This document shows positions 1 to 64,000 of a stretch of 64,000 nucleotides of DNA, one piece after another. Where the stretch lies: contig NW_025934787.1 in assembly GCF_000764305.2 (NCBI RefSeq), positions 62,001 to 126,000 on the forward strand, written 5' to 3'. Origin of the DNA: Hyalella azteca (lineage: Eukaryota; Arthropoda; Malacostraca; Amphipoda; Hyalellidae). How positions within the stretch are numbered: position 1 is the stretch's first letter; each line of letters opens with the position of its first letter. The notes below the pieces were generated by a model. It worked only from the letters and a program-made list of their open reading frames with translations. It was not told where the DNA came from and did no database searches. A program made the translations under genes and the position numbers.

Positions 1-65
1 TAACATAGATTGGCAGCTAATTAATGACGAATCAATTAATTATCAACAATCAACATTAATTAGGG

Positions 66-784
66 CAGTGGTTCTCAAAGTGGGCGGTGGAAGGATCTGG
101 GGGGGGGGCGGTGAGGAAGAAAGGGGCAGTAGAGGGGGCGGCAGTTCGCGAAGTCGGAGTCAGATGTTCGTACGTTTGTCTGACGATTTGTACACAACAC
201 ATGCAGAACATGACTCCGACTCGAATAAATTTTCACAAGCTAAAAATAACCGTTTGGTAGTTAGGAATTTATATTCAAAATTTCGTTCGAATCTGTTCAG
301 TAGTTTGGAAGAAATTATTTGATCACTGCGAATTTCGGCCCGCATTGCCAGATAACTCCCGAATGAAGGTGAAATTTAAAAATTTTTCCGAAGCTAAACA
401 TCACCGTTACTCCGTTAGGTCCTAGTGAATACGTGATTTGAGTTTTATAGAGCTGCGTTCATATGTTTGGGAGATATTCCTTGGTCACTGAATTAGGAGA
501 TTGGCCGTGAGACCGGCCACGAGTCCGGCCGTAAATTTGTCCAAGCCGTCTTGAATTTCTAGTGCTGAACCAGTTAAAACTGTAAAAAATATATTGGTTT
601 ACTAAATGGGATTCTATTTGTGAAATACACATGTGTGTTTAACATTTCTCTTTTAAAATTGCAGCATACCAAATATTTTGAAAGAGGCGTTTGTTTTCAT
701 ACGTGTCTTTCGGGGGGGCGGGGCGCTAGACATTCACTGGGGAGCCAAAGGGGACACCAGTCTGAAAAAGTTTGGGAACCACTG
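66..784. mobile_element. hAT-like non-autonomous DNA transposon
   Basis: The ends form a terminal inverted repeat: CAGTGGTTCTCAAAGT on the left, and the reverse complement of AAGTTTGGGAACCACTG on the right. CAGTGGTTCTCAAA ends are typical of hAT-superfamily MITEs. The flanking octamers aattaggg and caatagag agree at 5 of 8 positions, so the target duplication is only weakly supported. G-rich tracts lie just inside both ends. No transposase reading frame is visible in the 719 bp, so it would depend on an element elsewhere. The ends are clear; the superfamily is inferred from the end sequence. Confidence 0.7.
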
Positions 785-1129
785 CAATAGAGCAATCAGA
801 CACTCAATTTTTCACACTTGAATTCTGACAGGCCCATAACGAGCTTTGAAAATGGCGTTCACAGTCACATACAAGTTTTCTATTAAAACGCTAGCTAATC
901 TCATGAAGAAATTTTTCAACTCATGCTCTGCATTAACCACATGAACTCTAAGTATAATTGTATAATTATGCACCAGCAGCACATTATTATAGCGAAATAT
1001 GGGCGCGAAAACGACTGGAACGTCCTCCAACTATACAGGACGCGTCCGATTTCAATCGGACCGTGAGTTGAAGTTTTATTTTTTCGTAACATTTCGTGCT
1101 AATATTTTTTATAAACGTGACACCAACTT

Positions 1130-1730
1130 TCGTATCCTACCTCAGGTCCATGAGTGAGTTCATACCTACCCTCTACGAGCATCACGGCTCACATGACGCT
1201 CGCCCCGCAGGCGAGGCAGTCGCTAGTGCCGCTGAGTCGACCGTCGGAACTGCCGTACTAATGTACAAACATATTAGCGCACGAGATATATACAAGCCAA
1301 TAATGTATATCCGTAAATTATTCATAGTTTTTAACCCGAGGTATTTTGCTAAATGTGAGGCATTGTGCTCAATGTGAGGACCGATTTTCAACGTGAGCGC
1401 CGATGTTAAACACGAGGCTTTGTGTTTAAAGTGAGCCGAGATGCTCGTAGAGTGTAGCCGAGATGCTCGTAGAGTGTAGCCGTGATGCTCGTAGAGTGTA
1501 TTTAGTCAGCTACCCTCTACGCCGCCTTCGTGCCCTACCTCCGGTCCAAGGGTGAGTTTATACCCTCGACGCCAGCCCAACCACTACCTTACCCTCGTAT
1601 CCTACCTACAGAGGAGAGTCCCAGGATGAGTTCACACCCTCATCAGCCCTCCAACTACCCTGATATCGTACACTTGATTAAAGGCAGGAATAAGGAATTC
1701 TTATTGGTGTCCAGTGAGTTCACGTAAAAG
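1130..1730. repeat. degenerate direct repeats with 22-bp tandem triplet
   Basis: Imperfect copies of a motif reading roughly tcgtatcctacctcaggtcc followed by gagttcatacc start near 1132, 1530 and 1598. At 1435-1501 a 22-bp unit (gccgagatgctcgtagagtgta) is present three times. Its reverse complement occurs at about 1171-1192, so the stretch could fold. No coding potential is convincing. It probably belongs to an old repeat, but no ends or target duplications can be defined. Confidence 0.5.
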
Positions 1731-2329
1731 GCTATGCCGCCAAGGCAGTAAACAAACGAACTTGTGTTGCTATTTTCTTTATTGTTCTTGTAAGCTGAAA
1801 GTAGCAAAATATAAAGACTTTACTTGAGGTGTGGTGACAAGTCGTTAATAATAAAACAAAGATTGACACAAGCTAAAATGAAATGCTTCAGAGGTCACAC
1901 CAACGCTCTTGGCTGGGGCGAATTGTAGTAATGCAGACGACGTAAACAAAGAACATGATACTTAGTTTCAGCACCTAAGATATAGTCGCAACTAAAATAA
2001 ATAGACGTAGGAGTTACACTGCGTCTAGCAATAATAAAATACTTACAGCAGTGATTAAACCCATATAAAGCAATGCGGCGAACAAACAAGGTTAAATTCG
2101 ACGTTAATCGGGGGCGTGCTAGTGCTAAGCTCTACTAGCGGGCTGCAGCTCATGGCCCGTAGCCTCCGGATTCGATATCGATTTATGGTTGCGTTTTTCG
2201 AAATTCGAATTTTTGCGGATGAAGAGGCAATTTGCGTAAAATGTTCAAAAATTTTCGATTTTTTCCTATTTCCCCCCTTTTTTCAAAATATTTTCAAAAC
2301 TATAACGAAACTGAAAAAAACGCTACCAC
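1731..2329. other. non-coding stretch, nothing recognised
   Basis: No gene, RNA or terminal repeat could be recognised. Short open frames on both strands have no domain resemblance. Confidence 0.5.
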
Positions 2330-2545
2330 AATTCGATAGATATTTTAATTGCGAATCGAATGGTATATCTCTCATCGCTGTAGCTTCGAAACTTTAGGAG
2401 GAGATAGGTTTGCTGTGACAATAAGTGTGATGTTCAGTAGAGCGCGACAAAGTCCCGCGCGCATCGGAATAAGCACTCAATGCATCAAGGATACAAAACT
2501 AAACGTTACTGGAGCTTGATTCCAGTCAAGGATGGTGCGAACAAC
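2330..2545 (+). repeat. dispersed repeat, copy 1
   Basis: This segment matches the reverse complement of about 53815-54015. Shared landmarks, in order, are cgaatcgaatggtatat, ctcatcgctgtagctt, gaggagatagg, a block around actcaatg, acaaaactaaacgtt and ggagcttgattccag. Both copies are diverged. They belong to the same dispersed family as the foldback unit at 53.96-54.26 kb. Element ends cannot be fixed from two degenerate copies. Confidence 0.55.
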
Positions 2546-2776
2546 TGCACTACAACCTCCCCGCATAAGCTATAGCTTTCTCAACTGTGTATTATGTATT
2601 AGCATATTACGGACAATGTCTATAGCGTAAGTGAATGCAATATCTACAACTACCAGCAATTCAAACTAATTTAAGCATATGTCTCAGAGCACAAGAAATC
2701 AGCTACATAAGATAGGCAACTAAGGGGTGGATAACTAGAGGTCAGCATAGCCCAAGTCCACAGTGCGATTCATATA

Positions 2777-3127
2777 CAGTGGGGGGAAATAAATATTCGT
2801 ACACTTGAAAAATCGTATTTTAATGTATGTAAGTACACAAACTTAACAGGAAAAGTGATTTAAATTTTGTATAGAGACGCATAGTATTAAAAAATACTAT
2901 CAAAAGAAATTAAATCTCAATGCAACAAAAAACAATGCAACATGTTCACTTTTCGGGTGAAAAAAGTATTCGTACAAAACAATAAATCCTGTCTCTTATA
3001 CACATCTAGATGTGTATAAGAGACAGCCTCTATACATAATATAAATCACTTCTCCTGTTCAGTTTGTGTACTTACATACATTAAAATACGATTTTTCAAG
3101 TGTACGAATATTTATTTCCCCCCACTG
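2777..3127. mobile_element. Tc1/mariner-like TIR element containing an adapter
   Basis: Inverted arms of about 100 bp start CAGTGGGGGGAAATAAATAT and are near-identical (left about 2777-2880, right about 3027-3127). The element is flanked by TA on both sides (2775-2776 and 3128-3129). The paralogous repeat near 11305-11325 is an unoccupied equivalent of the site, which supports a real TA-targeted insertion. The internal region is not trustworthy because a sequencing adapter occupies 2989-3026 and abuts the right arm directly. No transposase frame is present, so it is a MITE or a collapsed longer element. Confidence 0.75.
2989..3026. other. Nextera mate-pair junction adapter (assembly artefact)
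   Basis: The 38 bases are the 19-bp Tn5 mosaic end CTGTCTCTTATACACATCT followed at once by its reverse complement AGATGTGTATAAGAGACAG. This exact head-to-head pair is the Nextera mate-pair circularisation junction. It is not genomic. The two sides were joined by an untrimmed read, so their distance and adjacency are unreliable here. Confidence 0.97.
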
Positions 3128-3441
3128 TACTTTCCCGAGCGTAATCATGCCTGAGGGCATAGTAGCCTGCACTATAACGTGCCTAAAACCATAGTGGCCA
3201 TTTCCGTTCATGGAAGTGAGTAAATAGGCCAAATAGCATCAAGCCATTGCAACAACAGCGGTGGTCAAAACGCCAAACTGCAGCGTGGCTGTACTTCACG
3301 CAGCCGGTCATCTTCACGGCTTTCGACACAGAGCGCCCACCACATCAGCGCCGTTCAGTCACAGGCACTGTTTCACAGCGCCGTAGTACAACTGGCCGGA
3401 GCGCAGCAGGCCCTACCTACAACGCCTCACCCGGCCCTACT

Positions 3442-3462
3442 CCTAACCTAACCTAACCTAAC
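3442..3462. repeat. CCTAA x4, telomere-like tract
   Basis: Four tandem CCTAA units (complement TTAGG, the ancestral arthropod telomere unit) form the loop of the hairpin in the surrounding repeat. A degenerate version lies at 11463-11490 in the second copy. The tract belongs to the dispersed element and is too short to mark a telomere. Confidence 0.7.
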
Positions 3463-3838
3463 GTAAGGCGTTGTAGGTAGGTAGGGCCTGTTGCGCTCCG
3501 GCCAGTTGTGCTCCGGCGCTGTGAAGCAGTGGCTGTGTTGTGCAAAGCGGATTTACTGTTAGCCGGATTGGTCTGCGGCTGTTAAGACTTACGGCACGAG
3601 TAAGAAGGGATGGTGTGGAGTAAAAATCTGTTGAGCAGAGCCAGATTAACATTGACTATTGGAAGTAGTGGCTTGTGGAGTAAGGCAGCGCTGCCTTAAA
3701 GTTGGTGTGGTGATATGAGTCACTTACACACAGCTCATTGATCTGAGGCTATGTGTAGATATTGCATGCTGATGGTTGGCTTTGGGCCCAGGGCCTGTTT
3801 ATGAGTCAATTTTGTTACCCACGGCTGCGCTCTCCAAC

Positions 3839-4706
3839 TAAGCTAGTAATCTAAGTTATTACTCGCGTCTTTCTGTTTTTAGCAAAAACTGTCTTCCAGT
3901 TAGGTAGTGTTGACAATATCACGACTTGCATGAAATTCCTCTCTATAGAAACAGTGTTTACTCACATTTGCTAGACGGCTCAGTAAATGCACTAAAACAA
4001 ACTAGAATAATACAGTTACGTATTAACGATGTTATGCACAAATTTATACAGAAATGCGGGAACGGGAGAGCAGGTGCTATCACGCTTGCCTCGACTCTCG
4101 AGAGGCTGACGAGAGCTATACTGAGTATACGGTCGCCTGCCGGCCCTGCCCGCTCAGAGTTGTCGGGGCTTGGCTTCCAACTTCCGGGAGGGAAATCCTC
4201 CGATTTAGCGTATTCAACTTCAATATCAGAAATACTTCGCGTTTAGTATTTTAAACACGACGTTTATGGTACCATTCCGATTTTATAGTGACGCTCTTGA
4301 GCTTTTAGATCAATGATTGATTAAGACTATTTTTACACGTTCAGGCGAATGTGACAGTAAAATAGGTTTTTTTTACACTTTAGCCCTAACTTAACGAGGT
4401 GGATGTTAATGAGCATACCGCATAATTGCGTTCATCTTTTCCCTGCCGCACATTTGAGTATGTACTAAATAAAAGTACAGACCGCGACCAAGATATATTC
4501 CGAGGCTGTAATTCTGCGATGTTTGGCCGCACAATATGCCAATAATATTCGCAATATTGTCGAATGTATAATTCACATTTCGAACAAAATATGCCACGAC
4601 ATACCTGTCGCACAATTAGAAAAAAAATCGCATCATTACTCAGCCTAACTCCTAAACCTTCTTTTACTGCCGCCGAATGAATTTGCATGTGCATCATATC
4701 AAGCTC
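3839..4706. other. non-coding stretch, nothing recognised
   Basis: No conserved protein, RNA gene or terminal repeat is visible between the palindromic repeat and the 5' end of the retrotransposon fragment. Open frames of up to about 110 codons overlap on both strands and have no domain features. Confidence 0.5.
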
Positions 4707-6410
4707 AAGTAACACCATTGTTCAAAAAAAGTGACAAAAGTAGCCCCGGCAACTATCGCCCTGTCAGTCTGACAAGTGTTGTTTGTAAGCCAATGGAATC
4801 TGTTGTGAGGGATAGGATTATCGATCACTTGACTGCTCACCATCTCCTATCAGATTTTCAACATGGTTTTATTGCCGGTAGATCCTGCACCACTAACTTA
4901 TTATCTACGTTGAACGATTGGACTCGCCTGCTGGACGAAAGGGAGCCAGTGGATGCATTGGATCTCGATTTTGTCAAAGCATTTAACAGTGTTTCGCATG
5001 AGCGGTTGTTGAGTAAAGTGAAGTCTTTGGGAATTGAGGGAAACGTACTGCAATGGATCAAAGATTTTCTAGTAGGTAGACGACAACGTGTCAATATTAA
5101 CGGAACCGTGTCAGACTGGGCATCAGTGCGCAGAGGCGTGCTACAAGGAAGCGTTCTTGGGCCTATTTTGTTCGTTGCTTTTATAAACGATCTGCCAGAA
5201 GTAGTGTCCAGCGTGTGCTCCATGTATACCGACGACACAAAAGTTTATAATACAGTGAAGAATGCGTCAAATAAAGCGCAACTGCAAGATGACCTTGACA
5301 GTTTAGTTAACTGGGCCTATACTTTCAAAAAAATTTAAGAGATCGTAAGTTCATCAGTCAATCATTGACGGCCTTTCAAGCAAAATCCACCAATCATAGA
5401 CAAGAAAATAGAGCGTAAGTACTTACGTTCACATAGCGAGTTTTGAAAGTATGGCCCCTGGGCTGATACGTGGCAGATGCGGTTTAATGCAGACAAGTGT
5501 AAAGTACTTCATCTCGGGAAGAACAATGAACAGCATAATTACAGTATGAGAAGACATGGTTACAACGAGAGAGTAATGATTGAAAGGCCTGTGTGGAAAA
5601 AGATCTCTGAGTTTATGTCGACAAGGAGCTGAAATTTTCTAAGCATGTTGAAACGAAAGCTAATACATCCAACAAACTTCTTGGACTAATCAGACGCTCT
5701 TACGAGTTCCTAGATGCAGAAGCGATGAAGCATTGGTTTGTTGCTGTCGTGCGCCCAAATCTAGAGTTTGGAAACGTTGTGTGGTCACCGAGATTTGAAA
5801 AGGACAAAAATTTAATAGAGAATGTTCAAAGACGTGCAACAAGGATAATCCCAGGCTTGAAGGGCAAGTCCTATGAAAAAAGATTAAAGATTATGAAGCT
5901 TCCAAGCCTCAGTTATCGACGTCTGCGTGGAGACCTCATTGAATTATACAGGTATACTCATGGTTTATTCAAGGTCCCCGAAGGATTACTAGAATTTGAA
6001 ACAAGAGCCAACACCAGGGGCCACGGCTATAAACTAAAAAAAAAATGCGCTGCAACTTGTCCACGCGACAACATTTCTTCTCGCTTCGAATCACCGACAT
6101 GTGGAACAGCCTCCCTGATTACATGATTTACATCGTTGACGCTCCGAGTATGAACGCGTTCAAGAACAGACTAGATAAAGCTATGGAAGAATATATGTTC
6201 AGATTTGGAATGATTAGCGCCATATCGAACCCGGTGGAAGTCTAGTAGCTATATCAAACTATCGTCAGTCTTGAAAATATCCGGTCAAATGACAAGATTT
6301 ATATCTTCTATGAACAAGTCACGAAAAGTTCAAGATTCGGCGACAGGCCACATCAGGCCTACTCTTTAGCGCTGACATCACTATGTTATGTTATGGCTGA
6401 AACTTCTTAT
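4707..6410 (+). pseudogene. non-LTR retrotransposon RT fragment (CR1/Jockey type), interrupted and degenerate
   Basis: The frame opens mid-domain with VTPLFKKSDKSSPGNYRPVS, a standard start of the non-LTR reverse transcriptase core. It continues through DFVKAF (motif A), RRGVLQGSVLGP (motif B) and YTDD in place of YADD (motif C). After an insertion at 5324-5456 it resumes with WADTWQMRFNADKCKVLHLG, then the C-terminal region with QRRATRIIPGLKGKSY and KLPSLSYRRLRGD. It ends in NAFKNRLDKAMEE with a stop near 6243. It is dead: 5'-truncated, split by the insertion, stopped by TGA at 5608-5610, frameshifted near the A-run at 6031-6042, with a changed motif C. The 3' UTR runs to short TATG repeats near 6400. 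Confidence 0.9.
5324..5456. mobile_element. 133-bp GGCC-TIR MITE inside the RT gene
   Basis: The ends are GGCCTATACTTTCAAAA and the complement of TTTTGAAAGTATGGCC. The element splits the RT frame between LVNW and ADTW. The flanks actg (5320-5323) and cctg (5457-5460) are a 4-bp target duplication with one mismatch. Removing the element and one flank restores a continuous LVNWADTW frame. A second copy lies inverted at 36932-37074. No coding capacity. The superfamily was not determined. Confidence 0.85.
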
Positions 6411-7144
6411 TGTATGCTGTATTTTTGTAACTCATTCGGAGATTTTTGCTTCGGCTGCTTTTGATGCTGGTATTGTGTAACATGCGTCTATTTCAGGTTT
6501 ATCGGCCCACTTAACTTCATATTCTGCTATCTGGAGGCTTAACATTGTTTCATGTTCAACGTCATTAGTCCATATTTTTTCTAAGTAATGCCTTGTTCGT
6601 TTTCCTTCCTTACGGGTGGAGTAATGAGTGTTTTGCGTCATAATAATACACGAGTAACTTTCTTCGTAGGAATTAACTTACCCGCGACCATTCCGGATTG
6701 CCGCTCGTGCTCTCGGAAGGTCATAAGAAGCGGAAGGTCTCAAATGGCCATGCCGCTGAAGATGCTAGAAAGGTGTAGCTTTAACATCTATGAGAGACGA
6801 AGTTAAAAGAAGAGGCGCTTACAAATAGCGTCTGCCACCAGCACGAGAGCCAGAAAAAAATAAATTTTAGCAATCATGTCCGAAATTAACCCCACAACTG
6901 TGATCCGTAGTTAGATACCGTGAGTTTTTAATGATGGAGAGCTAGGGAACAATGCTCTTAAGGGCGCAAAATCTTGTAGGACTTCTGACGAGCATTAACG
7001 TACGGCAGATGACCTTGACGGGCGACCTTTCCGACGATATTTAGTGCCGCTATAAATTGACCGAGTTTGTTTACATCATTAGACATTCGTTAAGAATTGT
7101 AAATTACCAGGCTCGCAAGAATGACGTCGCGGGACCGAATGACG
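6411..7144. other. non-coding stretch between retroelement copies
   Basis: The sequence between the two oppositely oriented retrotransposon fragments shows no gene or structured repeat. Confidence 0.45.
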
Positions 7145-7845
7145 AGATGCCTTAGAATAGAATAGAAGTGTCGGCACTGAAGAAATAGGCCCATGACCTG
7201 TTGCCGATTCTTGAATTTTTCGTGACTTGATTCACAAGAGATCCGGCCTTTGGAACCCGACCTTTCCATAACTGGCGATTGATTGAGATAGCTGCTGGAC
7301 CTATTGCCTGGTCCGTAATTTGCTAGGCATTTTAAGACTGAACATATGCTCCTGCATAGCTTCGTCTAGTCTGTTCTTGAAGGCGTTCATACTTGGAGCG
7401 TCAACGATGCCATCAGGAAGGCTGTTCCACATGACGATGACTCGAAGCGAGAAGAAATGTTGTCGCATGGATGTGTTACAACGCAGTTTTTTAGTTTATA
7501 GCCATGGCCCCTGGTGTTGGTTCTTGTTTCAAATTCTAGTAATCCTTCTGAGACCTTGTATAAGCCATGAGTATACTTGTATGCTTCAATGAGTTTCCAC
7601 GCAGACGTCGATAAGTGAGGCTTGGAAGCTTCATAATCTTCAATCTTTCCTCATAGGACTTGCTTTTCAAGCCCGGAATTATCCTTGTTAGAATAGAATA
7701 GAAGTGTCGGCGTTGAAGAAATAGGCCCATGGCCTGTTGCACGTCTTTGAACACTCTCTATTAAATTTTTGTCCTTTTCAAGTTTCGGTGACAACACGAC
7801 GTTTCCAAACTCTAGGTTCGGGGCACGACAGCAACAAACAACTGT
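7145..7845 (-). pseudogene. second, 5'-truncated copy of the same non-LTR retrotransposon
   Basis: On the minus strand the peptides LEFGNVV, EKDKNLIE, QRRAT, RIIPGLKSKSYEERLKIMKL and YRRLRGN match the C-terminal part of the plus-strand copy at 5.75-6.2 kb. The 3' UTR ends in TTCTA repeats (plus strand gaatagaatagaa at about 7147). The frame is broken by several shifts. A segment of about 45 bp at 7686-7735 duplicates the element's own 3' tail inside its coding region. Only the last 700 bp of the element are present. Confidence 0.85.
7686..7735 (-). mobile_element. tiny 3'-tail insertion nested in the retrotransposon copy
   Basis: The segment with gaatagaatagaagtgtcgg followed by gaaataggcccatg repeats the 3' end of the host copy (about 7147-7195). 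It interrupts the QRRAT/RIIPG junction. On the minus strand AACA or CAACA occurs on both sides, so this looks like a severely 5'-truncated insertion of the same family. The shared gcaaca at the 5' junction may be microhomology. Confidence 0.6.
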
Positions 7846-8350
7846 GACGCGGCCTCATTGCCAGAGGCTGCAGATGGTTCGCGGAGAATGAAATACAGAT
7901 TTTTGTGATCTTAATGTACTTCTTTTCAGTCCATCTTCACATGACGTGCTCTGCAAAACAGAGTACCGTAAGAAGGCAGAACTTAAAATTAATCTTAATG
8001 GAAATTCCTCCGAAACGTTAGTCGGCAACGATTGAGCAATTCAAAACGCTTAGGAATATTCAATACAAACTGCCTGGTTACGTTACACAAGTGAATTTGA
8101 AATAGTAATTGTTTCCTAATTCATAGACAATTGAATTAATTCGCACAATCACTTTGATATTGCAGTAAGCTAGAAAATCAGTCTCAGAAAAAACAAAAAC
8201 ACGTTATAAATTGGGCAAAACTGCTATTAATTGACAATATCAATATCAAGATGCCTTGTGTGATCGACCGCCATATCTGTTGCACGGTCTAGCTTTCGCC
8301 TACGTGTTCAAGCTACTGTACATGTCTCTTTTTGAAGTTTTTGCTTGAAG

Positions 8351-8473
8351 ATGGCAGATGGGACGTTATACTGCGTCGTTGTTGGATCTACCAGTCGTTC
8401 TCACGACTATTTTAACAGAAAAATGGACAATGGAATGCATTTCTTCAGTTTACCAGCCGTGGAGGAAGGCTAA
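8351..8473 (+). pseudogene. THAP zinc-finger N-terminal fragment
   Basis: The 40-codon frame starting MADGTLYCVVVGSTSRSHDY and reaching HFFSLPAV resembles the start of THAP domains (C-x2-4-C, then a basic/aromatic loop and an FFxLP motif). The second zinc cysteine appears to be serine (GST rather than GCT). The frame stops at TAA before the rest of the C2CH domain, and no exon continuing it was found. It is probably a transposase or THAP-gene remnant, or a 5' exon whose partner is missing. The call rests on motif memory. Confidence 0.5.
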
Positions 8474-8526
8474 GGCAGCGAAGTTCTCGACGTAACCACA
8501 TGACGTCGACGAGTGACCTGTGACTG

Positions 8527-8836
8527 TTGTTTGTCACAGTGAGATTCAACTGATTTGTAACACTTGTTTTGCCTAAAAAAAGACTAGTTGCAGTAAATGT
8601 TTTTTTTGGACCATTCTAATGAGGTCAATTTTTTCATGGTTGAACTAATACAAAGTTTTCCCTAGTGCAGCTGCACTTTGCGGATGTCATTTGTTATTCC
8701 AACTGTGACGTCACTTTGTCTCTTGTGACGTCACCTCTTGACGTCAAACTGATTGGTAACACCGGTTTTGCTTAAAAAAGACTAGTTGCATGCAGTAAAT
8801 CAATTTTTAGGCCATTATGATGAGGTAATTTTTTTA
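8527..8836. repeat. duplicated segment (about 100 bp, two copies)
   Basis: The block at 8547-8634 (ctgatttgtaacac, cttgttttgcctaaaaaaag, actagttgcagtaaat, ccattctaatgaggt) recurs at 8749-8836 with moderate divergence. The segment between them holds CRE-like palindromes. Confidence 0.6.
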
Positions 8837-8972
8837 AAATGCTTCAAAGATGACATAAAGACAATGTGTTGATCTACACTATTTATATTTTGTGCCCACT
8901 GTGACGTCACTCTAGTCTAGAGATGCGCAGAACGGCGAAAAATCGTCATCGTCGTGGGTCAACCGTATATAA
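8705..8972 (+). promoter_or_regulatory. candidate promoter: TGACGTCA cluster plus TATA box
   Basis: Perfect CRE palindromes TGACGTCA occur within 8705-8714, 8725-8734, 8739-8746 and 8901-8910, with a partial one at 8501. A TATATAAG box lies at about 8965-8972. A GTAAGT donor at 9422 could close a 5' UTR exon that splices to the acceptor at 12116-12117 upstream of the Phafin ATG. Motif presence is direct; the link to the Phafin gene is inference. The cluster could instead belong to the nearby THAP-bearing element. Confidence 0.35.
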
Positions 8973-8999
8973 GTTCAACCATGTTGACACCAAACACCA

Positions 9000-9421
9000 C
9001 ATTGTTTAGTAAATCACCGTGTAAAACGGGAGGTAGCCTTGCAAAATCTGCACACCACTGCTTTGCCGGCACTTCGAAGGGATCAACTACGCTATTAACT
9101 GTTGAACAATTTTCTTATACCGGTAACCGGTCTCGTCTCTCGTTGAAGGAAGGAGTTTTTGACGAAAGCTTTATCCTTTCTGCTTTGCTCTTCCTATCTC
9201 CGTTGCCACCCCGTAGATTGCGCATGTATTGTTTTTTTATCGATAATTTTGATTATTATTCCAAGGTTTCGGAGAATTAAGTTATAATTTATTATATTCA
9301 TGTGAGCTTTCCGTTTGTACTTTTCCGTAAATTTTCTACTCGAGTGTCCGAGCTCGTGATGAGCGAAAACTAAATCGGAAGTGCCCAGTGACAACTACAG
9401 ACAAGTTTTTCAGCAGCTAAA
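9000..9421 (+). other. possible non-coding first exon of the Phafin gene
   Basis: The segment ends in a good donor (AAA|GTAAGT at 9422) and lies downstream of the TATA-like box. It has no convincing coding frame. A matching acceptor (gctcctcag at 12109-12117) precedes the coding first exon. RNA evidence would be needed to prove it. Confidence 0.25.
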
Positions 9422-9429
9422 GTAAGTTG

Positions 9430-11248
9430 GAAATTCTTTCTCGAAATGCTAGTTTTTATTCAACGAATGGCTGTTTAGGCGTAAATTTTTATCTCTGGAA
9501 GGGTGATTGCTATGTCATTAAAATGATTAAATCATTTAAATGACTATGTTGTGAATATGACAGGTAGACTATGTTGATACTTGATAATACGACACTTGAG
9601 TCGTTAACTCCAAAGACTCGTGAATACTTAATTGTGATGCTAAGTCTACGACAAGAAGACGAGTCCCATCACCTGTGGGTACTAGAGTAGAGTTTGAGCC
9701 TTCTTGACTAATTAAGGCTCTATGTTGTGTTCTTGAACTTGGAGAAGAGAAGCTGGTGATTACTGGTTAGGTAGCTACTGCCAAGTTGCCAACTTATTGG
9801 TTAACAGATCACAGATCATAACAGATGGACCAGAAATTGTGATTGATTGAATTTTCGTATGAGCCAACTGCCAAATCGCCAATGATGAGCCTCAGCGGGC
9901 TACCTATCCTAGAATTGTTTATGGGGCCCAGGCCCAGACTCCCAGTGAGCAGTGATGGTGTGACAGTCACTGTGTATTTGTGATTCATTTGGAAATTTGG
10001 GATCTTGCTGCCAGCCTGGTGGCTGGTGAGCCTGATACGAGTAACTGTGGCAGGCTAGGAATCAATAAAATTGAAAGAATTTTATCTAATGGGAACTCAC
10101 TGGAGAATTTGGTAGAAAATCTAATTTTAGTTATTTATTAAAAAGTAGGTACAAGGTAGGAGTTTACCATCTTGCTTCCAGGCCAAGGCCATGATAAGAA
10201 TGTTTTAGCGGCAGCCGGCAAGCCTAACCCCTATTGAACAGCTAGAACAATTATCTCCTATTTGATTGTTTATTGCATTATTTGCATATTCAAGTCACAA
10301 AGTTCCAACTTTCAAAAAAAAATTAAAATTTATGATTTTGAAGCCATGATGTTAGCTATTGTAAACTGTAAAGTGTAGAATTTTTCCAATAATGCCACTT
10401 AATATCATCTGATATTTTTCCAATTTCTGCACCCTGAGTTGGCTAGACAGTAAATAAAGAGCTTTTATTAAGTTAGGATGTTGGCATCTTAGGCTATAAG
10501 CTTTCCATTGAGCATTTCCAGTCTCTAACACGTTGACTGCGGTACAATCCACTGGTGGGTTGCAGGGTCTTTTATCCCGACAAATTCCATGATTTAGTTT
10601 TTTTTTTCAATTGCATTGACTAGCAAAAATTTGTGATGGTACTTTCTTATTAAATTTGATAAAAAGAAAGAAAGATGGATTATTTAATTTTGCCCCAGAA
10701 ACTATAAATTCAATGGTAAATATTGTATTATAGGCTTTTTTTGTCTGCAGAAATTTTTGAGATATCTGGCCGCACTCAGCATCTTGATTGGTAGCCATAT
10801 GTAATTTCTGCTTCAATCAACTAACTGATTGACACTATATTTATTGATGGTCTATTTCAATCAGTATCCATCTTCTGTTCTGGCTGTTACTCATCCGCCA
10901 TGCTTAAATCTGATGGTCAATGTTGCTCATTCAGCAACTGCCTTATTAATCATATATTCACTTATTTATACCTCAGCTATATTAGCTCTTTGCCTTCTAC
11001 GGCAAAATGTTTTTAATTGGCAAATTATAGTGATAGGAATGATTTAGAAGTTGAAATGTTAAACTTGAGGTGTCAACTTTGCTATTGTTTCACCTATGGC
11101 ATTTTAGAGGTTGAGCATGCCAGTCCACTGTCAAATAATTTTTGAGGCACAATCTATGTAGATAGCAGATGCCAAAAATTTTTATGTAGAAAGCATTAAG
11201 AAATTATTTATAAGAAAGGTCAATTTTCAGATAGTACTAGCTTGATCT
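9430..11248. other. non-coding stretch (probable 5' intron)
   Basis: AT-rich sequence with no recognised gene, element end or RNA. Short frames on both strands lack features. Confidence 0.45.
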
Positions 11249-11705
11249 TATGGGTGGATAGCTAGAGATCAGCATAGCCCAAGTCCACAGTGCCGTCAGT
11301 GCGATTCATACCTATACCTTCCCGAGCGTAACACAGCTGGGCATCTTCATTCCTTTTGACACAAAGCGCCCACCACAACAGCACCGTTCAGTCACAGGCC
11401 GCAGCGCATACAGGCCGGAGCACAACTGGTCGGGGCACAACAGGCCCTACCGCAACAGCTACTCCTAACGTAACCTAACCTAACTTAACCTGCGCCGCCT
11501 GTTGCGGTAGGGCCTGTTGCGCTCCGGCCAGTTGCGCTGTGGCGCTGTGGAGCAGTGGCGGTGTTGTGCAAAGCGGATTTACTGTTAGCCGGAGTTACCC
11601 ACAGCTCATTGATCTGAGGCTATGTGTAGATATTGCATGCTGATGGTTGGCGTTAGGCCAGGTCCTGTTCACGAGTCAATTTTATTACCCACGGCTGCAC
11701 TCCCG
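11249..11705 (+). mobile_element. palindromic repeat with CCTAA core, copy 2
   Basis: This is the shorter paralogue of 2724-3838. It has the same order of landmarks (tagagatcagcatagccc, ttcccgagcgtaa, aagcgcccaccac, a hairpin around degenerate CCTAA units at 11463-11490, gcgctccggccagttg, gatattgcatgctgatggt, cacggctgca). It lacks the TIR insertion of copy 1 and so shows the unoccupied site near 11305-11325. Confidence 0.65.
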
Positions 11706-12177
11706 ATTTTATCACTTATTCATAGTACAAAGATAGACCACAAGTTTGGAGGTGTCTTTTTGGACACATGCAACTACAATTATTCTGTGTTGATAATTAA
11801 GAGTTGTATCTTGTTTGCTAACTAATACTTTAATATCATGGTGGCACTGAAATGGGCCCTCAAGCTTTAAGCAGCTCATCATCAATGAAATTTCAATGTA
11901 CATTGTGGTACATATTGCAATATAAACAATATGGTTCAGCTTCAAGACTAGGCCATGTATGGTTGGTTTTTTGAATTTTACTCAAACTTCACAAGAAAAT
12001 ATGTTCACTTTAGATTGACTAACACAATTCACATTCATTAGATTGACTAACACATTATAGCTTTAGTGATCAACTGCTTTGGCATATGTGAAATGCTGTT
12101 TTGGTTCTGCTCCTCAGTTTCTTATTTCTGGGGGAATCTGGTAGACTCGACACATCTTGGCAAGACTGGTCGTCACA

Positions 12178-12193
12178 ATGGTGGACCGACTTG
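12178..12193 (+). CDS. PLEKHF2: PLEKHF2 exon 1 (coding part)
   Basis: ATG GTG GAC CGA CTT G, then donor GTGAGT at 12194, encodes MVDRL, the conserved Phafin N-terminus. It ends in phase 1. The exon probably begins at 12118 after the acceptor gctcctcag, giving a 60-nt 5' UTR. The start is chosen from the match to vertebrate PLEKHF2. The following intron is about 7.5 kb and contains the N gap. Confidence 0.85.
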
Positions 12194-15100
12194 GTGAGTA
12201 TCCCATGTGTATTGCATCGTTATTTGAGAATGTTTTGTTTGAATTAACTTCTGTTCAATTATGCATCAAGTAAACTAATAGACTTGTCAATTAGTGCTAT
12301 GTGGCTAACATGTTATAGTTTCCCTAGGCTGTCACGCTACAGTGCCACTAGGCTGCCATGCTGCAGTGCCACTAGGCTGCCATGCTACAGTGCCACTAGG
12401 CTGCCATGCTACAGTGCCACTAGGCTGCCATGCTACAGTGCCACTAGGCTGCCATGCTNNNNNNNNNNNNNNNNNNNNNNNNNNNNNNNNNNNNNNNNNN
12501 NNNNNNNNNNNNNNNNNNNNNNNNNNNNNNNNNNNNNNNNNNNNNNNNNNNNNNNNNNNNNNNNNNNNNNNNNNNNNNNNNNNNNNNNNNNNNNNNNNNN
12601 NNNNNNNNNNNNNNNNNNNNNNNNNNNNNNNNNNNNNNNNNNNNNNNNNNNNNNNNNNNNNNNNNNNNNNNNNNNNNNNNNNNNNNNNNNNNNNNNNNNN
12701 NNNNNNNNNNNNNNNNNNNNNNNNNNNNNNNNNNNNNNNNNNNNNNNNNNNNNNNNNNNNNNNNNNNNNNNNNNNNNNNNNNNNNNNNNNNNNNNNNNNN
12801 NNNNNNNNNNNNNNNNNNNNNNNNNNNNNNNNNNNNNNNNNNNNNNNNNNNNNNNNNNNNNNNNNNNNNNNNNNNNNNNNNNNNNNNNNNNNNNNNNNNN
12901 NNNNNNNNNNNNNNNNNNNNNNNNNNNNNNNNNNNNNNNNNNNNNNNNNNNNNNNNNNNNNNNNNNNNNNNNNNNNNNNNNNNNNNNNNNNNNNNNNNNN
13001 NNNNNNNNNNNNNNNNNNNNNNNNNNNNNNNNNNNNNNNNNNNNNNNNNNNNNNNNNNNNNNNNNNNNNNNNNNNNNNNNNNNNNNNNNNNNNNNNNNNN
13101 NNNNNNNNNNNNNNNNNNNNNNNNNNNNNNNNNNNNNNNNNNNNNNNNNNNNNNNNNNNNNNNNNNNNNNNNNNNNNNNNNNNNNNNNNNNNNNNNNNNN
13201 GGCTCAACGTATACTAGTGCGGGCTCAACGTATACTAGTGCGGGCTCAACATACACTAATGCGGGCTCAACATATACTAGTGCAGGCTCAACGTATACTA
13301 GTGCGGGCTCAACGTATACTAGTGCGGGCTCAACGTATACTAGTGCGGGCTCAACATACACTAGTGCGGGCTCAACATACACTAGTGCGGGTTCAACGTA
13401 TACTAGTGCGGGCTCAACATACACTACTGCGGGCTCAACGTATACTAGTGCTGGCTCAACATACACTACTGCGGGCTCAACGTATACTAGTGCGGGCTCA
13501 ACGTATACTAGTGCGGGCTCAACGTATACTAGTGCTGGCTCAACATACACTACTGCGGGCTCAACGTATACTAGTGCGGGCTCAACGTATACTAGTGCGG
13601 GCTCAACGTATACTAGTGCTGGCTCAACATACACTACTGCGGGCTCAACGTATACTAGTGCGGGCTCAACGCATACTAGTGCGGGCTCAACGCATACTAG
13701 TGCGGGCTCAACGTATACTAGTGCGGGCTCAATGCATACTAGTGCGGGCTCAATGCATACTAGTGCGGGCTCAACGTATACTAGTGCCAGCGTCCAGATG
13801 CTTAGCTCTCTTCTCAGAGGGAATGCGTTTGGGATATTTTTTTACTTCCTTAGCGTGTATTATTGAATTCTTTCTAGTGTCTGACACAAAAACCGTTTAA
13901 GTATTAAGCGGAATTAAAGTGCAAAGGATGCTCAATAATTGTCGTTGAAATGAAACTTGAACGAATGAATTTTTTTATCAGCTTTGCATGTTAACACATC
14001 AACTACTCTTGCCTATACTAACGCCTTTTAATGTTTAAGAACTCAATAAGATAGTGCCTCATCAGTTTGAGTTGAAAAGCCTCCCCTGAGGTAGCGACAG
14101 TGCACTCCAGCGCCTGAGTTTGAGTACGGCTCGTGTAGGGTGATGTACAATATATGTACTTCATAATATGTATGTTGAGTATTGAGTATTGAATATGTAT
14201 GTATGTTATACATATGTAATAATATGTATAAATGTTGAGGCAAGTACCGCGACCGACTGCGGCTGAGTACCCACAATAATTAGCTGAAAGTTCATGAAGA
14301 ATGATATGAGTTCTCATAAATAATAAACCCAGTCATCTGTATCGGGTGTCGCTAGGTCCGCAATATTTGTACGATCGTACCGTTTGCGTTTGCTCGTCAT
14401 TTGCTAATTCCCCTATGATCAGTTGCGTTGTTTTTGCTGAAGCTGAACAACTGCTGTGTTGCTGAGCTTAAGTTGCGTTGGGCTGAAGTTCTGCGTTGGT
14501 CTGATGCTTTAGTTTGGCTGGCTTACTTTGCCTTGCATTAATGTTGAAGCGGCTTCGTCTGTTCTAGTGGTCGAGCGAAGGAATTGTATGTATTTTTAAT
14601 TTTCCTTACCGAAGAACCTTTGATGCCGCCCATGCCTTTATTGTTATACAACATCACACTGTGCCTTTGATGTCGCCTTTGCTGCTTATTTCATTCCATA
14701 TTCGTTTATAAATTTCATCCAGATCTCTGTATTACATTACACGTGGATTTTATTTTTGACAAAAATTTGCTTGAATGGAAATGGTAATTTTTGAATCTTA
14801 ATTATTGACTGTTAAGACTGCGTTCACGTAGTGTTTATAGCTGTATCTTTATTTGAACTGACCCAGGCAGATGGTGAGAATATGGGTGTTAAGTGACTTA
14901 AGTCATTTCCTGGACGGGAAATATCGCTGGTGCTGCTTACATATGTACATTCTCGTAGCATCATTCTCGTAGTATCATTCTCTTCTTTTACTTCTTTTAT
15001 GACCAGTTATAGGGGGAGTGTTGATTATCCTTGCATTGTGTGATAAGCAAGCGATAAGCGCCTTGCAGTGAAATCGCCCTATTCCGCAAACCGTGTTAAT

Positions 15101-18100
15101 TTATTCATTTGCCGTTTTTTTTCTTTACGGGTGCTTTCCAGTAAGGCCCAAATGGTGCAGCCAAAAAAGACGCATTCTTTCTCTGTAACAATGTTTGCTC
15201 GCAGCAAAATATATTCAAATAAAGATTGTGTTAACTGGCGTCGTGAATGAAATTGTACTTATTGATTTGCTTGCGTTCGTTTCAGTGCAATTTTAATGGA
15301 GTATCTAACGGTAATTGTGTTCAATTTATGCAGAAGGAAACCATGGCGGGAATTAGCGCGACATTTCGGGACTCAAGAGACGAGCTCGATGTGTGGCGTC
15401 GCACTGTCGCATGCAGAGAGGATATTGCGAGCCCATAGCGGACATCTAAACTGTAGACTCTTCTGCACTTTAGGAACGACTTTTACACGTTGAGTCTGCT
15501 CCGAGTCAGAATCTTCTATTACTTGCGAGTTGGGTTTCGATATGAAGCGCTTCAGTTTTAGCAGGGTGGCCCAGTGGTTAAATTTAAGAGTACCAAGATT
15601 GGAGCAGAGAGGCGCGGGGTTGGATCCCAGCTCTGTGCGCCAGTTTCTGGTCAGAATCGGCAAGGAGGCTTGTAAAAACGTTCATCTTAATTATTTATTG
15701 TACCTATTACTGCAGCCTGAATCTTGACGTGCGTGCAGTATATTCTCCCGACCGCTGATCTGTGGCTGCTGCAGACATGGCGGTTACCGCTGTCGCCACG
15801 AAGCTGCCGTGCTGCACGAGGCTGTCGTGCTGCACTGCGCTGCACGAGGCTGTCGTGCTGCACGGTGCTGCGCAAGGCAGCAGTGCTGCACGGTGCTGCG
15901 CAAGGCAGCAGTGCTGCGCACAGCTCAGTGCAGCAGCAGTGTCCCTGATACCAGCGCCGTGTGTCGTGCGTGCCTCCCTCAGTTGTACTCGCGTCGCACT
16001 CACAGCGCTGCTTGCTGTTCTCTTGCGTCGTGCCGGATTATCGTGCGCTGTATCGTGTCATGTGATGCACTCTAGTACATTAGTAGATTATTTCGTCATC
16101 ATAATGTGGCTCTTGTGTGATCATGTGGTGGCTTTTGTCGTGAGTTAGTCAAATTGTTGGGTACGATGAGAACGAGAGCATTTGAAGCGTTAATTTACAC
16201 CGCAAAAGTATTTTTCAGTAAATGAAATATAGCTTGCAATTCTACATCGATGCTAATGATTTTCTCCAACAATAGAAGTGAATCACGCCCCCGCAAGTGA
16301 AATATTATATTCTTGATTTTTCGCTGAACTTTCGCCATGTCTAGAAATCCGAAATATTACACAGCTGTAACGCAGTAAAACTTGAACAGATTCAAGAGAT
16401 CGATTGATACTAACTTTCGTAATGTTTTGTATCAAGTGTTTTTACTATCATCAAATTTCAGGCCTATCGAATGCTTCAGAATTTGTAATCTAAACCAGTG
16501 ACTTGGCCGCTCAGAAGTTCAAGCGCTAGCACTGCATGCGGACGCGCTGGCGTAGAGTTCCGTGATACCAACCGAACACTTGAACTGCGATCTGAAATTC
16601 GAATGTCATATTCTGTTGTGATCAGGATCATGGTAAATTTGACGCTGAAAGTGAATACTGAAGCGGTGATACTGGCTATGGTGGTGTGTTCGAGTCAAGA
16701 ATTGATTGGCTTGATATAAATATTCGTATCGTTAAAATATTGGTTCGTCCTTGGCATGCGTTCGCTATGACCCATCTTCGTCACGAATTCATTTTTTGTA
16801 GGTGATAGGAGAAAAAGTGTGCATGACAGCGCTATTTTCCTACCTCTGCAAGTCCAGTTATAGTACCTTCAGCTAACAAAACACTATTAAAGTACCGCTG
16901 TAAAACTAGCAAATTACGCCATTTTTAATTCCATTCTCGTATTAAAGCCGTACTGCATTGTTAATGTATTCAATCGGCTCTTATACTCATAATTATCCTC
17001 TCAGAATCATCATATAAGTAGCCTTCATATCCTTTAGTTCAAATTCTGAAACAACTTACAGACTTGGTGGGGAAGATGCAGCTCCAGGTTCACTACGTTT
17101 TAACGCTTAATTGACACGATGATACGCGTGCAGTTTTTTCTCGATTGGGATTTTTTATCATATAATTGCAGTGATTGATGTGCAATTATTTGTTTGGCAT
17201 GTCTCACCGGATAATGAAAGTATCTTAGATCTTCACATGCAAATTTAAGAAGGATAGAATTTCTGAATAGGTCAAATATGAACCACCCTGAACGTTCGTT
17301 GCATTTACTATTCGTAACTATGACTCTTGCGGACGGTGACTGATCACATGCTGTACGAAATGGCGTTTTGTTGTGAGATATAACTATATAGTACCAATTA
17401 AGGAGGCGTAGTATTTTGCAAGTACATAAACATTTTCGACCTTCCAGCCACCGCCGACCAAATCTCTGCTTGGATATATATCAGTTAAATCCCCATATTG
17501 TCACGCGAGCAATTTTCAACCATTGTTCAACTATATTGCATTGAGACAGGTGAACTATCTTCTACCACCATTGGTAATTCATTCAGTCACTCAAATAATA
17601 TTACACTGTTCAAGTATTTAATCATAGATCATTAACCGAATTCCAACATTAAAAGTCGCAAGTGTCGCTGGGCATGAAATCAAATCCTTCGACTAGATAA
17701 AAAATATTGGGATTATTAGGATTCAAATAGATATAATTGAAGTGCAATTATATCTCATATAGAAGCTTATCTATTTAATTCGTGGTGCGATTCTCTATGT
17801 AAAAAAGTCTAAATTTACATTAAAAACTGCATGCACTTGTTGATCACTGTGCTATTCCTGCGTATGTGGTAGTATACTTAACATTTTATTCACAGCCACT
17901 TATGGTTGAACGAGTGGTTGCAATTTGATCTTTGCTGATAAGATAAGACCATGGCTTGTGCTTTTCATGTAAAGATTATTGACTTAACTTCACCATGACT
18001 TCTGTATATTAATAAAGTTTTACCTACACTAAAAGCATTTCTCGAGAAGTGATTGTGCGAGCCTCATGTTCTTGTATTCACAATAGCATTTCGCTTGAGG

Positions 18101-21100
18101 CTGCATTCAGTGAACTAGCAATTATGAAATTAAATCGCTATTTTTCAGCCTTACCTAGTTGTGTTCATTGGGTGTTTCTATTTTTAGCTCATGTTTCCAA
18201 GTTAACATAAAGCCTTCTTTATCTTGTTCGTGGAATCTTCTGTGGTAAACTTAAGTATTCGTTTATCATGTGCAATACATTTTGGCAGGTAGATAGGTAC
18301 GATCTAACAGAAATCGTCAGCAAATATCCGTTTAGGAACAAGTAAGGGTAATTACTTAGAACTGCAATCATCTCTTGTAGGTCACGAAAAATCGGCAGGA
18401 AGATTTATACACACGTCAGTTAATTTTAACCTACAGGAGTTCGATCGAAATACATTATCTACTCCGCGCAGTTTAATGCAACATTGATAACTGTAATCTT
18501 GATCGTCATCAGAATGCGAGCGTAAAATAATAATGTCCAAGTAGAGATTAGTTACGTGATCAGATTAAGAAGTGTTCACATTACTTTTCATGACACTTCT
18601 AAACATTTTCTTTAATGCGTTCGACACTGGTTGTTGTAACTGACAATTTATATTTAGCTGAACTGGAAGTTTCTCCATCAAGACTCGCGTCATGAGCATC
18701 TGTGAGTAACAACCGGACGTCAACACCTCACGTGCTGTGTCCATGACTCATGCTGCGTACGCGCACTCTTGCTATAGTCCAATTAATGAACTCTTACTAT
18801 GAGGAGTAGTTACAAGACTTGATATAATTGATAACTTTAAGTCAATTAACTTAATTTAATTTAGAAGAAATACGTAGCGAAATTTCAATAGTTTTATTGT
18901 AATTGTTTGAAGACCAACTCCACTATCAACCAAACCTAAATTGCCAAAAAAAAAAACGAGTGAAGTACCATAAAATCCTATCGATTACAGTTTCGAGCGG
19001 ACAGGAAATGCTCCAATAAGCGTTGTTTAGACAAAATTTTCGTTCAAAAATATGCACCAATTTCAATATCGTCAAATCTGATCACTTAAATGGAACTTTA
19101 CATAGAATATTCGGTCACTATAGTAGTTAAAATATTCTCAATAGTTATTATATTAAGGCATCATTGTGTAGCAAAAAGCTTGTGTTATGAGCGAGTCTTG
19201 TTTTGTCCGGAGTCTCAACTGCCATCACATTGATGGAACTTTATATGCAGGCTCAACGGTCATGTGCATGCTGAATGAGCAGATTCTGTAGGAAATGACA
19301 CGTTTTGTTGTGAATAAAACTCTAACAATGAGACAAATTGTTTTGCAACTTTTGCAATATTTTCGAATTTTTGTTTCATGATGACATGTTCAGGCTCAAT
19401 ACTCATATCATTGAAGAATGATTTGTGTTGTGAGCGCAGTGAATTTAAGTGCAGTAAATAGAAGAATCATTGTGTTATGTGTTGCGATGACATGTTCAGT
19501 CTCAACAGTCATATCATTGAAGAATGATTTGTGTTGTGAGCGCAGTGAATTGAAGTGCAGTAAATAGAAGAATCATTGTGTTATGTGTTGCGATGACATG
19601 TTCAGTCTCAACAGTCATATAATTGAAGACTGATTTGTGTTGTGAGCGCAGTGAATTGAAGCCCAGTAAATAGAAGAATCATTGTATTGTGAGCCCAGTA
19701 AATAGAAGAATCATTGTGTGTTGCAGTGAACAGCGAGGCGAACGCTCGGCGCATCGCGCTGGTAGAGTCGTGTTTCGGGGCGTCGGGGCAGCCGCTGGCA
19801 GTACCCGGCCGAGTGCTGGTGGGCGAGGGCGTCCTTACCAAAATGTGTCGCAAGAAACCCAAGCCGCGACAAGTTTTCCTCTTCAATGACATCCTCGTCT
19901 ACGGCAACATCGTCATGAGCAAGAAGAAGGTAGATAACACTGCGTTATCACTTCCTTATTCTTCTTGATTGATTTTGTGTCTAAATTTGATTTCTTGCTC
20001 CACCATAGATTAATTTTCTCGTTCCCGACCCTGATTTATGCTGTGAAATTTTATGTGTTTTTACGTTGTTTGTAAATACGAGGTTCATCCTTCTTTCCTC
20101 CCGCCATGGAATTTAGCTTGACATTCTAATTTACATTGTCGGCATACCTAAGATGAATTTTGTAGCCCACGAAATTTATCTTTTGCATTCTGATAGCCAT
20201 TTTCAACATATCTATGTTGAATTTATCAGCCCATGTAATTTATGAAAATGGAGCTCATCTGACATTATTTCCACTTGCTGTAGTGTCTTTTTATTTGGAA
20301 AGTATTTTCGTTTATAGTACAAAGCCACAATGACTATTATATATTCTACTTTTTCAGTTTGCACATGCTTACTTAATTATCTAATTAGTGTTTGGAAAAA
20401 CTTGTCCAGCAATTCCTGTAAGAGAGCTTGTCCATATCAGTAAATCTGGTATACTTGGCTTCACTGAAAACCTACATGAAATTTAGATAATTAATTGAAG
20501 GACATTGCTACCTGCTCATGTACAATTTATTGCATGGAATATATTTTATAGTTACCTATATGGTTTTATATTCAAAAGACCGCTAAGCACAAAACACTGT
20601 GTTCCCTGACAGTACAACCAGCAGCACATCATTCCACTGGAAGAAGTTCAGCTGTCATCTCTAGACGACAATGGCCGTGAGTACAGCAGTCAATAATTAG
20701 TGCAATCAGTGATCATGTTAACAAGCTATAGAGAAAATCACGGCATGCGCTGAGACGTCTGTGGAGCATTCATATGTAGGATATTTTCTTTTGGTAATAC
20801 ATGTGAATGCTATTCATAAAGAAATTGTGGATGCGATCCATGAATAAGCGAATATTGTCACATCTTTGGTTCATTAATACTACTGAAATGATTAAATATT
20901 TTTAAAATAATATTTTTTTGGCATATTGATTAGTAAGATTTATTTATTTGGCTTATTGATTTAGTATAATATGAACAATGAAGTAAGAATATTACTTAAG
21001 AAGTTGAATCCTGAAGCACGCATAGGGCGGAACAGGAACATGTCAAAATTGTATGCTAATAAATAACAACTTAGTTTAATATGTAAATAGTTGTGTTATA

Positions 21101-24100
21101 ATATATAAGGCAATATTTAATACACATAATGAGACGTTATAATTGCCCAACAGAGCACCGCAACGGTTGGCTCATCAAGACTCCTACGAAGTCCTTCGCT
21201 GTGTACGCCGCCACCGCCACCGAGAAGACCGAGTGGATGGCACACATCAACAAGTGTGTGCAGGACCTGCTCAACAAAAGTGAGTGGCACACATCAACAA
21301 GTGTGTGCAGGACCTCCTCAACAAAAGTGAGTGGCACACATCAACAAGTGTGTGCAGGACCTCCTCAACAAAAGTGAGTGGCACACATCAACAAGTGTGT
21401 ACAGGACCTGCTCAACAAAAGTGAGTGGCACACATCAACAAGTGTGTACAGGACCTGCTCAACAAAAGTGAGTGGCACACATCAACAAGCGTTGAATTGT
21501 GCTGACTCTTCAGTCATCTATATTGGCATATTGTTTGCCAGCTCGTGAACGCAGGAAAGCTTAAAAAAGTATAATAATTGGAATAAAATTATTATTTAAT
21601 ATTATTTTATTATAATTATTGAAATAAAATTATTTCAATAATTGCTAGGATACATAGGCTGAAACTCAATTTTTTTGCGCTGTGACGTTACAAATAGATG
21701 TATGTAGGTATTTCTTAGGTCCATAAGAAAGTTATTATTATATTCATAACATCATTTCCTACACAAAATTTTTAGTCAATTAGTTACCTTTAATTAAAGA
21801 AAGGTTCTTCCAGCTCCTTTGTTGGTGTTGTGCTGTAACACAGTGTGATGTGCTGTAACACAGTGTGATGTGCAGTAATGTAGTGTGATGTTGTTGATGT
21901 TGCAGGTGGCAAGAAGGCCGCTGACACTCACGCTGCCGTCTGGGTCCCTGACGACGCTGCCACCACATGTCAGCACTGTCAGCGCGTCCAGTTCAACGTC
22001 ATCCAGCGCCGCCACCACTGCCGTGCGTATCTCAGCGTCCAGAAGCCTCAATAATACGCATATTTTTATTAGTTATGTTTAGCATAACATATCATAGTGA
22101 AGTCGGAGCTGAAGAATTGGCCTGATATGGCCTGTTGCCGGCTCTTGTAATTTTCGTGACTTGTTCACAGGAGATCTTAATACAGGTCCTTCGAAGTTTT
22201 AACTTCTGACTAAAATATTAGGCAATGGTTTCTGTTTTGCATGATATTTTTAACTTGAATCTTGTTAAATGAACGATGTATCTAAATAAAGTTTGGTGAT
22301 CACTGGTTGCTTGTGGATGCTGTAATCCATGCACCGTAACCCTGGTTGTGATAACCCTGGTTGTGTACAGGGAAGTGTGGTCGTGTGGTGTGTGGTGGTT
22401 GTACTCCACGTACCATAACCCTGGTTGTGTACAGGGAAGTGTGGTCGTGTGGTGTGTGGTGCGTGCAGCAGCAAGAAGATCCTACTGCCGCACCAGAGCA
22501 GCAAGCCGCTGCGCTGCTGCCTCGCCTGCTACGACGAGGTCAGCGCCGCGTCTAAAGCTGGACTCGGCGACAACAGGCCTGCTGGCGGTCAGTTATATTA
22601 CTATTATTTTATTTCTATATAGATACTCATGATAGTTTCCCTTTTAATGCTCACTCTTAACAGTCAATTCTAAATGTTCTTGATCCTCGTAAAGTATAGC
22701 GATCTGATTCATTATTTTACTCCTAAAATATCACTCATGATAGTTCACTCGTATTGTTTACTCTTAAGAGTTCACTCTAAACGTTCTTAATTCTTGCAAT
22801 GTATTGCTGTCAGCTTCATTATTTTACTCTTATAACTTCAGTCCTGATAGTTAACTCGTGGTGCTTTCTCTTAACAGTTCACTCTAAATGTTCTTAATCC
22901 TCGTAAAGTATAGCGATCAGCTTCATTATTTAACTCCTAAAATTTCTCTCTTTTTTACTTCACTCGTAATTCTTTCTCTCAAAAGTTCATTCGTAGTGCT
23001 TACTCTTAACAGTTCACTCTAATTGTTCTTAATCCTCGTAACGTATTGTTATACCGTAGAAGCAAGCGATATCCTCTTGAGTCTTGACTGAAAGTTGACG
23101 GTTAATTCGTCCGCATTGGACGGATTGTGCTCCTATAGTTTTATGCATTCCGTGCCTCTGATAGTCACTCAATCACCATGACTCGTATTATGTAGTCTCA
23201 AGCTTATAATCTTATTCATTTTATTGAAATATTCAGTGCCGTACTCCAGATCTTTTGCTTCAATCTTATGCAGCTAATTATTTAGCTATTCATCTCACGC
23301 TTATTGTCGGACGGCTTTTACGAGTGATTTTCATGCTATGCTTTTTAATCATTCGTTTCATGAATTGTGCTCTAAATTTCATGTATTAATCTTTGCCCTA
23401 AAATTTAATGCTGGTAATGCTATGCTTTAAATTTCATGCTGTAAATCTTATGTTATGAAATTCATTGTTCTTGAAGTTGATTGTGCCGCAGATCGAGGAG
23501 TTCTGTGCACTTTTTTTCCCTAGCTCGTAGTTAAAATCTCGGGCTCCACTGCACATTCGTGTGGCGACCGCAAGCGATAATTGTTCACTATATTATGAGT
23601 CAATGTTTTAGTGGCAGAACTGCGAGAGACTCAGCCTTCTAACTTCAGTTATGCTTCAAATTCATCGTAGCGGACTGAACTCCTTATATTTTGCTCTGGG
23701 TTACTTTTCGCTTGAACATGAACATTATCTTAATGTTTATTATGTTTTTAATTTAATTTCTGCTGCTTGAATTTCTTCGTGCTGGCTTCGTGATGAGTAT
23801 TTAATTTACTGGGGATGCGCATCAGAGTCCACGGAAGACCTCATGGAATTTGACGAGATGATCGACGAGCGTCTCTTGGACTCGTACCTCGACCCTCTGG
23901 AGGAGGACGACAGAATGCTGGGAGACTTCGCCTCCGAGTGCGACGAGGACGAAGAGCTTCACGACGACAAAGACGAGCTTCACGACGGCGATGACGAACA
24001 TGAAACTAAAGAAGCCACCACAAACGAGGCTGTGAAAGACGAGCAAGGTTCCAAGACTGGAAAAAGCGAGTTTCCAGAAGGGAATGTCAAAACTGGAATT

Positions 24101-27100
24101 GAGAACGAGACTCTCCAGAAGACAGACCGAGATGGTCCAGCAGTCGCTGCCGATGAGATTCCGATTGTGGCTTCGAACTCCGAGAAGAAGAAGGAAAGTA
24201 AACACCAAGATGAGAATAAGGAAGTCAACTCGTCAATGTTTTCTAAATTGACGCCAAACTTGAGCGATTTAAACCCAAAACATCTTAAAGTTCCTAAACG
24301 CTTTAAGAAGCTTGGCAAGATGGTCACTCGGTCCCTCGGTTCTGCAGGCCCTTCAAGCAAACCCAAGACAGAAACTGTGCAGGAGAACCAAGAAGAGGTC
24401 AAGCCTGACGAGGAACAAGTTGCTGCCATTGTCGAGGACAGTGATGATGAAGACGTCGACCTGGACCACGAGACGGACGTGAATGACGAAGCATCGCTTA
24501 TTGAGAACTACTACCTGACGAGCTCCTTCGTCAGCTACGCTGCCATGGCCCAGGATAGAGCCCTTGCTGCGAGTGAGGACCCTGCTGGGGGCGAGCAAGT
24601 CGTCCAAGTTGAGGTGCACGATGAGCCGTCGCCTCCACAGCCCCAAGATTCTGTGGCCATCGCGCAGGGTTCTTGGAAGAACCCGGCCACCGTAGCCCTG
24701 CGAAATGCCGACAAGGATGAAAGTAATTCAAACGCTTCAGTTCCGTGCAAGCTCCGTGGGTGCTTCTGATTATTCTTTATTTGAGCCTTTTGCCTCATTC
24801 TACTTATATCGTTAATGATTGGTATGATTTGTGCTGTAATTTATTTACTGTGGATTGATATTGATTCTTCTTGTGCTGCCGTTCATTTTGAACGGGCGAT
24901 TTTTACACTTTGTCATATCGCGTTTTCTTTTGATGATTAAATGTTTATAAATTGCATGAAATTTTGGGGCTTACGTATGACAAAGACCAATTGTGGTTGC
25001 ACCTCCTTTTCTTGTTCGGTGGCGCAGCCGTTGTTCTTAAAGTTTTTTCCCACAACAGAGGAATTTCGGCCATATTGCCTCAATATGTGCTAGCCAGAAG
25101 GCCTACTGGGACATTGAATTTTGATTGAAACCCAGTTGCTGACAAATATTTTCGTTACATCGCTAGTTTCCAATCAAATTGCACTTGAGAGTACATTGTC
25201 AGAGTGACACAACAACAGGCGCACTACCAGCTCTGTTCTTATGTTAGTTCTGACTGGCGTAATTTGATCACAGTGTTCGTTATTCGTGACGTGACGATCC
25301 TGCTGCTAATTCATGACTAAAGCTACCCTCTCCTTGATTATATTCGAGGCTCTGTAGAGAAATGACGGAAACTAATTACGAGCGCAAGGTTGCGACAAGA
25401 TCTTTCAGCTGCCGGTAGCTGAAAATCAATGAAGCTTTTCTGACAATGTAGGCATGAACCGTACGAACAAATGAAAAAAAGTCGGGAAATTGAAGTTTCT
25501 ACAAAAAATTTGCTCGCTATGTTAAATTTCCTATCCTTCTTTGGTTTGCATTCACGTAAATTGTTCACATAGCTTTCGATTTGGACGCCTATTGATTTCA
25601 AATTTTGGAGGCTTACTTTCTTTATCTATGATTGCTGATTGCTCTGCCCAAATTCATTTTGCTCTGCCCATATTACAATTTTTTCATTTTTTTATATTTG
25701 AATTTTTTTCGCGTGTTCATATGTAGAGGTATGTTCAGTTAGTAGGGCTCTTCATTATTTAACTTCTATTGTTTTTATCAGTAATCGATGCTAATTTTTT
25801 TTCAGATTTATAACAGTTTCTGAATTGGAACTGCGAGTTTGTTATCTGATGTGCTCTGAAAATGATGGATCCTACCCACGCTTCGTGCACTAAAACAATA
25901 AACGCGAGATCATCAGAACAATTAGCATTGTGGTTCTAGCTTTTTTGGTGACTTGGCATCATAAATGAAATACCGCATGCAAACTTTTTTACATGATACG
26001 CAAGAGAAAAATTTAGGAGTTGATAGAAGAAAACATTTTTTAATACAAAGTATTGACGTTTCTTTAAAGAGACAAGTTTGGTGCAGTAACGCTGCATAGA
26101 AGCAAGAACTTGAGCGATTCTGTCACTCCACTTTGCCTCGCATTTCTTGGTTAGCGTTTTCCTGTTCCGCAGCGTCAACCATAAACGCAATGCGCGCTAT
26201 ATTCACCTTGCCTGCGGTGAGACACACTCTATAGCTCGTTTTATCCCAGCCCTTTCTGCCATAGTCTCCCATACTTCCCATAACTTTTCTTAACCATTAT
26301 CTTTCATTAGTTTATTAGACTCTCTCTTTCATAAGTGGGCTGCAGTCCTGACATTCGTTACCGAATCTCTCACGCGACGCACGGAAAAATGCAACCGTGC
26401 CACTCCTGCTGCTCGCTCCGAAACGTTCCCTTGAGATTACCTTCATGTCCCACTACAAAATTTTTTTATAAGGAACATGGCAGTTTTATTACCATGTCAT
26501 CTATGTCAGCCGTGTCATCTATGTCACTTGTATCACCATGCCATCTATGCATAGCTCGGTGATCAGGAAAATTTAAATCGGTGCCAGAATTATGCCTTCA
26601 GATTGAAAATTCCGCCTAGAAGAAATTCCTTTATATTTTTCTTGACTGCATGCGATTCCGTGGGCGTTTGTGCGTCTGAGTTTACACTCACGTTTAGACA
26701 CACGTTCTGATCTGTTTAGCGCATTTTCTCATTAATGGAAAAAAGGCGCTATTGTGCTCGCCATGTCCATACGTCTGTCTGTCCGTCTGTCTGTCCGTCT
26801 GTCTGTCCGTCTGTCTGTCCGTCTGTTTGTCCGTCTGTCTGTCCGTCCGTGACTTAACGTTTACGTCGATTTTAAGAAGCGGGCATGCCTGTATCAAAGA
26901 TGTGACATCTATACCTCTAATGCACTGTACTAATCGCAATGAAAACTGATTTATGCATGAGAAAATGCGCTCTCTGTCACTCACTGCATTGAGTACTAAG
27001 TTATATTTTTTAACATTTACATGAATAAATAGGCTTTTTTTCACGTGTCCGTCTCCCCACAGACGCCCGCGACATGGCAGTGAACGACAACTCCAGCGAC

Positions 27101-30100
27101 GACGACTCGGACGACGAAGGAAACCCTGGCGATGATGCCGCGCAGCCTCCCATGCTCACGGTGCGCAGTGTTGATACTTGGGACTATGGTGTTGATACTT
27201 GGAGCTGTGGTGTTGATACTTGGGACTATGGTGTTGATACTTGGAGCTGTGGTGTTGATACTTGATGATACTTGGAGCTGTGGTGTTGATACTTGATGAT
27301 ACATGGAGCTGTGGTGTTGATACTTGGAGCTGTGGTGTTGATACTTGGAGCTGTGGTGTTGATACCTGGAGCTGTAGTGTTGATACTTGTCTGTATCTCC
27401 TTATAGTTATGTTGTGTTCAAAATTTGTTGTAAATGTCATGGTAAAGTTTTTACATATTTTGTATAAATTAATCCTAAATCAGGTTAAACGTCTTTTTTT
27501 CTGGATTGTGAAATATTTTGAGAAATATTCCTTTTTCGTGGTATTCCTTCGACATTCCTGGCTTCCTATCTCCTCACGAGCACAATGTTTCCCCACAAAT
27601 TCGCTGCTTAGTGTTTCTCATCATCTTCAGGAGACAATGTGTTGGTTGTCACTAAATTTGTTAGTTGAAATTCCTACTGCGCAGGTCTTTTTTGAATTTT
27701 TTTGCAGTTGATTGTTTATTGATCGATTCCTCTTTACTGCAAAACCTGCGGCTCGCTTCGAGCTTTGTACCGACTTGTTGTGAGTTTTCGTCCAGCGTTT
27801 TGTGCTTCATTAATTAAAAGGTTTAATGTCTATTTATCATATTTTCTGCTCTCTTTTCGTTATTAAACTCCTGTTCAATTTTTGTCTATTTCTCATTCTA
27901 CTCGTTTCTTTTGGAGTTTAATTCCATGATCTTGCAATCCATTTTGTTAGTGATTATCATGGCACTTCAGAGCGCGACTCCCTTGTATTTTCTGTTGAAA
28001 AATAGCATCTCCTCTATCTTGAGATTCCTTCTCAAGTGTTCCACATTTCCCCTACAGTTCGGAGAAAGTAATGAGGCACAGCGAATTATGGCTGCAATGT
28101 AAGTCTTGGTTTTGTATCGAACTTATTATCTTTCTATTGCGTTGAAGTCTTCTTACCGAACGTTAGTTCCCAGTTCTTCCCTCAGTTGATGTTGATCTTC
28201 TATGTATTGTTTTGGCTTGGGATCATGAGAGAATTAACGAGTGCGTTTGTATGCTCAATAATTGAGTGTTGTGATGCATTTACGTCTGCACCCCTAGACC
28301 AATGAGTTGCTTTATCGTTGTTTTTAGCACATTTTCTCGTTTAAGGAAAAGAAGGCGCTATTGTGCTCGTCATGTCCGTCTGCCCGTCCGTCCGTCTGTC
28401 CGTCCGTCCGTCTGTCCGTCCGTCCGTCCGTCCGTCTGTCCGTCCGTCTGTCTGTCCGTCCGTCCGTCTGTCCCTCTGTCTGTCCGTCCGTCCGTCTGTC
28501 CGTCTGTCTGTCTGTCTGTGACTTCACGTTGCCGAGTATCCATATACTCGGCAACGAGAAAATGCGCTCTCTGTCACTCACTGCAGTGAGTACTGATATA
28601 TTTTTTCTATAACTTTGGTTCACGGTTCACATTAATTTGTTTCATTATTTACTTATTTTTCTTATATTCTCTCGCGTTGAGTCCGCGAGTAAGCATCTGT
28701 GTTGTGTAACATTCTCTGCCCAGTGCTTGCAGCTCATCCGCTCGCGTTACTTTCACTCCCTCCATTTGTTAGCCAGGCACAAGTTTTTGAAATGAAAGTT
28801 TTTACCATGTGTGGATTTTTTGTTTACGTACAACTTGTTTAGGATGATTGTTCTCGTTACTTATTACTGCGCCGCTCCTCACAATTGACTCCGTCATTTG
28901 TTGTCGTAACAAATTATTCAACTTGTTTAGCATGATTGTTCTCGTTACTTATGACTGCGTCGCTCCTCATAATTGACTCCCTCATTAACTATCGTATTCA
29001 AGACTATGGCTACCTTCTCGTACATTGGTGCTTGGAATCGCACAAAAAAAATTTTTCTGACGCCTACGTAACTATCCCATTCAAGAGAAAAAAAATATTT
29101 TGTCGGTATCCTCGTGATATATTTTTGTCCCACTTGCTCCAGGTATTCCCACCCGCCTTCAGTAGACTACCTTTCTGGCAACCACTCACTTACTCAACTT
29201 GACGCACCTGTGCCGTCTTAAATGAAATGAAATCGCGGAGTGAGCAAACTAGCTGAAGGGTGCACAGCTATATGTGGCAGAATTTCTAATACACGTTTTT
29301 TTCAGACTATTGTTTTAAAAAATCAACTTAATTGTAAGTTGGAAAAGTCGTACGTGTTAATAGAACGTCTCTTGTAGCCGCCTGTGTACACTCTTTATGA
29401 AGTCGTTCACTCTGCATTTGACCTTTTTTCGGTTTTCACTGTCAGGGTCTTTATTGTCAGAATCAATTTCGAAACGAAGGTGGGCTGTATTCATTTTTAT
29501 TTCATTTTATTTGCTCGAGGAAATTGGTAAGTTCACAAGCTTGGTGCGGAGACGCAGGTAATAAACTGCAGGCATCGATGGCTCAGAATATCGTTATGCA
29601 TTTGCCTTAAGCGCCAACTGCTAATTTTATAGACACGATAATTACGTGCCGCATTCACAGTCCTATCCATTTTCATTCATGCTGAGTCTGTTCAACTTCA
29701 TCAAGATAAAATACGCTTATTCGGGATGGGAGATGACGCTTTCTCCAGTGATATTCAGACTGTGGGACTTCTTTGCCTCCGGTTGTGAACTACGAACCTA
29801 ACCTTGCCTCTTCTTGCAGACGTTCTTCTAGGGCTGTTAGCTATGAATTTAACTTCAGAATAATACATCGGAATGACATTAGGTGTTGCCTGGGTCCATT
29901 CTGAGAGCTTAACAAACGTTCTTGAATTAGGCATCTAAGCTAGCAATGCCTAGCGCAACGTCTTGTAAAGACAGATCTTTCGTTACGCTTGTTCCGTTTT
30001 CCTCTAAGACTCCTACAAGACCGCGCAAGACCAAGCCTATTGTCTGGTATAGTAATCAATGCCTTACTAATAAAATTGGTCTTAGTTAAACCGAATCGTT

Positions 30101-31000
30101 AGATTGGAAAAAATATCAGCAAACCGGTGGCATGATATATATATGGCAAGGATCTTTCTCCTCTTTACTACTGTTGCCGGTGTCCTCTTTCTACATCCTA
30201 GTCCCTGTGTTCTTATGGATCAATTTCTCTGCCTCCGCCGTCGGAAGGCACTCCGCATAGCAGCGTCTCTAGTAACCCAGTCTTCTCAAGCGCGTTATGT
30301 TGGTGTCGAGCGCCAAGTCCTATCAAGCAATTAGCCTATCCAATATCAGTCGCTGGCACTGTTAATCTTCTTGATTTGCAACATGAGGGAAGAGTTCCAG
30401 CACCTGAACGTGAAGTGTTGGAAAGAAATAATGTAGCAAACTAACTTGAAATTTGCTTAATAAAGTTTGGCTTGAATAGATCATCGTGTTGGCTTCGCCT
30501 TTTCTTGAGTTAGCCAGTACGGTGTAAATTGTTTAGTAAGCTTGTATTAAATCATTGCCCAGCTTTGTGGTCTGTGGAATGAGTCGCTAACTTATTGTCT
30601 AGCAGAGATGCAATATTCCAAGTTCCTCCTATCTTGGAAGATTGTTTCTTGTATGTTTTTTTTATGTTCTTCCTGCACCCTAATTTCTTCTCTATCTCTT
30701 TTTCTGACTTGTCCTATCTTTCCTGTTCTGCCGGTATTACTTGCTCCTGCTCTCTTCTCCACTCATCCTCTCTCTCCTGCTCTCGTCCTCTTCTCAACTC
30801 TCTGGCCCTCCCACCTCAAGTATTAAGTTATGCTGTGCACAAGTCACATCTCATTGCGCCCATAACTAACGCCGTCCCTCCCCCTGCAGCAAACTATGAA
30901 GTTCTACGAGCGCGGCGACGCGGCGACCAACGCGAACGCTGAGGTCGGCGCTCCCGCTGCGCCTGAAGACGATGCGGCCGTCATCGACAAGCTCGTCTAA
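12178..31000 (+). CDS. PLEKHF2: Phafin (PLEKHF2/rush-like) PH-FYVE protein, canonical isoform
   Basis: CDS join: 12178-12193, 19727-19929, 20613-20676, 21154-21279, 21906-22022, 22435-22587, 27063-27160, 30890-31000. This gives 888 nt and 295 aa. All introns are GT-AG and phases match throughout. The product starts MVDRLVNSEANARR, as vertebrate PLEKHF2 does. A PH domain covers about residues 35-131. The FYVE finger (about 149-210) has WVPD, zinc cysteines 158, 161, 175, 178, 183, 186, 204 and 207, and the PI3P-binding RRHHCRKC core. The C-terminus is acidic (SDDDSDDEG), as in the family. Phafins bind PI3P on early endosomes and act in endosome fusion, autophagy and lysosome positioning (family knowledge). 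Several exon edges are included in tandem arrays. Human PLEKHF2 is about 249 aa; the extra length is C-terminal. Confidence 0.93.
12326..12458. repeat. 24-bp minisatellite left of the gap
   Basis: The unit taggctgccatgctacagtg plus ccac is repeated at least five times and runs into the Ns. It lies in Phafin intron 1. Its true length is unknown because the gap truncates it. Confidence 0.9.
12459..13200. other. assembly gap (742 N)
   Basis: A run of N between two unrelated minisatellites in Phafin intron 1. The gap size is an assembler estimate. The junction of the two arrays is unseen. Confidence 0.99.
13201..13788. repeat. 21-bp minisatellite right of the gap, about 28 copies
   Basis: The unit is ggctcaacgtatactagtgc plus one g, with a few substitution variants (acatacactac, gcatac). 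Because 21 is divisible by three, all unit copies stay open in several frames (for example GSTYTSA). That explains the long open frames on both strands; there is no start context, family match or codon pattern for a gene. Confidence 0.95.
13789..15563. other. Phafin intron 1 sequence
   Basis: Intronic. At 14150-14235 there is a run of short tatgtatg/ttgagtat repeats. An AATAAACCC near 14320 with flanking sequence could come from an LTR, but no TG..CA boundaries or second copy were found. Confidence 0.4.
15564..15670 (+). mobile_element. tRNA-derived SINE, copy 1
   Basis: GGTGGCCCAGTGG fits a pol III A box, and GGTTGGATCCC a slightly decayed B box about 50 bp downstream. The sequence then continues into a shared tail (gcgccagtttctggtcagaa, tcggcaaggag). 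The same combination recurs at 45229-45345. It is not a functional tRNA because arms and anticodon loop do not fold consistently. Confidence 0.65.
15795..15925. repeat. GC-rich short tandem repeats (gctgcac / cgtgctg)
   Basis: Imperfect tandem copies of gctgtcgtgctgcac and ggtgctgcgcaaggcagcag create several overlapping Cys/Ala-rich open frames in different phases. These are repeat artefacts, not genes. Confidence 0.75.
15926..19382. other. Phafin intron 1 sequence, nothing recognised
   Basis: About 3.4 kb of unique-looking AT-rich intron without recognisable gene, element end or structured repeat. Confidence 0.5.
19383..19726. repeat. 106-bp tandem repeat ending at the exon 2 acceptor
   Basis: Units start at 19383, 19489 and 19595 (106-bp spacing; gacatgttcagtctcaacag onward). 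Each ends in aatagaagaatcattgtgtt then tgttgcgat. The true acceptor is the same sequence with gtgttgcag at 19719-19726. The last unit carries an additional short internal duplication. Units also contain gcgcagtgaa, which resembles the real gcag|TGAACAG junction. Confidence 0.85.
19727..19929 (+). CDS. PLEKHF2: PLEKHF2 exon 2 (start of PH domain)
   Basis: Acceptor gttgcag, donor AAG|GTAGAT. It encodes residues 6-73: VNSEANARRIALVESCFGAS, then GQPLAVPGRVLVGEGVLTKM, the CRKKPKPRQ basic loop and FLFNDILVYGNIVMSKKK. The start of the PH fold, with its basic phosphoinositide-binding strand pair, is strongly conserved with PLEKHF2. Enters in phase 1, exits in phase 0. Confidence 0.95.
19930..20612. 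other. Phafin intron 2
   Basis: A GT-AG intron (gtagat ... ctgacag). No embedded element recognised. Confidence 0.7.
20613..20676 (+). CDS. PLEKHF2: PLEKHF2 exon 3
   Basis: Acceptor ccctgacag, donor GTGAGT. It encodes YNQQHIIPLEEVQLSSLDDN plus G, residues 74-94, matching the YNKQHIIPLE strand of Phafin PH domains. Exits in phase 1. Confidence 0.93.
21154..21279 (+). CDS. PLEKHF2: PLEKHF2 exon 4 (end of PH domain)
   Basis: Acceptor cccaacag, donor AAAA|GTGAGT. It encodes residues 95-136 (QHRNGWLIKTPTKSF, AVYAATATEKTEWMAHINK, CVQDLLNK), almost identical to PLEKHF2 through the C-terminal PH helix. The last 40 nt of the exon plus the donor are the founder of the 47-bp array that follows. The first donor is the one that restores the SGK frame in exon 5. 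Confidence 0.95.
21240..21489. repeat. 47-bp tandem array copying exon 4 end and its splice donor (5.3 copies)
   Basis: Units begin at 21240, 21287, 21334, 21381, 21428 and a partial one at 21475. Each has gcacacatcaacaagtgtgt, then caggacct(g/c)ctcaac, then aaaagtgagtg. The first unit is the real exon 4 end. Donor GTs therefore occur at 21280, 21327, 21374, 21421 and 21468. Reading through the array in the exon frame hits TGA at 21375-21377. Confidence 0.95.
21826..21905. repeat. 20-bp tandem repeat next to exon 5 acceptor
   Basis: The unit tgtgctgtaacacagtgtga is present about three times (the third is decayed) and ends some 15 nt before the acceptor gatgttgcag. No extra acceptor is clearly generated except a cacag|TG in each unit. 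Confidence 0.7.
21906..22022 (+). CDS. PLEKHF2: PLEKHF2 exon 5 (first half of FYVE)
   Basis: Acceptor gatgttgcag, donor GTGCGT. It encodes residues 137-175: SGKKAADTHAAVWVPDDAAT, then TCQHCQRVQFNVIQRRHHC. It carries the WxPD motif, the first zinc pair (C158, C161) and the RRHHC core that binds PI3P. The FYVE finger is split between exons 5 and 6 inside the core (phase 1). Confidence 0.95.
22085..22210 (-). mobile_element. 3'-tail fragment of the same non-LTR retrotransposon
   Basis: ggcctgatatggcctgttgc, ttgtaattttcgtgacttg and the adjacent aacatatcat tract match, in reverse orientation, the 3' UTR of the retrotransposon at about 6290-6400. Only about 125 bp are present, inside Phafin intron 5. 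Confidence 0.7.
22351..22478. repeat. 64-bp tandem duplication across the exon 6 acceptor
   Basis: The 64-bp unit (ataaccctggttgtgtacag, then ggaagtgtggtcgtgtggtg, then tgtggtg plus spacer) occurs twice. Acceptor AGs end at 22370 and 22434. Only the second leads into the rest of the FYVE domain. Using the first inserts 64 nt and shifts the frame. Confidence 0.92.
22435..22587 (+). CDS. PLEKHF2: PLEKHF2 exon 6 (second half of FYVE)
   Basis: Acceptor gtgtacag, donor GCG|GTCAGT. It encodes residues 176-226: RKCGRVVCGACSSKKILLPH, QSSKPLRCCLACYDEVSA and ASKAGLGDNRPAGG. It carries zinc cysteines 178, 183, 186, 204 and 207 and the conserved LLPxQSSKP. It exits in phase 1 and can splice in frame to either exon 7 (alternative) or exon 8. 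Confidence 0.95.
22625..23050. repeat. degenerate tandem repeat, about 110-130-bp unit, four copies
   Basis: The blocks gttcttaatcctcgtaaagt, then atagcgatcagcttcattat and cagttcactctaa, recur near 22671, 22784, 22888 and 23018. The array starts about 40 bp after the exon 6 donor. Confidence 0.75.
23051..23825. other. Phafin intron between exon 6 and alternative exon 7
   Basis: T-rich intronic sequence with loosely repeated aaatttcatgct words. No gene seen. Confidence 0.5.
23826..24769 (+). CDS. PLEKHF2: PLEKHF2 alternative terminal exon 7 (long acidic tail isoform)
   Basis: The acceptor gcgcatcag enters in phase 1 and continues the exon 6 frame. The exon gives a split Glu and then 313 codons to TGA, for a predicted 540-aa isoform. 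The tail begins STEDLMEFDEMIDERLLDSY and is very acidic through DEDEELHDDKDELHDGDD. A Lys/Arg-rich helix-like stretch lies around residues 375-396 (KHLKVPKRFKKLGKM), then a second acidic patch (EDSDDEDVDLDHE). It ends CKLRGCF; the two cysteines could be lipidated (inference). An ATTAAA poly(A) signal lies at 24936-24941. I recognise no family for this tail. It could instead be an exon of a nested gene, but the long open frame, matched phase and acidic content shared with Phafin C-termini favour an isoform. Confidence 0.65.
24936..24941 (+). terminator. poly(A) signal ATTAAA after exon 7
   Basis: ATTAAA lies about 165 nt past the exon 7 stop, followed by T-rich then GT-rich sequence. It fits 3' end formation for the long-tail isoform. 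Confidence 0.35.
24942..26716. other. intronic stretch, nothing recognised
   Basis: Between the alternative terminal exon and exon 8. No gene or element ends identified. Confidence 0.45.
26717..27012 (+). mobile_element. CTGTCCGT-core short element, copy 1
   Basis: It starts tagcgcattttctcatt, then ggaaaaaaggcgctattgtg, a (CTGTCCGT)n tract (26770-26850), gacttaacgtttacgtcgat, about 85 bp of extra sequence, then gagaaaatgcgctctctgtc and actcactgca(t/g)tgagtact, ending in a T run. This order is shared with 28326, 45717 (reversed), 46498 and 53095. No coding capacity; probably a non-autonomous element whose internal microsatellite expands. Confidence 0.8.
27063..27160 (+). CDS. PLEKHF2: PLEKHF2 exon 8 (acidic C-terminal region)
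   Basis: Acceptor gtctccccacag, donor ACG|GTGCGC. It encodes residues 227-259: DARDMAVNDNSSDDDSDDEG, then NPGDDAAQPPMLT. This corresponds to the acidic DMSDDDD tail of vertebrate PLEKHF2. It enters in phase 1, exits in phase 0 and joins exon 9. Confidence 0.88.
27168..27388. repeat. 21-bp minisatellite abutting exon 8 donor
   Basis: The unit gttgatacttggagctgtgg plus t is repeated about ten times with variants (gactatgg; inserted gatgatact), starting some 8 nt after the donor at 27161. Open frames across it in both directions are repeat artefacts. Confidence 0.92.
27389..28325. other. Phafin last-intron sequence
   Basis: T-rich intronic DNA. No gene or element ends recognised. Confidence 0.45.
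28326..28610 (+). mobile_element. CTGTCCGT-core short element, copy 2
   Basis: Same termini as copy 1: agcacattttctcgtttaag, ggcgctattgtgctcgtc, then about 140 bp of CCGT/CTGT microsatellite (28375-28520), gacttcacgttg, gagaaaatgcgctctctgtc and the palindrome actcactgcagtgagt. The longest microsatellite core of the family. Open frames rich in Pro-Ser-Val/Arg here are microsatellite translations. Confidence 0.85.
28611..30889. other. Phafin last-intron sequence, nothing recognised
   Basis: A short imperfect duplication lies at 28842-28985 (attcaacttgtttagcatga-like). No gene recognised. A pyrimidine-rich tract (30650-30890) leads into the exon 9 acceptor. Confidence 0.45.
30890..31000 (+). 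CDS. PLEKHF2: PLEKHF2 exon 9 (terminal, canonical)
   Basis: Acceptor gtccctccccctgcag after a strong pyrimidine tract. It encodes QTMKFYERGDAATNANAEVG, then APAAPEDDAAVIDKLV and TAA at 30998-31000 (residues 260-295). The phase matches exon 8. The KFY motif is typical of invertebrate Phafin C-termini (from memory, moderate certainty). No poly(A) signal could be assigned with confidence. Confidence 0.85.
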   Translation, partial: QTMKFYERGDAATNANAEVGAPAAPEDDAAVIDKLV

Positions 31001-34000
31001 CTGCGATAACCTCGTCGCCAGATCTTCCATTGTCTTCTTAAAAATATATTCCTTAATATTACGTTACAAATACTTGCTGCTGTAGGTGCCTAGCTCTTCC
31101 AGTTAATGCTCGGTCTGTGAAGTTGCTGCGACGCACCTGCTTGGTGACGTCTTAACATTGGCTACGCGTGCCTGAATCATTTATAATTCAGTACCATATC
31201 GATGGTTTTTGTTTCCTCTTTAATTACTACATAGAAAATAATCTTTTTTACAGAAAAATATTCTCTGGAGAAATTTTTAATGTTTATTTGAGGAATTATC
31301 TGGTGTGTAAAACCCGATCATTGAGATCCGATTGACGTAGCGGCCCCCTGCACGACGGATGGTCCTGTTATAGGAGGATGTCACTACTTAGGAATTTTTG
31401 TCTGCTTGTTGGTAGCCTGTTCGATGGGGCGGTCCTGCTTGCATTTCGAGGCAGATGATATGAACATTTGTTAACCGCAGCCAATCAAAGTGGGCTTATC
31501 TTGATGAGCGCCCATTTGCTCTTGTGCCTTTACAGACTGCAAGTTTGTTTTTATTTGGCCCTATGGTTGGTTAATAATTACTTTAGGAATTTTCTTTTGC
31601 TTATATTCTGTCAATGCTGGAAATTAACTGTTTTATTTACTGAACTTTGGTGCTGTATTGCATACATTCTAAATATTGCAAAAATTTTATGCAGTAATGC
31701 ATCATAGAAAACTTTTTCACTGCAGTCTAGTGTTCGATTTTATCGTTGAGACACGAGTAAGTTTTCATTGTTCCAACTCTAGCATTTGTTGTTGATGCAC
31801 TCAAGCAACGAAGCCATTAAGTTTTATTGTGTCTACAGTCTTTACTGATGTGCTTGCATGCTTTTTTACATGGAAACATGATAGAAATTACTTAGATGTA
31901 CATTTTTATGGGGTGCGGGAACTCGAGTTTTTTTGCGGAAACTTGAGACTTCTTCACATGTTTCGAGAGAACATATATAACATATCATAAAAGTTCTCTC
32001 CTGCGAGAACATATCAGAAAATGATACGATTTATGGGTACGTTCTTAGAGACGTGATGCAAACCTCAGAGAAGTTGAACGGTTGCGTAAGAAAATGTCTG
32101 TGGCTCGCTCAACTGTTTGGTACGGAAAAGAATATTGTGAGAAGGTATAAAACTCTTAACTTCGCTCCTCAACCATGAATATTTTTGTTTAAAGCAAATC
32201 TTGATGCTTTGGTTTTTTCTTTTATGTAACTTTTTGCCAATGAAATGTTTATTCCGCGAGTCGATTTGAAAACGGTTTTATATTCTGGCCCCTGACGTTA
32301 ATTAAGTTTATAACCTCAATTCTTTCTCAATATGGTAAATGTAATGTATGGGGAAATACGGAAGTCAGCCGATCATGTTGGCTGCTTCCACACTTCATGG
32401 TTTAATTACTGAACTCTCATTGCAGCGAAGTTCTTGAGTTAAATTTGCAAAAGCTATTCACATCTTGTCTCATCCCAACATTTTATTCGACGCGCTGTCA
32501 CTGGAAATTCTTCGATTCTAGGTATGCCATCATTTGGGGCGGTGTGAGCGTGAATGGCTGTAAATATTACTAATATGTGTTGAAATTTGCTAATCTTGCG
32601 CTATGCTTTTCTCTATTGACAGTTATTCTCAATTATAAGAGTTGAATGGGTCGTTGTGACCCTTGTTACTTATTAAGCGATAATCTTATCGATGCGCCGT
32701 CTCGTCCAATGAGTGCCTTGCAGTATCCGTGACTGGGCGCTGCTGCCTCACGTAGCTTTAGAAAATAGTTCTAAGTGAATAATTCCTCCATTTGTGGGCT
32801 TGTCTACAATTGAACTTACCCACAAGAGCCCAATTTATGTTGTCGCCCATTACATTTATGGTATCAGTGAATGATTTATCCAGAGTCTTAATGCATGTTT
32901 TAATTGAGATTCAAGTAGTATCTTAGCCTTCTTAGGCTTGGGAAAATGTCAGTTGTATATGCAAAGGTCAAGCAGTATCTGCAATGTATCGGATTTTGAT
33001 AGATTGTTAACGTGAGCTCAGAATATAGTAACGGTGGTAAATACGTTCCACGTGATCTTGCTACGTGGATCGTGTGTCGCCCATTAATTGAAATGCCGTC
33101 CGCGTGAATAATTAACTGCCTTTTCTCCGAACTATTCTGCTCGATAGTTGGAATTATTCTCAAGATTTGATTGATATCCCGAGCTTATCAAGTTTACATT
33201 ACACGACAGTAGGAAGAGGTCCAATCCATTACTGAATAATATGGCAAAGAATGTTTGCTCATCACTAATTTGTTTTAAAACATTCCCTCTATTGGATATT
33301 ATAAAGCCAAACTTGTCTCTTGCCTCATCACTTGTTGCGTTACTCCTGCAGTATTGTGCGCTTGTGACCTGCATGGCCGTATGTGATGCAATGAAAACCA
33401 GTTCTCCGATTGTGATGAATTTAATAGGAAAATTTCGTGAATAATTTTTATTGTGTAGTGTTCGTCCAACATACTTATTCTGTAGCATGCTAGGCAATTT
33501 TAAGCCACAAATGGACATGTTTTCTCGTAATTTGCAGTGCATTCGGACAGAACGCTCCTTGAACCTTAACGTGTCTTGATGTTTTCCCCCGAGAAGCGTT
33601 CCGTTTGTGAAATTTTTAATGATACTGAGCTTTAGTTTTATTATTTATCGCATGGAAACAAATAGAACCTGATAAAAGCAGAGTTTATATCACCGTTAAT
33701 TCGACCTTTTTTTCTCCTTAATATCTGCAGAAGATGAAACTCGGAGTAACTTCGTAGAGATAAAATTAAAACGAATTTCAGATTGACATTTAGTCGTGTA
33801 TTTACAGTCTTAATAAGTCTCGATGAAACTTCCTGAAGCATGTCGCTCACGTCTCCGCATCGACACCTGAATTCTTGTGTCGCGTCACGTGAGTCTCATC
33901 GCAATAAGCTCAGAATTAAGACACAAAATGCAAAGAGATAGCAAATAAAATATTAATATGAATATTCGGTTAGTGATTTTCAACAATAATTGTGGACTAG

Positions 34001-34406
34001 ATGCTACAATGCCACATACATTTCACAAAAGGCAGTGAGTACGCGTTCGTTAACTAGCTGGTCGTCTCTTAAATCCCATGAAGATTTCGAAGAATTTTGA
34101 TTCAAGAAAACCGTAGGAAAACTATTTGAGTTAACTATAATGTAGATAATCCAGCGGCAGCTGCAATATAAACCGCTAGCTGCCGATGCTTGGGTAGCGA
34201 ACTCTCATTTCAAATCGCCATCACTAAGGCATATAGAGCTTCGATATTTTTAAATACAAATAAAGTGAATACGCTTTAGATGTATACCAGCTCCATATAA
34301 CTCAATCAGTTGAAGTTCAGATGCGTTTCATTTTAGACAGATTGTGCAGATACGACAGTAGTTGAACATTTTTCCAGCTGAGTTCAAAAGTCGCGACAAT
34401 CCCTTA
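31001..34406. other. 3' UTR and intergenic region after the Phafin gene
   Basis: Contains the 3' UTR of unknown length. Short frames on both strands have no recognisable domains. No terminal repeats found. Confidence 0.45.
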
Positions 34407-34683
34407 GGGTACCCACACAGTGAAAGCAGGTTGCCAGCGTGCTGGTTACCTGCTGAGGCTGGCGCCTGAAACAAGCGCGAGAGGTTCACAGAGGAAGCAG
34501 GTTGCCAGCGTGCTGGTTACCTGCTGAGGCTGGCGCCTGAAATTGATATAAATAGGGCTGGCGCTGGCCTATTCGTACGGCTTTTCACTGTGAACACTTA
34601 CATTATTATCCTATGTTCATTCTTGTGGCAGGTTGGAGAAGGTTGCCCGCGCGGGCAAACCTGCTTTCACTGTGTGGATACCC
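34407..34683. mobile_element. PIF/Harbinger-like MITE (277 bp)
   Basis: Terminal inverted repeats GGGTACCCACACAGTGAAAG (left) and the complement of CTTTCACTGTGTGGATACCC (right) are flanked by TTA on both sides (34404-34406, 34684-34686). A 3-bp TTA duplication and G-rich ends suit PIF/Harbinger. Inside, a segment of about 60 bp (gaagcaggttgccagcgtgc, tggttacctgctgaggctgg) is directly duplicated. No transposase. Confidence 0.8.
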
Positions 34684-35290
34684 TTATAAATAGCAGAGTT
34701 GATGTAAAAAATATTTTGTATGAACATAGACACTGCAGGACGTATTACACGTACAATGATTACGCATTTGCCGCTCACGTTCGGTAACAAATTCCTCAGT
34801 AAGGCATGACGAGCAAAAAAATGAGTACTGCCTTCACATTTAAGTAAATCAAGTTCAATTACTGAGAGTCTCGTGTAAAAATAGGAATGCTTTGCTTTTA
34901 CATAAAAGATCGTAATGCTAGGTATTTTGTCGGGAACTCCAGGAATTCATATTCTATTTTAGTGTTTTGAAAAATATTTCCCGAAGTGAGAATTTTGGAT
35001 TCCCAGTGAATGCAATACTGCTTGCTAATCAAGTGAAGTCTGGTAATTCATTAAAGTGAAGTCATTAAAATATTTAAATTGAAAAGCTTGCGATGCGATA
35101 CTGGCAGCAAGTGGATAAATAAAGCTTGCAGCTACTTTGGCTTGGAAGTAAATAAGTTAGGATAAAGGCGTTCTACGTGCTTTACTTGTTTCCGTCATTT
35201 ATTATAATGTCATTCGCTGTGCATTATATGTATTATCAACTGTTTTATCGTCACCAGTTCAGAAGTTGCTGACGAAAAGGAACCGAAGGT
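34684..35290. other. intergenic, nothing recognised
   Basis: AT-rich sequence without features. Confidence 0.4.
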
Positions 35291-35299
35291 CTCGGCTGA

Positions 35300-35545
35300 G
35301 TGGGTAGAGCAGGGTGCGACAGAAGTAACCGACTGGTTAGAAAAAGAATAAACCCGGGGGTTCCTCGGAGGCAACCGAGGGGTTAGACAAAGAAGAAACC
35401 CAGGGGTTCGACGGAGTCAACCGAGGGGTTAGACAAAGAAGAAACCCAGGGGTACTACAGAAGTAACCGAGGGGTTAGACAAAGTAGAAACCCAGGGGTG
35501 CGACAGAAGTACCCGAGGGGTTAGACAAAGAAGAAACCCAGAGAG
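35300..35545. repeat. about 46-bp tandem repeat, five to six copies
   Basis: The unit contains aaccgaggggttagacaaag followed by aagaaacccaggggt and a variable gcgacagaagt or tcgacggagtc. The outer units are more diverged. Intergenic. Confidence 0.9.
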
Positions 35546-35559
35546 AGAATAGCATGGCG

Positions 35560-36385
35560 CAGAGGTACATGGTGGAAGAACATCGAACAAATGCCATCGC
35601 TTCCCGCGGCTCTCATTCAATTCCTAGCTTAAGCGATACGAGTAAATATCTCTCTAAAAGACAACAACCATGAATATTTTTGTGCATGTTAATCTTATCT
35701 ACTTATTGAAAACCGATACTTTGCTCTATGAAACTTGGTATCAGGTCAACAAAGCGATTCGTGGGCTCAACAATGACATCAAAGACAAATTGCGGGCTAA
35801 ATTGTGGCGTTTCAGCGATTTTTTGTGCATATTTCTCTAGTCTATTCTGACTTTGTATAAACCTTGCTAGTATTAGCGGTTATTATTGAGGCAACAAGAG
35901 CATGAATGCACAGCGTCTGTCAGGAACACATCGACACAAAAGCTTCCCATGCACATCGCGCGGAATATTTAGTGTCATGGCAGTAAACATGGCCTCGCCT
36001 ATGCCAATCTTTCAGTACGTGACGAAGCAGCAGAAACAACATCAATTCTAATCGGATTTGCACGACTTCATTTGAAAAAATTTTACTATCATCAAACGAG
36101 GAACAAAAGTCAACTGAAATCTGACTAAAAAACGAAGCACATTTAAATCATTAACACATTCTTAACCATTCCAATAATCTGAAAATTTTGAAAAATTACC
36201 GAAATCGAATGTTCTGGAAATTTCCATCACGAACTCGTCCTGGATTGAAGAAAAACTTCACTTAAATACGTCAATTTTGTCTCATGAATCATACCTGTCC
36301 ATTCCCCATGTCAAGCCACGTGCTGCTCTAACGAAATATATAAACTCATTCCATAACGTGACATAAAAACTTCCTTACAATGTAG
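35560..36385. other. intergenic, downstream of the Ly6 gene
   Basis: No gene seen. Confidence 0.4.
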
Positions 36386-36391
36386 TTTAAT
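36386..36391 (-). terminator. poly(A) signal ATTAAA of the Ly6 gene
   Basis: ATTAAA on the minus strand, about 150 nt after the Ly6 stop codon. Position and motif fit; no cDNA evidence. Confidence 0.35.
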
Positions 36392-36539
36392 TGAATGATT
36401 ACTAAGATTCAGTGACAACAACTATCATTTTCAATCACGAACCTAGTTTTTTACTTCTTATAAATAGACACTCTATAATCCATCGTCTTCAATAACAATG
36501 TATTTAAATCCTCTTGAATACTTGTTCTCGGCGACTGTT

Positions 36540-36745
36540 TTACATGAGACGAGCGACGACAAGGAGCGAGACGAGCCCGGCCAGGGAGACGAGGGTGGTG
36601 CTGGCAGCATTGCACTCATCGTCCTTGCAGGAGCAGACCCACGTACGCGTGTTGTAGCCGCTCTTGTAGTAGCAGTTGCCGCGCTTGTACATGTCCTCGT
36701 CCTCGACGTAGCCGCATGCGCGGTGGATGCGGTTCTCTTTCAGGT
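36540..36745 (-). CDS. Ly6 gene exon 3 (terminal)
   Basis: Acceptor cttgttccag. It encodes NLKENRIHRACGYVEDEDMY, KRGNCYYKSGYNTRTWVCSC, KDDECN and the hydrophobic GPI signal to TAA. It contains Cys 6 to 10, including the diagnostic final CN. Confidence 0.92.
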
Positions 36746-39700
36746 CTGGAACAAGTTCGGTTCTCATGAATATGAATTACTTGACTAAATACATAAACTT
36801 GAATCAAATGACTTTTTATATAACTTCGTTTTTTTTAATTTAACGACGAATGCTTCATTAATGAAACTTACTTGCTTCGTTTTCTTCTTTCATGAATATT
36901 TCTTATATGCAAGTTATTCATCTCGGTCAGGGGCCATACTTTCAAAACTCGCTAAGTGAACGTAAGTACTTACGCTCTATTTTCTTGTCTATGATTGGTG
37001 GATTTTGCTTGAAAGCCCGTCAATGATTGGCTGATGAACTTACGATCTCTTAACTTTTTTTGAAAGTATAGGCCCAGGTTAACAATGCTTACTCGTGAAT
37101 GCATCAGGCCGCTCTTCCCTTCTATGGATAGTCATTCAACTAACGCAAAAGATGCACGCGGCTTAAATGTATCGTTGAATTGACTCATCCTAATATCGAT
37201 ACAATTCCATGGGCCAGGTACCCGGAACTATAAAATTAATATATCCATAATATATATAAAATCCGTGCCAAATTGGGTTGCATTTTCCCTTAGAAAAATG
37301 TCCTGCTACGAATTAAGCGGCAAAAAGTATTTGATGTATACAAAGGCGTGAATTTTTGATGACAACGCTCTCCACTGCACGTGCATATTAACACGAACAA
37401 AGCCCGCAGTAAAGAACCATGAAGACAATATCAGTTATCGATAAGCGAACTAAAGGAAGATGGCTGAACAAGATATTACTGTCAATGTATGCAATCATAG
37501 GACTCGCATTTTGGGCTGCAAATCTAATGCTCATTGATAAAAAAAAAACGGAAGATGGCTGAACAAGATATTACTGTCAATGTATGCAATCATAGGACTC
37601 GCATTTTTGGCTGCAAATCTAACGCTCATTGATGAGTCTTCTCTTTCAATAATTCCTCCTTAAATTGAAAATAATTCAATTGCACGCAAGTATAACAGAG
37701 TTTTGAAAGTTTTGGCTTGCAAACGAATCTGGAAGAATAAATCAGTTTTTCTTGGATAAAACTCGTAGCATCCGTCAAATAATGTAGTAAAGCTTGAAAT
37801 TTAAATTAAACTTAATTTAAAAATGAAACTTATTAAAAAAGGTCCCTTGTTATAAAATAGGCAGATGTGTGTACAAGCGTTGCTAGGAGTTATATATAAA
37901 TTGAACTATAATATAAAAATAAGTAATTTGAACTATAATATATAAAGCTCAAGATTTAAGGTGAAAGTTTGAAATGATTAGAAAGTTTGAAACGGAGTAT
38001 GATCAGATAAATTATCGTGTGTTTCGTTCACGAGTCATTTCGCCAGTTGCGAAACGAAGAAGTAAATTAAAAACAACTACTAAAACACCAACTTAAAAGT
38101 AATTTGTTGAACAACAATAGCTTAGGAAAAGTTTTTCCACGTGAGAGAGTTTGTTTACTCTCGCGGTTCCTGGAAAGAATGCGCTAACTGTTTTAGAAAC
38201 GACTTAGTGATATGACGGTAGTTAAAAAGTAGATATATGCCATATATTTCCAATTGTGTGATTCAATTTTATATGATCTAGATTCTTTTTATTTTTTATT
38301 CAATTCAACAGCATCAGACTGTAAATAATCATGTACACTCTAAAAATCAATTTGTCTTTCGTTTCCTACATGACCAGATGAAATATTTCCTTTTTATTTT
38401 CAGGTGGTTTCAGATGAACAAAGATTACAATATTTACGATTTTTTCCTAAATAAATAAGAGACAACAACATTTTAAATTGTATCATCTCAATTTAAGCCC
38501 GGCCACCAAAGCTCTTAAACCAACATACATCAGGATGTGAAATTCCTCACTTTCCCTACACGCTCACCAGAAACTAATGAATAATTTATTTCTCGTGTCA
38601 AATACGAAAAAATTACGAGTATTTAAAACACCTGCATGGCAACGAATGATGCAAAAGGCAACTCGAAGAATAATTCAATTACGATTAGGTTAGTCATTAA
38701 CACCTGCAGGTCAGTGAATGATGTAACGTAACTTGAGGAATAATTTCAATTACGATTAGGTTAGTTTTCAACACCTGCAGCTGAGTGAATGATGTAAAGT
38801 AAATTGAAGAATCATTTGAACACATTTAACAACGTAAAGCAACTCACTCTCTCCGACTTGTTCGTCCATGAACATGTGCAGTTTGCGGCACAGGGTGTAC
38901 ACGTGAGTGTCGTTCGTCTTGGAGTCACAATCGACCAGGGATTGCAGGGCTTTGGAGGACATGTCTTTGCATTCCGGCATTTCGTGGGAGTTGCACTCGT
39001 AGCATTTCACGGCCAGTCCTGCAAATGAAACAGGATTATTAATGATGGTATGAAAGGTTATTTAATTTGTTTCTTTTTCTATAAAATTGTACGGCCAGTC
39101 CTGCAAATGAAACAGGAATAGTAATGATGGTATAAAAGGTTAATTTATTTATTTCTTTCACTATAAAATTGTACGGCCAGTCCTGCAAATGAAACCGAAA
39201 TAGTAATGTGGAGTGAACGGTTAATTTATTATTTCGTTATAGAATTACACGGCCAATCCTGGGAATGAAAGAGAAATAGTAATGAGGTGTGAAAGGTTAA
39301 TTTCCTATTCATTTCAATACTTGACAGTTGTAAATTAGTTTCGAAACGCTCTGACAAAACTGCTACAAATCTAAAATTGCATAAATATAATTGAACTTTA
39401 CATAAGAAAGAGCTTATGGAGCGGATGGCCCCAAAAAGTTGTTACAATATATTCGACAGATTAATCCTTGGGTATTTTTTCAGAGATAAACAACGCTATA
39501 AAATCTCTAACGAAGAGCTGAAACGAAGCACGTAAGTTTGTTTGCTTGGTCTAAAGAGTAATAGCGAAATAGCGTCTCGAGGATTCATTTTTAAGGCAGG
39601 TAAAGCAACGAATGAACTCATATTAATGTCTGTGAAGAATGCAATTCTGCCGCAACTGTTGAACTGATACGAATACAGTGCAGCCTCGCTATCGGTTGTT

Positions 39701-42700
39701 CCCTTTTAGATTAATTGCATCTATAAAAGATAAGCAGCATGTGAACGTACAACCACGGTGCAGGAGGCTAGAGTAATAAAAATAAAAAAAAGTAAATAAC
39801 TTTTTACAATCCAATTCCATACAACGAAAAACAGGGATAGGAAAAGTCAAGCGAATGCTACAAAACAGTTCATTCGACAGCAAATTAGAAACTCGTTTCA
39901 AATTTTGAAACTTCAAATTTAAAAAAAAACTCGATGGGCGTTGCCACAAAATTTCAATTAGCTAATGTGCAGTTTTACGAGAAAAAAGTTTGTTGAATTG
40001 ACGCTTTTCACTCTCCTTTACAACTGCTATGACGAGTCAGGAGCAATCAACAGTAACTTCTATGCGGCTTGATTCTTTGCTTTCATCCCTTCAAAGTTTC
40101 TACAAATTTTCAGCATGTTTGACCTTGATCTCTCTTCTTCTCTCTCTTTCTCTTTGTTCATTCATCCTTTCACGTTTTTATCCCTTGAAAACGTTGCAAA
40201 AGTTTATATCTTTCATATCTTATGAAGTGGTTTACTCGATGTTCGCCGTGATGGTTTAGCATGCATTAAAACTTCATCGACCTCACGCGCAATGATAGGA
40301 AAGAAAAGTCCTTGGCTCTCTTCAGCCTCCCCAACTGTCTGAGGCTCTGGCGCCTCCCCCCACCAGGGGAGTAGATCGATACGCTGCACCGCGGGGAGTT
40401 GTGGGTGTGGTGGGGTGGTGGGGCTGGGGGGTCACGGTGGGGTGTGGTGGATAGGATATTGGTGAAGGATGTGTGTGGTGGGGATGTTGGTGAATATTGG
40501 TGAAGGATGTGTGTGGTGGGGATATTGGTGAAGGATGTATGGTGGGGATATTGGTGAAGGATGTGAGTGGTGGGGATATTGGTGAAGGATGTGTGGTGGG
40601 ACATTGTTGTATGATGTGTGGTGAAGGTAGTAGTTGTTCTCTACTCAGAAACATAAGTTGTAGACACGGCTTCGATAGACAGGATTTCCAGGACATATTG
40701 CCCCATTGCTAGGCAGTAATACTGGTGGCAGTAGCGCACGTCAGCGACGACAATCGATCTCGGAGCTCTGGGCCAAATAGAGCTCCCTAGCTTTGATTAT
40801 CTGCCTAACGTAACGATCCTTTTTTCACAGATTCTATAGCTTGAGAGATTCATTTGTCATTTACGTACATAACATCTCGAATATTACATGTAATCAGGTT
40901 AAAAGATCGTTGAATCAAAATTAGAGTTCATAGAACCGGTATAAGCGTTAGCAGAACCAAAACAATTCATCGTGGAACCAAAAAAAGATAACGGACTAAC
41001 AGATCGTATATAAGTATTTATAATATCAGCCTGCTTAAATCATACTTATAATATCAGTCTTCTTAAATCGTTCGTAATCGTAATATCACTCTGCTTAAAG
41101 CGTAAAAAGTTCACAAGGAATTTAAACGCAAAGATAACGCCAAATAAATTCACCACATCGATATTGAAAACGTTGCAGAGCCCAGCTCCATCGTCAGTTC
41201 GACAATCTAAAAAATGAATACAATCATTTTATAATTCAAAATTCTAAGTAAAACATTAAAACCCAAAAAGACAAATAAAACACGAAACAACCTAGAATCG
41301 AAAATCAGTCCACGCGGAACACAGAGTCATAGGAGACACGAAAAGATTAATACCTAAGAAAAACATTAGAACATAGAAGCCTATATAGTGATTCACTACT
41401 TCAAGAGGATAGGAACTGACCGCATTATTGAGACACGGTTTTCGTTTGAAAACATGTAGAGACTCTAAAGTCATTAAATCCGAACAGAGGTGGAACCGAC
41501 TATCCTGAAATCGACCTCTGATACAGCCACGTCGCTATGTTCACAATCATTTTTTATCGACAATAAGTTTTTAGATTGTGGAACTGACGATGGAGCTGGA
41601 CTCCGAAACGTTTTCAATAGCGATATGGTGAATTTACTTGGCTTTTTTGCTTTTAAATTCATTGGAGAAACAGAATATTTGACCCAAAATAGCTAACTGC
41701 AAAGTAGCATGTAGAGCACGAGAGAAATGTCATCAACGTTGGGAGATACGCGATGCTTATCGGGAGTGACGGAATCACAAGATAACTACAACTTTTAAAA
41801 CATATATCATATAGGTGAATAATTGCATAGAAAGATTATGTTTATGAACAATAGCACAATAGTGGATTCAAGAAGAATCCAAGCACAATAGTCGTTATAT
41901 TTTTGTCTACACCAGAGCCGTGTTGATAAAATGTCAAATAAACAATAGTTTCGGGTTACTGAACAAATGCAGTACTGCGCAAGAAATCGAAAAAATTTTA
42001 GAAAAAATTTAAAATATCCTACTAATTTTTATGTTTTCAGAAAAATTCATCAACGCACTAGATGAAAGATAATAAAGTCGGGGAATTTTTTGTAATTCTG
42101 ACCAAAATTTATGTAATTTTTCCAAAATTCATGTAATTTTATCCGAAATTTAAGTAGTTTTAACCGAAATTTCACATTCTTAAAAATATATCAAATGAAA
42201 TGCATGTGAATATTGTTAATTTTCTATCCACAAGATAGAGCAGCAAGTTTGTCTCCACGAATAATTTGTGTAAAATCTACGATTTGAAAACTTGCCTCAA
42301 AGCTGAATAAATTGAGAGATAGTTTACCACTCAAATCTTTTAGCTCGGGACAAACAGTATTTCAAATATAATTCATGATATGAGAATGTAATCATTTGAA
42401 ACAGTGGAGGATTTTATTAGTAAGTTGGAGGCTCACGGGAAGCCTTATCTATGCAGGGGCGAGATAACAGACTTATCATCAATGCTATCGTCTTATCATC
42501 ACGATCGGAGTCAGTCAAAAGTCCTCAGGCTGCTCTAGGTTTTTGTACACTTTGCTTTGGGGGATTACGTGAAGCATAAATTAGAATTTTTCAATTATTT
42601 TATAACATTATTTTGAACGAGTATAGGTTGACATAGGGTGAGATTTTCAACAACGTAACCTAATTGTTTTGACTATTTACTTGACGATGTAACTTCTTTC

Positions 42701-45700
42701 ACGTAAAAATACCTACTGTCATGTCAACGATCTATCCTCGGCTTGGGTTGATTTAAATAGTACAGAAACATATTTTTAGGTCATCTCAACTCTCTGTTAA
42801 ATATTGGTGACTTACTTCATATAAATAAAATTTTTTAGAAAAAAATTGAATCGACGGAAAAATGATTTCATCATACACATAAACTTGCACTGCAGTGCTT
42901 AAAATCTGCATTACATGTAGCATAAAACCTGCAATACAAGTCAGTCGTTCATGCTGGAAAATAATATTTATGTACATTTTTCGGGAACATGATATCTCAT
43001 TTGTTGAGGTTTACTTAAGTTCTTAACTGTGCGCTGAACATTTCAACAGCTGCAGCCATTCGCCTTGATATAAATGAAGCCTTATAGCGTAGCGGCTTTC
43101 GATCAAACCTTGACATTGATAATATTTAGACCGCTGAAACGATCAGAATTTGAAAATAAATTTTCAATTCTAACTCAAGTGATATTTTTCAACAATATGA
43201 AGTAATTATTTGGAAGTTTGGGATTCTGTTATTTTGTGCTTACTACAATACAATATTTTGTGCTTACTACAATACTGCAAAAAGCGCGCATTGTGCTTAA
43301 TACAATTTAGTTAACATCCAAAAAACTTCGTAGGGTAACATGGGGCAGCGAGCCCACTGCGGGTCACGGGCCCATAGCGGGTTTCTCGCTAAGTATGGCA
43401 GATATTGGTCCGTGTTCTCTACCGCCGGTCGACAGTTTTACAGGGGTGAAGTGTACGGATTTACTTTTTGCTAAGTGTTTGCTTTATTAAGTTATTTGTG
43501 AATAACTGTTTCAGTCCAGATAAAATTTTTTTTTGCTGCTACATTAATTTTTTTTTTCGATTACTGTCGATGAAGCTTTTGAAATTACTGTGAATAATAT
43601 TTTCAAAGTAATATTTATAAGGATAATTTTGAGATCAAGTTTAGACTATTAGCTTTTAAAATAAAATGTTGACACGATATAAATTGAAATGATACCTATT
43701 GGGGCAACGGGCCCACGCGTGTCACGGGGCAAAGCGCCCATAGTGAAGTCTTGTGTTATATGTACATCATTAGATTTGTCTCAATGACCTTTTCAAACTA
43801 TGACTAGCTTTTTGAATTACAAATTATACTTCATATTGCATGATTTTTTGATTTGCCGCCTCAAGGCAGCAGGTTTAGTTTCCAGTTATGCGTATTTATG
43901 ACCCCTTATCGAGTTATTGACACTTGCCTTGCCAAAAGTTGATTTCAGTCAACACCAATGAGCCAAAAGTTGATGAGTTTTTATGGTGTTGGCTGAAATC
44001 ACGATTAGGTACGAATTCTCTGCAAATAATATCTGGATTATGGACGAAACTGGAACGAAGTTTTTTCTGATCAACTAAATATATTTTTTCTAGTCAAGGA
44101 TACATTTTTTCATGTCAAGGACAAATTTTTTACCGCAAGGATATATTTTTCAAGTCAAGGATATATATTTTTATGTCAATGAAATATTTTTCTTCACGTC
44201 AGTGATAGATTTTTCAAGCCAAGAGTATATTTTTTTCAAATTAAGTATATGATTTTTTTGAGTTGTTAATAAATGAGTGAATGTCATATTTTTTTATTAC
44301 ATTTTATTATTTTTAACTGTAAAGTGTTGCTTTTTCATTTTTAAACGAAAAATATACATTTGTGGTCAAGGGACCAAGGGTGGGCGCCTCGCCCCAAGCC
44401 CATGGGCCCATTGCCCCAGGGGTGGGGCAATGGGCCCATTTTTTCACTTTTTACAAAATAGTGTTTCATTAAAAATTGCATAAACATATAGGCGTCTAAT
44501 TCACATCATACATTACTCCTTAGTTGTATCTTTAAACAAAACAAAGAACCACCTCGTATCAATTAAAACTTCATCAAAAATTTAGTTTAAAAAAAGTGGG
44601 GGGCGCGCTGCCCCACGTTGCCCTATCTGGATCCAAATCGATGTGTGGCTGGTTTCAAAGCTACCGCACAATAACCAGCCAATGCATACAATGAAAAAAT
44701 TTTGATACCTAAGGATTTTTTGTACTACACAGCTTAGAAAATTTACTAAAATGTAAAATCAGACATTTTACAAAATGATGACGTTGCCTTGGAAGAGCTG
44801 CATTAAAAATCCAAGGTGACAATCAGAGCAATAGTGGTCCCAAAAATAGGCTCACTTGCAATTGGGCGTGAAGTGACCTCACCCTAAATCATTTCCAGAG
44901 CGGTCCGACTATGGTCGTGCATCTAATTATCTTTTAATATACATTTCGTTAGATAATTTGTAGGAAGTATCTCGCGAAACTTCTTCCAGTTGCACAATAC
45001 AAAGGAGATACTTTCGACATGATATCATGAGTGTACTACTTGATATGTCAATGTAATAAGAGCGCTGCAATTTAAGTGGCTATCTCGGTTTCTCATGCGC
45101 ACTTTCTGTTCTGGACGGGAAAGTTGTACATCGCTGTTCGCATTCACTCTGTGTCGGCGTTTAGTAGGGCTACAAATTTCTTCGAAACACGACCTTATTT
45201 TGTAATTTAATCTGCAGTTTTACCATACAATGTGGACCCTGTGGCTACAGTTCGGAGGACCAGGATTGGAGCAGAGAGGTGCGGGTTCGGTCCCTGCTCC
45301 GTACTGCGTCAGCTTCTGGTCAGATTCGGCAAGGAGACCGGGCGGTTGAGGGGAGAGTCTACCCTCAAAATTATCTCCTAAACTAAATGACCGATCTTTC
45401 TGAAACGTCGTTTACATATTTAAATCAGTAAGAGAAAAACATTTTGCTCATATGAACTTTTTGCAAAAATGTAAAGAAAACGTGAAATGCATAGAAAACT
45501 TCAAAAAGGGGGATTCTTTAAAAATCCATCTCCGCCTTCAATTTACGTGCTACAAAATCGAAAAAAATTTCAATCGATTCGTAAAGAAAACATCTACCGA
45601 CTTCAGAAGTATTTGTTCTAAATTTTAAATTTTACCTTTTTATACGACTTTTTCCATTTTCCCCCCTATACCCCAGTTTTTTTCAATATATAATCCAAAC

Positions 45701-48599
45701 GAGGTACAAATAAGAAAAAATTAGATCAGTACTCACTGCAGTGAGTGACAGAGAGTGCATTTTCTCGTCCGTCCGTGAAGTCACGGACGGACGGACGATC
45801 ATGACGAGCACAATAGCGCCTTTTTTCCATGAATAAGAAAATGCGCTAAAAAGTCTTCTAGAGTCCCTACATATGGTCTCTATAAATCGAATGACATGTT
45901 TTTCAATGCCGTAGCTTAAAAATAATTTTAGATAGATTGTTAACATGGAGTATTTTGGAAATTTAAATTGTTTAGGGGAGCCAAATAAGTAAAAATTTAT
46001 CAAGTAATTTATCAAGTAATTTAAAAAATTACTTGATACGGTAGCCCCAGCATTTCCTTTGTCAATTACTCGTATTGATGATACCATCACACGTCTTTAG
46101 ACTTATTTTCGTCCAGCTTGACGCGTACAATAAGCTATAGATGTGATTTTTCTGGTATATTTATTTATAAAAATGGTCATTTTAAAAATGTTAAAAAAGG
46201 CCTCACGGTAAAAATATGTCAGCTATTTCCTTGCGGTTTTTTGTTTTCGAATTGTCATAGTTCTTTCTAAGAAATGAGATGATATATGTAAAAAACGTAA
46301 TTTCTTAGAATTGAGGGCAGATAATGCCCTAAAGGGCCTAAAGCAACAAAATTGGAGCAGTGAGTTGCGTGTTCGAGACCGCAACAAGCTGTGAATCTTC
46401 AGCGATATTAAGAATCAGCGACAGGGCTAACACCCTATAATCACAGCTGACACTGCTACTGTTATATATTATAATTATTAATTATTACGTACTATTATTA
46501 GCGCATTTTCTCATTTATGGAAAAAATGCACTATTGTGCTCGCTATGTCCGTCCGTGACTTCACGTTTTCGTCGACGAGAAAATGCGCTCTCTGTCACTC
46601 ACTGCAGTGAGTACTGAGTTATATTTTTATTATTATGCACTTAGAAACGAACAACGTGCGTCCTCTCCAACTCACAAAATCCTTCGCTCTCGAATTGTTA
46701 TAGGCTTTCCTGACCTATCATTTCTGGGGCTTTTTCTTATTTTTGTTGCCCCATGGGACACGGTGATTTTTCTTCAGCGGATATTATCTCAAATCTTTCG
46801 ATGACAAAATAAATAAATTTTTTGTATTCATTTAGCAATTTTCGTTTGTCTCCACAAAGTTGTTTGGATAGCTGAATGGATTCATCACGTCGTCGGCGAG
46901 CACTTCCCTGCAACACAAGATGAATGGTTGCTTTATAATATAGGTTATATATTAGTTAATATACCTATTAGTTATAGGTTATATATTAGTTAATATATTA
47001 GTTAATAGGGGAACTAATCATCATATAATGCAGATAATCAATATTGTCTGCACTTTCTGTACTAGCTGTCACACCAAGCTTTGTCCAGGATTTCGATTAA
47101 CTTCAACTGTTAATTCGGCTACACAATTGCAGCCGACTGCTTAAAAATGCGAACAATGACAGTAAAATTAAAATTTTCGACGGAGTCACGAAATAATCAT
47201 GCAAACGTGACAAAAACATTGAAAAATTCTGCAAAACTGAAACAAAGTTGGCAATATTAAATTTGATTCCGATGCTAAATTGGTAACCCATATCGGTAAC
47301 GCTTCAAAACCACGTGGTATAAGGAAATAATATCCTCCATGGGTATTACAGATAGTTTCTTAAAAAAAACTATCTTTGAACGTTCTATTTCTCACACAAA
47401 CAAAAACACCATGTACGGTGAAGGTGAAATTCAAATTATTGCAATTCTGCGCTCATGTATCAAAATATAACAACAATTTCAGCCGCGACGCTATTCATAG
47501 GATGGTGATGGTCCAAATTGTGGGGAAAATTAAATATGCATTACTGGAAACATTCATCGACTAACTAGCCTTTTAAATTTAGCAAAAAAATTCAGTGGAG
47601 TTTCGCTACGTGTGGAACCGATATTATTGCACTTAATGCCAGCATTAGTACAATGTGGAATTAATAAAAACCAGTTAATTTCGTACATGACGTCAAACGT
47701 GAATTGTGAAAACTGGTAGCTAATTGATTCTCGTCTATACTAATGAAGTGCCGCAGACTGAATACAAATGTCTACTCGCCTCAGCGATTTCGAAACATTT
47801 CGAATTTCGTTAGTTCCTGGAAAGGGTTAACTCATAGTGCAGAGAAATAAAACGTTCAGCTACGCGAGGGAAGTAAAAAGTACCTAAAGACAAGTTGCAA
47901 TAAATGCAATAGAATGTTACTATGGATAAACCACAACGTTGCAATAAATTAAATACAATGTAGCAATGCAGAACAATAGTCATGAATCTCTTGACTTTTT
48001 GTCAAGTAAATGTTTATAAAATTCAGGAACAATTCATAAATTGAAGGTAATTTTGTCAAAAATGATGTTTCTCTACTTAAGCATTGCTCATAATTCTAGC
48101 TTGCTATGGTTTAGACATGGTCGCTGCCCAATCGACTCCTGCATCCGAGGCGACATTGTGTCCAGTAATTTAATACGAATACATCACGGCCTCACCGCGC
48201 CGAGGAATCGTTTCGAGCGCTAAAAAATCTTTTCCATATTTTTTTGCAATTTTAATGTGGCATCAAACTATGAATGTAAAAAAATTATAAAATTAAATAA
48301 CTAACGAAAGCATAGGAAACAATTCCGTTGATTAATTTAGTCACAGACGCCGTGGCATCCTATCACATTAAAATCGAATTAGGTATAGAAGAAACAAAAG
48401 GCGGGATTATGAAGATGGTTGAGACTTTTCAGCTCTGTGCCAATGTGGGTGAAGTTATGGTGATTGTCTAGTATTGGAGACTTAGGAGTCTCAGAGCAGC
48501 TTGAAAGCTCTATTCTTTGTGAGACTAGCGATGACAAGCCCACTTACCAACAGAAATGAGTCCGAAAAAGAAGAAGGTAGCACAAACGATGGTCTTCAT
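36540..48599 (-). CDS. Ly6/three-finger GPI-anchored protein (quiver/sleepless-like)
   Basis: CDS join (minus): 48599-48548, 39018-38848, 36745-36540. This gives 429 nt and 142 aa. Introns are GT-AG, both in phase 1. The product has a signal peptide (MKTIVCATFFFFGLISVGLA), then the Ly6 start VKCYECNS. Ten cysteines follow in three-finger spacing, ending in CSCKDDECN. A hydrophobic tail (TTLVSLAGLVSLLVVARLM) after small residues AAS fits GPI attachment near the last Asn. Such proteins sit on the outer membrane; fly quiver/sleepless modulates K+ channels and nicotinic receptors (family knowledge). The specific partner here is unknown. A paralogous first exon lies at 52.9 kb. Confidence 0.9.
36932..37074. 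mobile_element. GGCC-TIR MITE, second copy
   Basis: 143 bp with ends GGCCATACTTTCAAAA and the complement of TTTTGAAAGTATAGGCC. It is flanked by a perfect 4-bp duplication CAGG (36928-36931, 37075-37078). It is inverted relative to the copy at 5324-5456, to which it is highly similar throughout. It lies in the second intron of the Ly6 gene. Confidence 0.9.
37452..37634. repeat. recent direct duplication (about 95 bp x2)
   Basis: ggaagatggctgaacaagat through gcaaatctaa and gctcattgat occurs twice, separated by an A-run. The two copies differ at only two or three positions, so the duplication is recent. Confidence 0.9.
37635..38625. other. Ly6 intron 2, nothing recognised
   Basis: AT-rich intronic sequence. 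Confidence 0.45.
38628..38840. repeat. about 70-bp degenerate tandem repeat beside exon 2 donor
   Basis: Three copies of aacacctgca, then gtgaatgatgtaa, aattcaattacgattaggtt and agt, ending about 10 nt from the exon 2 donor on the intron side. Confidence 0.75.
38848..39018 (-). CDS. Ly6 gene exon 2
   Basis: Acceptor gtttcatttgcag, donor GAGA|GTGAGT. It encodes GLAVKCYECNSHEMPECKDM, SSKALQSLVDCDSKTNDTH and VYTLCRKLHMFMDEQVGE. It holds the end of the signal peptide and Cys 1 to 5 of the Ly6 fold. Its first 10 nt and the acceptor are copied in tandem upstream (39009-39260). Confidence 0.93.
39009..39320. repeat. 82-bp tandem array copying the exon 2 acceptor (about 4 copies)
   Basis: acggccagtcctgcaaatga followed by aacagg and a T-rich filler starts at 39009 (real exon edge), 39091, 39173 and, decayed, 39249. 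On the minus strand each intact unit presents tttgcag|GACTGGCCGT. Three near-identical acceptors therefore lie in series before the true exon. Confidence 0.93.
39321..40440. other. Ly6 intron 1, nothing recognised
   Basis: Intronic. No element ends found. Confidence 0.4.
40440..40625. repeat. GT-rich minisatellite, about 27-bp unit
   Basis: Seven or so copies of ggtgaaggatgtgtgtggtg plus gggatatt, with length variants. Open frames on both strands (His/Thr/Pro-rich on the minus) are repeat translations. Confidence 0.9.
41107..41675. mobile_element. foldback element with about 110-bp inverted arms
   Basis: The left arm (about 41107-41216) is the reverse complement of the right arm (about 41565-41675), roughly 85-90% identical. 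Landmarks are tagattgt, gaactgacgatggagctgga, cgaaacgttttcaat and atggtgaatttacttggc. The spacer is about 350 bp without coding capacity. Outer target duplications could not be found. The gaactgacgatg...cgaaacgtttt motif resembles hairpins near retroelement 3' ends (weak recollection). Confidence 0.75.
41676..43330. other. Ly6 intron 1, nothing recognised
   Basis: AT-rich intron, with an aaaattcatgtaattt-type short repeat at 42100-42160. No gene. Confidence 0.4.
43333..44623. mobile_element. TIR transposon remnant with GGGTAACATGGGGC ends
   Basis: The left end GGGTAACATGGGGCAGCG matches the complement of the right end CGCTGCCCCACGTTGCCC. TA flanks both sides (43331-43332, 44624-44625). Further ggggcaacgggcccac-like subrepeats occur inside both halves (near 43700 and 44390-44440). 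No transposase frame remains in 1.29 kb. TA targeting suggests a Tc1/mariner or similar superfamily, which is uncertain. Confidence 0.65.
44085..44262. repeat. degenerate about 28-bp tandem repeat
   Basis: Roughly seven copies of a unit like tcaaggatatatttttcaag, T-rich, inside the GGGTAAC element. Confidence 0.7.
45229..45345 (+). mobile_element. tRNA-derived SINE, copy 2
   Basis: The B box GGTTCGGTCCC is preceded by ggattggagcagagaggt and followed by cgtcagcttctggtcagatt then cggcaaggag, the same order as at 15564-15670. A decayed relative (attggagcagtgagttgcgt and gttcgagacc) lies near 46350-46390. Confidence 0.65.
45712..45853 (-). mobile_element. CTGTCCGT-core short element, copy 3 (reversed)
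   Basis: Read on the minus strand: ttagcgcattttcttattca, ggcgctattgtgctcgtcat, a short CCGT core, gacttcacgg, gagaaaatgcactctctgtc and actcactgcagtgagtact. The core microsatellite is only about 20 bp. Confidence 0.85.
46498..46630 (+). mobile_element. CTGTCCGT-core short element, copy 4 (minimal)
   Basis: ttagcgcattttctcattta, atgcactattgtgctcgcta, tgtccgtccgtgacttcacg, ttttcgtcgacgagaaaatg and cgctctctgtcactcactgc with the gtgagtactgagttatattt end. The shortest and cleanest copy (about 133 bp). It likely approximates the founder before microsatellite growth. It sits in an ATT-rich site. Confidence 0.88.
46631..48547. other. Ly6 intron 1, proximal part
   Basis: Includes a small tatattagttaatat repeat at 46940-47015. 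No other features. Confidence 0.45.
48548..48599 (-). CDS. Ly6 gene exon 1 (signal peptide)
   Basis: It encodes MKTIVCATFFFFGLISV plus one base, then donor GTAAGTG. A TATATAAG box lies at 48743-48736 on the minus strand, so transcription would start about 30 nt later (near 48705) with a 5' UTR of about 105 nt. The phase (1) matches exon 2. Confidence 0.88.
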
Positions 48600-48735
48600 G
48601 GCGCTGTTTTTTACTGTTCAATTTTGACGAGTTGAGGGAAAGAGAGCCTCGTAACGCTGTCTATTTACAGACCGGCAGACACACGTCAAAGAGGACAGGC
48701 ACCGGCAGACTGGATCGCCACCGTCGCGTCCGATT

Positions 48736-48743
48736 CTTATATA
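48736..48743 (-). promoter_or_regulatory. TATA box of the Ly6 gene
   Basis: TATATAAG on the minus strand, upstream of exon 1, within a block also conserved at the paralogous upstream exon (tgcag(c/t)cgcgcc). Confidence 0.6.
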
Positions 48744-48824
48744 CTGCAGCCGCGCCAGCTGCCTAATCTGAGTAAAGGGTAACAATTTAATCTAATTCGA
48801 CTTAACCTAATGTTAACAGCACTC

Positions 48825-49172
48825 CATCATTTTTTGAAGGCTGAGCGAACTTTTACATCACTCATTCATTTGCTAAAGGCTGAGCAAACTTTCACATCAC
48901 ACCTTCATTCACTGAAGTCAGAGCGAACTTTTACATCACACCTTCATTCACTGAAGACTGAGCGAATTTTTTTATATCACACCTTCATTCACTGAAGACT
49001 GAGCGAATTTTTTTATATCACACCTTCATTCACTGAAGACTGAGCGAACTTTTACATCACACCTTCATTCACTGAAGACTGAGCGAACTTTAACATCACA
49101 CCTTCATTCACTGAAGACTGAGCGAATTTTTTTATATCACACCTTCATTCACTGAAGACTGAGCGAACTTTA
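48825..49172. repeat. about 40-bp tandem array upstream of the Ly6 promoter
   Basis: About nine copies of catcacaccttcattcactg followed by aagactgagcgaacttt(t)a. Units contain ttcactgaa. The array starts roughly 80 bp upstream of the TATA box and could affect regulation (inference). Confidence 0.92.
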
Positions 49173-49689
49173 GTGAACTGCATAACGGTTAGAGGAAAGA
49201 CTCCGTACAATGGGTTTGGGCGATAGAATATGTTTCTTTAAATGAAGGTGTTTTATGCAAGAACTATTTGCAGCCATTAGAGAAAATCTATCTGTCAAAA
49301 ATTTCATTCCCTGCTATAGGTTACGAATTTCTTCAAGAAATTAGTGTTACAAAATTCGCACAAACATCACAGAGTTACATCACAAAATTTCATTTCGCCT
49401 AACTTAAATAATGCAAATGCAAATAATGAAGTATGATATGAGTAATGTTGTTGGTGATATTACTCCATATTAACGGGTAATATGTGCCATCAGACGCACG
49501 CTGCAGGGTTTGGTCGTACATGGCGACTGTACAGTGGACAGACCACCTCCAGGTGTTAGTGTGGTACTCTATAATAAATATTTAGAACCGCCGATTTGCA
49601 GGTCAATCAATTTATTTATAGGCGGGCGTCAACGTCAGTTCAGTCGTGACGAGTGTTTATAGCTGTACCTCGTTGGTAGTTTTTTTTAA

Positions 49690-49790
49690 ATAACCTAACT
49701 TGGTCGCGCTAAAAACATGGATACCAATTACTGTATATTTTAAATGTGACATTGAATAAATACATTTATAAATTCAAAAAAAAAAAAAAA
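49690..49790 (+). mobile_element. retroposed mRNA/LINE 3' end (AATAAA plus poly(A))
   Basis: AATAAA at 49755-49760 is followed 15 nt later by an uninterrupted run of 15 A (49776-49790), the signature of a reverse-transcribed polyadenylated RNA. The upstream body could not be identified and no target duplication was found. Confidence 0.5.
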
Positions 49791-51770
49791 TACCAACCGA
49801 ATCTGAATTAAGCGCTATTTATGATAGTTACTATACTGACCGTGGTAGTGCCTTGAACAATTTTTTATAGCAATGAATTTATTACGTCAATATCAACAGA
49901 AATCAAAATATAATAATAATCAAAAATAAATAAAAACATCGCCAAAAGTTAGAAAGTTTTTTTTCTCTATATATTGTGGTGCATTCTATAGGTAAAGTCT
50001 ACGTTATTTAAAATGACCAACCGCGTAGCGAGCTTAACAGCATTTAAGTATGAATTGATTGCACAACGTTATTGTTCTCACACACGAAGGACGCTTGGAT
50101 GTTACTCATGGGTGCTTCTTACGTGGATTTTGCTTAATGCGTAATTTAGATTAAAATTCATCTTAGCTTCCATCGTTTGTTGATTCGTAATTACGTTGAT
50201 GACGTCACATAATGGCCATTATTGCTGCACTTGCACTCCAATGATAACCATATGCTTGGTTGCTATATGTTAAATTCGGTGCAGCATGAAGTCTTGAAAT
50301 TATCTTTCAAAAATTTAACGTTGAATGAGACATTGCGTACAGTGAAACATCTACGGAATAAAAAAATCTGGATTTTGAAACAACAGCATCGGGTTTTCAC
50401 AAAAATTCTAACGGCAACGAGGGCAGAAGAAAAATTACTTAACGGGAGCTCCATGAGGCAGCTACATGATAAAAAATTTGAATTAATTTAAATAATAAAA
50501 ACACAACTACTTAAAACGGATATCTTGACCGAAAGTTGAAGTCTTCAAGTTTAAAGTCATGCAACCCTTACACCCAGGCAGTATTTCAAGTAGTTTCAAC
50601 CCAGTAATTTAAGTAGAATTTCTCAGATGATGAACCTGTCTGGAGGCGTCGAAAGTTCTGCTGGGCCAGTGCCCACTCAGAGGTTTCGGAAATCTTCTTT
50701 GGTGTGGATGACTCATCCGTTGCGCAAGAACTCGATATATTGTAAGATTTTTCTATACTAATGTCCACGTGTTGCAACTTTGAAATCCCCATTTTCTATG
50801 TTCTCAGGCTTACCTGTTTTATTTATATAGTGTCAGATGCTACCCATAGCATTGAAATATTCAAGTATCATCGATTAAATTCAACACAAAATTTATGCAG
50901 GCAAACACAATTTCACCAAAAAATTTATTACAGAATCAAGAGCACGTCGAATTTTATATGAAGAAGATATATTTTTAGAGGTACTACCTATAAAAATATA
51001 GATTATACAGGTACATTGACTTACCGAGTGGTCTAACAGTCACGAGTCGTTACCGACTATCAAAAGTTAGCGTTCGACGATAACAGGACGGATGTGGCTC
51101 ACATGGCCTTTAGAAAAGTGGACACAAGCAGCCTAACAGGGCGTTGCTTGCGAGAGATTATCTCCTAAGCCTCACTTTATTTATTTCTGGTAGTTTTAAT
51201 GTTCAACAAAAAATACATCGAACATCATCGAAATACAGTATTACGATAAATACATAATGATCTGAAGACATTGTCTCTAGCACATCATCAACTGAAAAGG
51301 AGGGTTTTCGAGCATTTCGGACCGCACAATTTGAAATATTTCATTACAGAATAGAGGAAGGCAGCAAAAATTCAAAGTAAAAAACCAATACAGCTACTAC
51401 TTATTTATTGAACATAAGGAATCATGAACTATAAATATATTGCCAACTATTAGGTGTATTACTTACATCTTTAAAAAATGTATGCATGGCTATTCGAGAG
51501 CTACAGGAATTGATAATCGATTCCTGACATTACATCAAAGTTGACATGACATTTAAATTGCTAAAACTCAGTCACTTTTATGCTCGAAGTCGATCGCTAG
51601 AACGCCATGGCGAACATCTATTGTGATTGCAGCTGAACATCGGAGCAGAAAACTGTCTTCTCGCAGCTTCAATTTAGGAATACCTTTGAATTTCGTCAGC
51701 TCATGGAGAGCGTTACCTCACAGAAATAAGACACTCGGGTGCGTGAGGTGCCCTTAAAACATTGTAGCAA
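49791..51770. other. intergenic/upstream region, nothing recognised
   Basis: Short frames (for example 50222-50491) have no domain features. Confidence 0.4.
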
Positions 51771-51775
51771 TTCAT

Positions 51776-51995
51776 GCACTACAATGACGCGGTACAATGA
51801 CAGCTGTACGATGTAGCAGTACATGCACTACAATGACGCGGTACAATGCCAGACAGTACATGCACTACAATGGCGCGGTACAATGCCAGCTGTACGATGT
51901 AGCAGTACATGCACTACAATGGCGCGGTACAATGCCAGCTGTACGATGCAGTAATATATGCACTGCGATTGCGTGGTACAATGTTGCATCTAATG
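51776..51995. repeat. about 50-bp tandem repeat, four copies
   Basis: gtacatgcactacaatg(a/g)c, gcggtacaatgccagctgta and cgatgtagca units with length variation. Confidence 0.88.
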
Positions 51996-52897
51996 CAATG
52001 CAATGTGACAAGCCACGATTTACTCTGTTGCAACGCCAGCAATAAAATTTTTCTACAATGTTCCGTAAGGATCATGGATGAAGTGTGGCGGATTGTAAAG
52101 CTAGGGCTTGCTATATAATGGAATAAACCCAGGTTCTATAAGTCGGCGATGGATTAAAATGGTTTATTTACACATGGACTTGAAGTATAGACAGGCATAT
52201 GAATGACGAGACACAGATTGAATAGTTCACATGTGATATGGACGCTTGCTGGTGATTGACTGACATAAATGAGAAGAATGGACTAACATTACTTACTAAC
52301 TATACAAGTTACGGGACGATCCCGTATGTTACGGTCGGGCTTCCCAACCGTAAGTTTCCCCGACATGAAGTCCCGTTTTGTGTCTCTTGTAAACTAATCC
52401 TTATGAAATTTTACGAACAATATAGAAAAAATTATTAATTACGTTTATATACTCCCTTTTATTTTCAGGTTTTTCCGAACAGAAATTTGAAATTTTTCTT
52501 TCTATTGTTGCTCCCGATAAAACCGCGAGGTGGAGGCGGCCCACGCATCTCTACACATAAAATTGTAAACTTGTGAACGCACCTAGCCACCTACTCATGT
52601 AACTGTTTAAGGATTATTCTTCCGAGAATCGGAATCAATGAGGAACTTAGAAAAAAGGAGGGAACAGAAGAAAACATAATTAAACTACGCTCGCCATGAG
52701 CAACGGAGAACATTTCATTGTTTTGAAACTGAATTTAAAAAATTAAAAATAACGTCATTTATTTGAAGTTTTATAAACTGTTAGACAATATATCGAATAT
52801 GCGACGGCGGAAAATATGAGTCGATACCAATTATTGCAATTTCGTAGCAGCGTGTGAGCATAGTATAATGAATTATAAAGAACAGTTACTCACTTAC

Positions 52898-52949
52898 CGA
52901 AAGAAATGAGTCCACAAAAGAAAATAGCTGCACAAAATACGGTCTTCAT
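52898..52949 (-). CDS. paralogous Ly6 signal-peptide exon (upstream copy)
   Basis: It encodes MKTVFCAAIFFCGLISF plus one base, then GTAAGTG. Length (52 nt), phase and donor are the same as at 48548-48599, with 11 of 17 residues identical. The 5' UTR also shares agacagcg and nearby blocks. It could be an alternative first exon that splices to the same exons 2 and 3, or the relic of a tandem gene duplication. No second copy of exons 2 and 3 was found in the window. The promoter side is interrupted by the element at 53095. Confidence 0.65.
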
Positions 52950-53094
52950 GACGCTTTTTTTGTTATTAATTTAGTTCGTGTTGTGTGAAGGGAATGACGC
53001 TGTCTATGAACGGACCCACTATCATACAACTTAGATAACAAGCACAGGCACACTGGCCCGTAGCAGCCACTGCCTACTTTTTTTTTTTTACTTT

Positions 53095-53242
53095 TTAGCG
53101 CATTTTCTCATTTATGGAAAAAATTCCCTATTGTGCTCGTCATGTCCGTCCGTCCGTCTCTCCGTGACTTCACGTTTTCGTCGATTTTGAGAAAATGTGC
53201 TCTCTGTCACTCACTGCAGTGAGTGCTGAGTTATATTTTTTA
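53095..53242 (+). mobile_element. CTGTCCGT-core short element, copy 5, in the paralogous promoter
   Basis: ttagcgcattttctcattta through tattgtgctcgtcatgtccg, gacttcacgttttcgtcgat, gagaaaatgtgctctctgtc and actcactgcagtgagtgctg. It separates the 5' UTR of the upstream Ly6 exon from the tgcagtcgcgcc block that in the other copy adjoins the TATA box. Confidence 0.85.
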
Positions 53243-53814
53243 TAGTGCAGTCGCGCCATATCAGTCATATCTGAGGATACTAGTGGTTGCACGACCTCAT
53301 CTAAATTAACCTAACTTCTGTTACTTAAGTCTTCGGCTGCGCTGTGATAAATAATATGTGCTACTCTAGAATTGGTTTTGAAAAAAACTTGACGGCAAGG
53401 TCTTAAAACATTAAAACAGCTATTTGTTTACCAAATTTTGTTGGATCAAGTAGCCACCAAGAAATGTATATCCTGTTTGAGTGTTAAAACCCAATTCATT
53501 CATCCAAAATTTAATCGCTGGAAGGTTATTTACTCTAATTAAGGGGGGAGGGAATACCCTAAAATTTTCGGATTTGGCTTTTCCGGTTTTTAGTCTCATC
53601 TAAAACCTGACATTCTGCCCTATCCAACGGTACCATTGCCATCTCTGTACGTTGATTTATGCTTTCACGACAGATCATGAAAGTGGGGCGGGTGGGGGAG
53701 TTCTTTAACAAATTAGATAGGAGCTAATTCGCTGCCCAGCAGTATATATAAAGTGTTTGCTTGAGGTGCAGCTCAGTAACCCGCCTGGCGTTGTTTGAGT
53801 AAGTACGCATGTAG

Positions 53815-54260
53815 TCGCTCCCACCATCCTTGAGTGGAATCAAGCTCCAGAAACGTTTAGTTTCGTATCCTTGCAACATTGAGTGCCTATGGCGATGCGG
53901 GCGGGACTTAGCCTAGTCGCGCTCTCCCGAACATTCACACTTATTGTCACGGAAAACCTATCTCCTCCTAGAGTTGTGAAGCTACAGCGATGAGACATAT
54001 ACCATTCGATTCGTAAAGACCATACCTAACGAGTAACGAAGCCCCTTTTTTTTAGATTTGTGCTTAGTTTGGATTCAAAGTGGGGGAAGGGGGGAAAATT
54101 TGAAGAAATGAGAAGAAAACGGAAAAATGCGTGTAAAAAACTAAGGCAAAAATAAAAAATCTAGCTTCGTTACTCGATTAGTATGGTCTTTACGCATCGA
54201 ATGATATGCGTCTCAATGTTGTAGCTTGAAAACCCTAGGAGGAGATAGAATTTCTACAGT
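53815..54260 (-). repeat. dispersed repeat copy 2 with foldback right part
   Basis: 53815-54015 is the inverted counterpart of 2330-2545. In addition, 53965-54060 and 54150-54258 form imperfect inverted arms (gtagctt, tcgaatg, ggtctttac, cgttactcg). It is probably an old TIR-bearing element. Related words recur near 45870-45930. Confidence 0.55.
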
Positions 54261-55860
54261 ACCCTCTTTTTTTGTCAGTTTTCTATGAATTTCACGTTTT
54301 CTATTAATTTTTCCGAAAAAATCGCACGAACAATATGTTCTTGCATTTTGGTTTTACATATACATGTGTGAAGTTTCAGAAAGATACGTTAGTAAATGTG
54401 GAAATTTTTTCTGGAGGGTATACGGTATACCCCCCCCATTAGGGGTAAAACTCAATAAAAAGAAACTTATTTATCTCAAAACTGGACGAAATCAAAAACA
54501 TACCTTGTTGTTGATGGGTTGAATATTCAGGTATAAAAATAAATTATCAATATGATGAAGCCGCTGCGAACGAATAGACCGAAGTTTTTAGTCAACCTTC
54601 GGCGTCGTTATATTGAAACGAAATTTGAATAATTTTGATAGGTTAATTTAATTTTGGTTAAGAAATCTTGAAATCTGAGAAAGAATAGGCTTCTTTTACC
54701 TACTGAGTATTCTCAATGTTTCTAACATTTCTAATTTAATTCACAGACCGGCTGTGGAATGACGCGGAGACGAGTGAGGAAGTTGCACAAAACGTACGCT
54801 TTGCGTCTGAGTTTGCCAGCGAGTTGAGGGAAATGTAGAGCTTAGTTTTACTGACGGGTAGCGGCACTACACTCTCGGTCCTACAACCTACTAGCTAAAG
54901 TGACGGAAACCAAGACTTTGAGGTGGGGCAGTCTGAAACTAAGCCAGTGTGTGTCGTCGTCTCTCCTCACTACACTTTCTTAACAAATTAACGAAAAAGA
55001 TCACCTTAATCGCTCCAATTTTCGAGATTGTGGGACAGCCTGACAGGTAAGTGTAGCAGGATGCTCATATTCAGTTTTTTGGAGAAAAACTTGCAGACAT
55101 TTGTAAATTGATAATGAGGGCACCCAAAATTAAGTGTTGACGAATCGGATGCTTATTCCATTACAGTCATAACTAATGTTTTATTGCTCCCATCATGATG
55201 CAGACCTGCCCTGGAAGGGTAAAGAGAAAAATAGAATAACCACCAGTCTTTACTCATCTTACGGCTAAAATTTATTTTAGCATCAGAATTATAGAAGAAG
55301 AACATTGGATTAGTCTGGTGTCCAAGAAACATGGGCGTGACATGCCAAACCCACCCAAATATCGAGCCAACTGTTCGTACATTAAAATGAGGCATAAAAT
55401 TAGTCAAGATAAAATGGAAACTAAAACAAAGCCTTCGAGCTCGAGATGGCAAACCTATGTCATTTTTAACTTAGTATATAAATTAATACATAAAACTAAA
55501 ATATCGCGTAAGATCACCGGTCGCATCGTACGAGTTTGCCTTAAATATTTTCTAGTTTTTAGAGACACTAATCGAATAATTTGTAATGAAGCTACGTTCG
55601 TTATGATGAACACTGTAGTGCAGATAGTCCTCACAGCTGAACACGCTCGCTCTGACCAAACTTTTGTTCACATTTGCTTGCATCTCAGTAGGATAAATCC
55701 TTCTTTATCAAAGATTTGATTACTCTTGGGAACACGTCTACAGTGCTGCGTGGAGTCTGCTCTGCCAACCCACACTGTTTTAAGTTGAGGAAAAAAACAT
55801 TCGTGGATGATGGTACGTAGTGTGAACACGGCGAGACAATAATAGCTTTTCCGAATGCCG
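54261..55860. other. intergenic, nothing recognised
   Basis: Overlapping frames on both strands at 55153-55719 (up to 133 codons) show no recognisable domain, and neither can be preferred. Confidence 0.4.
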
Positions 55861-55868
55861 ATTTTCAT
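55805..55868 (-). pseudogene. doubtful third Ly6-type first exon
   Basis: The minus-strand context cgttacgagg then ATGAAAATC resembles the cgttacgaggc...ATGAAGACC context of the real exon 1, and a tttatatat box lies about 200 nt upstream. The peptide (MKIGIRKSYYCLAVFTLRTI) is a poor signal peptide and no donor sits at the expected place. It may be a decayed third copy or a chance match. Confidence 0.2.
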
Positions 55869-57013
55869 GACAAAAAACCTCGTAACGGTGACCGCGACAT
55901 GTGTACAAAAACTTAGTAGCTTATTAGAGATACAAGAAGAAGATATTCCATTCAGTTGTCACAGGCAGGAGCTGCTACTACAGTACTAGCCAACCGAACT
56001 TTAGTTGAACCTATAGTTCACTACTGTCAGGGATGAACGCCCGCAGCTCCAGGCCAAGACAATATATAAATGAATTTCAGGCAACTGTGCTTCATTTATC
56101 TGACCTACAATGCTGTTTCGAACTCTCCTAGTCATCGTTAGTATAAAAGCCGGTGCAATGGCCATGGATTAAAATAATGAAAAATCACACTTAAAATAGT
56201 TTAGCAACTCACTTTTTGTTAAAATCGTAGCCACACAAACATGATAAAACAGTTTATTAGAAATCACTTTGCTAAAATCGTAATTCCGCAAAGTTAAAAT
56301 ACTTTATTATGCTCAAATTCCGATTAAAACCACTTGATTATACGAGAAGTTCAACACCGTATTGCACAGCATTAATGCATGTAGTTCAGGAGAAGCATTA
56401 ATCCACATACGTGAAACGACAGCAGGGACACTGGTAATAGTCGGCAATACTCGACCAGTTAGCAAAACTAGACTGACAAACTAGTCAGACATCAGGTACT
56501 GTCTAGTCCGCCTTCGTAGCACTGGGCTGACTGCACAGGGCCACGGTCAGCTAACAACTGCCTAACAACTCAACAAGACTTCAGCGACTGCTAATCTCTG
56601 CTAACTACCTCGCGTTCAGTAGCGTACAGGTTCCTCTGCAGTGTGTATGATACGATTACTTGACGCGTGCGTGTCTCTTACATTTTTGTGAAAGATAACA
56701 ATGATTTAACAGATACCACATTTAAAAATCCTACGCGTGAATAATTAAAAGCAAGTAATTTTGGGAGCGACAGTTTCTTGTCGTTCATACAGGTTTCAAG
56801 TGTGATATAGACGAGCAAGAGTCTGAGCGAAATAGGAAAACAATAGTATACAAATCGAACACAACGAATTAATACAACTCTAAAAAACAGAAAAATGAAA
56901 CTCACTGTGAATAATCTAAAAAAAAAGAAACCTGATGTTGTAAATAATCGCTAATTGAGGGTTTCCTAGGACTGCCCATACTTTTGGAACGGAATTAGGA
57001 GGGCTAGGCGGGG

Positions 57014-57216
57014 ACTGGTCGACCCTAGTTATCCTGCATCACAGGGCTAGGTAGGGTCTGATCAAATCTAGTTATCCTGCATCACAGGGCTAGGTGGGGT
57101 CTAGTCGAGCCTAGTTATCCTGCATCACAGGGCTAGGTGGGGTCTAGTCGAGCCTAGTTATCCTACATCACATGGCTAGGTGGGGGTCTAGTCGAGCCTA
57201 GTTATCCTGTTCCTGG
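57014..57216. repeat. 43-bp tandem array carrying the BLMH stop codon (5 copies)
   Basis: ctagttatcctg anchors occur at 57025, 57068, 57111, 57154 and 57198 (spacing 43, 43, 43, 44). On the minus strand the unit reads aggataactaggctcgacta then gaccccacctagccctgtga. The unit nearest the gene encodes the last BLMH residues (RITRLD) and the stop; the rest lie in the 3' UTR. Confidence 0.93.
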
Positions 57217-57313
57217 CGAGGGCCCCCAAGGGGTCCCAGGCTGGCAAGACGGTCACGGGCGTCGTGAAGACGTCGAGCACGTCTTGCGGCACATACTTGC
57301 GGTCCACCACAAC
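57188..57313 (-). CDS. BLMH: BLMH exon H (terminal)
   Basis: Acceptor gacccgcag. It encodes VVVDRKYVPQDVLDVFTTPV, TVLPAWDPLGALA, then RNRITRLD and TAG. Vertebrate BLMH ends shortly after WDPMGALA, so the last eight residues are an extension that comes partly from the 43-bp repeat unit. In BLMH/Gal6 the C-terminal arm lies in the active-site cleft and sets exopeptidase trimming, so the altered end could matter (inference). Confidence 0.93.
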   Translation of the reverse strand, partial: VVVDRKYVPQDVLDVFTTPVTVLPAWDPLGALARNRITRLD

Positions 57314-60300
57314 CTGCGGGTCATACACAACAGCGTTCTAGTGCAAGCGGTCCATGCCTCGTCGGTTACGATGCTTACAATTTACCATGGCCACTTTTGA
57401 ATTTAACTTAGCATGGCGACTTTTTAATTTGATTTAGCATGGCGACCTTAATGGGTCGAAAAAACAGTTGCGAAGGGTCAGAACTATTATATTTTCCCTT
57501 GGGTTGAAATGCTATGAGTCAAATGCTACTAATCGAAACACTTTAACAAAACTTTAAAAATAGTCAAACGACCAATTTTAGGGAAGCGATGACTAATTAT
57601 GAAAGAGCCTTTAATTACGAACGTTTGATAAACTAAAGAAAAAGTTTATATTCTATTACCACCAAATTGTTACTACATCACATCGTTCATAACTACGATA
57701 GAAACCTCATTATTTATCTCTCGTCGTCAAAGAAAGCTATTTCAGTGCACTTCAGTTTCTACTTGTATGCTCTTCGTTAGTAAGCCCATGCTGCATAATT
57801 CTCAGGAATCCACGTGATTTCCTGATGACCGCGCTAAGAACGGACTAGGCAGTTATTACTTAGACAACGTTATGACATCGTTTCTATATCAGAAATTACC
57901 ATGACAGGCCTCGTATGTAGGGTATCAAGTCTTCAGTTCTGGGATTTTTCACTGTAAAAATAATCTAACGTAACATAAAGCCTCAATTAGATGGCATGTT
58001 AGGCATGTCTGAACCAAGAAGCTCGTTTAACAATTTTTGGAGCATAGACCAGGAATAACCATACCTTCAATATTAATAATTCACCGCCAACTGATCAACA
58101 CAGTTCTCACCTCAAAAAATAGACCAGGAATAACCCTAACTTGGAAATAAATAATTCACCGCCAACTGATCAACACAGTTCTCACCTCAAAAAAATAGAC
58201 CAGGAATAACCCTAACTTGGAGATAAATAATTCACCACCAACTGATCAACACATCGCTCACCTCAAAAACAAACTGCTCGAACCAGGGTCTGCTGAGCAC
58301 GTGGTAACCTTTCTCGCCGCGCTCCTCGCCCCAGCTGTTCTCCACCCGCCACTTGACAGGGAGGGCGTCCGCCTCCTTCTCTGGCGCGCCATCGTCAACT
58401 TCGTTGCTCTGTAGATGATTAAATTCACTTTCTGTTCTGGAGTATTCACGATTTGAATACATACATAAATATTAACAATAAATACTTACAAATTATAACA
58501 TTATGATAATACAATTCTGCGGCTGGAAATAAATTTTCAAAGTCTTTATTAAATCAAGACGGAGATGGTGAGGGCATACCCATGGTCACCCAGCGCTTTA
58601 TGTATGAGAAGAGCAGAACACGAGTGTTGATGAAGAAAAGAAGCAACTGATTTCGTTCAGGATAATACGGGAGTATAACTAAAATATGAATTATTCCTGG
58701 CATCAGAGGGCAAGGGTGGAGGGCAAGGGTGGAGGGCACGAGTATTAGAGAGATCCGAAAAATAAGAGAGGGAGACCAAGAAGACAACCATCTCGATGGG
58801 AGTATTGCATGAAGCAAGGAGAGATGTAAGGGCAGAGGAGAAAAGGAAGCCCCCACCCTAAACTTGAATGCCCTTAGAAGCTGCAATGGAGCAATGGAAA
58901 CAGAGCCTCTGCTCAGCAGCAACTCATTTACGAGGACTGCTCGCAAATACGAGCGCTGCTCGCAAATACGAGCGCTGCTCGCAAATACGAGCGCTGCTCG
59001 CAAATACGAGCGCTGCTCGCAAATACGAGCGCTGCTCGCAATTACGGTGCAGCCGAGCAACAAGTGACGCAGTAACGGCGGCATGGGCCGATTTGTGGCG
59101 TTTTGATCGAGAAGAAAATGCACCTAAATTGCAGCGACAAAGAAAGAACACAGATTTGGTTGACATAAATGTCACAAGTAACTCATCAAGTCGGAAGCAA
59201 ATAAACGATGCTTCCTAGTAACAAGACTTTAAAAAAAAACTCATTGAAAGTGAAAATTTCTATGTTAATCTTCGTCTAAGCGACGAAATAAATGCACTTC
59301 ATATCCAGATGACAAAAATCGAGAGTTTCCATCAAAAGACAGTGTTGCAGATCCGGTCCCAAGTAAAACATTTAGAATGTGAAGCAACATAGGTGTGCAA
59401 AACATGGATTATCATTGAGAGTGAATATTGAGAGCGCCTACAGGCTGGAAGTGGCAGGCTGTGAAGGTCATGGCGTGCGTCATCTGGGAGTCGCCATAGA
59501 AGAGGCGCTCAGCTTTGTTCAAGCCTTTGTTCACATCCACGCCCAGCAGACGTCGGTAGTCGAACCTGGTGGCCACGTCCATATTATTCCTTCATCATCA
59601 TTGTTGTTATAAATTATTATTATTATTATTGAATATTTAATCTTGAAGTCTGGAACAATCCGAACTTCCAGGGTGCTTCACATATTGTTACATACTACTT
59701 CTTATAACGAGTCATCACAAACACCCTGAGGAATGGAAGCAAGCATAGAAATTGAGATAGTGTAGCAAAGGGCAATTAAATTTCTATAATAATGATCTAC
59801 CTTATCATATAAATATCATCGCAATATTCGTGTACAATTCAGACTCACGCCTCCGTGTCCTGAATGCCTAATTTTCTAACGAAGCCTTTATCAACCTCGC
59901 TGCCAAACCAGACAGCCTCTCCATCTCTGATGCTGTCGCCCGACACCTGCACACAGCATAGTAATCAAGTCAATCATCAGCACCTGATAATGATGAAAAT
60001 GATGATACCCAAACTTCTCTCCTAAGTCAAGCAATCGACCTTGCTACAACACCACGGGTCTACAGAAATGCTTGAGAGATAATGAGATAAAGGAGTATTT
60101 ATCTAGAGCATTGCTAATTGGGGGCTACCTTCATAAGGGTCTATGGGCTATGTTGTAGAGCTACCTTCATAAGGGTCTATGGGCTATGTTGTAGAGCTAC
60201 CTTCATAAGGGTCTCTATAGGCTGGTTGTTGTAGAGCTACCTTCATAAGGGTCTCTATGGGCTGGTTGTTGTAGAGCTACCTTCATAAGGGTCTCTATGG

Positions 60301-63300
60301 GCTGGTTGTTGTAAAGCTACCTTCATAAGGGTCTCTATGGGCTGGTTGTTGTAGAGCTACCTTCATAAGGGTCTCTATGGGCTGGTTGTTGTAGAGCTAC
60401 CTTCATAAGGGTCTCTATGGGCTGGTTGTTGTAGAGCTACCTTCATAAGGGTCTCTATGTGCTGGTTGTTGTAGAGCTACCTTCATAAGGGTCTCTATGG
60501 GCTGGTTGTTGTAGATCGTCATGCGGCCGCCCGCCATGTTGCCCAGGCAGTCGACGCTGTAGAGGCGGCCGTAAGGGTTGCTGGGCCTTGGGTCATTCAC
60601 CAGGCACACCTAAATAAACAAATAAATAAATTGAACAAACACACAAGTTATACAAGATTTAGCCCGAGGTGCCAATGCATATATTTAACACACACATATT
60701 ATACAAGATTTAGCAGAAAGCACGCGCGAGGCGCTAATGCATATATTCAAAACACACATTTTATATAAGACATAGTAGAACAAGGCACACCTGAAGCTCC
60801 AGATTTATAAATTAAACACAATTATATCATATAAGAATTAGCAGAAATGAAAATGAAATCAGTATATCATAGATGACTGATGAAATCATAATAGTTTTTA
60901 AAGATATTTTATAACTCTAAGAAGTCAATTGGCCAGGAAAATGGCTTTGCTTTAGTTTAACTCAAGGTGCTGATAGAATGATGTGTTATTTCATCAAAAG
61001 CAGCCGGCAATTCAGAAAAAAATTATCCGTGTTCACAGAAGGCATTTTGGTGCATGGAGACACAGTTATCAAAGCCAGCAGGCACTCTTTGGTTGTTTTT
61101 GAGCGTTGTTTGGTATTGCATTACATCTCCTCATATCTATCCTTTTTGTTATTTTTTAGCTTATATCAAATTTCTTTGGTTGGTAGTAATTAAATGAAGT
61201 ATATAAAATGACACAAGAGACGAGAAGCCTAAGGAATATTACTGTCATCTTTCTGACATCGCCAGGTAGTAAAACATCACAACACACACAGTCAGCCTTC
61301 ACCTTCTGCTCAACATCAAAGACCGGCTTAACGTGCTGCTCATAGAACTCCTTGGGACTGATTGGCCCAATCTCCTTGTAGGCCTTGGTCTTGTCGTAGT
61401 ACTGCCACGTGAAGGCTGAGGGCGGGACGCCAATAGTCACGGCCAATATCCTGTAGACCTCGAGCATCTGGCGCCGCAGCAGCGCCCGCACCTCGTCGTC
61501 CGGAGCGGCCTTGTCCTCCAGCAGCGTGCGTATCTCCTTCGTGTACTCCCGCAGCTGACGGGGGATAACTCAATTAGGAAGGATAATTATTTCGTTGACA
61601 AAGAAGAAAGGTTATCACTTAATGATCGCGGGCAACAACAAGAAGGAAGTTGGAATCAGGAGGCTTCTATTTTGCATTAAAGTTGATGGAGGAGTTTTCA
61701 CAAAAGAGAAAAAATTCATAGCAAAATCATTATCCACTCATCGTTCATCATCTCAATTTCTTATGTATACCCTGGCTATGATTATTAAACAACCAACTAC
61801 CATCATTCACGAAGTACCTCACAACATAGCTTGACAATGATGATGTTAACCAAACATTAGTGATTCGGATCCAAACGAGCGGAATTAATGAGTGATGGAT
61901 CATAGCACATCACAGAGCACATATACCTATTGTTTGCATCACCCATGAATGCAATGTAGCTAATTTTTAAAGAAGATAGAACTTTACCATTTTATATACT
62001 CTAAATATTTTCATATGATTTCAAGTCAGCAATTCAACACAAAACCGAGCAAATAACGATTTCCAAACAATGAACACGAGTGCCGTTCATTGAATAACCT
62101 AAAAATTCAAGAAAAAAGGGCTACAAGAAACTTTTGATGTGACATTTTTCATGAGACAAACTCGATGCAAAAGAGCATTTAGGTAGTATACAGATGAGCC
62201 ATTAAATTTTTAAAATAATCTTAGGGCACACTTATTATTTACATCAATCCCTCACCATATTCTGTAATGGTGAGGGGATTCTTCATCTGTAGTTCTTTGT
62301 ATCACAATTATGACTCCCGTACAAAATATTTACAAATGAATATGACACGAGAATAAAATAACTCATCATTCATGAAAAACAATAAGCCAACATACATTTT
62401 TAGGAACTCGGATTGCTGGTGAAAAAGTGTGAACAAAATAAAAATTTACTAAAAACATTGCTTTCATAAAAAATCAACTAATAGATAGGAAAATTTGTCG
62501 GGACTTGAAATAAAACAAGAAACTAAGTCACAGAGAAAGGAAATTATAATATAACTACTTGATGGGTTCATTAAAAAGGCTGCATCCCCTACCTTGTGCC
62601 GCAGAACCGAATTCATTGTTCCAGAATTTTCTGAACTCTGGGACTCGGGAAAGCATTTCTTGGGCATCAGGCCGTACCTTCAACACAGAAACAGTAATGA
62701 GGCTTCAATTTTCCTATTAAATGGATAATTAATGCAGGTCTAGTCATCATTTCAATCTATTTAGGCCAAGAAGCAAGCATGGTTTGTCAATATTGAGGTC
62801 TAAATGATTTAGTGTTATGAATAAAATTCAGCTGCCGCAAAAACATGTAAAACGACTTGCATATGAGCAGGCGCTCTGGTCATCAAATTCCCTTTTTAAT
62901 TATAAGGGCATTTCAACAAAATAATTTTAATGAAATTGTAAGGAAAATGCAATAGTTTGCAGTCAATGTTATGAGTCTTGCTGAGCATAGATCACGTAAA
63001 TAAAAACGCCCCTATATAGGTAGTCAGGTTGAATAAACATGTCAAGCTGGCCACCGGCACCATCATTGATGAGGTCTGCAGCTAATGCTAATATAAGTCA
63101 TCTTACTTGTTGACAAGGTTGAAGAACATGTCCCACTGGCCACCATCATTAATGAGGTCTGCAGCTAATGCTAATATAAGTCATCTTACTTGTTGACAAG
63201 GTTGAAGAACATGTCCCACTGGCCACCATCATTGATGAGGTCTGCAGCTAATGCTAATATAAGTCATCTTACTTGTTGACAAGGTTTATGTCCCACTGGC

Positions 63301-63659
63301 CACCATCATTGATGGGGTCTGCAGCTAATGCTAATATAAGTCATCTTACTTGTTGACAAGGTTGAAGAACATGTCCCACTGGCCACCATCATTGATGAGG
63401 TCTGCAGCTAATGCTAATATAAGTCATCTTACTTGTTGACAAGGTTGAAGAACATGCCCCAATGGCCACCATCATTGATGAGGTCTGCAGCTAATGCTAA
63501 TAAGTCATCTTACTTGTTGACAAGGTTGAAGAACATGTCCCACTGGCCACCATCATTGATGGGGTCATGCAGCAAGAAGCTCATCAGGCGGCCATCAACG
63601 GGTTCTCCGGAGCGACAGCAGTCAACCATGATGTTAAGGAAGTAATTGCAGCGCTCCAA
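57188..63659 (-). CDS. BLMH: bleomycin hydrolase, C1B cysteine peptidase (3' part of gene)
   Basis: CDS join (minus, 5'-partial): 63659-63514, 62677-62593, 61554-61303, 60609-60481, 59946-59849, 59589-59442, 58408-58262, 57313-57188. This gives 1131 nt and 376 aa plus stop, with all GT-AG and consistent phases. Motifs in order match mammalian BLMH: NDGGQWDM, YGLMPKKCFPES, AFTWQYYDK, EHVKPVF, CLVNDPRP, YNNQPIE, DGEAVWFG, NKAERL, MTHAMTF (catalytic His), KWRVENSWGE (catalytic Asn), GYHVLSRPWF and LPAWDPLGALA. The catalytic Cys (SSGRCW in the family) lies upstream, outside the window. BLMH is a cytosolic homohexameric neutral aminopeptidase that trims peptides, removes homocysteine thiolactone and inactivates bleomycin (family knowledge). 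Four exon edges or the stop are duplicated in tandem arrays. Confidence 0.95.
57320..58040. other. BLMH intron, nothing recognised
   Basis: Intron between exons G and H. No element found. Confidence 0.5.
58044..58275. repeat. 76-bp tandem array copying exon G end and donor (3 copies)
   Basis: The donor-containing ctcacctcaaaaa lies at 58105, 58181 and 58257 (real). The unit continues tagaccaggaataaccctaa and cttgga(a/g)ataaataattca, then ccgccaactgatcaacaca. On the minus strand each unit presents TTTTTGAG|GTGAG. A partial earlier unit begins near 58044. Confidence 0.92.
58262..58408 (-). CDS. BLMH: BLMH exon G (catalytic Asn)
   Basis: Acceptor tcatctacag, donor GAG|GTGAGC. It encodes SNEVDDGAPEKEADALPVKW, RVENSWGEERGEKGYHVLSR and PWFEQFVFE. 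The Asn of VENSWGE (58339-58337) is the active-site Asn of papain-fold peptidases. Confidence 0.95.
58935..59045. repeat. 19-bp tandem array with internal palindrome (six copies)
   Basis: The unit ctgctcgcaaatacgagcg has inverted ends (gctcg...cgagc), so each unit can form a small hairpin. In the BLMH intron between exons F and G. Open frames on both strands across it are artefacts. Confidence 0.93.
59442..59589 (-). CDS. BLMH: BLMH exon F (catalytic His)
   Basis: Acceptor gatgatgaag, donor CCT|GTAGGC. It encodes NNMDVATRFDYRRLLGVDVN, KGLNKAERLFYGDSQMTHAM and TFTACHFQP. The His of THAM (59477-59475) is the catalytic His. Confidence 0.93.
59849..59946 (-). CDS. BLMH: BLMH exon E
   Basis: Acceptor tgtgtgcag, donor GC|GTGAGT. 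It encodes VSGDSIRDGEAVWFGSEVDK, then GFVRKLGIQDTEA. It matches the KDGEAVWFGCDVGK region; the family Cys after FG is Ser here. Exits in phase 2. Confidence 0.93.
60125..60518. repeat. 40-bp tandem array copying exon D end and donor (10 copies)
   Basis: cttcataagggtctctatgg then gctggttgttgtagagctac repeats at 40-bp spacing from 60201 to 60481, with two shorter units before (near 60129 and 60165). On the minus strand each unit reads CAACCAGCCCATAGAGACCC, TTATGAAG|GTAGCTC: the exon D end and its splice donor. The unit at 60481 is the real one; nine decoys follow in the intron. Read-through in the exon frame stops at 60415-60417. Confidence 0.96.
60481..60609 (-). CDS. BLMH: BLMH exon D
   Basis: Acceptor gtttatttag, donor AAG|GTAGCT. 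It encodes VCLVNDPRPSNPYGRLYSVD, CLGNMAGGRMTIYNNQPIET and LMK, collinear with vertebrate ICLVNDPRP to YNNQPIDFLK. Phase 0 on both sides. Confidence 0.95.
60610..61302. other. BLMH intron
   Basis: Contains a loose about 65-bp repeat at 60625-60850 (acacacattatacaagattt, agcaga, gcgccaatgcatatatt). No gene. Confidence 0.5.
61303..61554 (-). CDS. BLMH: BLMH exon C
   Basis: Acceptor tccccgtcag, donor AAG|GTGAAG. It encodes LREYTKEIRTLLEDKAAPDD, EVRALLRRQMLEVYRILAVT, IGVPPSAFTWQYYDKTKAYK and EIGPISPKEFYEQHVKPVFD then VEQK. Helical bundle region of BLMH with the FTWxYxDK motif. Phase 0 on both sides. Confidence 0.95.
61555..62592. other. BLMH intron, nothing recognised
   Basis: Intronic. An open frame at 61595-61834 has no domain features. 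Confidence 0.5.
62593..62677 (-). CDS. BLMH: BLMH exon B
   Basis: Acceptor ctgtgttgaag, donor AAG|GTAGGG. It completes Lys and encodes YGLMPKKCFPESQSSENSGT then MNSVLRHK, matching YGVIPKKCFPES of mammals. Confidence 0.93.
62678..63026. other. BLMH intron
   Basis: Nothing recognised before the 83-bp array. Confidence 0.5.
63027..63570. repeat. 83-bp tandem array copying exon A end and donor (about 7 copies)
   Basis: catcttacttgttgacaagg then ttgaagaacatgtcccactg, gccaccatcattgatgaggt and ctgcagctaatgctaatata starts at 63099, 63182, 63265, 63342, 63425 and 63505 (real exon edge). Spacings are 83, 83, 77, 83 and 80, with a decayed unit at about 63027. Each unit carries about 55 nt of exon A coding sequence plus AACAA|GTAAGATG on the minus strand, giving five decoy donors in the intron. 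Confidence 0.95.
63514..63659 (-). CDS. BLMH: BLMH exon A (most 5' exon in window)
   Basis: Acceptor attcattgcag, donor AA|GTAAGA (phase 2). It encodes LERCNYFLNIMVDCCRSGEP, VDGRLMSFLLHDPINDGGQW and DMFFNLVN plus a split Lys. It matches VERCYFF to NDGGQWDMLVNIVEK of mammalian BLMH. Exons with the N-terminal region and the active-site Cys are beyond 64000. Confidence 0.95.
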
Positions 63660-64000
63660 CTGCAATGAATATTTTATTAGCTGACTTGTAATTGCATAGC
63701 TGGGATTTGATCCAAGTGAGCATAGCTTTTTTCAAACTAATTACAATGAAGCTGGGGTTTAAATCAACTCTAGTATTGGATTAGGCCTGAAACGTATGGT
63801 ACGTACTTCCACATGAAGTAAATGAATTTCGAAATGTTGTCTTCTACGAGTCAAAATTACAAATTTATTAAATAATATGAGTGGAATTAAAAATAATAAG
63901 ATGAATCCCTGCGAAGTAAAAGTTAGTTTCTATATAATAGTTCAGCTACATATATCACAGAAAAATAAAATTCGAATAATTTTACCCAAAAGGCTTTATA
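63660..64000. other. BLMH intron reaching the window edge
   Basis: No exon with the catalytic Cys motif could be found before the right edge. Confidence 0.6.

What the first reader, a model, noticed from the sequence alone, without database searches (positions are those of the whole stretch)
19383..63570. Tandem arrays repeatedly include or touch exon edges in all three genes
In three unrelated genes, minisatellites are built from DNA that straddles or abuts an exon boundary. Phafin: exon 2 acceptor (106 bp x3), exon 4 donor (47 bp x5), exon 5 acceptor side (20 bp x3), exon 6 acceptor (64 bp x2), exon 8 donor side (21 bp x10). Ly6: exon 2 acceptor (82 bp x4) and, abutting, its donor side. BLMH: donors of exons A (83 bp), D (40 bp x10) and G (76 bp x3), and the stop codon (43 bp x5). 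Units usually carry a short piece of coding sequence plus a usable splice site. Most arrays extend into the intron, never deep into the exon, so the first or last copy can still splice normally. I know of no described genome-wide habit of this kind. It could reflect replication or repair slippage primed at splice motifs (AGGT/GCAG), selection that tolerates growth only on the intron side, or decoy-site buffering.
Basis: partly seen in the sequence, partly recalled or inferred. Interest (0 to 1): 0.88.

Follow-up and report, generated by a model that had tools for sequence, protein, structure and literature searches.

The report
Duplicated exon edges in amphipod genes
In three genes of a freshwater shrimp-like crustacean, short stretches that span the end of an exon have been copied head to tail into the neighbouring intron, a structure known from lancelets as a 'mirage', so the cell must pick one correct splice site out of up to ten near-identical ones.

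Summary
The arrays are real in the assembly. The window is Hyalella azteca (amphipod); the genes are Phafin/PLEKHF, a Quiver/Ly6 protein and bleomycin hydrolase (BLMH). Of 11 placements named, 7 duplicate coding sequence with the exon edge (4 donors, 2 acceptors, 1 stop codon); 4 only lie close to an edge. Outermost copies encode conserved protein, so duplication ran from exon edge into intron. I found 24 extra splice-site copies with GT or AG kept; each, used instead of the outermost, would end the protein early. Within the window the excess is suggestive: 6 of 33 genic TRF arrays straddle an edge against 1.4 expected for randomly placed founder units (P 0.0016), but against 4.2 (P 0.22) if whole arrays are shuffled. 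It is strong only for units of 35 bp or more (9 of 11 straddle or abut), a cut chosen afterwards. No genome-wide test was possible (genome search did not complete). The structure is not new in kind: 'mirages' are described in lancelet Adh, globin and troponin C genes. Best reading: ordinary minisatellite growth, tolerated because splicing can use the outermost copy. New here: the amphipod host and a natural test of splice-site choice.

The parts
12178..12193 (+). Phafin (PLEKHF-like) coding exon 1, MVDRL, donor GTGAGT
   Evidence: pattern found; joins exon 2 in phase to MVDRLVNSEAN, as in Hirondellea P0121
19727..28098 (+). Phafin exons 2-9 (19727-19929, 20613-20676, 21154-21279, 21906-22022, 22435-22587, 23826-24722, 27063-27160, 28058-28098); later exons and the stop not mapped
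   Evidence: open and in phase over 565 aa; FYVE and PH domains; 95% to a Hirondellea PLEKHF2-like protein over 37% of the query
21238..21489 (+). 47-bp x5.4 array over the Phafin exon 4 donor; 5 identical 13-nt donor copies, 4 of them extra
22351..22461 (+). two copies (22351-22397 and 22415-22461, 47 nt identical) over the Phafin exon 6 acceptor; 1 extra acceptor
   Evidence: not reported as one array by TRF
19380..19718 (+). 106-bp x2.9 array (to 19685) with a degenerate tail, near (not containing) the Phafin exon 2 acceptor
21825..21891 (+). 20-bp x3.3 array near the Phafin exon 5 acceptor
22603..23024 (+).
27168..27389 (+). 21-bp x10.6 array near the Phafin exon 8 donor
48548..48599 (-). 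Quiver/Ly6 exon 1 (signal peptide), donor GTAAGT
   Evidence: the three joined exons equal NCBI LOC108678901 letter for letter, 142 aa
38848..39018 (-). Quiver/Ly6 exon 2
36540..36745 (-). Quiver/Ly6 exon 3 with stop
39009..39303 (-). 82-bp x3.7 array over the Ly6 exon 2 acceptor; 4 acceptor copies, 3 of them extra
38644..38817 (-). 71-bp x2.4 array, position difference 31 from the Ly6 exon 2 donor
57188..63659 (-). BLMH exons A-H (63514-63659, 62593-62677, 61303-61554, 60481-60609, 59849-59946, 59442-59565, 58262-58408, 57188-57313); exons before A not in view
   Evidence: 368 aa open in phase to the stop; Peptidase_C1_2 E 4.6e-127; a 201-aa part matches PDB bleomycin hydrolases, best E 4.5e-65
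63051..63573 (-). 83-bp x6.4 array over the BLMH exon A donor; 6 donor copies, 5 of them extra; a further degenerate end copy has lost the donor
60124..60515 (-). 40-bp x10 array over the BLMH exon D donor; 10 donor copies, 9 of them extra
58044..58269 (-). 76-bp x3 array over the BLMH exon G donor; 3 donor copies, 2 of them extra; the NCBI gene model runs past the first donor unspliced
57000..57209 (-). 43-bp x4.9 array over the BLMH stop codon

Best explanation
These are exon-edge minisatellites of the kind called 'mirages' in lancelets. A short tandem duplication (units 40-83 bp) happened to span the exon edge and then grew by ordinary replication slippage or unequal exchange (inferred). 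Copies carry the same splice site. Because the transcript can still be spliced at the outermost copy (first donor or last acceptor), the protein is unchanged and selection does not remove the array, whereas the same growth inside an exon would often break the frame. Shown from sequence: copy structure, direction from exon to intron at the edges checked, inner splice sites with GT or AG kept, an early stop from each inner site found. Inferred: that the outermost site is the one used in cells, and that the crowding near edges is mainly tolerance plus a high birth rate of minisatellites in these introns.
For: The exon copy encodes conserved protein: in BLMH, DGGQWDM at the exon A edge and YNNQP and LM at the exon D edge are invariant in all 8 aligned rows (2 rows Hyalella, 5 named other crustaceans, 1 unnamed source), and MAHINKCVQDLL at the Phafin exon 4 edge is the same in Hirondellea P0121. 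The search for splice-like sites (3-4 mismatches allowed) found 24 extra copies, GT or AG kept in 24 of 24; each gives a stop before the normal end: Phafin 4 donors and 1 acceptor, BLMH A 5, D 9, G 2, Ly6 3 acceptors. The public Ly6 model LOC108678901 is identical to the version using the outermost acceptor. Arrays cover 16.5% of intron, 5.2% of the remaining non-coding and 5.4% of coding bases. Lancelet mirages have the same anatomy and are reported not to disturb splicing (PMC3087553, PMC3902484, passages).
Against: No RNA from this animal could be examined, so use of the outermost site is not shown directly, and the public BLMH model does not use the exon G donor at all. Tolerance alone predicts about 1.4 straddling arrays of 33, not 6 (unit-level null), so it may not be the whole story. 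Copy numbers rest on an assembly with at least one gap beside an array.
Confidence: 0.72

Rival explanations
1. Exon edges are mutational hotspots: something about splice junctions (base-composition step, transcription-linked breaks, splice-motif microhomology) starts long-unit duplications there more often than elsewhere in introns.
For: Unit-level null: 6 straddling against 1.42 expected, P 0.0016; straddle plus near 12 against 3.49, P 0.00003; units of 35 bp or more: 9 of 11 straddle or lie within 50 nt, P 0.00004 even when whole arrays are shuffled. GC-matched unit placement does not remove the straddling excess, P 0.005 (shorter gene spans).
Against: Whole-array shuffle for straddling alone P 0.22. 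A good local copy is no commoner at edges (7 of 36) than in intron 20-300 nt away (22-25%). Rotation test P 0.10-0.16. Without BLMH the straddling excess drops to P 0.13. None of the 22 short-unit arrays straddles. No shared breakpoint motif seen by eye.
Confidence: 0.22
2. The extra copies are kept for a function: decoy or buffering splice sites, or regulation by non-productive splicing.
For: GT or AG kept in 24 of 24 extra sites found, 20 of the 24 identical to the authentic 13- or 15-nt site, and all would give truncated products. Counted base by base against the exon copy, splice windows differ at 5 of 307 positions and the rest of the compared parts at 100 of 921.
Against: The base count is inflated by indel runs and by changes shared between copies, and the sites were found by their likeness to the authentic one. 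Counted as variable columns over whole units in 5 arrays, splice windows have 5 of 67 against 8.5 for random windows, P 0.12. A degenerate end copy of the BLMH A array has lost its donor. The BLMH D array shows no unusual RNA folding, z -0.21. One array covers a stop codon, where there is no splice site.
Confidence: 0.05
3. Assembly artefact: the arrays or their copy numbers were made by a draft assembly.
For: An N gap (12459-13200) lies between two arrays in Phafin intron 1, and one lancelet mirage was mis-assembled in that genome draft (PMC3087553).
Against: Three arrays have 5-10 copies that differ from one another at several places, which placing two haplotypes side by side would not give.
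Confidence: 0.06
4. Chance: a minisatellite-rich stretch in which a handful of arrays happened to hit edges, noticed afterwards.
For: 42 arrays cover 10.6% of the window; three genes only; cut-offs chosen after looking; whole-array straddling P 0.22; with 'near' set at 10 nt the whole-array P for straddle plus near is 0.06.
Against: With 'near' at 50 nt straddle plus near gives P 0.0075 for all 33 genic arrays under the whole-array null, 0.013 and 0.010 at 20 and 100 nt, and 0.02-0.04 leaving out any one gene.
Confidence: 0.25

Closest known systems
[quoted passage not shown] PMC3902484, one passage read; Canestro et al. 2002 not held, known here only through those papers)
   Same: Tandem units span an exon edge, at donors and at acceptors; units of tens to about 160 bp; extra copies carry AG/GT signals; several genes of one genome affected
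   Different: Host is an amphipod crustacean; one array covers a stop codon; normal splicing and length instability were reported in lancelet but not tested here
Internal tandem repeats at exon-intron boundaries of recent human paralogs (PMC2812944, abstract and passages read)
   Same: Minisatellites (on average 30-bp units) at exon-intron boundaries that alter gene structure
   Different: Those vary between paralogs and can create new introns; here the mapped genes keep their reading frame and no new intron is evident
[quoted passage not shown]
   Same: Tandem duplication of a piece that supplies splice signals; the fission yeast case cited there has multiple copies of a 24-bp unit
   Different: There a new intron arises within exon sequence; here an existing edge is multiplied into an existing intron

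Membership tests
mirage (lancelet exon-edge minisatellite) | tandem units spanning an exon-intron boundary | tested here: met
   6 of 11 named placements span a splice junction, 1 more the stop codon; the other 4 only lie near
mirage (lancelet exon-edge minisatellite) | both 5' and 3' exon edges affected | tested here: met
   4 donors, 2 acceptors
mirage (lancelet exon-edge minisatellite) | extra copies carry AG/GT splice signals (many, not all, in lancelet) | tested here: met
   24 extra sites found by a search allowing 3-4 mismatches; one degenerate end copy of BLMH A lacks it
mirage (lancelet exon-edge minisatellite) | found in several genes of the genome | tested here: met
   3 of the 3 genes mapped here; no other gene of the genome was seen
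mirage (lancelet exon-edge minisatellite) | mRNA is spliced normally despite the array | not testable with these tools
   no RNA reads; indirect and mixed: the public Ly6 model uses the outermost acceptor, while the public BLMH model P0001 runs past the exon G donor
mirage (lancelet exon-edge minisatellite) | copy number varies between haplotypes or somatically | not testable with these tools
   one assembly only
[quoted passage not shown]
   the junctions give a protein that aligns with relatives without extra residues there, but intron positions of relatives were not available

The most novel reading that the evidence does not exclude
In amphipods, and perhaps other minisatellite-rich genomes, exon edges are favoured birthplaces or refuges of long-unit minisatellites, so that a sizeable share of genes carries ladders of near-identical splice sites from which the spliceosome reliably takes only the outermost. 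Lancelet mirages would then be one case of a wider, convergent genome habit.
Probability: 0.3. Interest if true: 0.72.

Novelty: new member of a known kind. Interest (0 to 1): 0.45.

Why it matters
The structure is known from lancelets, but an arthropod set would show that it arises independently in distant genomes. The BLMH exon D ladder (ten copies of one donor, nine with the same 13-nt site, 36-40 nt apart, only the first compatible with a full protein) is a natural experiment on how splice sites are chosen among equals. Such arrays may also mislead gene prediction: the public BLMH model ends just past the exon G donor.

Tried and rejected
Splice-motif priming: looked by eye at the limits of homology of the 7 edge duplications; no shared motif or fixed distance. 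RNA folding of the BLMH D array as a way to hide inner donors: z -0.21. First permutation tests (and the GC control) used gene spans without the first exons of Phafin and Ly6, which were found only; replace; the GC control was not repeated on the full spans. A self-BLAST coverage test missed the stop-codon array and the Phafin exon 6 pair, so it is weak; it gave 5 of 36 edges, rotation P 0.10-0.16. A local-copy score test gave no peak at edges over nearby intron. Rfam: no match at gathering score. The 35-bp unit cut and the score-200 cut were chosen after seeing the list; results at cuts 20-70 are. The whole-genome test could not be run. Papers: in the titles and abstract starts listed by 10 searches (20 of 70 hits, 20 of 27, 20 of 88, 10 of 10, 20 of 44, 12 of 482, 2 of 2, 3 of 3, 1 of 1, 20 of 32) I saw none on exon-edge minisatellites in crustaceans; the H. 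azteca genome paper and the lancelet Adh paper are not held, so this is not proof of absence.
Full report
Identity of the window. Joined exons give three proteins. BLMH: the public Hyalella azteca model HAZT_HAZT007251 is 99% identical in the alignment, and its insert KVKADCVCCDVLLPGDV is the window's own sequence just after exon C read through. Ly6: the three joined exons equal LOC108678901 of H. azteca letter for letter, 142 aa; Pfam Quiver/Ly6. Phafin: FYVE and PH domains and 95% identity to a Hirondellea PLEKHF2-like protein over 37% of the query. Both H. azteca hits are listed with a contig of length 219431, and both Trinorchestia homologs with one of length 208362.

Gene models. Eighteen exons were placed first, then the first coding exons of Phafin (12178-12193) and Ly6 (48548-48599); the junctions joined are in phase. 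Phafin intron 1 is then about 7.5 kb and Ly6 intron 1 about 9.5 kb. The 3' end of Phafin and the 5' exons of BLMH were not mapped.

What the arrays are. TRF lists 65 rows, merged to 42 arrays, 6727 bases or 10.6% of the window without Ns. Six TRF arrays overlap a coding edge: Phafin exon 4 donor, Ly6 exon 2 acceptor, BLMH A, D and G donors, BLMH stop. A seventh case, the Phafin exon 6 acceptor, is a pair of 47-nt identical copies 64 bp apart. Six further arrays lie within 50 nt of an edge without touching it. So 'include or touch' is true for all three genes, but 4 of the 11 named placements only come close.

Direction. At BLMH A and D and at Phafin exon 4 the outermost copy encodes residues conserved in other crustaceans, so the duplications copied an existing edge into the intron. 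In these three arrays exon copy and intron copies are 97-99.6% identical over the parts compared (first 7 of 10 copies for BLMH D), so the arrays are young or homogenised; the Ly6 and BLMH G arrays are more diverged.

Consequence. Counting the authentic sites, the search found 5, 6, 10 and 3 donors (Phafin 4, BLMH A, D, G) and 2 and 4 acceptors (Phafin 6, Ly6 2): 30 sites, 24 of them extra. Each extra site, used alone in place of the authentic one, gives a stop before the normal end: 4, 5, 9, 2 and 1 and 3. For BLMH G the stop comes only 32 residues early (the script printed 'no early stop' for these two because its limit was 60), 46 and 121 nt before the last junction; by the usual 50-nt rule, recalled, decay is plausible for one and borderline for the other. 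A working gene therefore needs near-exclusive use of the outermost site. No RNA could be examined. The public Ly6 model agrees with the outermost acceptor; the public BLMH model runs past the exon G donor and lacks the last exon.

Are inner sites kept by selection? Base by base against the exon copy, splice windows differ at 5 of 307 positions and the rest of the compared parts at 100 of 921, which looks like protection; but indel runs and shared changes inflate the second number. Counted as variable columns over whole units in five arrays, splice windows hold 5 of 67 against 8.5 expected, P 0.12. There is no firm sign of selection on the inner sites.

Is it more than chance? Two nulls were used with the full gene spans. 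Placing the founding unit at random, excluding placements wholly inside or swallowing an exon: 6 straddling of 33 against 1.42, P 0.0016; straddling or within 50 nt, 12 against 3.49, P 0.00003. Placing whole arrays: 6 against 4.16, P 0.22; 12 against 6.17, P 0.0075. I think the unit-level null is the right one, because an array founded inside the intron cannot come to include the exon edge by growing; but this is an argument, not a result. By unit length: 35 bp or more, 9 of 11 straddle or lie near (array-level P 0.00004; straddle alone P 0.008); under 35 bp, 0 of 22 straddle and 3 are near (straddle plus near expected 1.8 and 3.1 under the two nulls). The length cut was chosen after looking; cuts 20 to 70 all leave straddle-plus-near at array-level P 0.001 or less, but straddle alone ranges from 0.0075 to 0.13. 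With 'near' at 10, 20 and 100 nt the array-level P for all arrays is 0.06, 0.013 and 0.010. Leaving out BLMH, unit-level straddling falls to P 0.13. Against a peak at the edge itself: 7 of 36 edges have a good local copy (score 36 or more), against 25% of points 20-100 nt into the intron, 22% at 100-300 nt, 10% deeper, 3.6% inside exons and 6.4% of intergenic points, where 'intergenic' there still included Phafin and Ly6 intron 1. The fairest statement is that long-unit minisatellites in these genes crowd the exon ends; whether the edge itself attracts them cannot be settled with three genes.

Known kind. [quoted passage not shown] The PGBD5 paper adds troponin C and likens repeats in PGBD5 to mirages (PMC3902484, one passage). 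Human paralogs show minisatellites at exon-intron boundaries that can form new introns (PMC2812944, passages). Trinorchestia, a related amphipod, has 6.18% of its genome in tandem repeats (PMC7062882, passages), so a high background rate is plausible. By anatomy the Hyalella arrays are mirages; two features of that kind (normal splicing, length instability) could not be tested.

Verdict. A well-formed set of exon-edge minisatellites in an amphipod assembly, of a kind already named in lancelets. Selective tolerance explains where they can sit; a modest, unproven excess leaves room for a mutational preference. The value lies in a second distant lineage and in ladders of near-identical splice sites as natural tests of splice-site choice.

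Noticed in passing
26967, 28564, 45737 (-), 46585, 53197: A 22-nt core (GCGCTCTCTGTCACTCACTGCA, at most 1 mismatch in the 5 matches) occurs five times, mean 0 in 100 shuffles: probably a dispersed element. By position, two copies follow GTCTGTCC-type arrays at 26772-26847 and 28374-28516.
   Followed up: partly
4649-5338 (+): Reverse transcriptase domain (RVT_1, E 9.5e-28), probably of a LINE-like element; by eye, more such ORF pieces at 5611-6126 (+) and 7387-7650 (-).
   Followed up: no
12459-13200: Run of N between a 24-bp x5.6 and a 21-bp x28 array inside Phafin intron 1, a hint that arrays limit this assembly.
   Followed up: no
48835-49171: 39-bp x8.5 array (also read as 160 bp x2.1) about 236 nt upstream of the Ly6 start codon, perhaps promoter or 5' untranslated region.
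   Followed up: no
12178-63659, introns against the rest: Arrays cover 16.5% of the bases in mapped introns but 5.2% of the remaining non-coding bases in this window.
   Followed up: partly
58262-58408 and 61303-61554 (-): The public H. azteca BLMH model HAZT_HAZT007251 reads past the donors of exons C and G and lacks the last exon; it appears to be a faulty gene model.
   Followed up: yes
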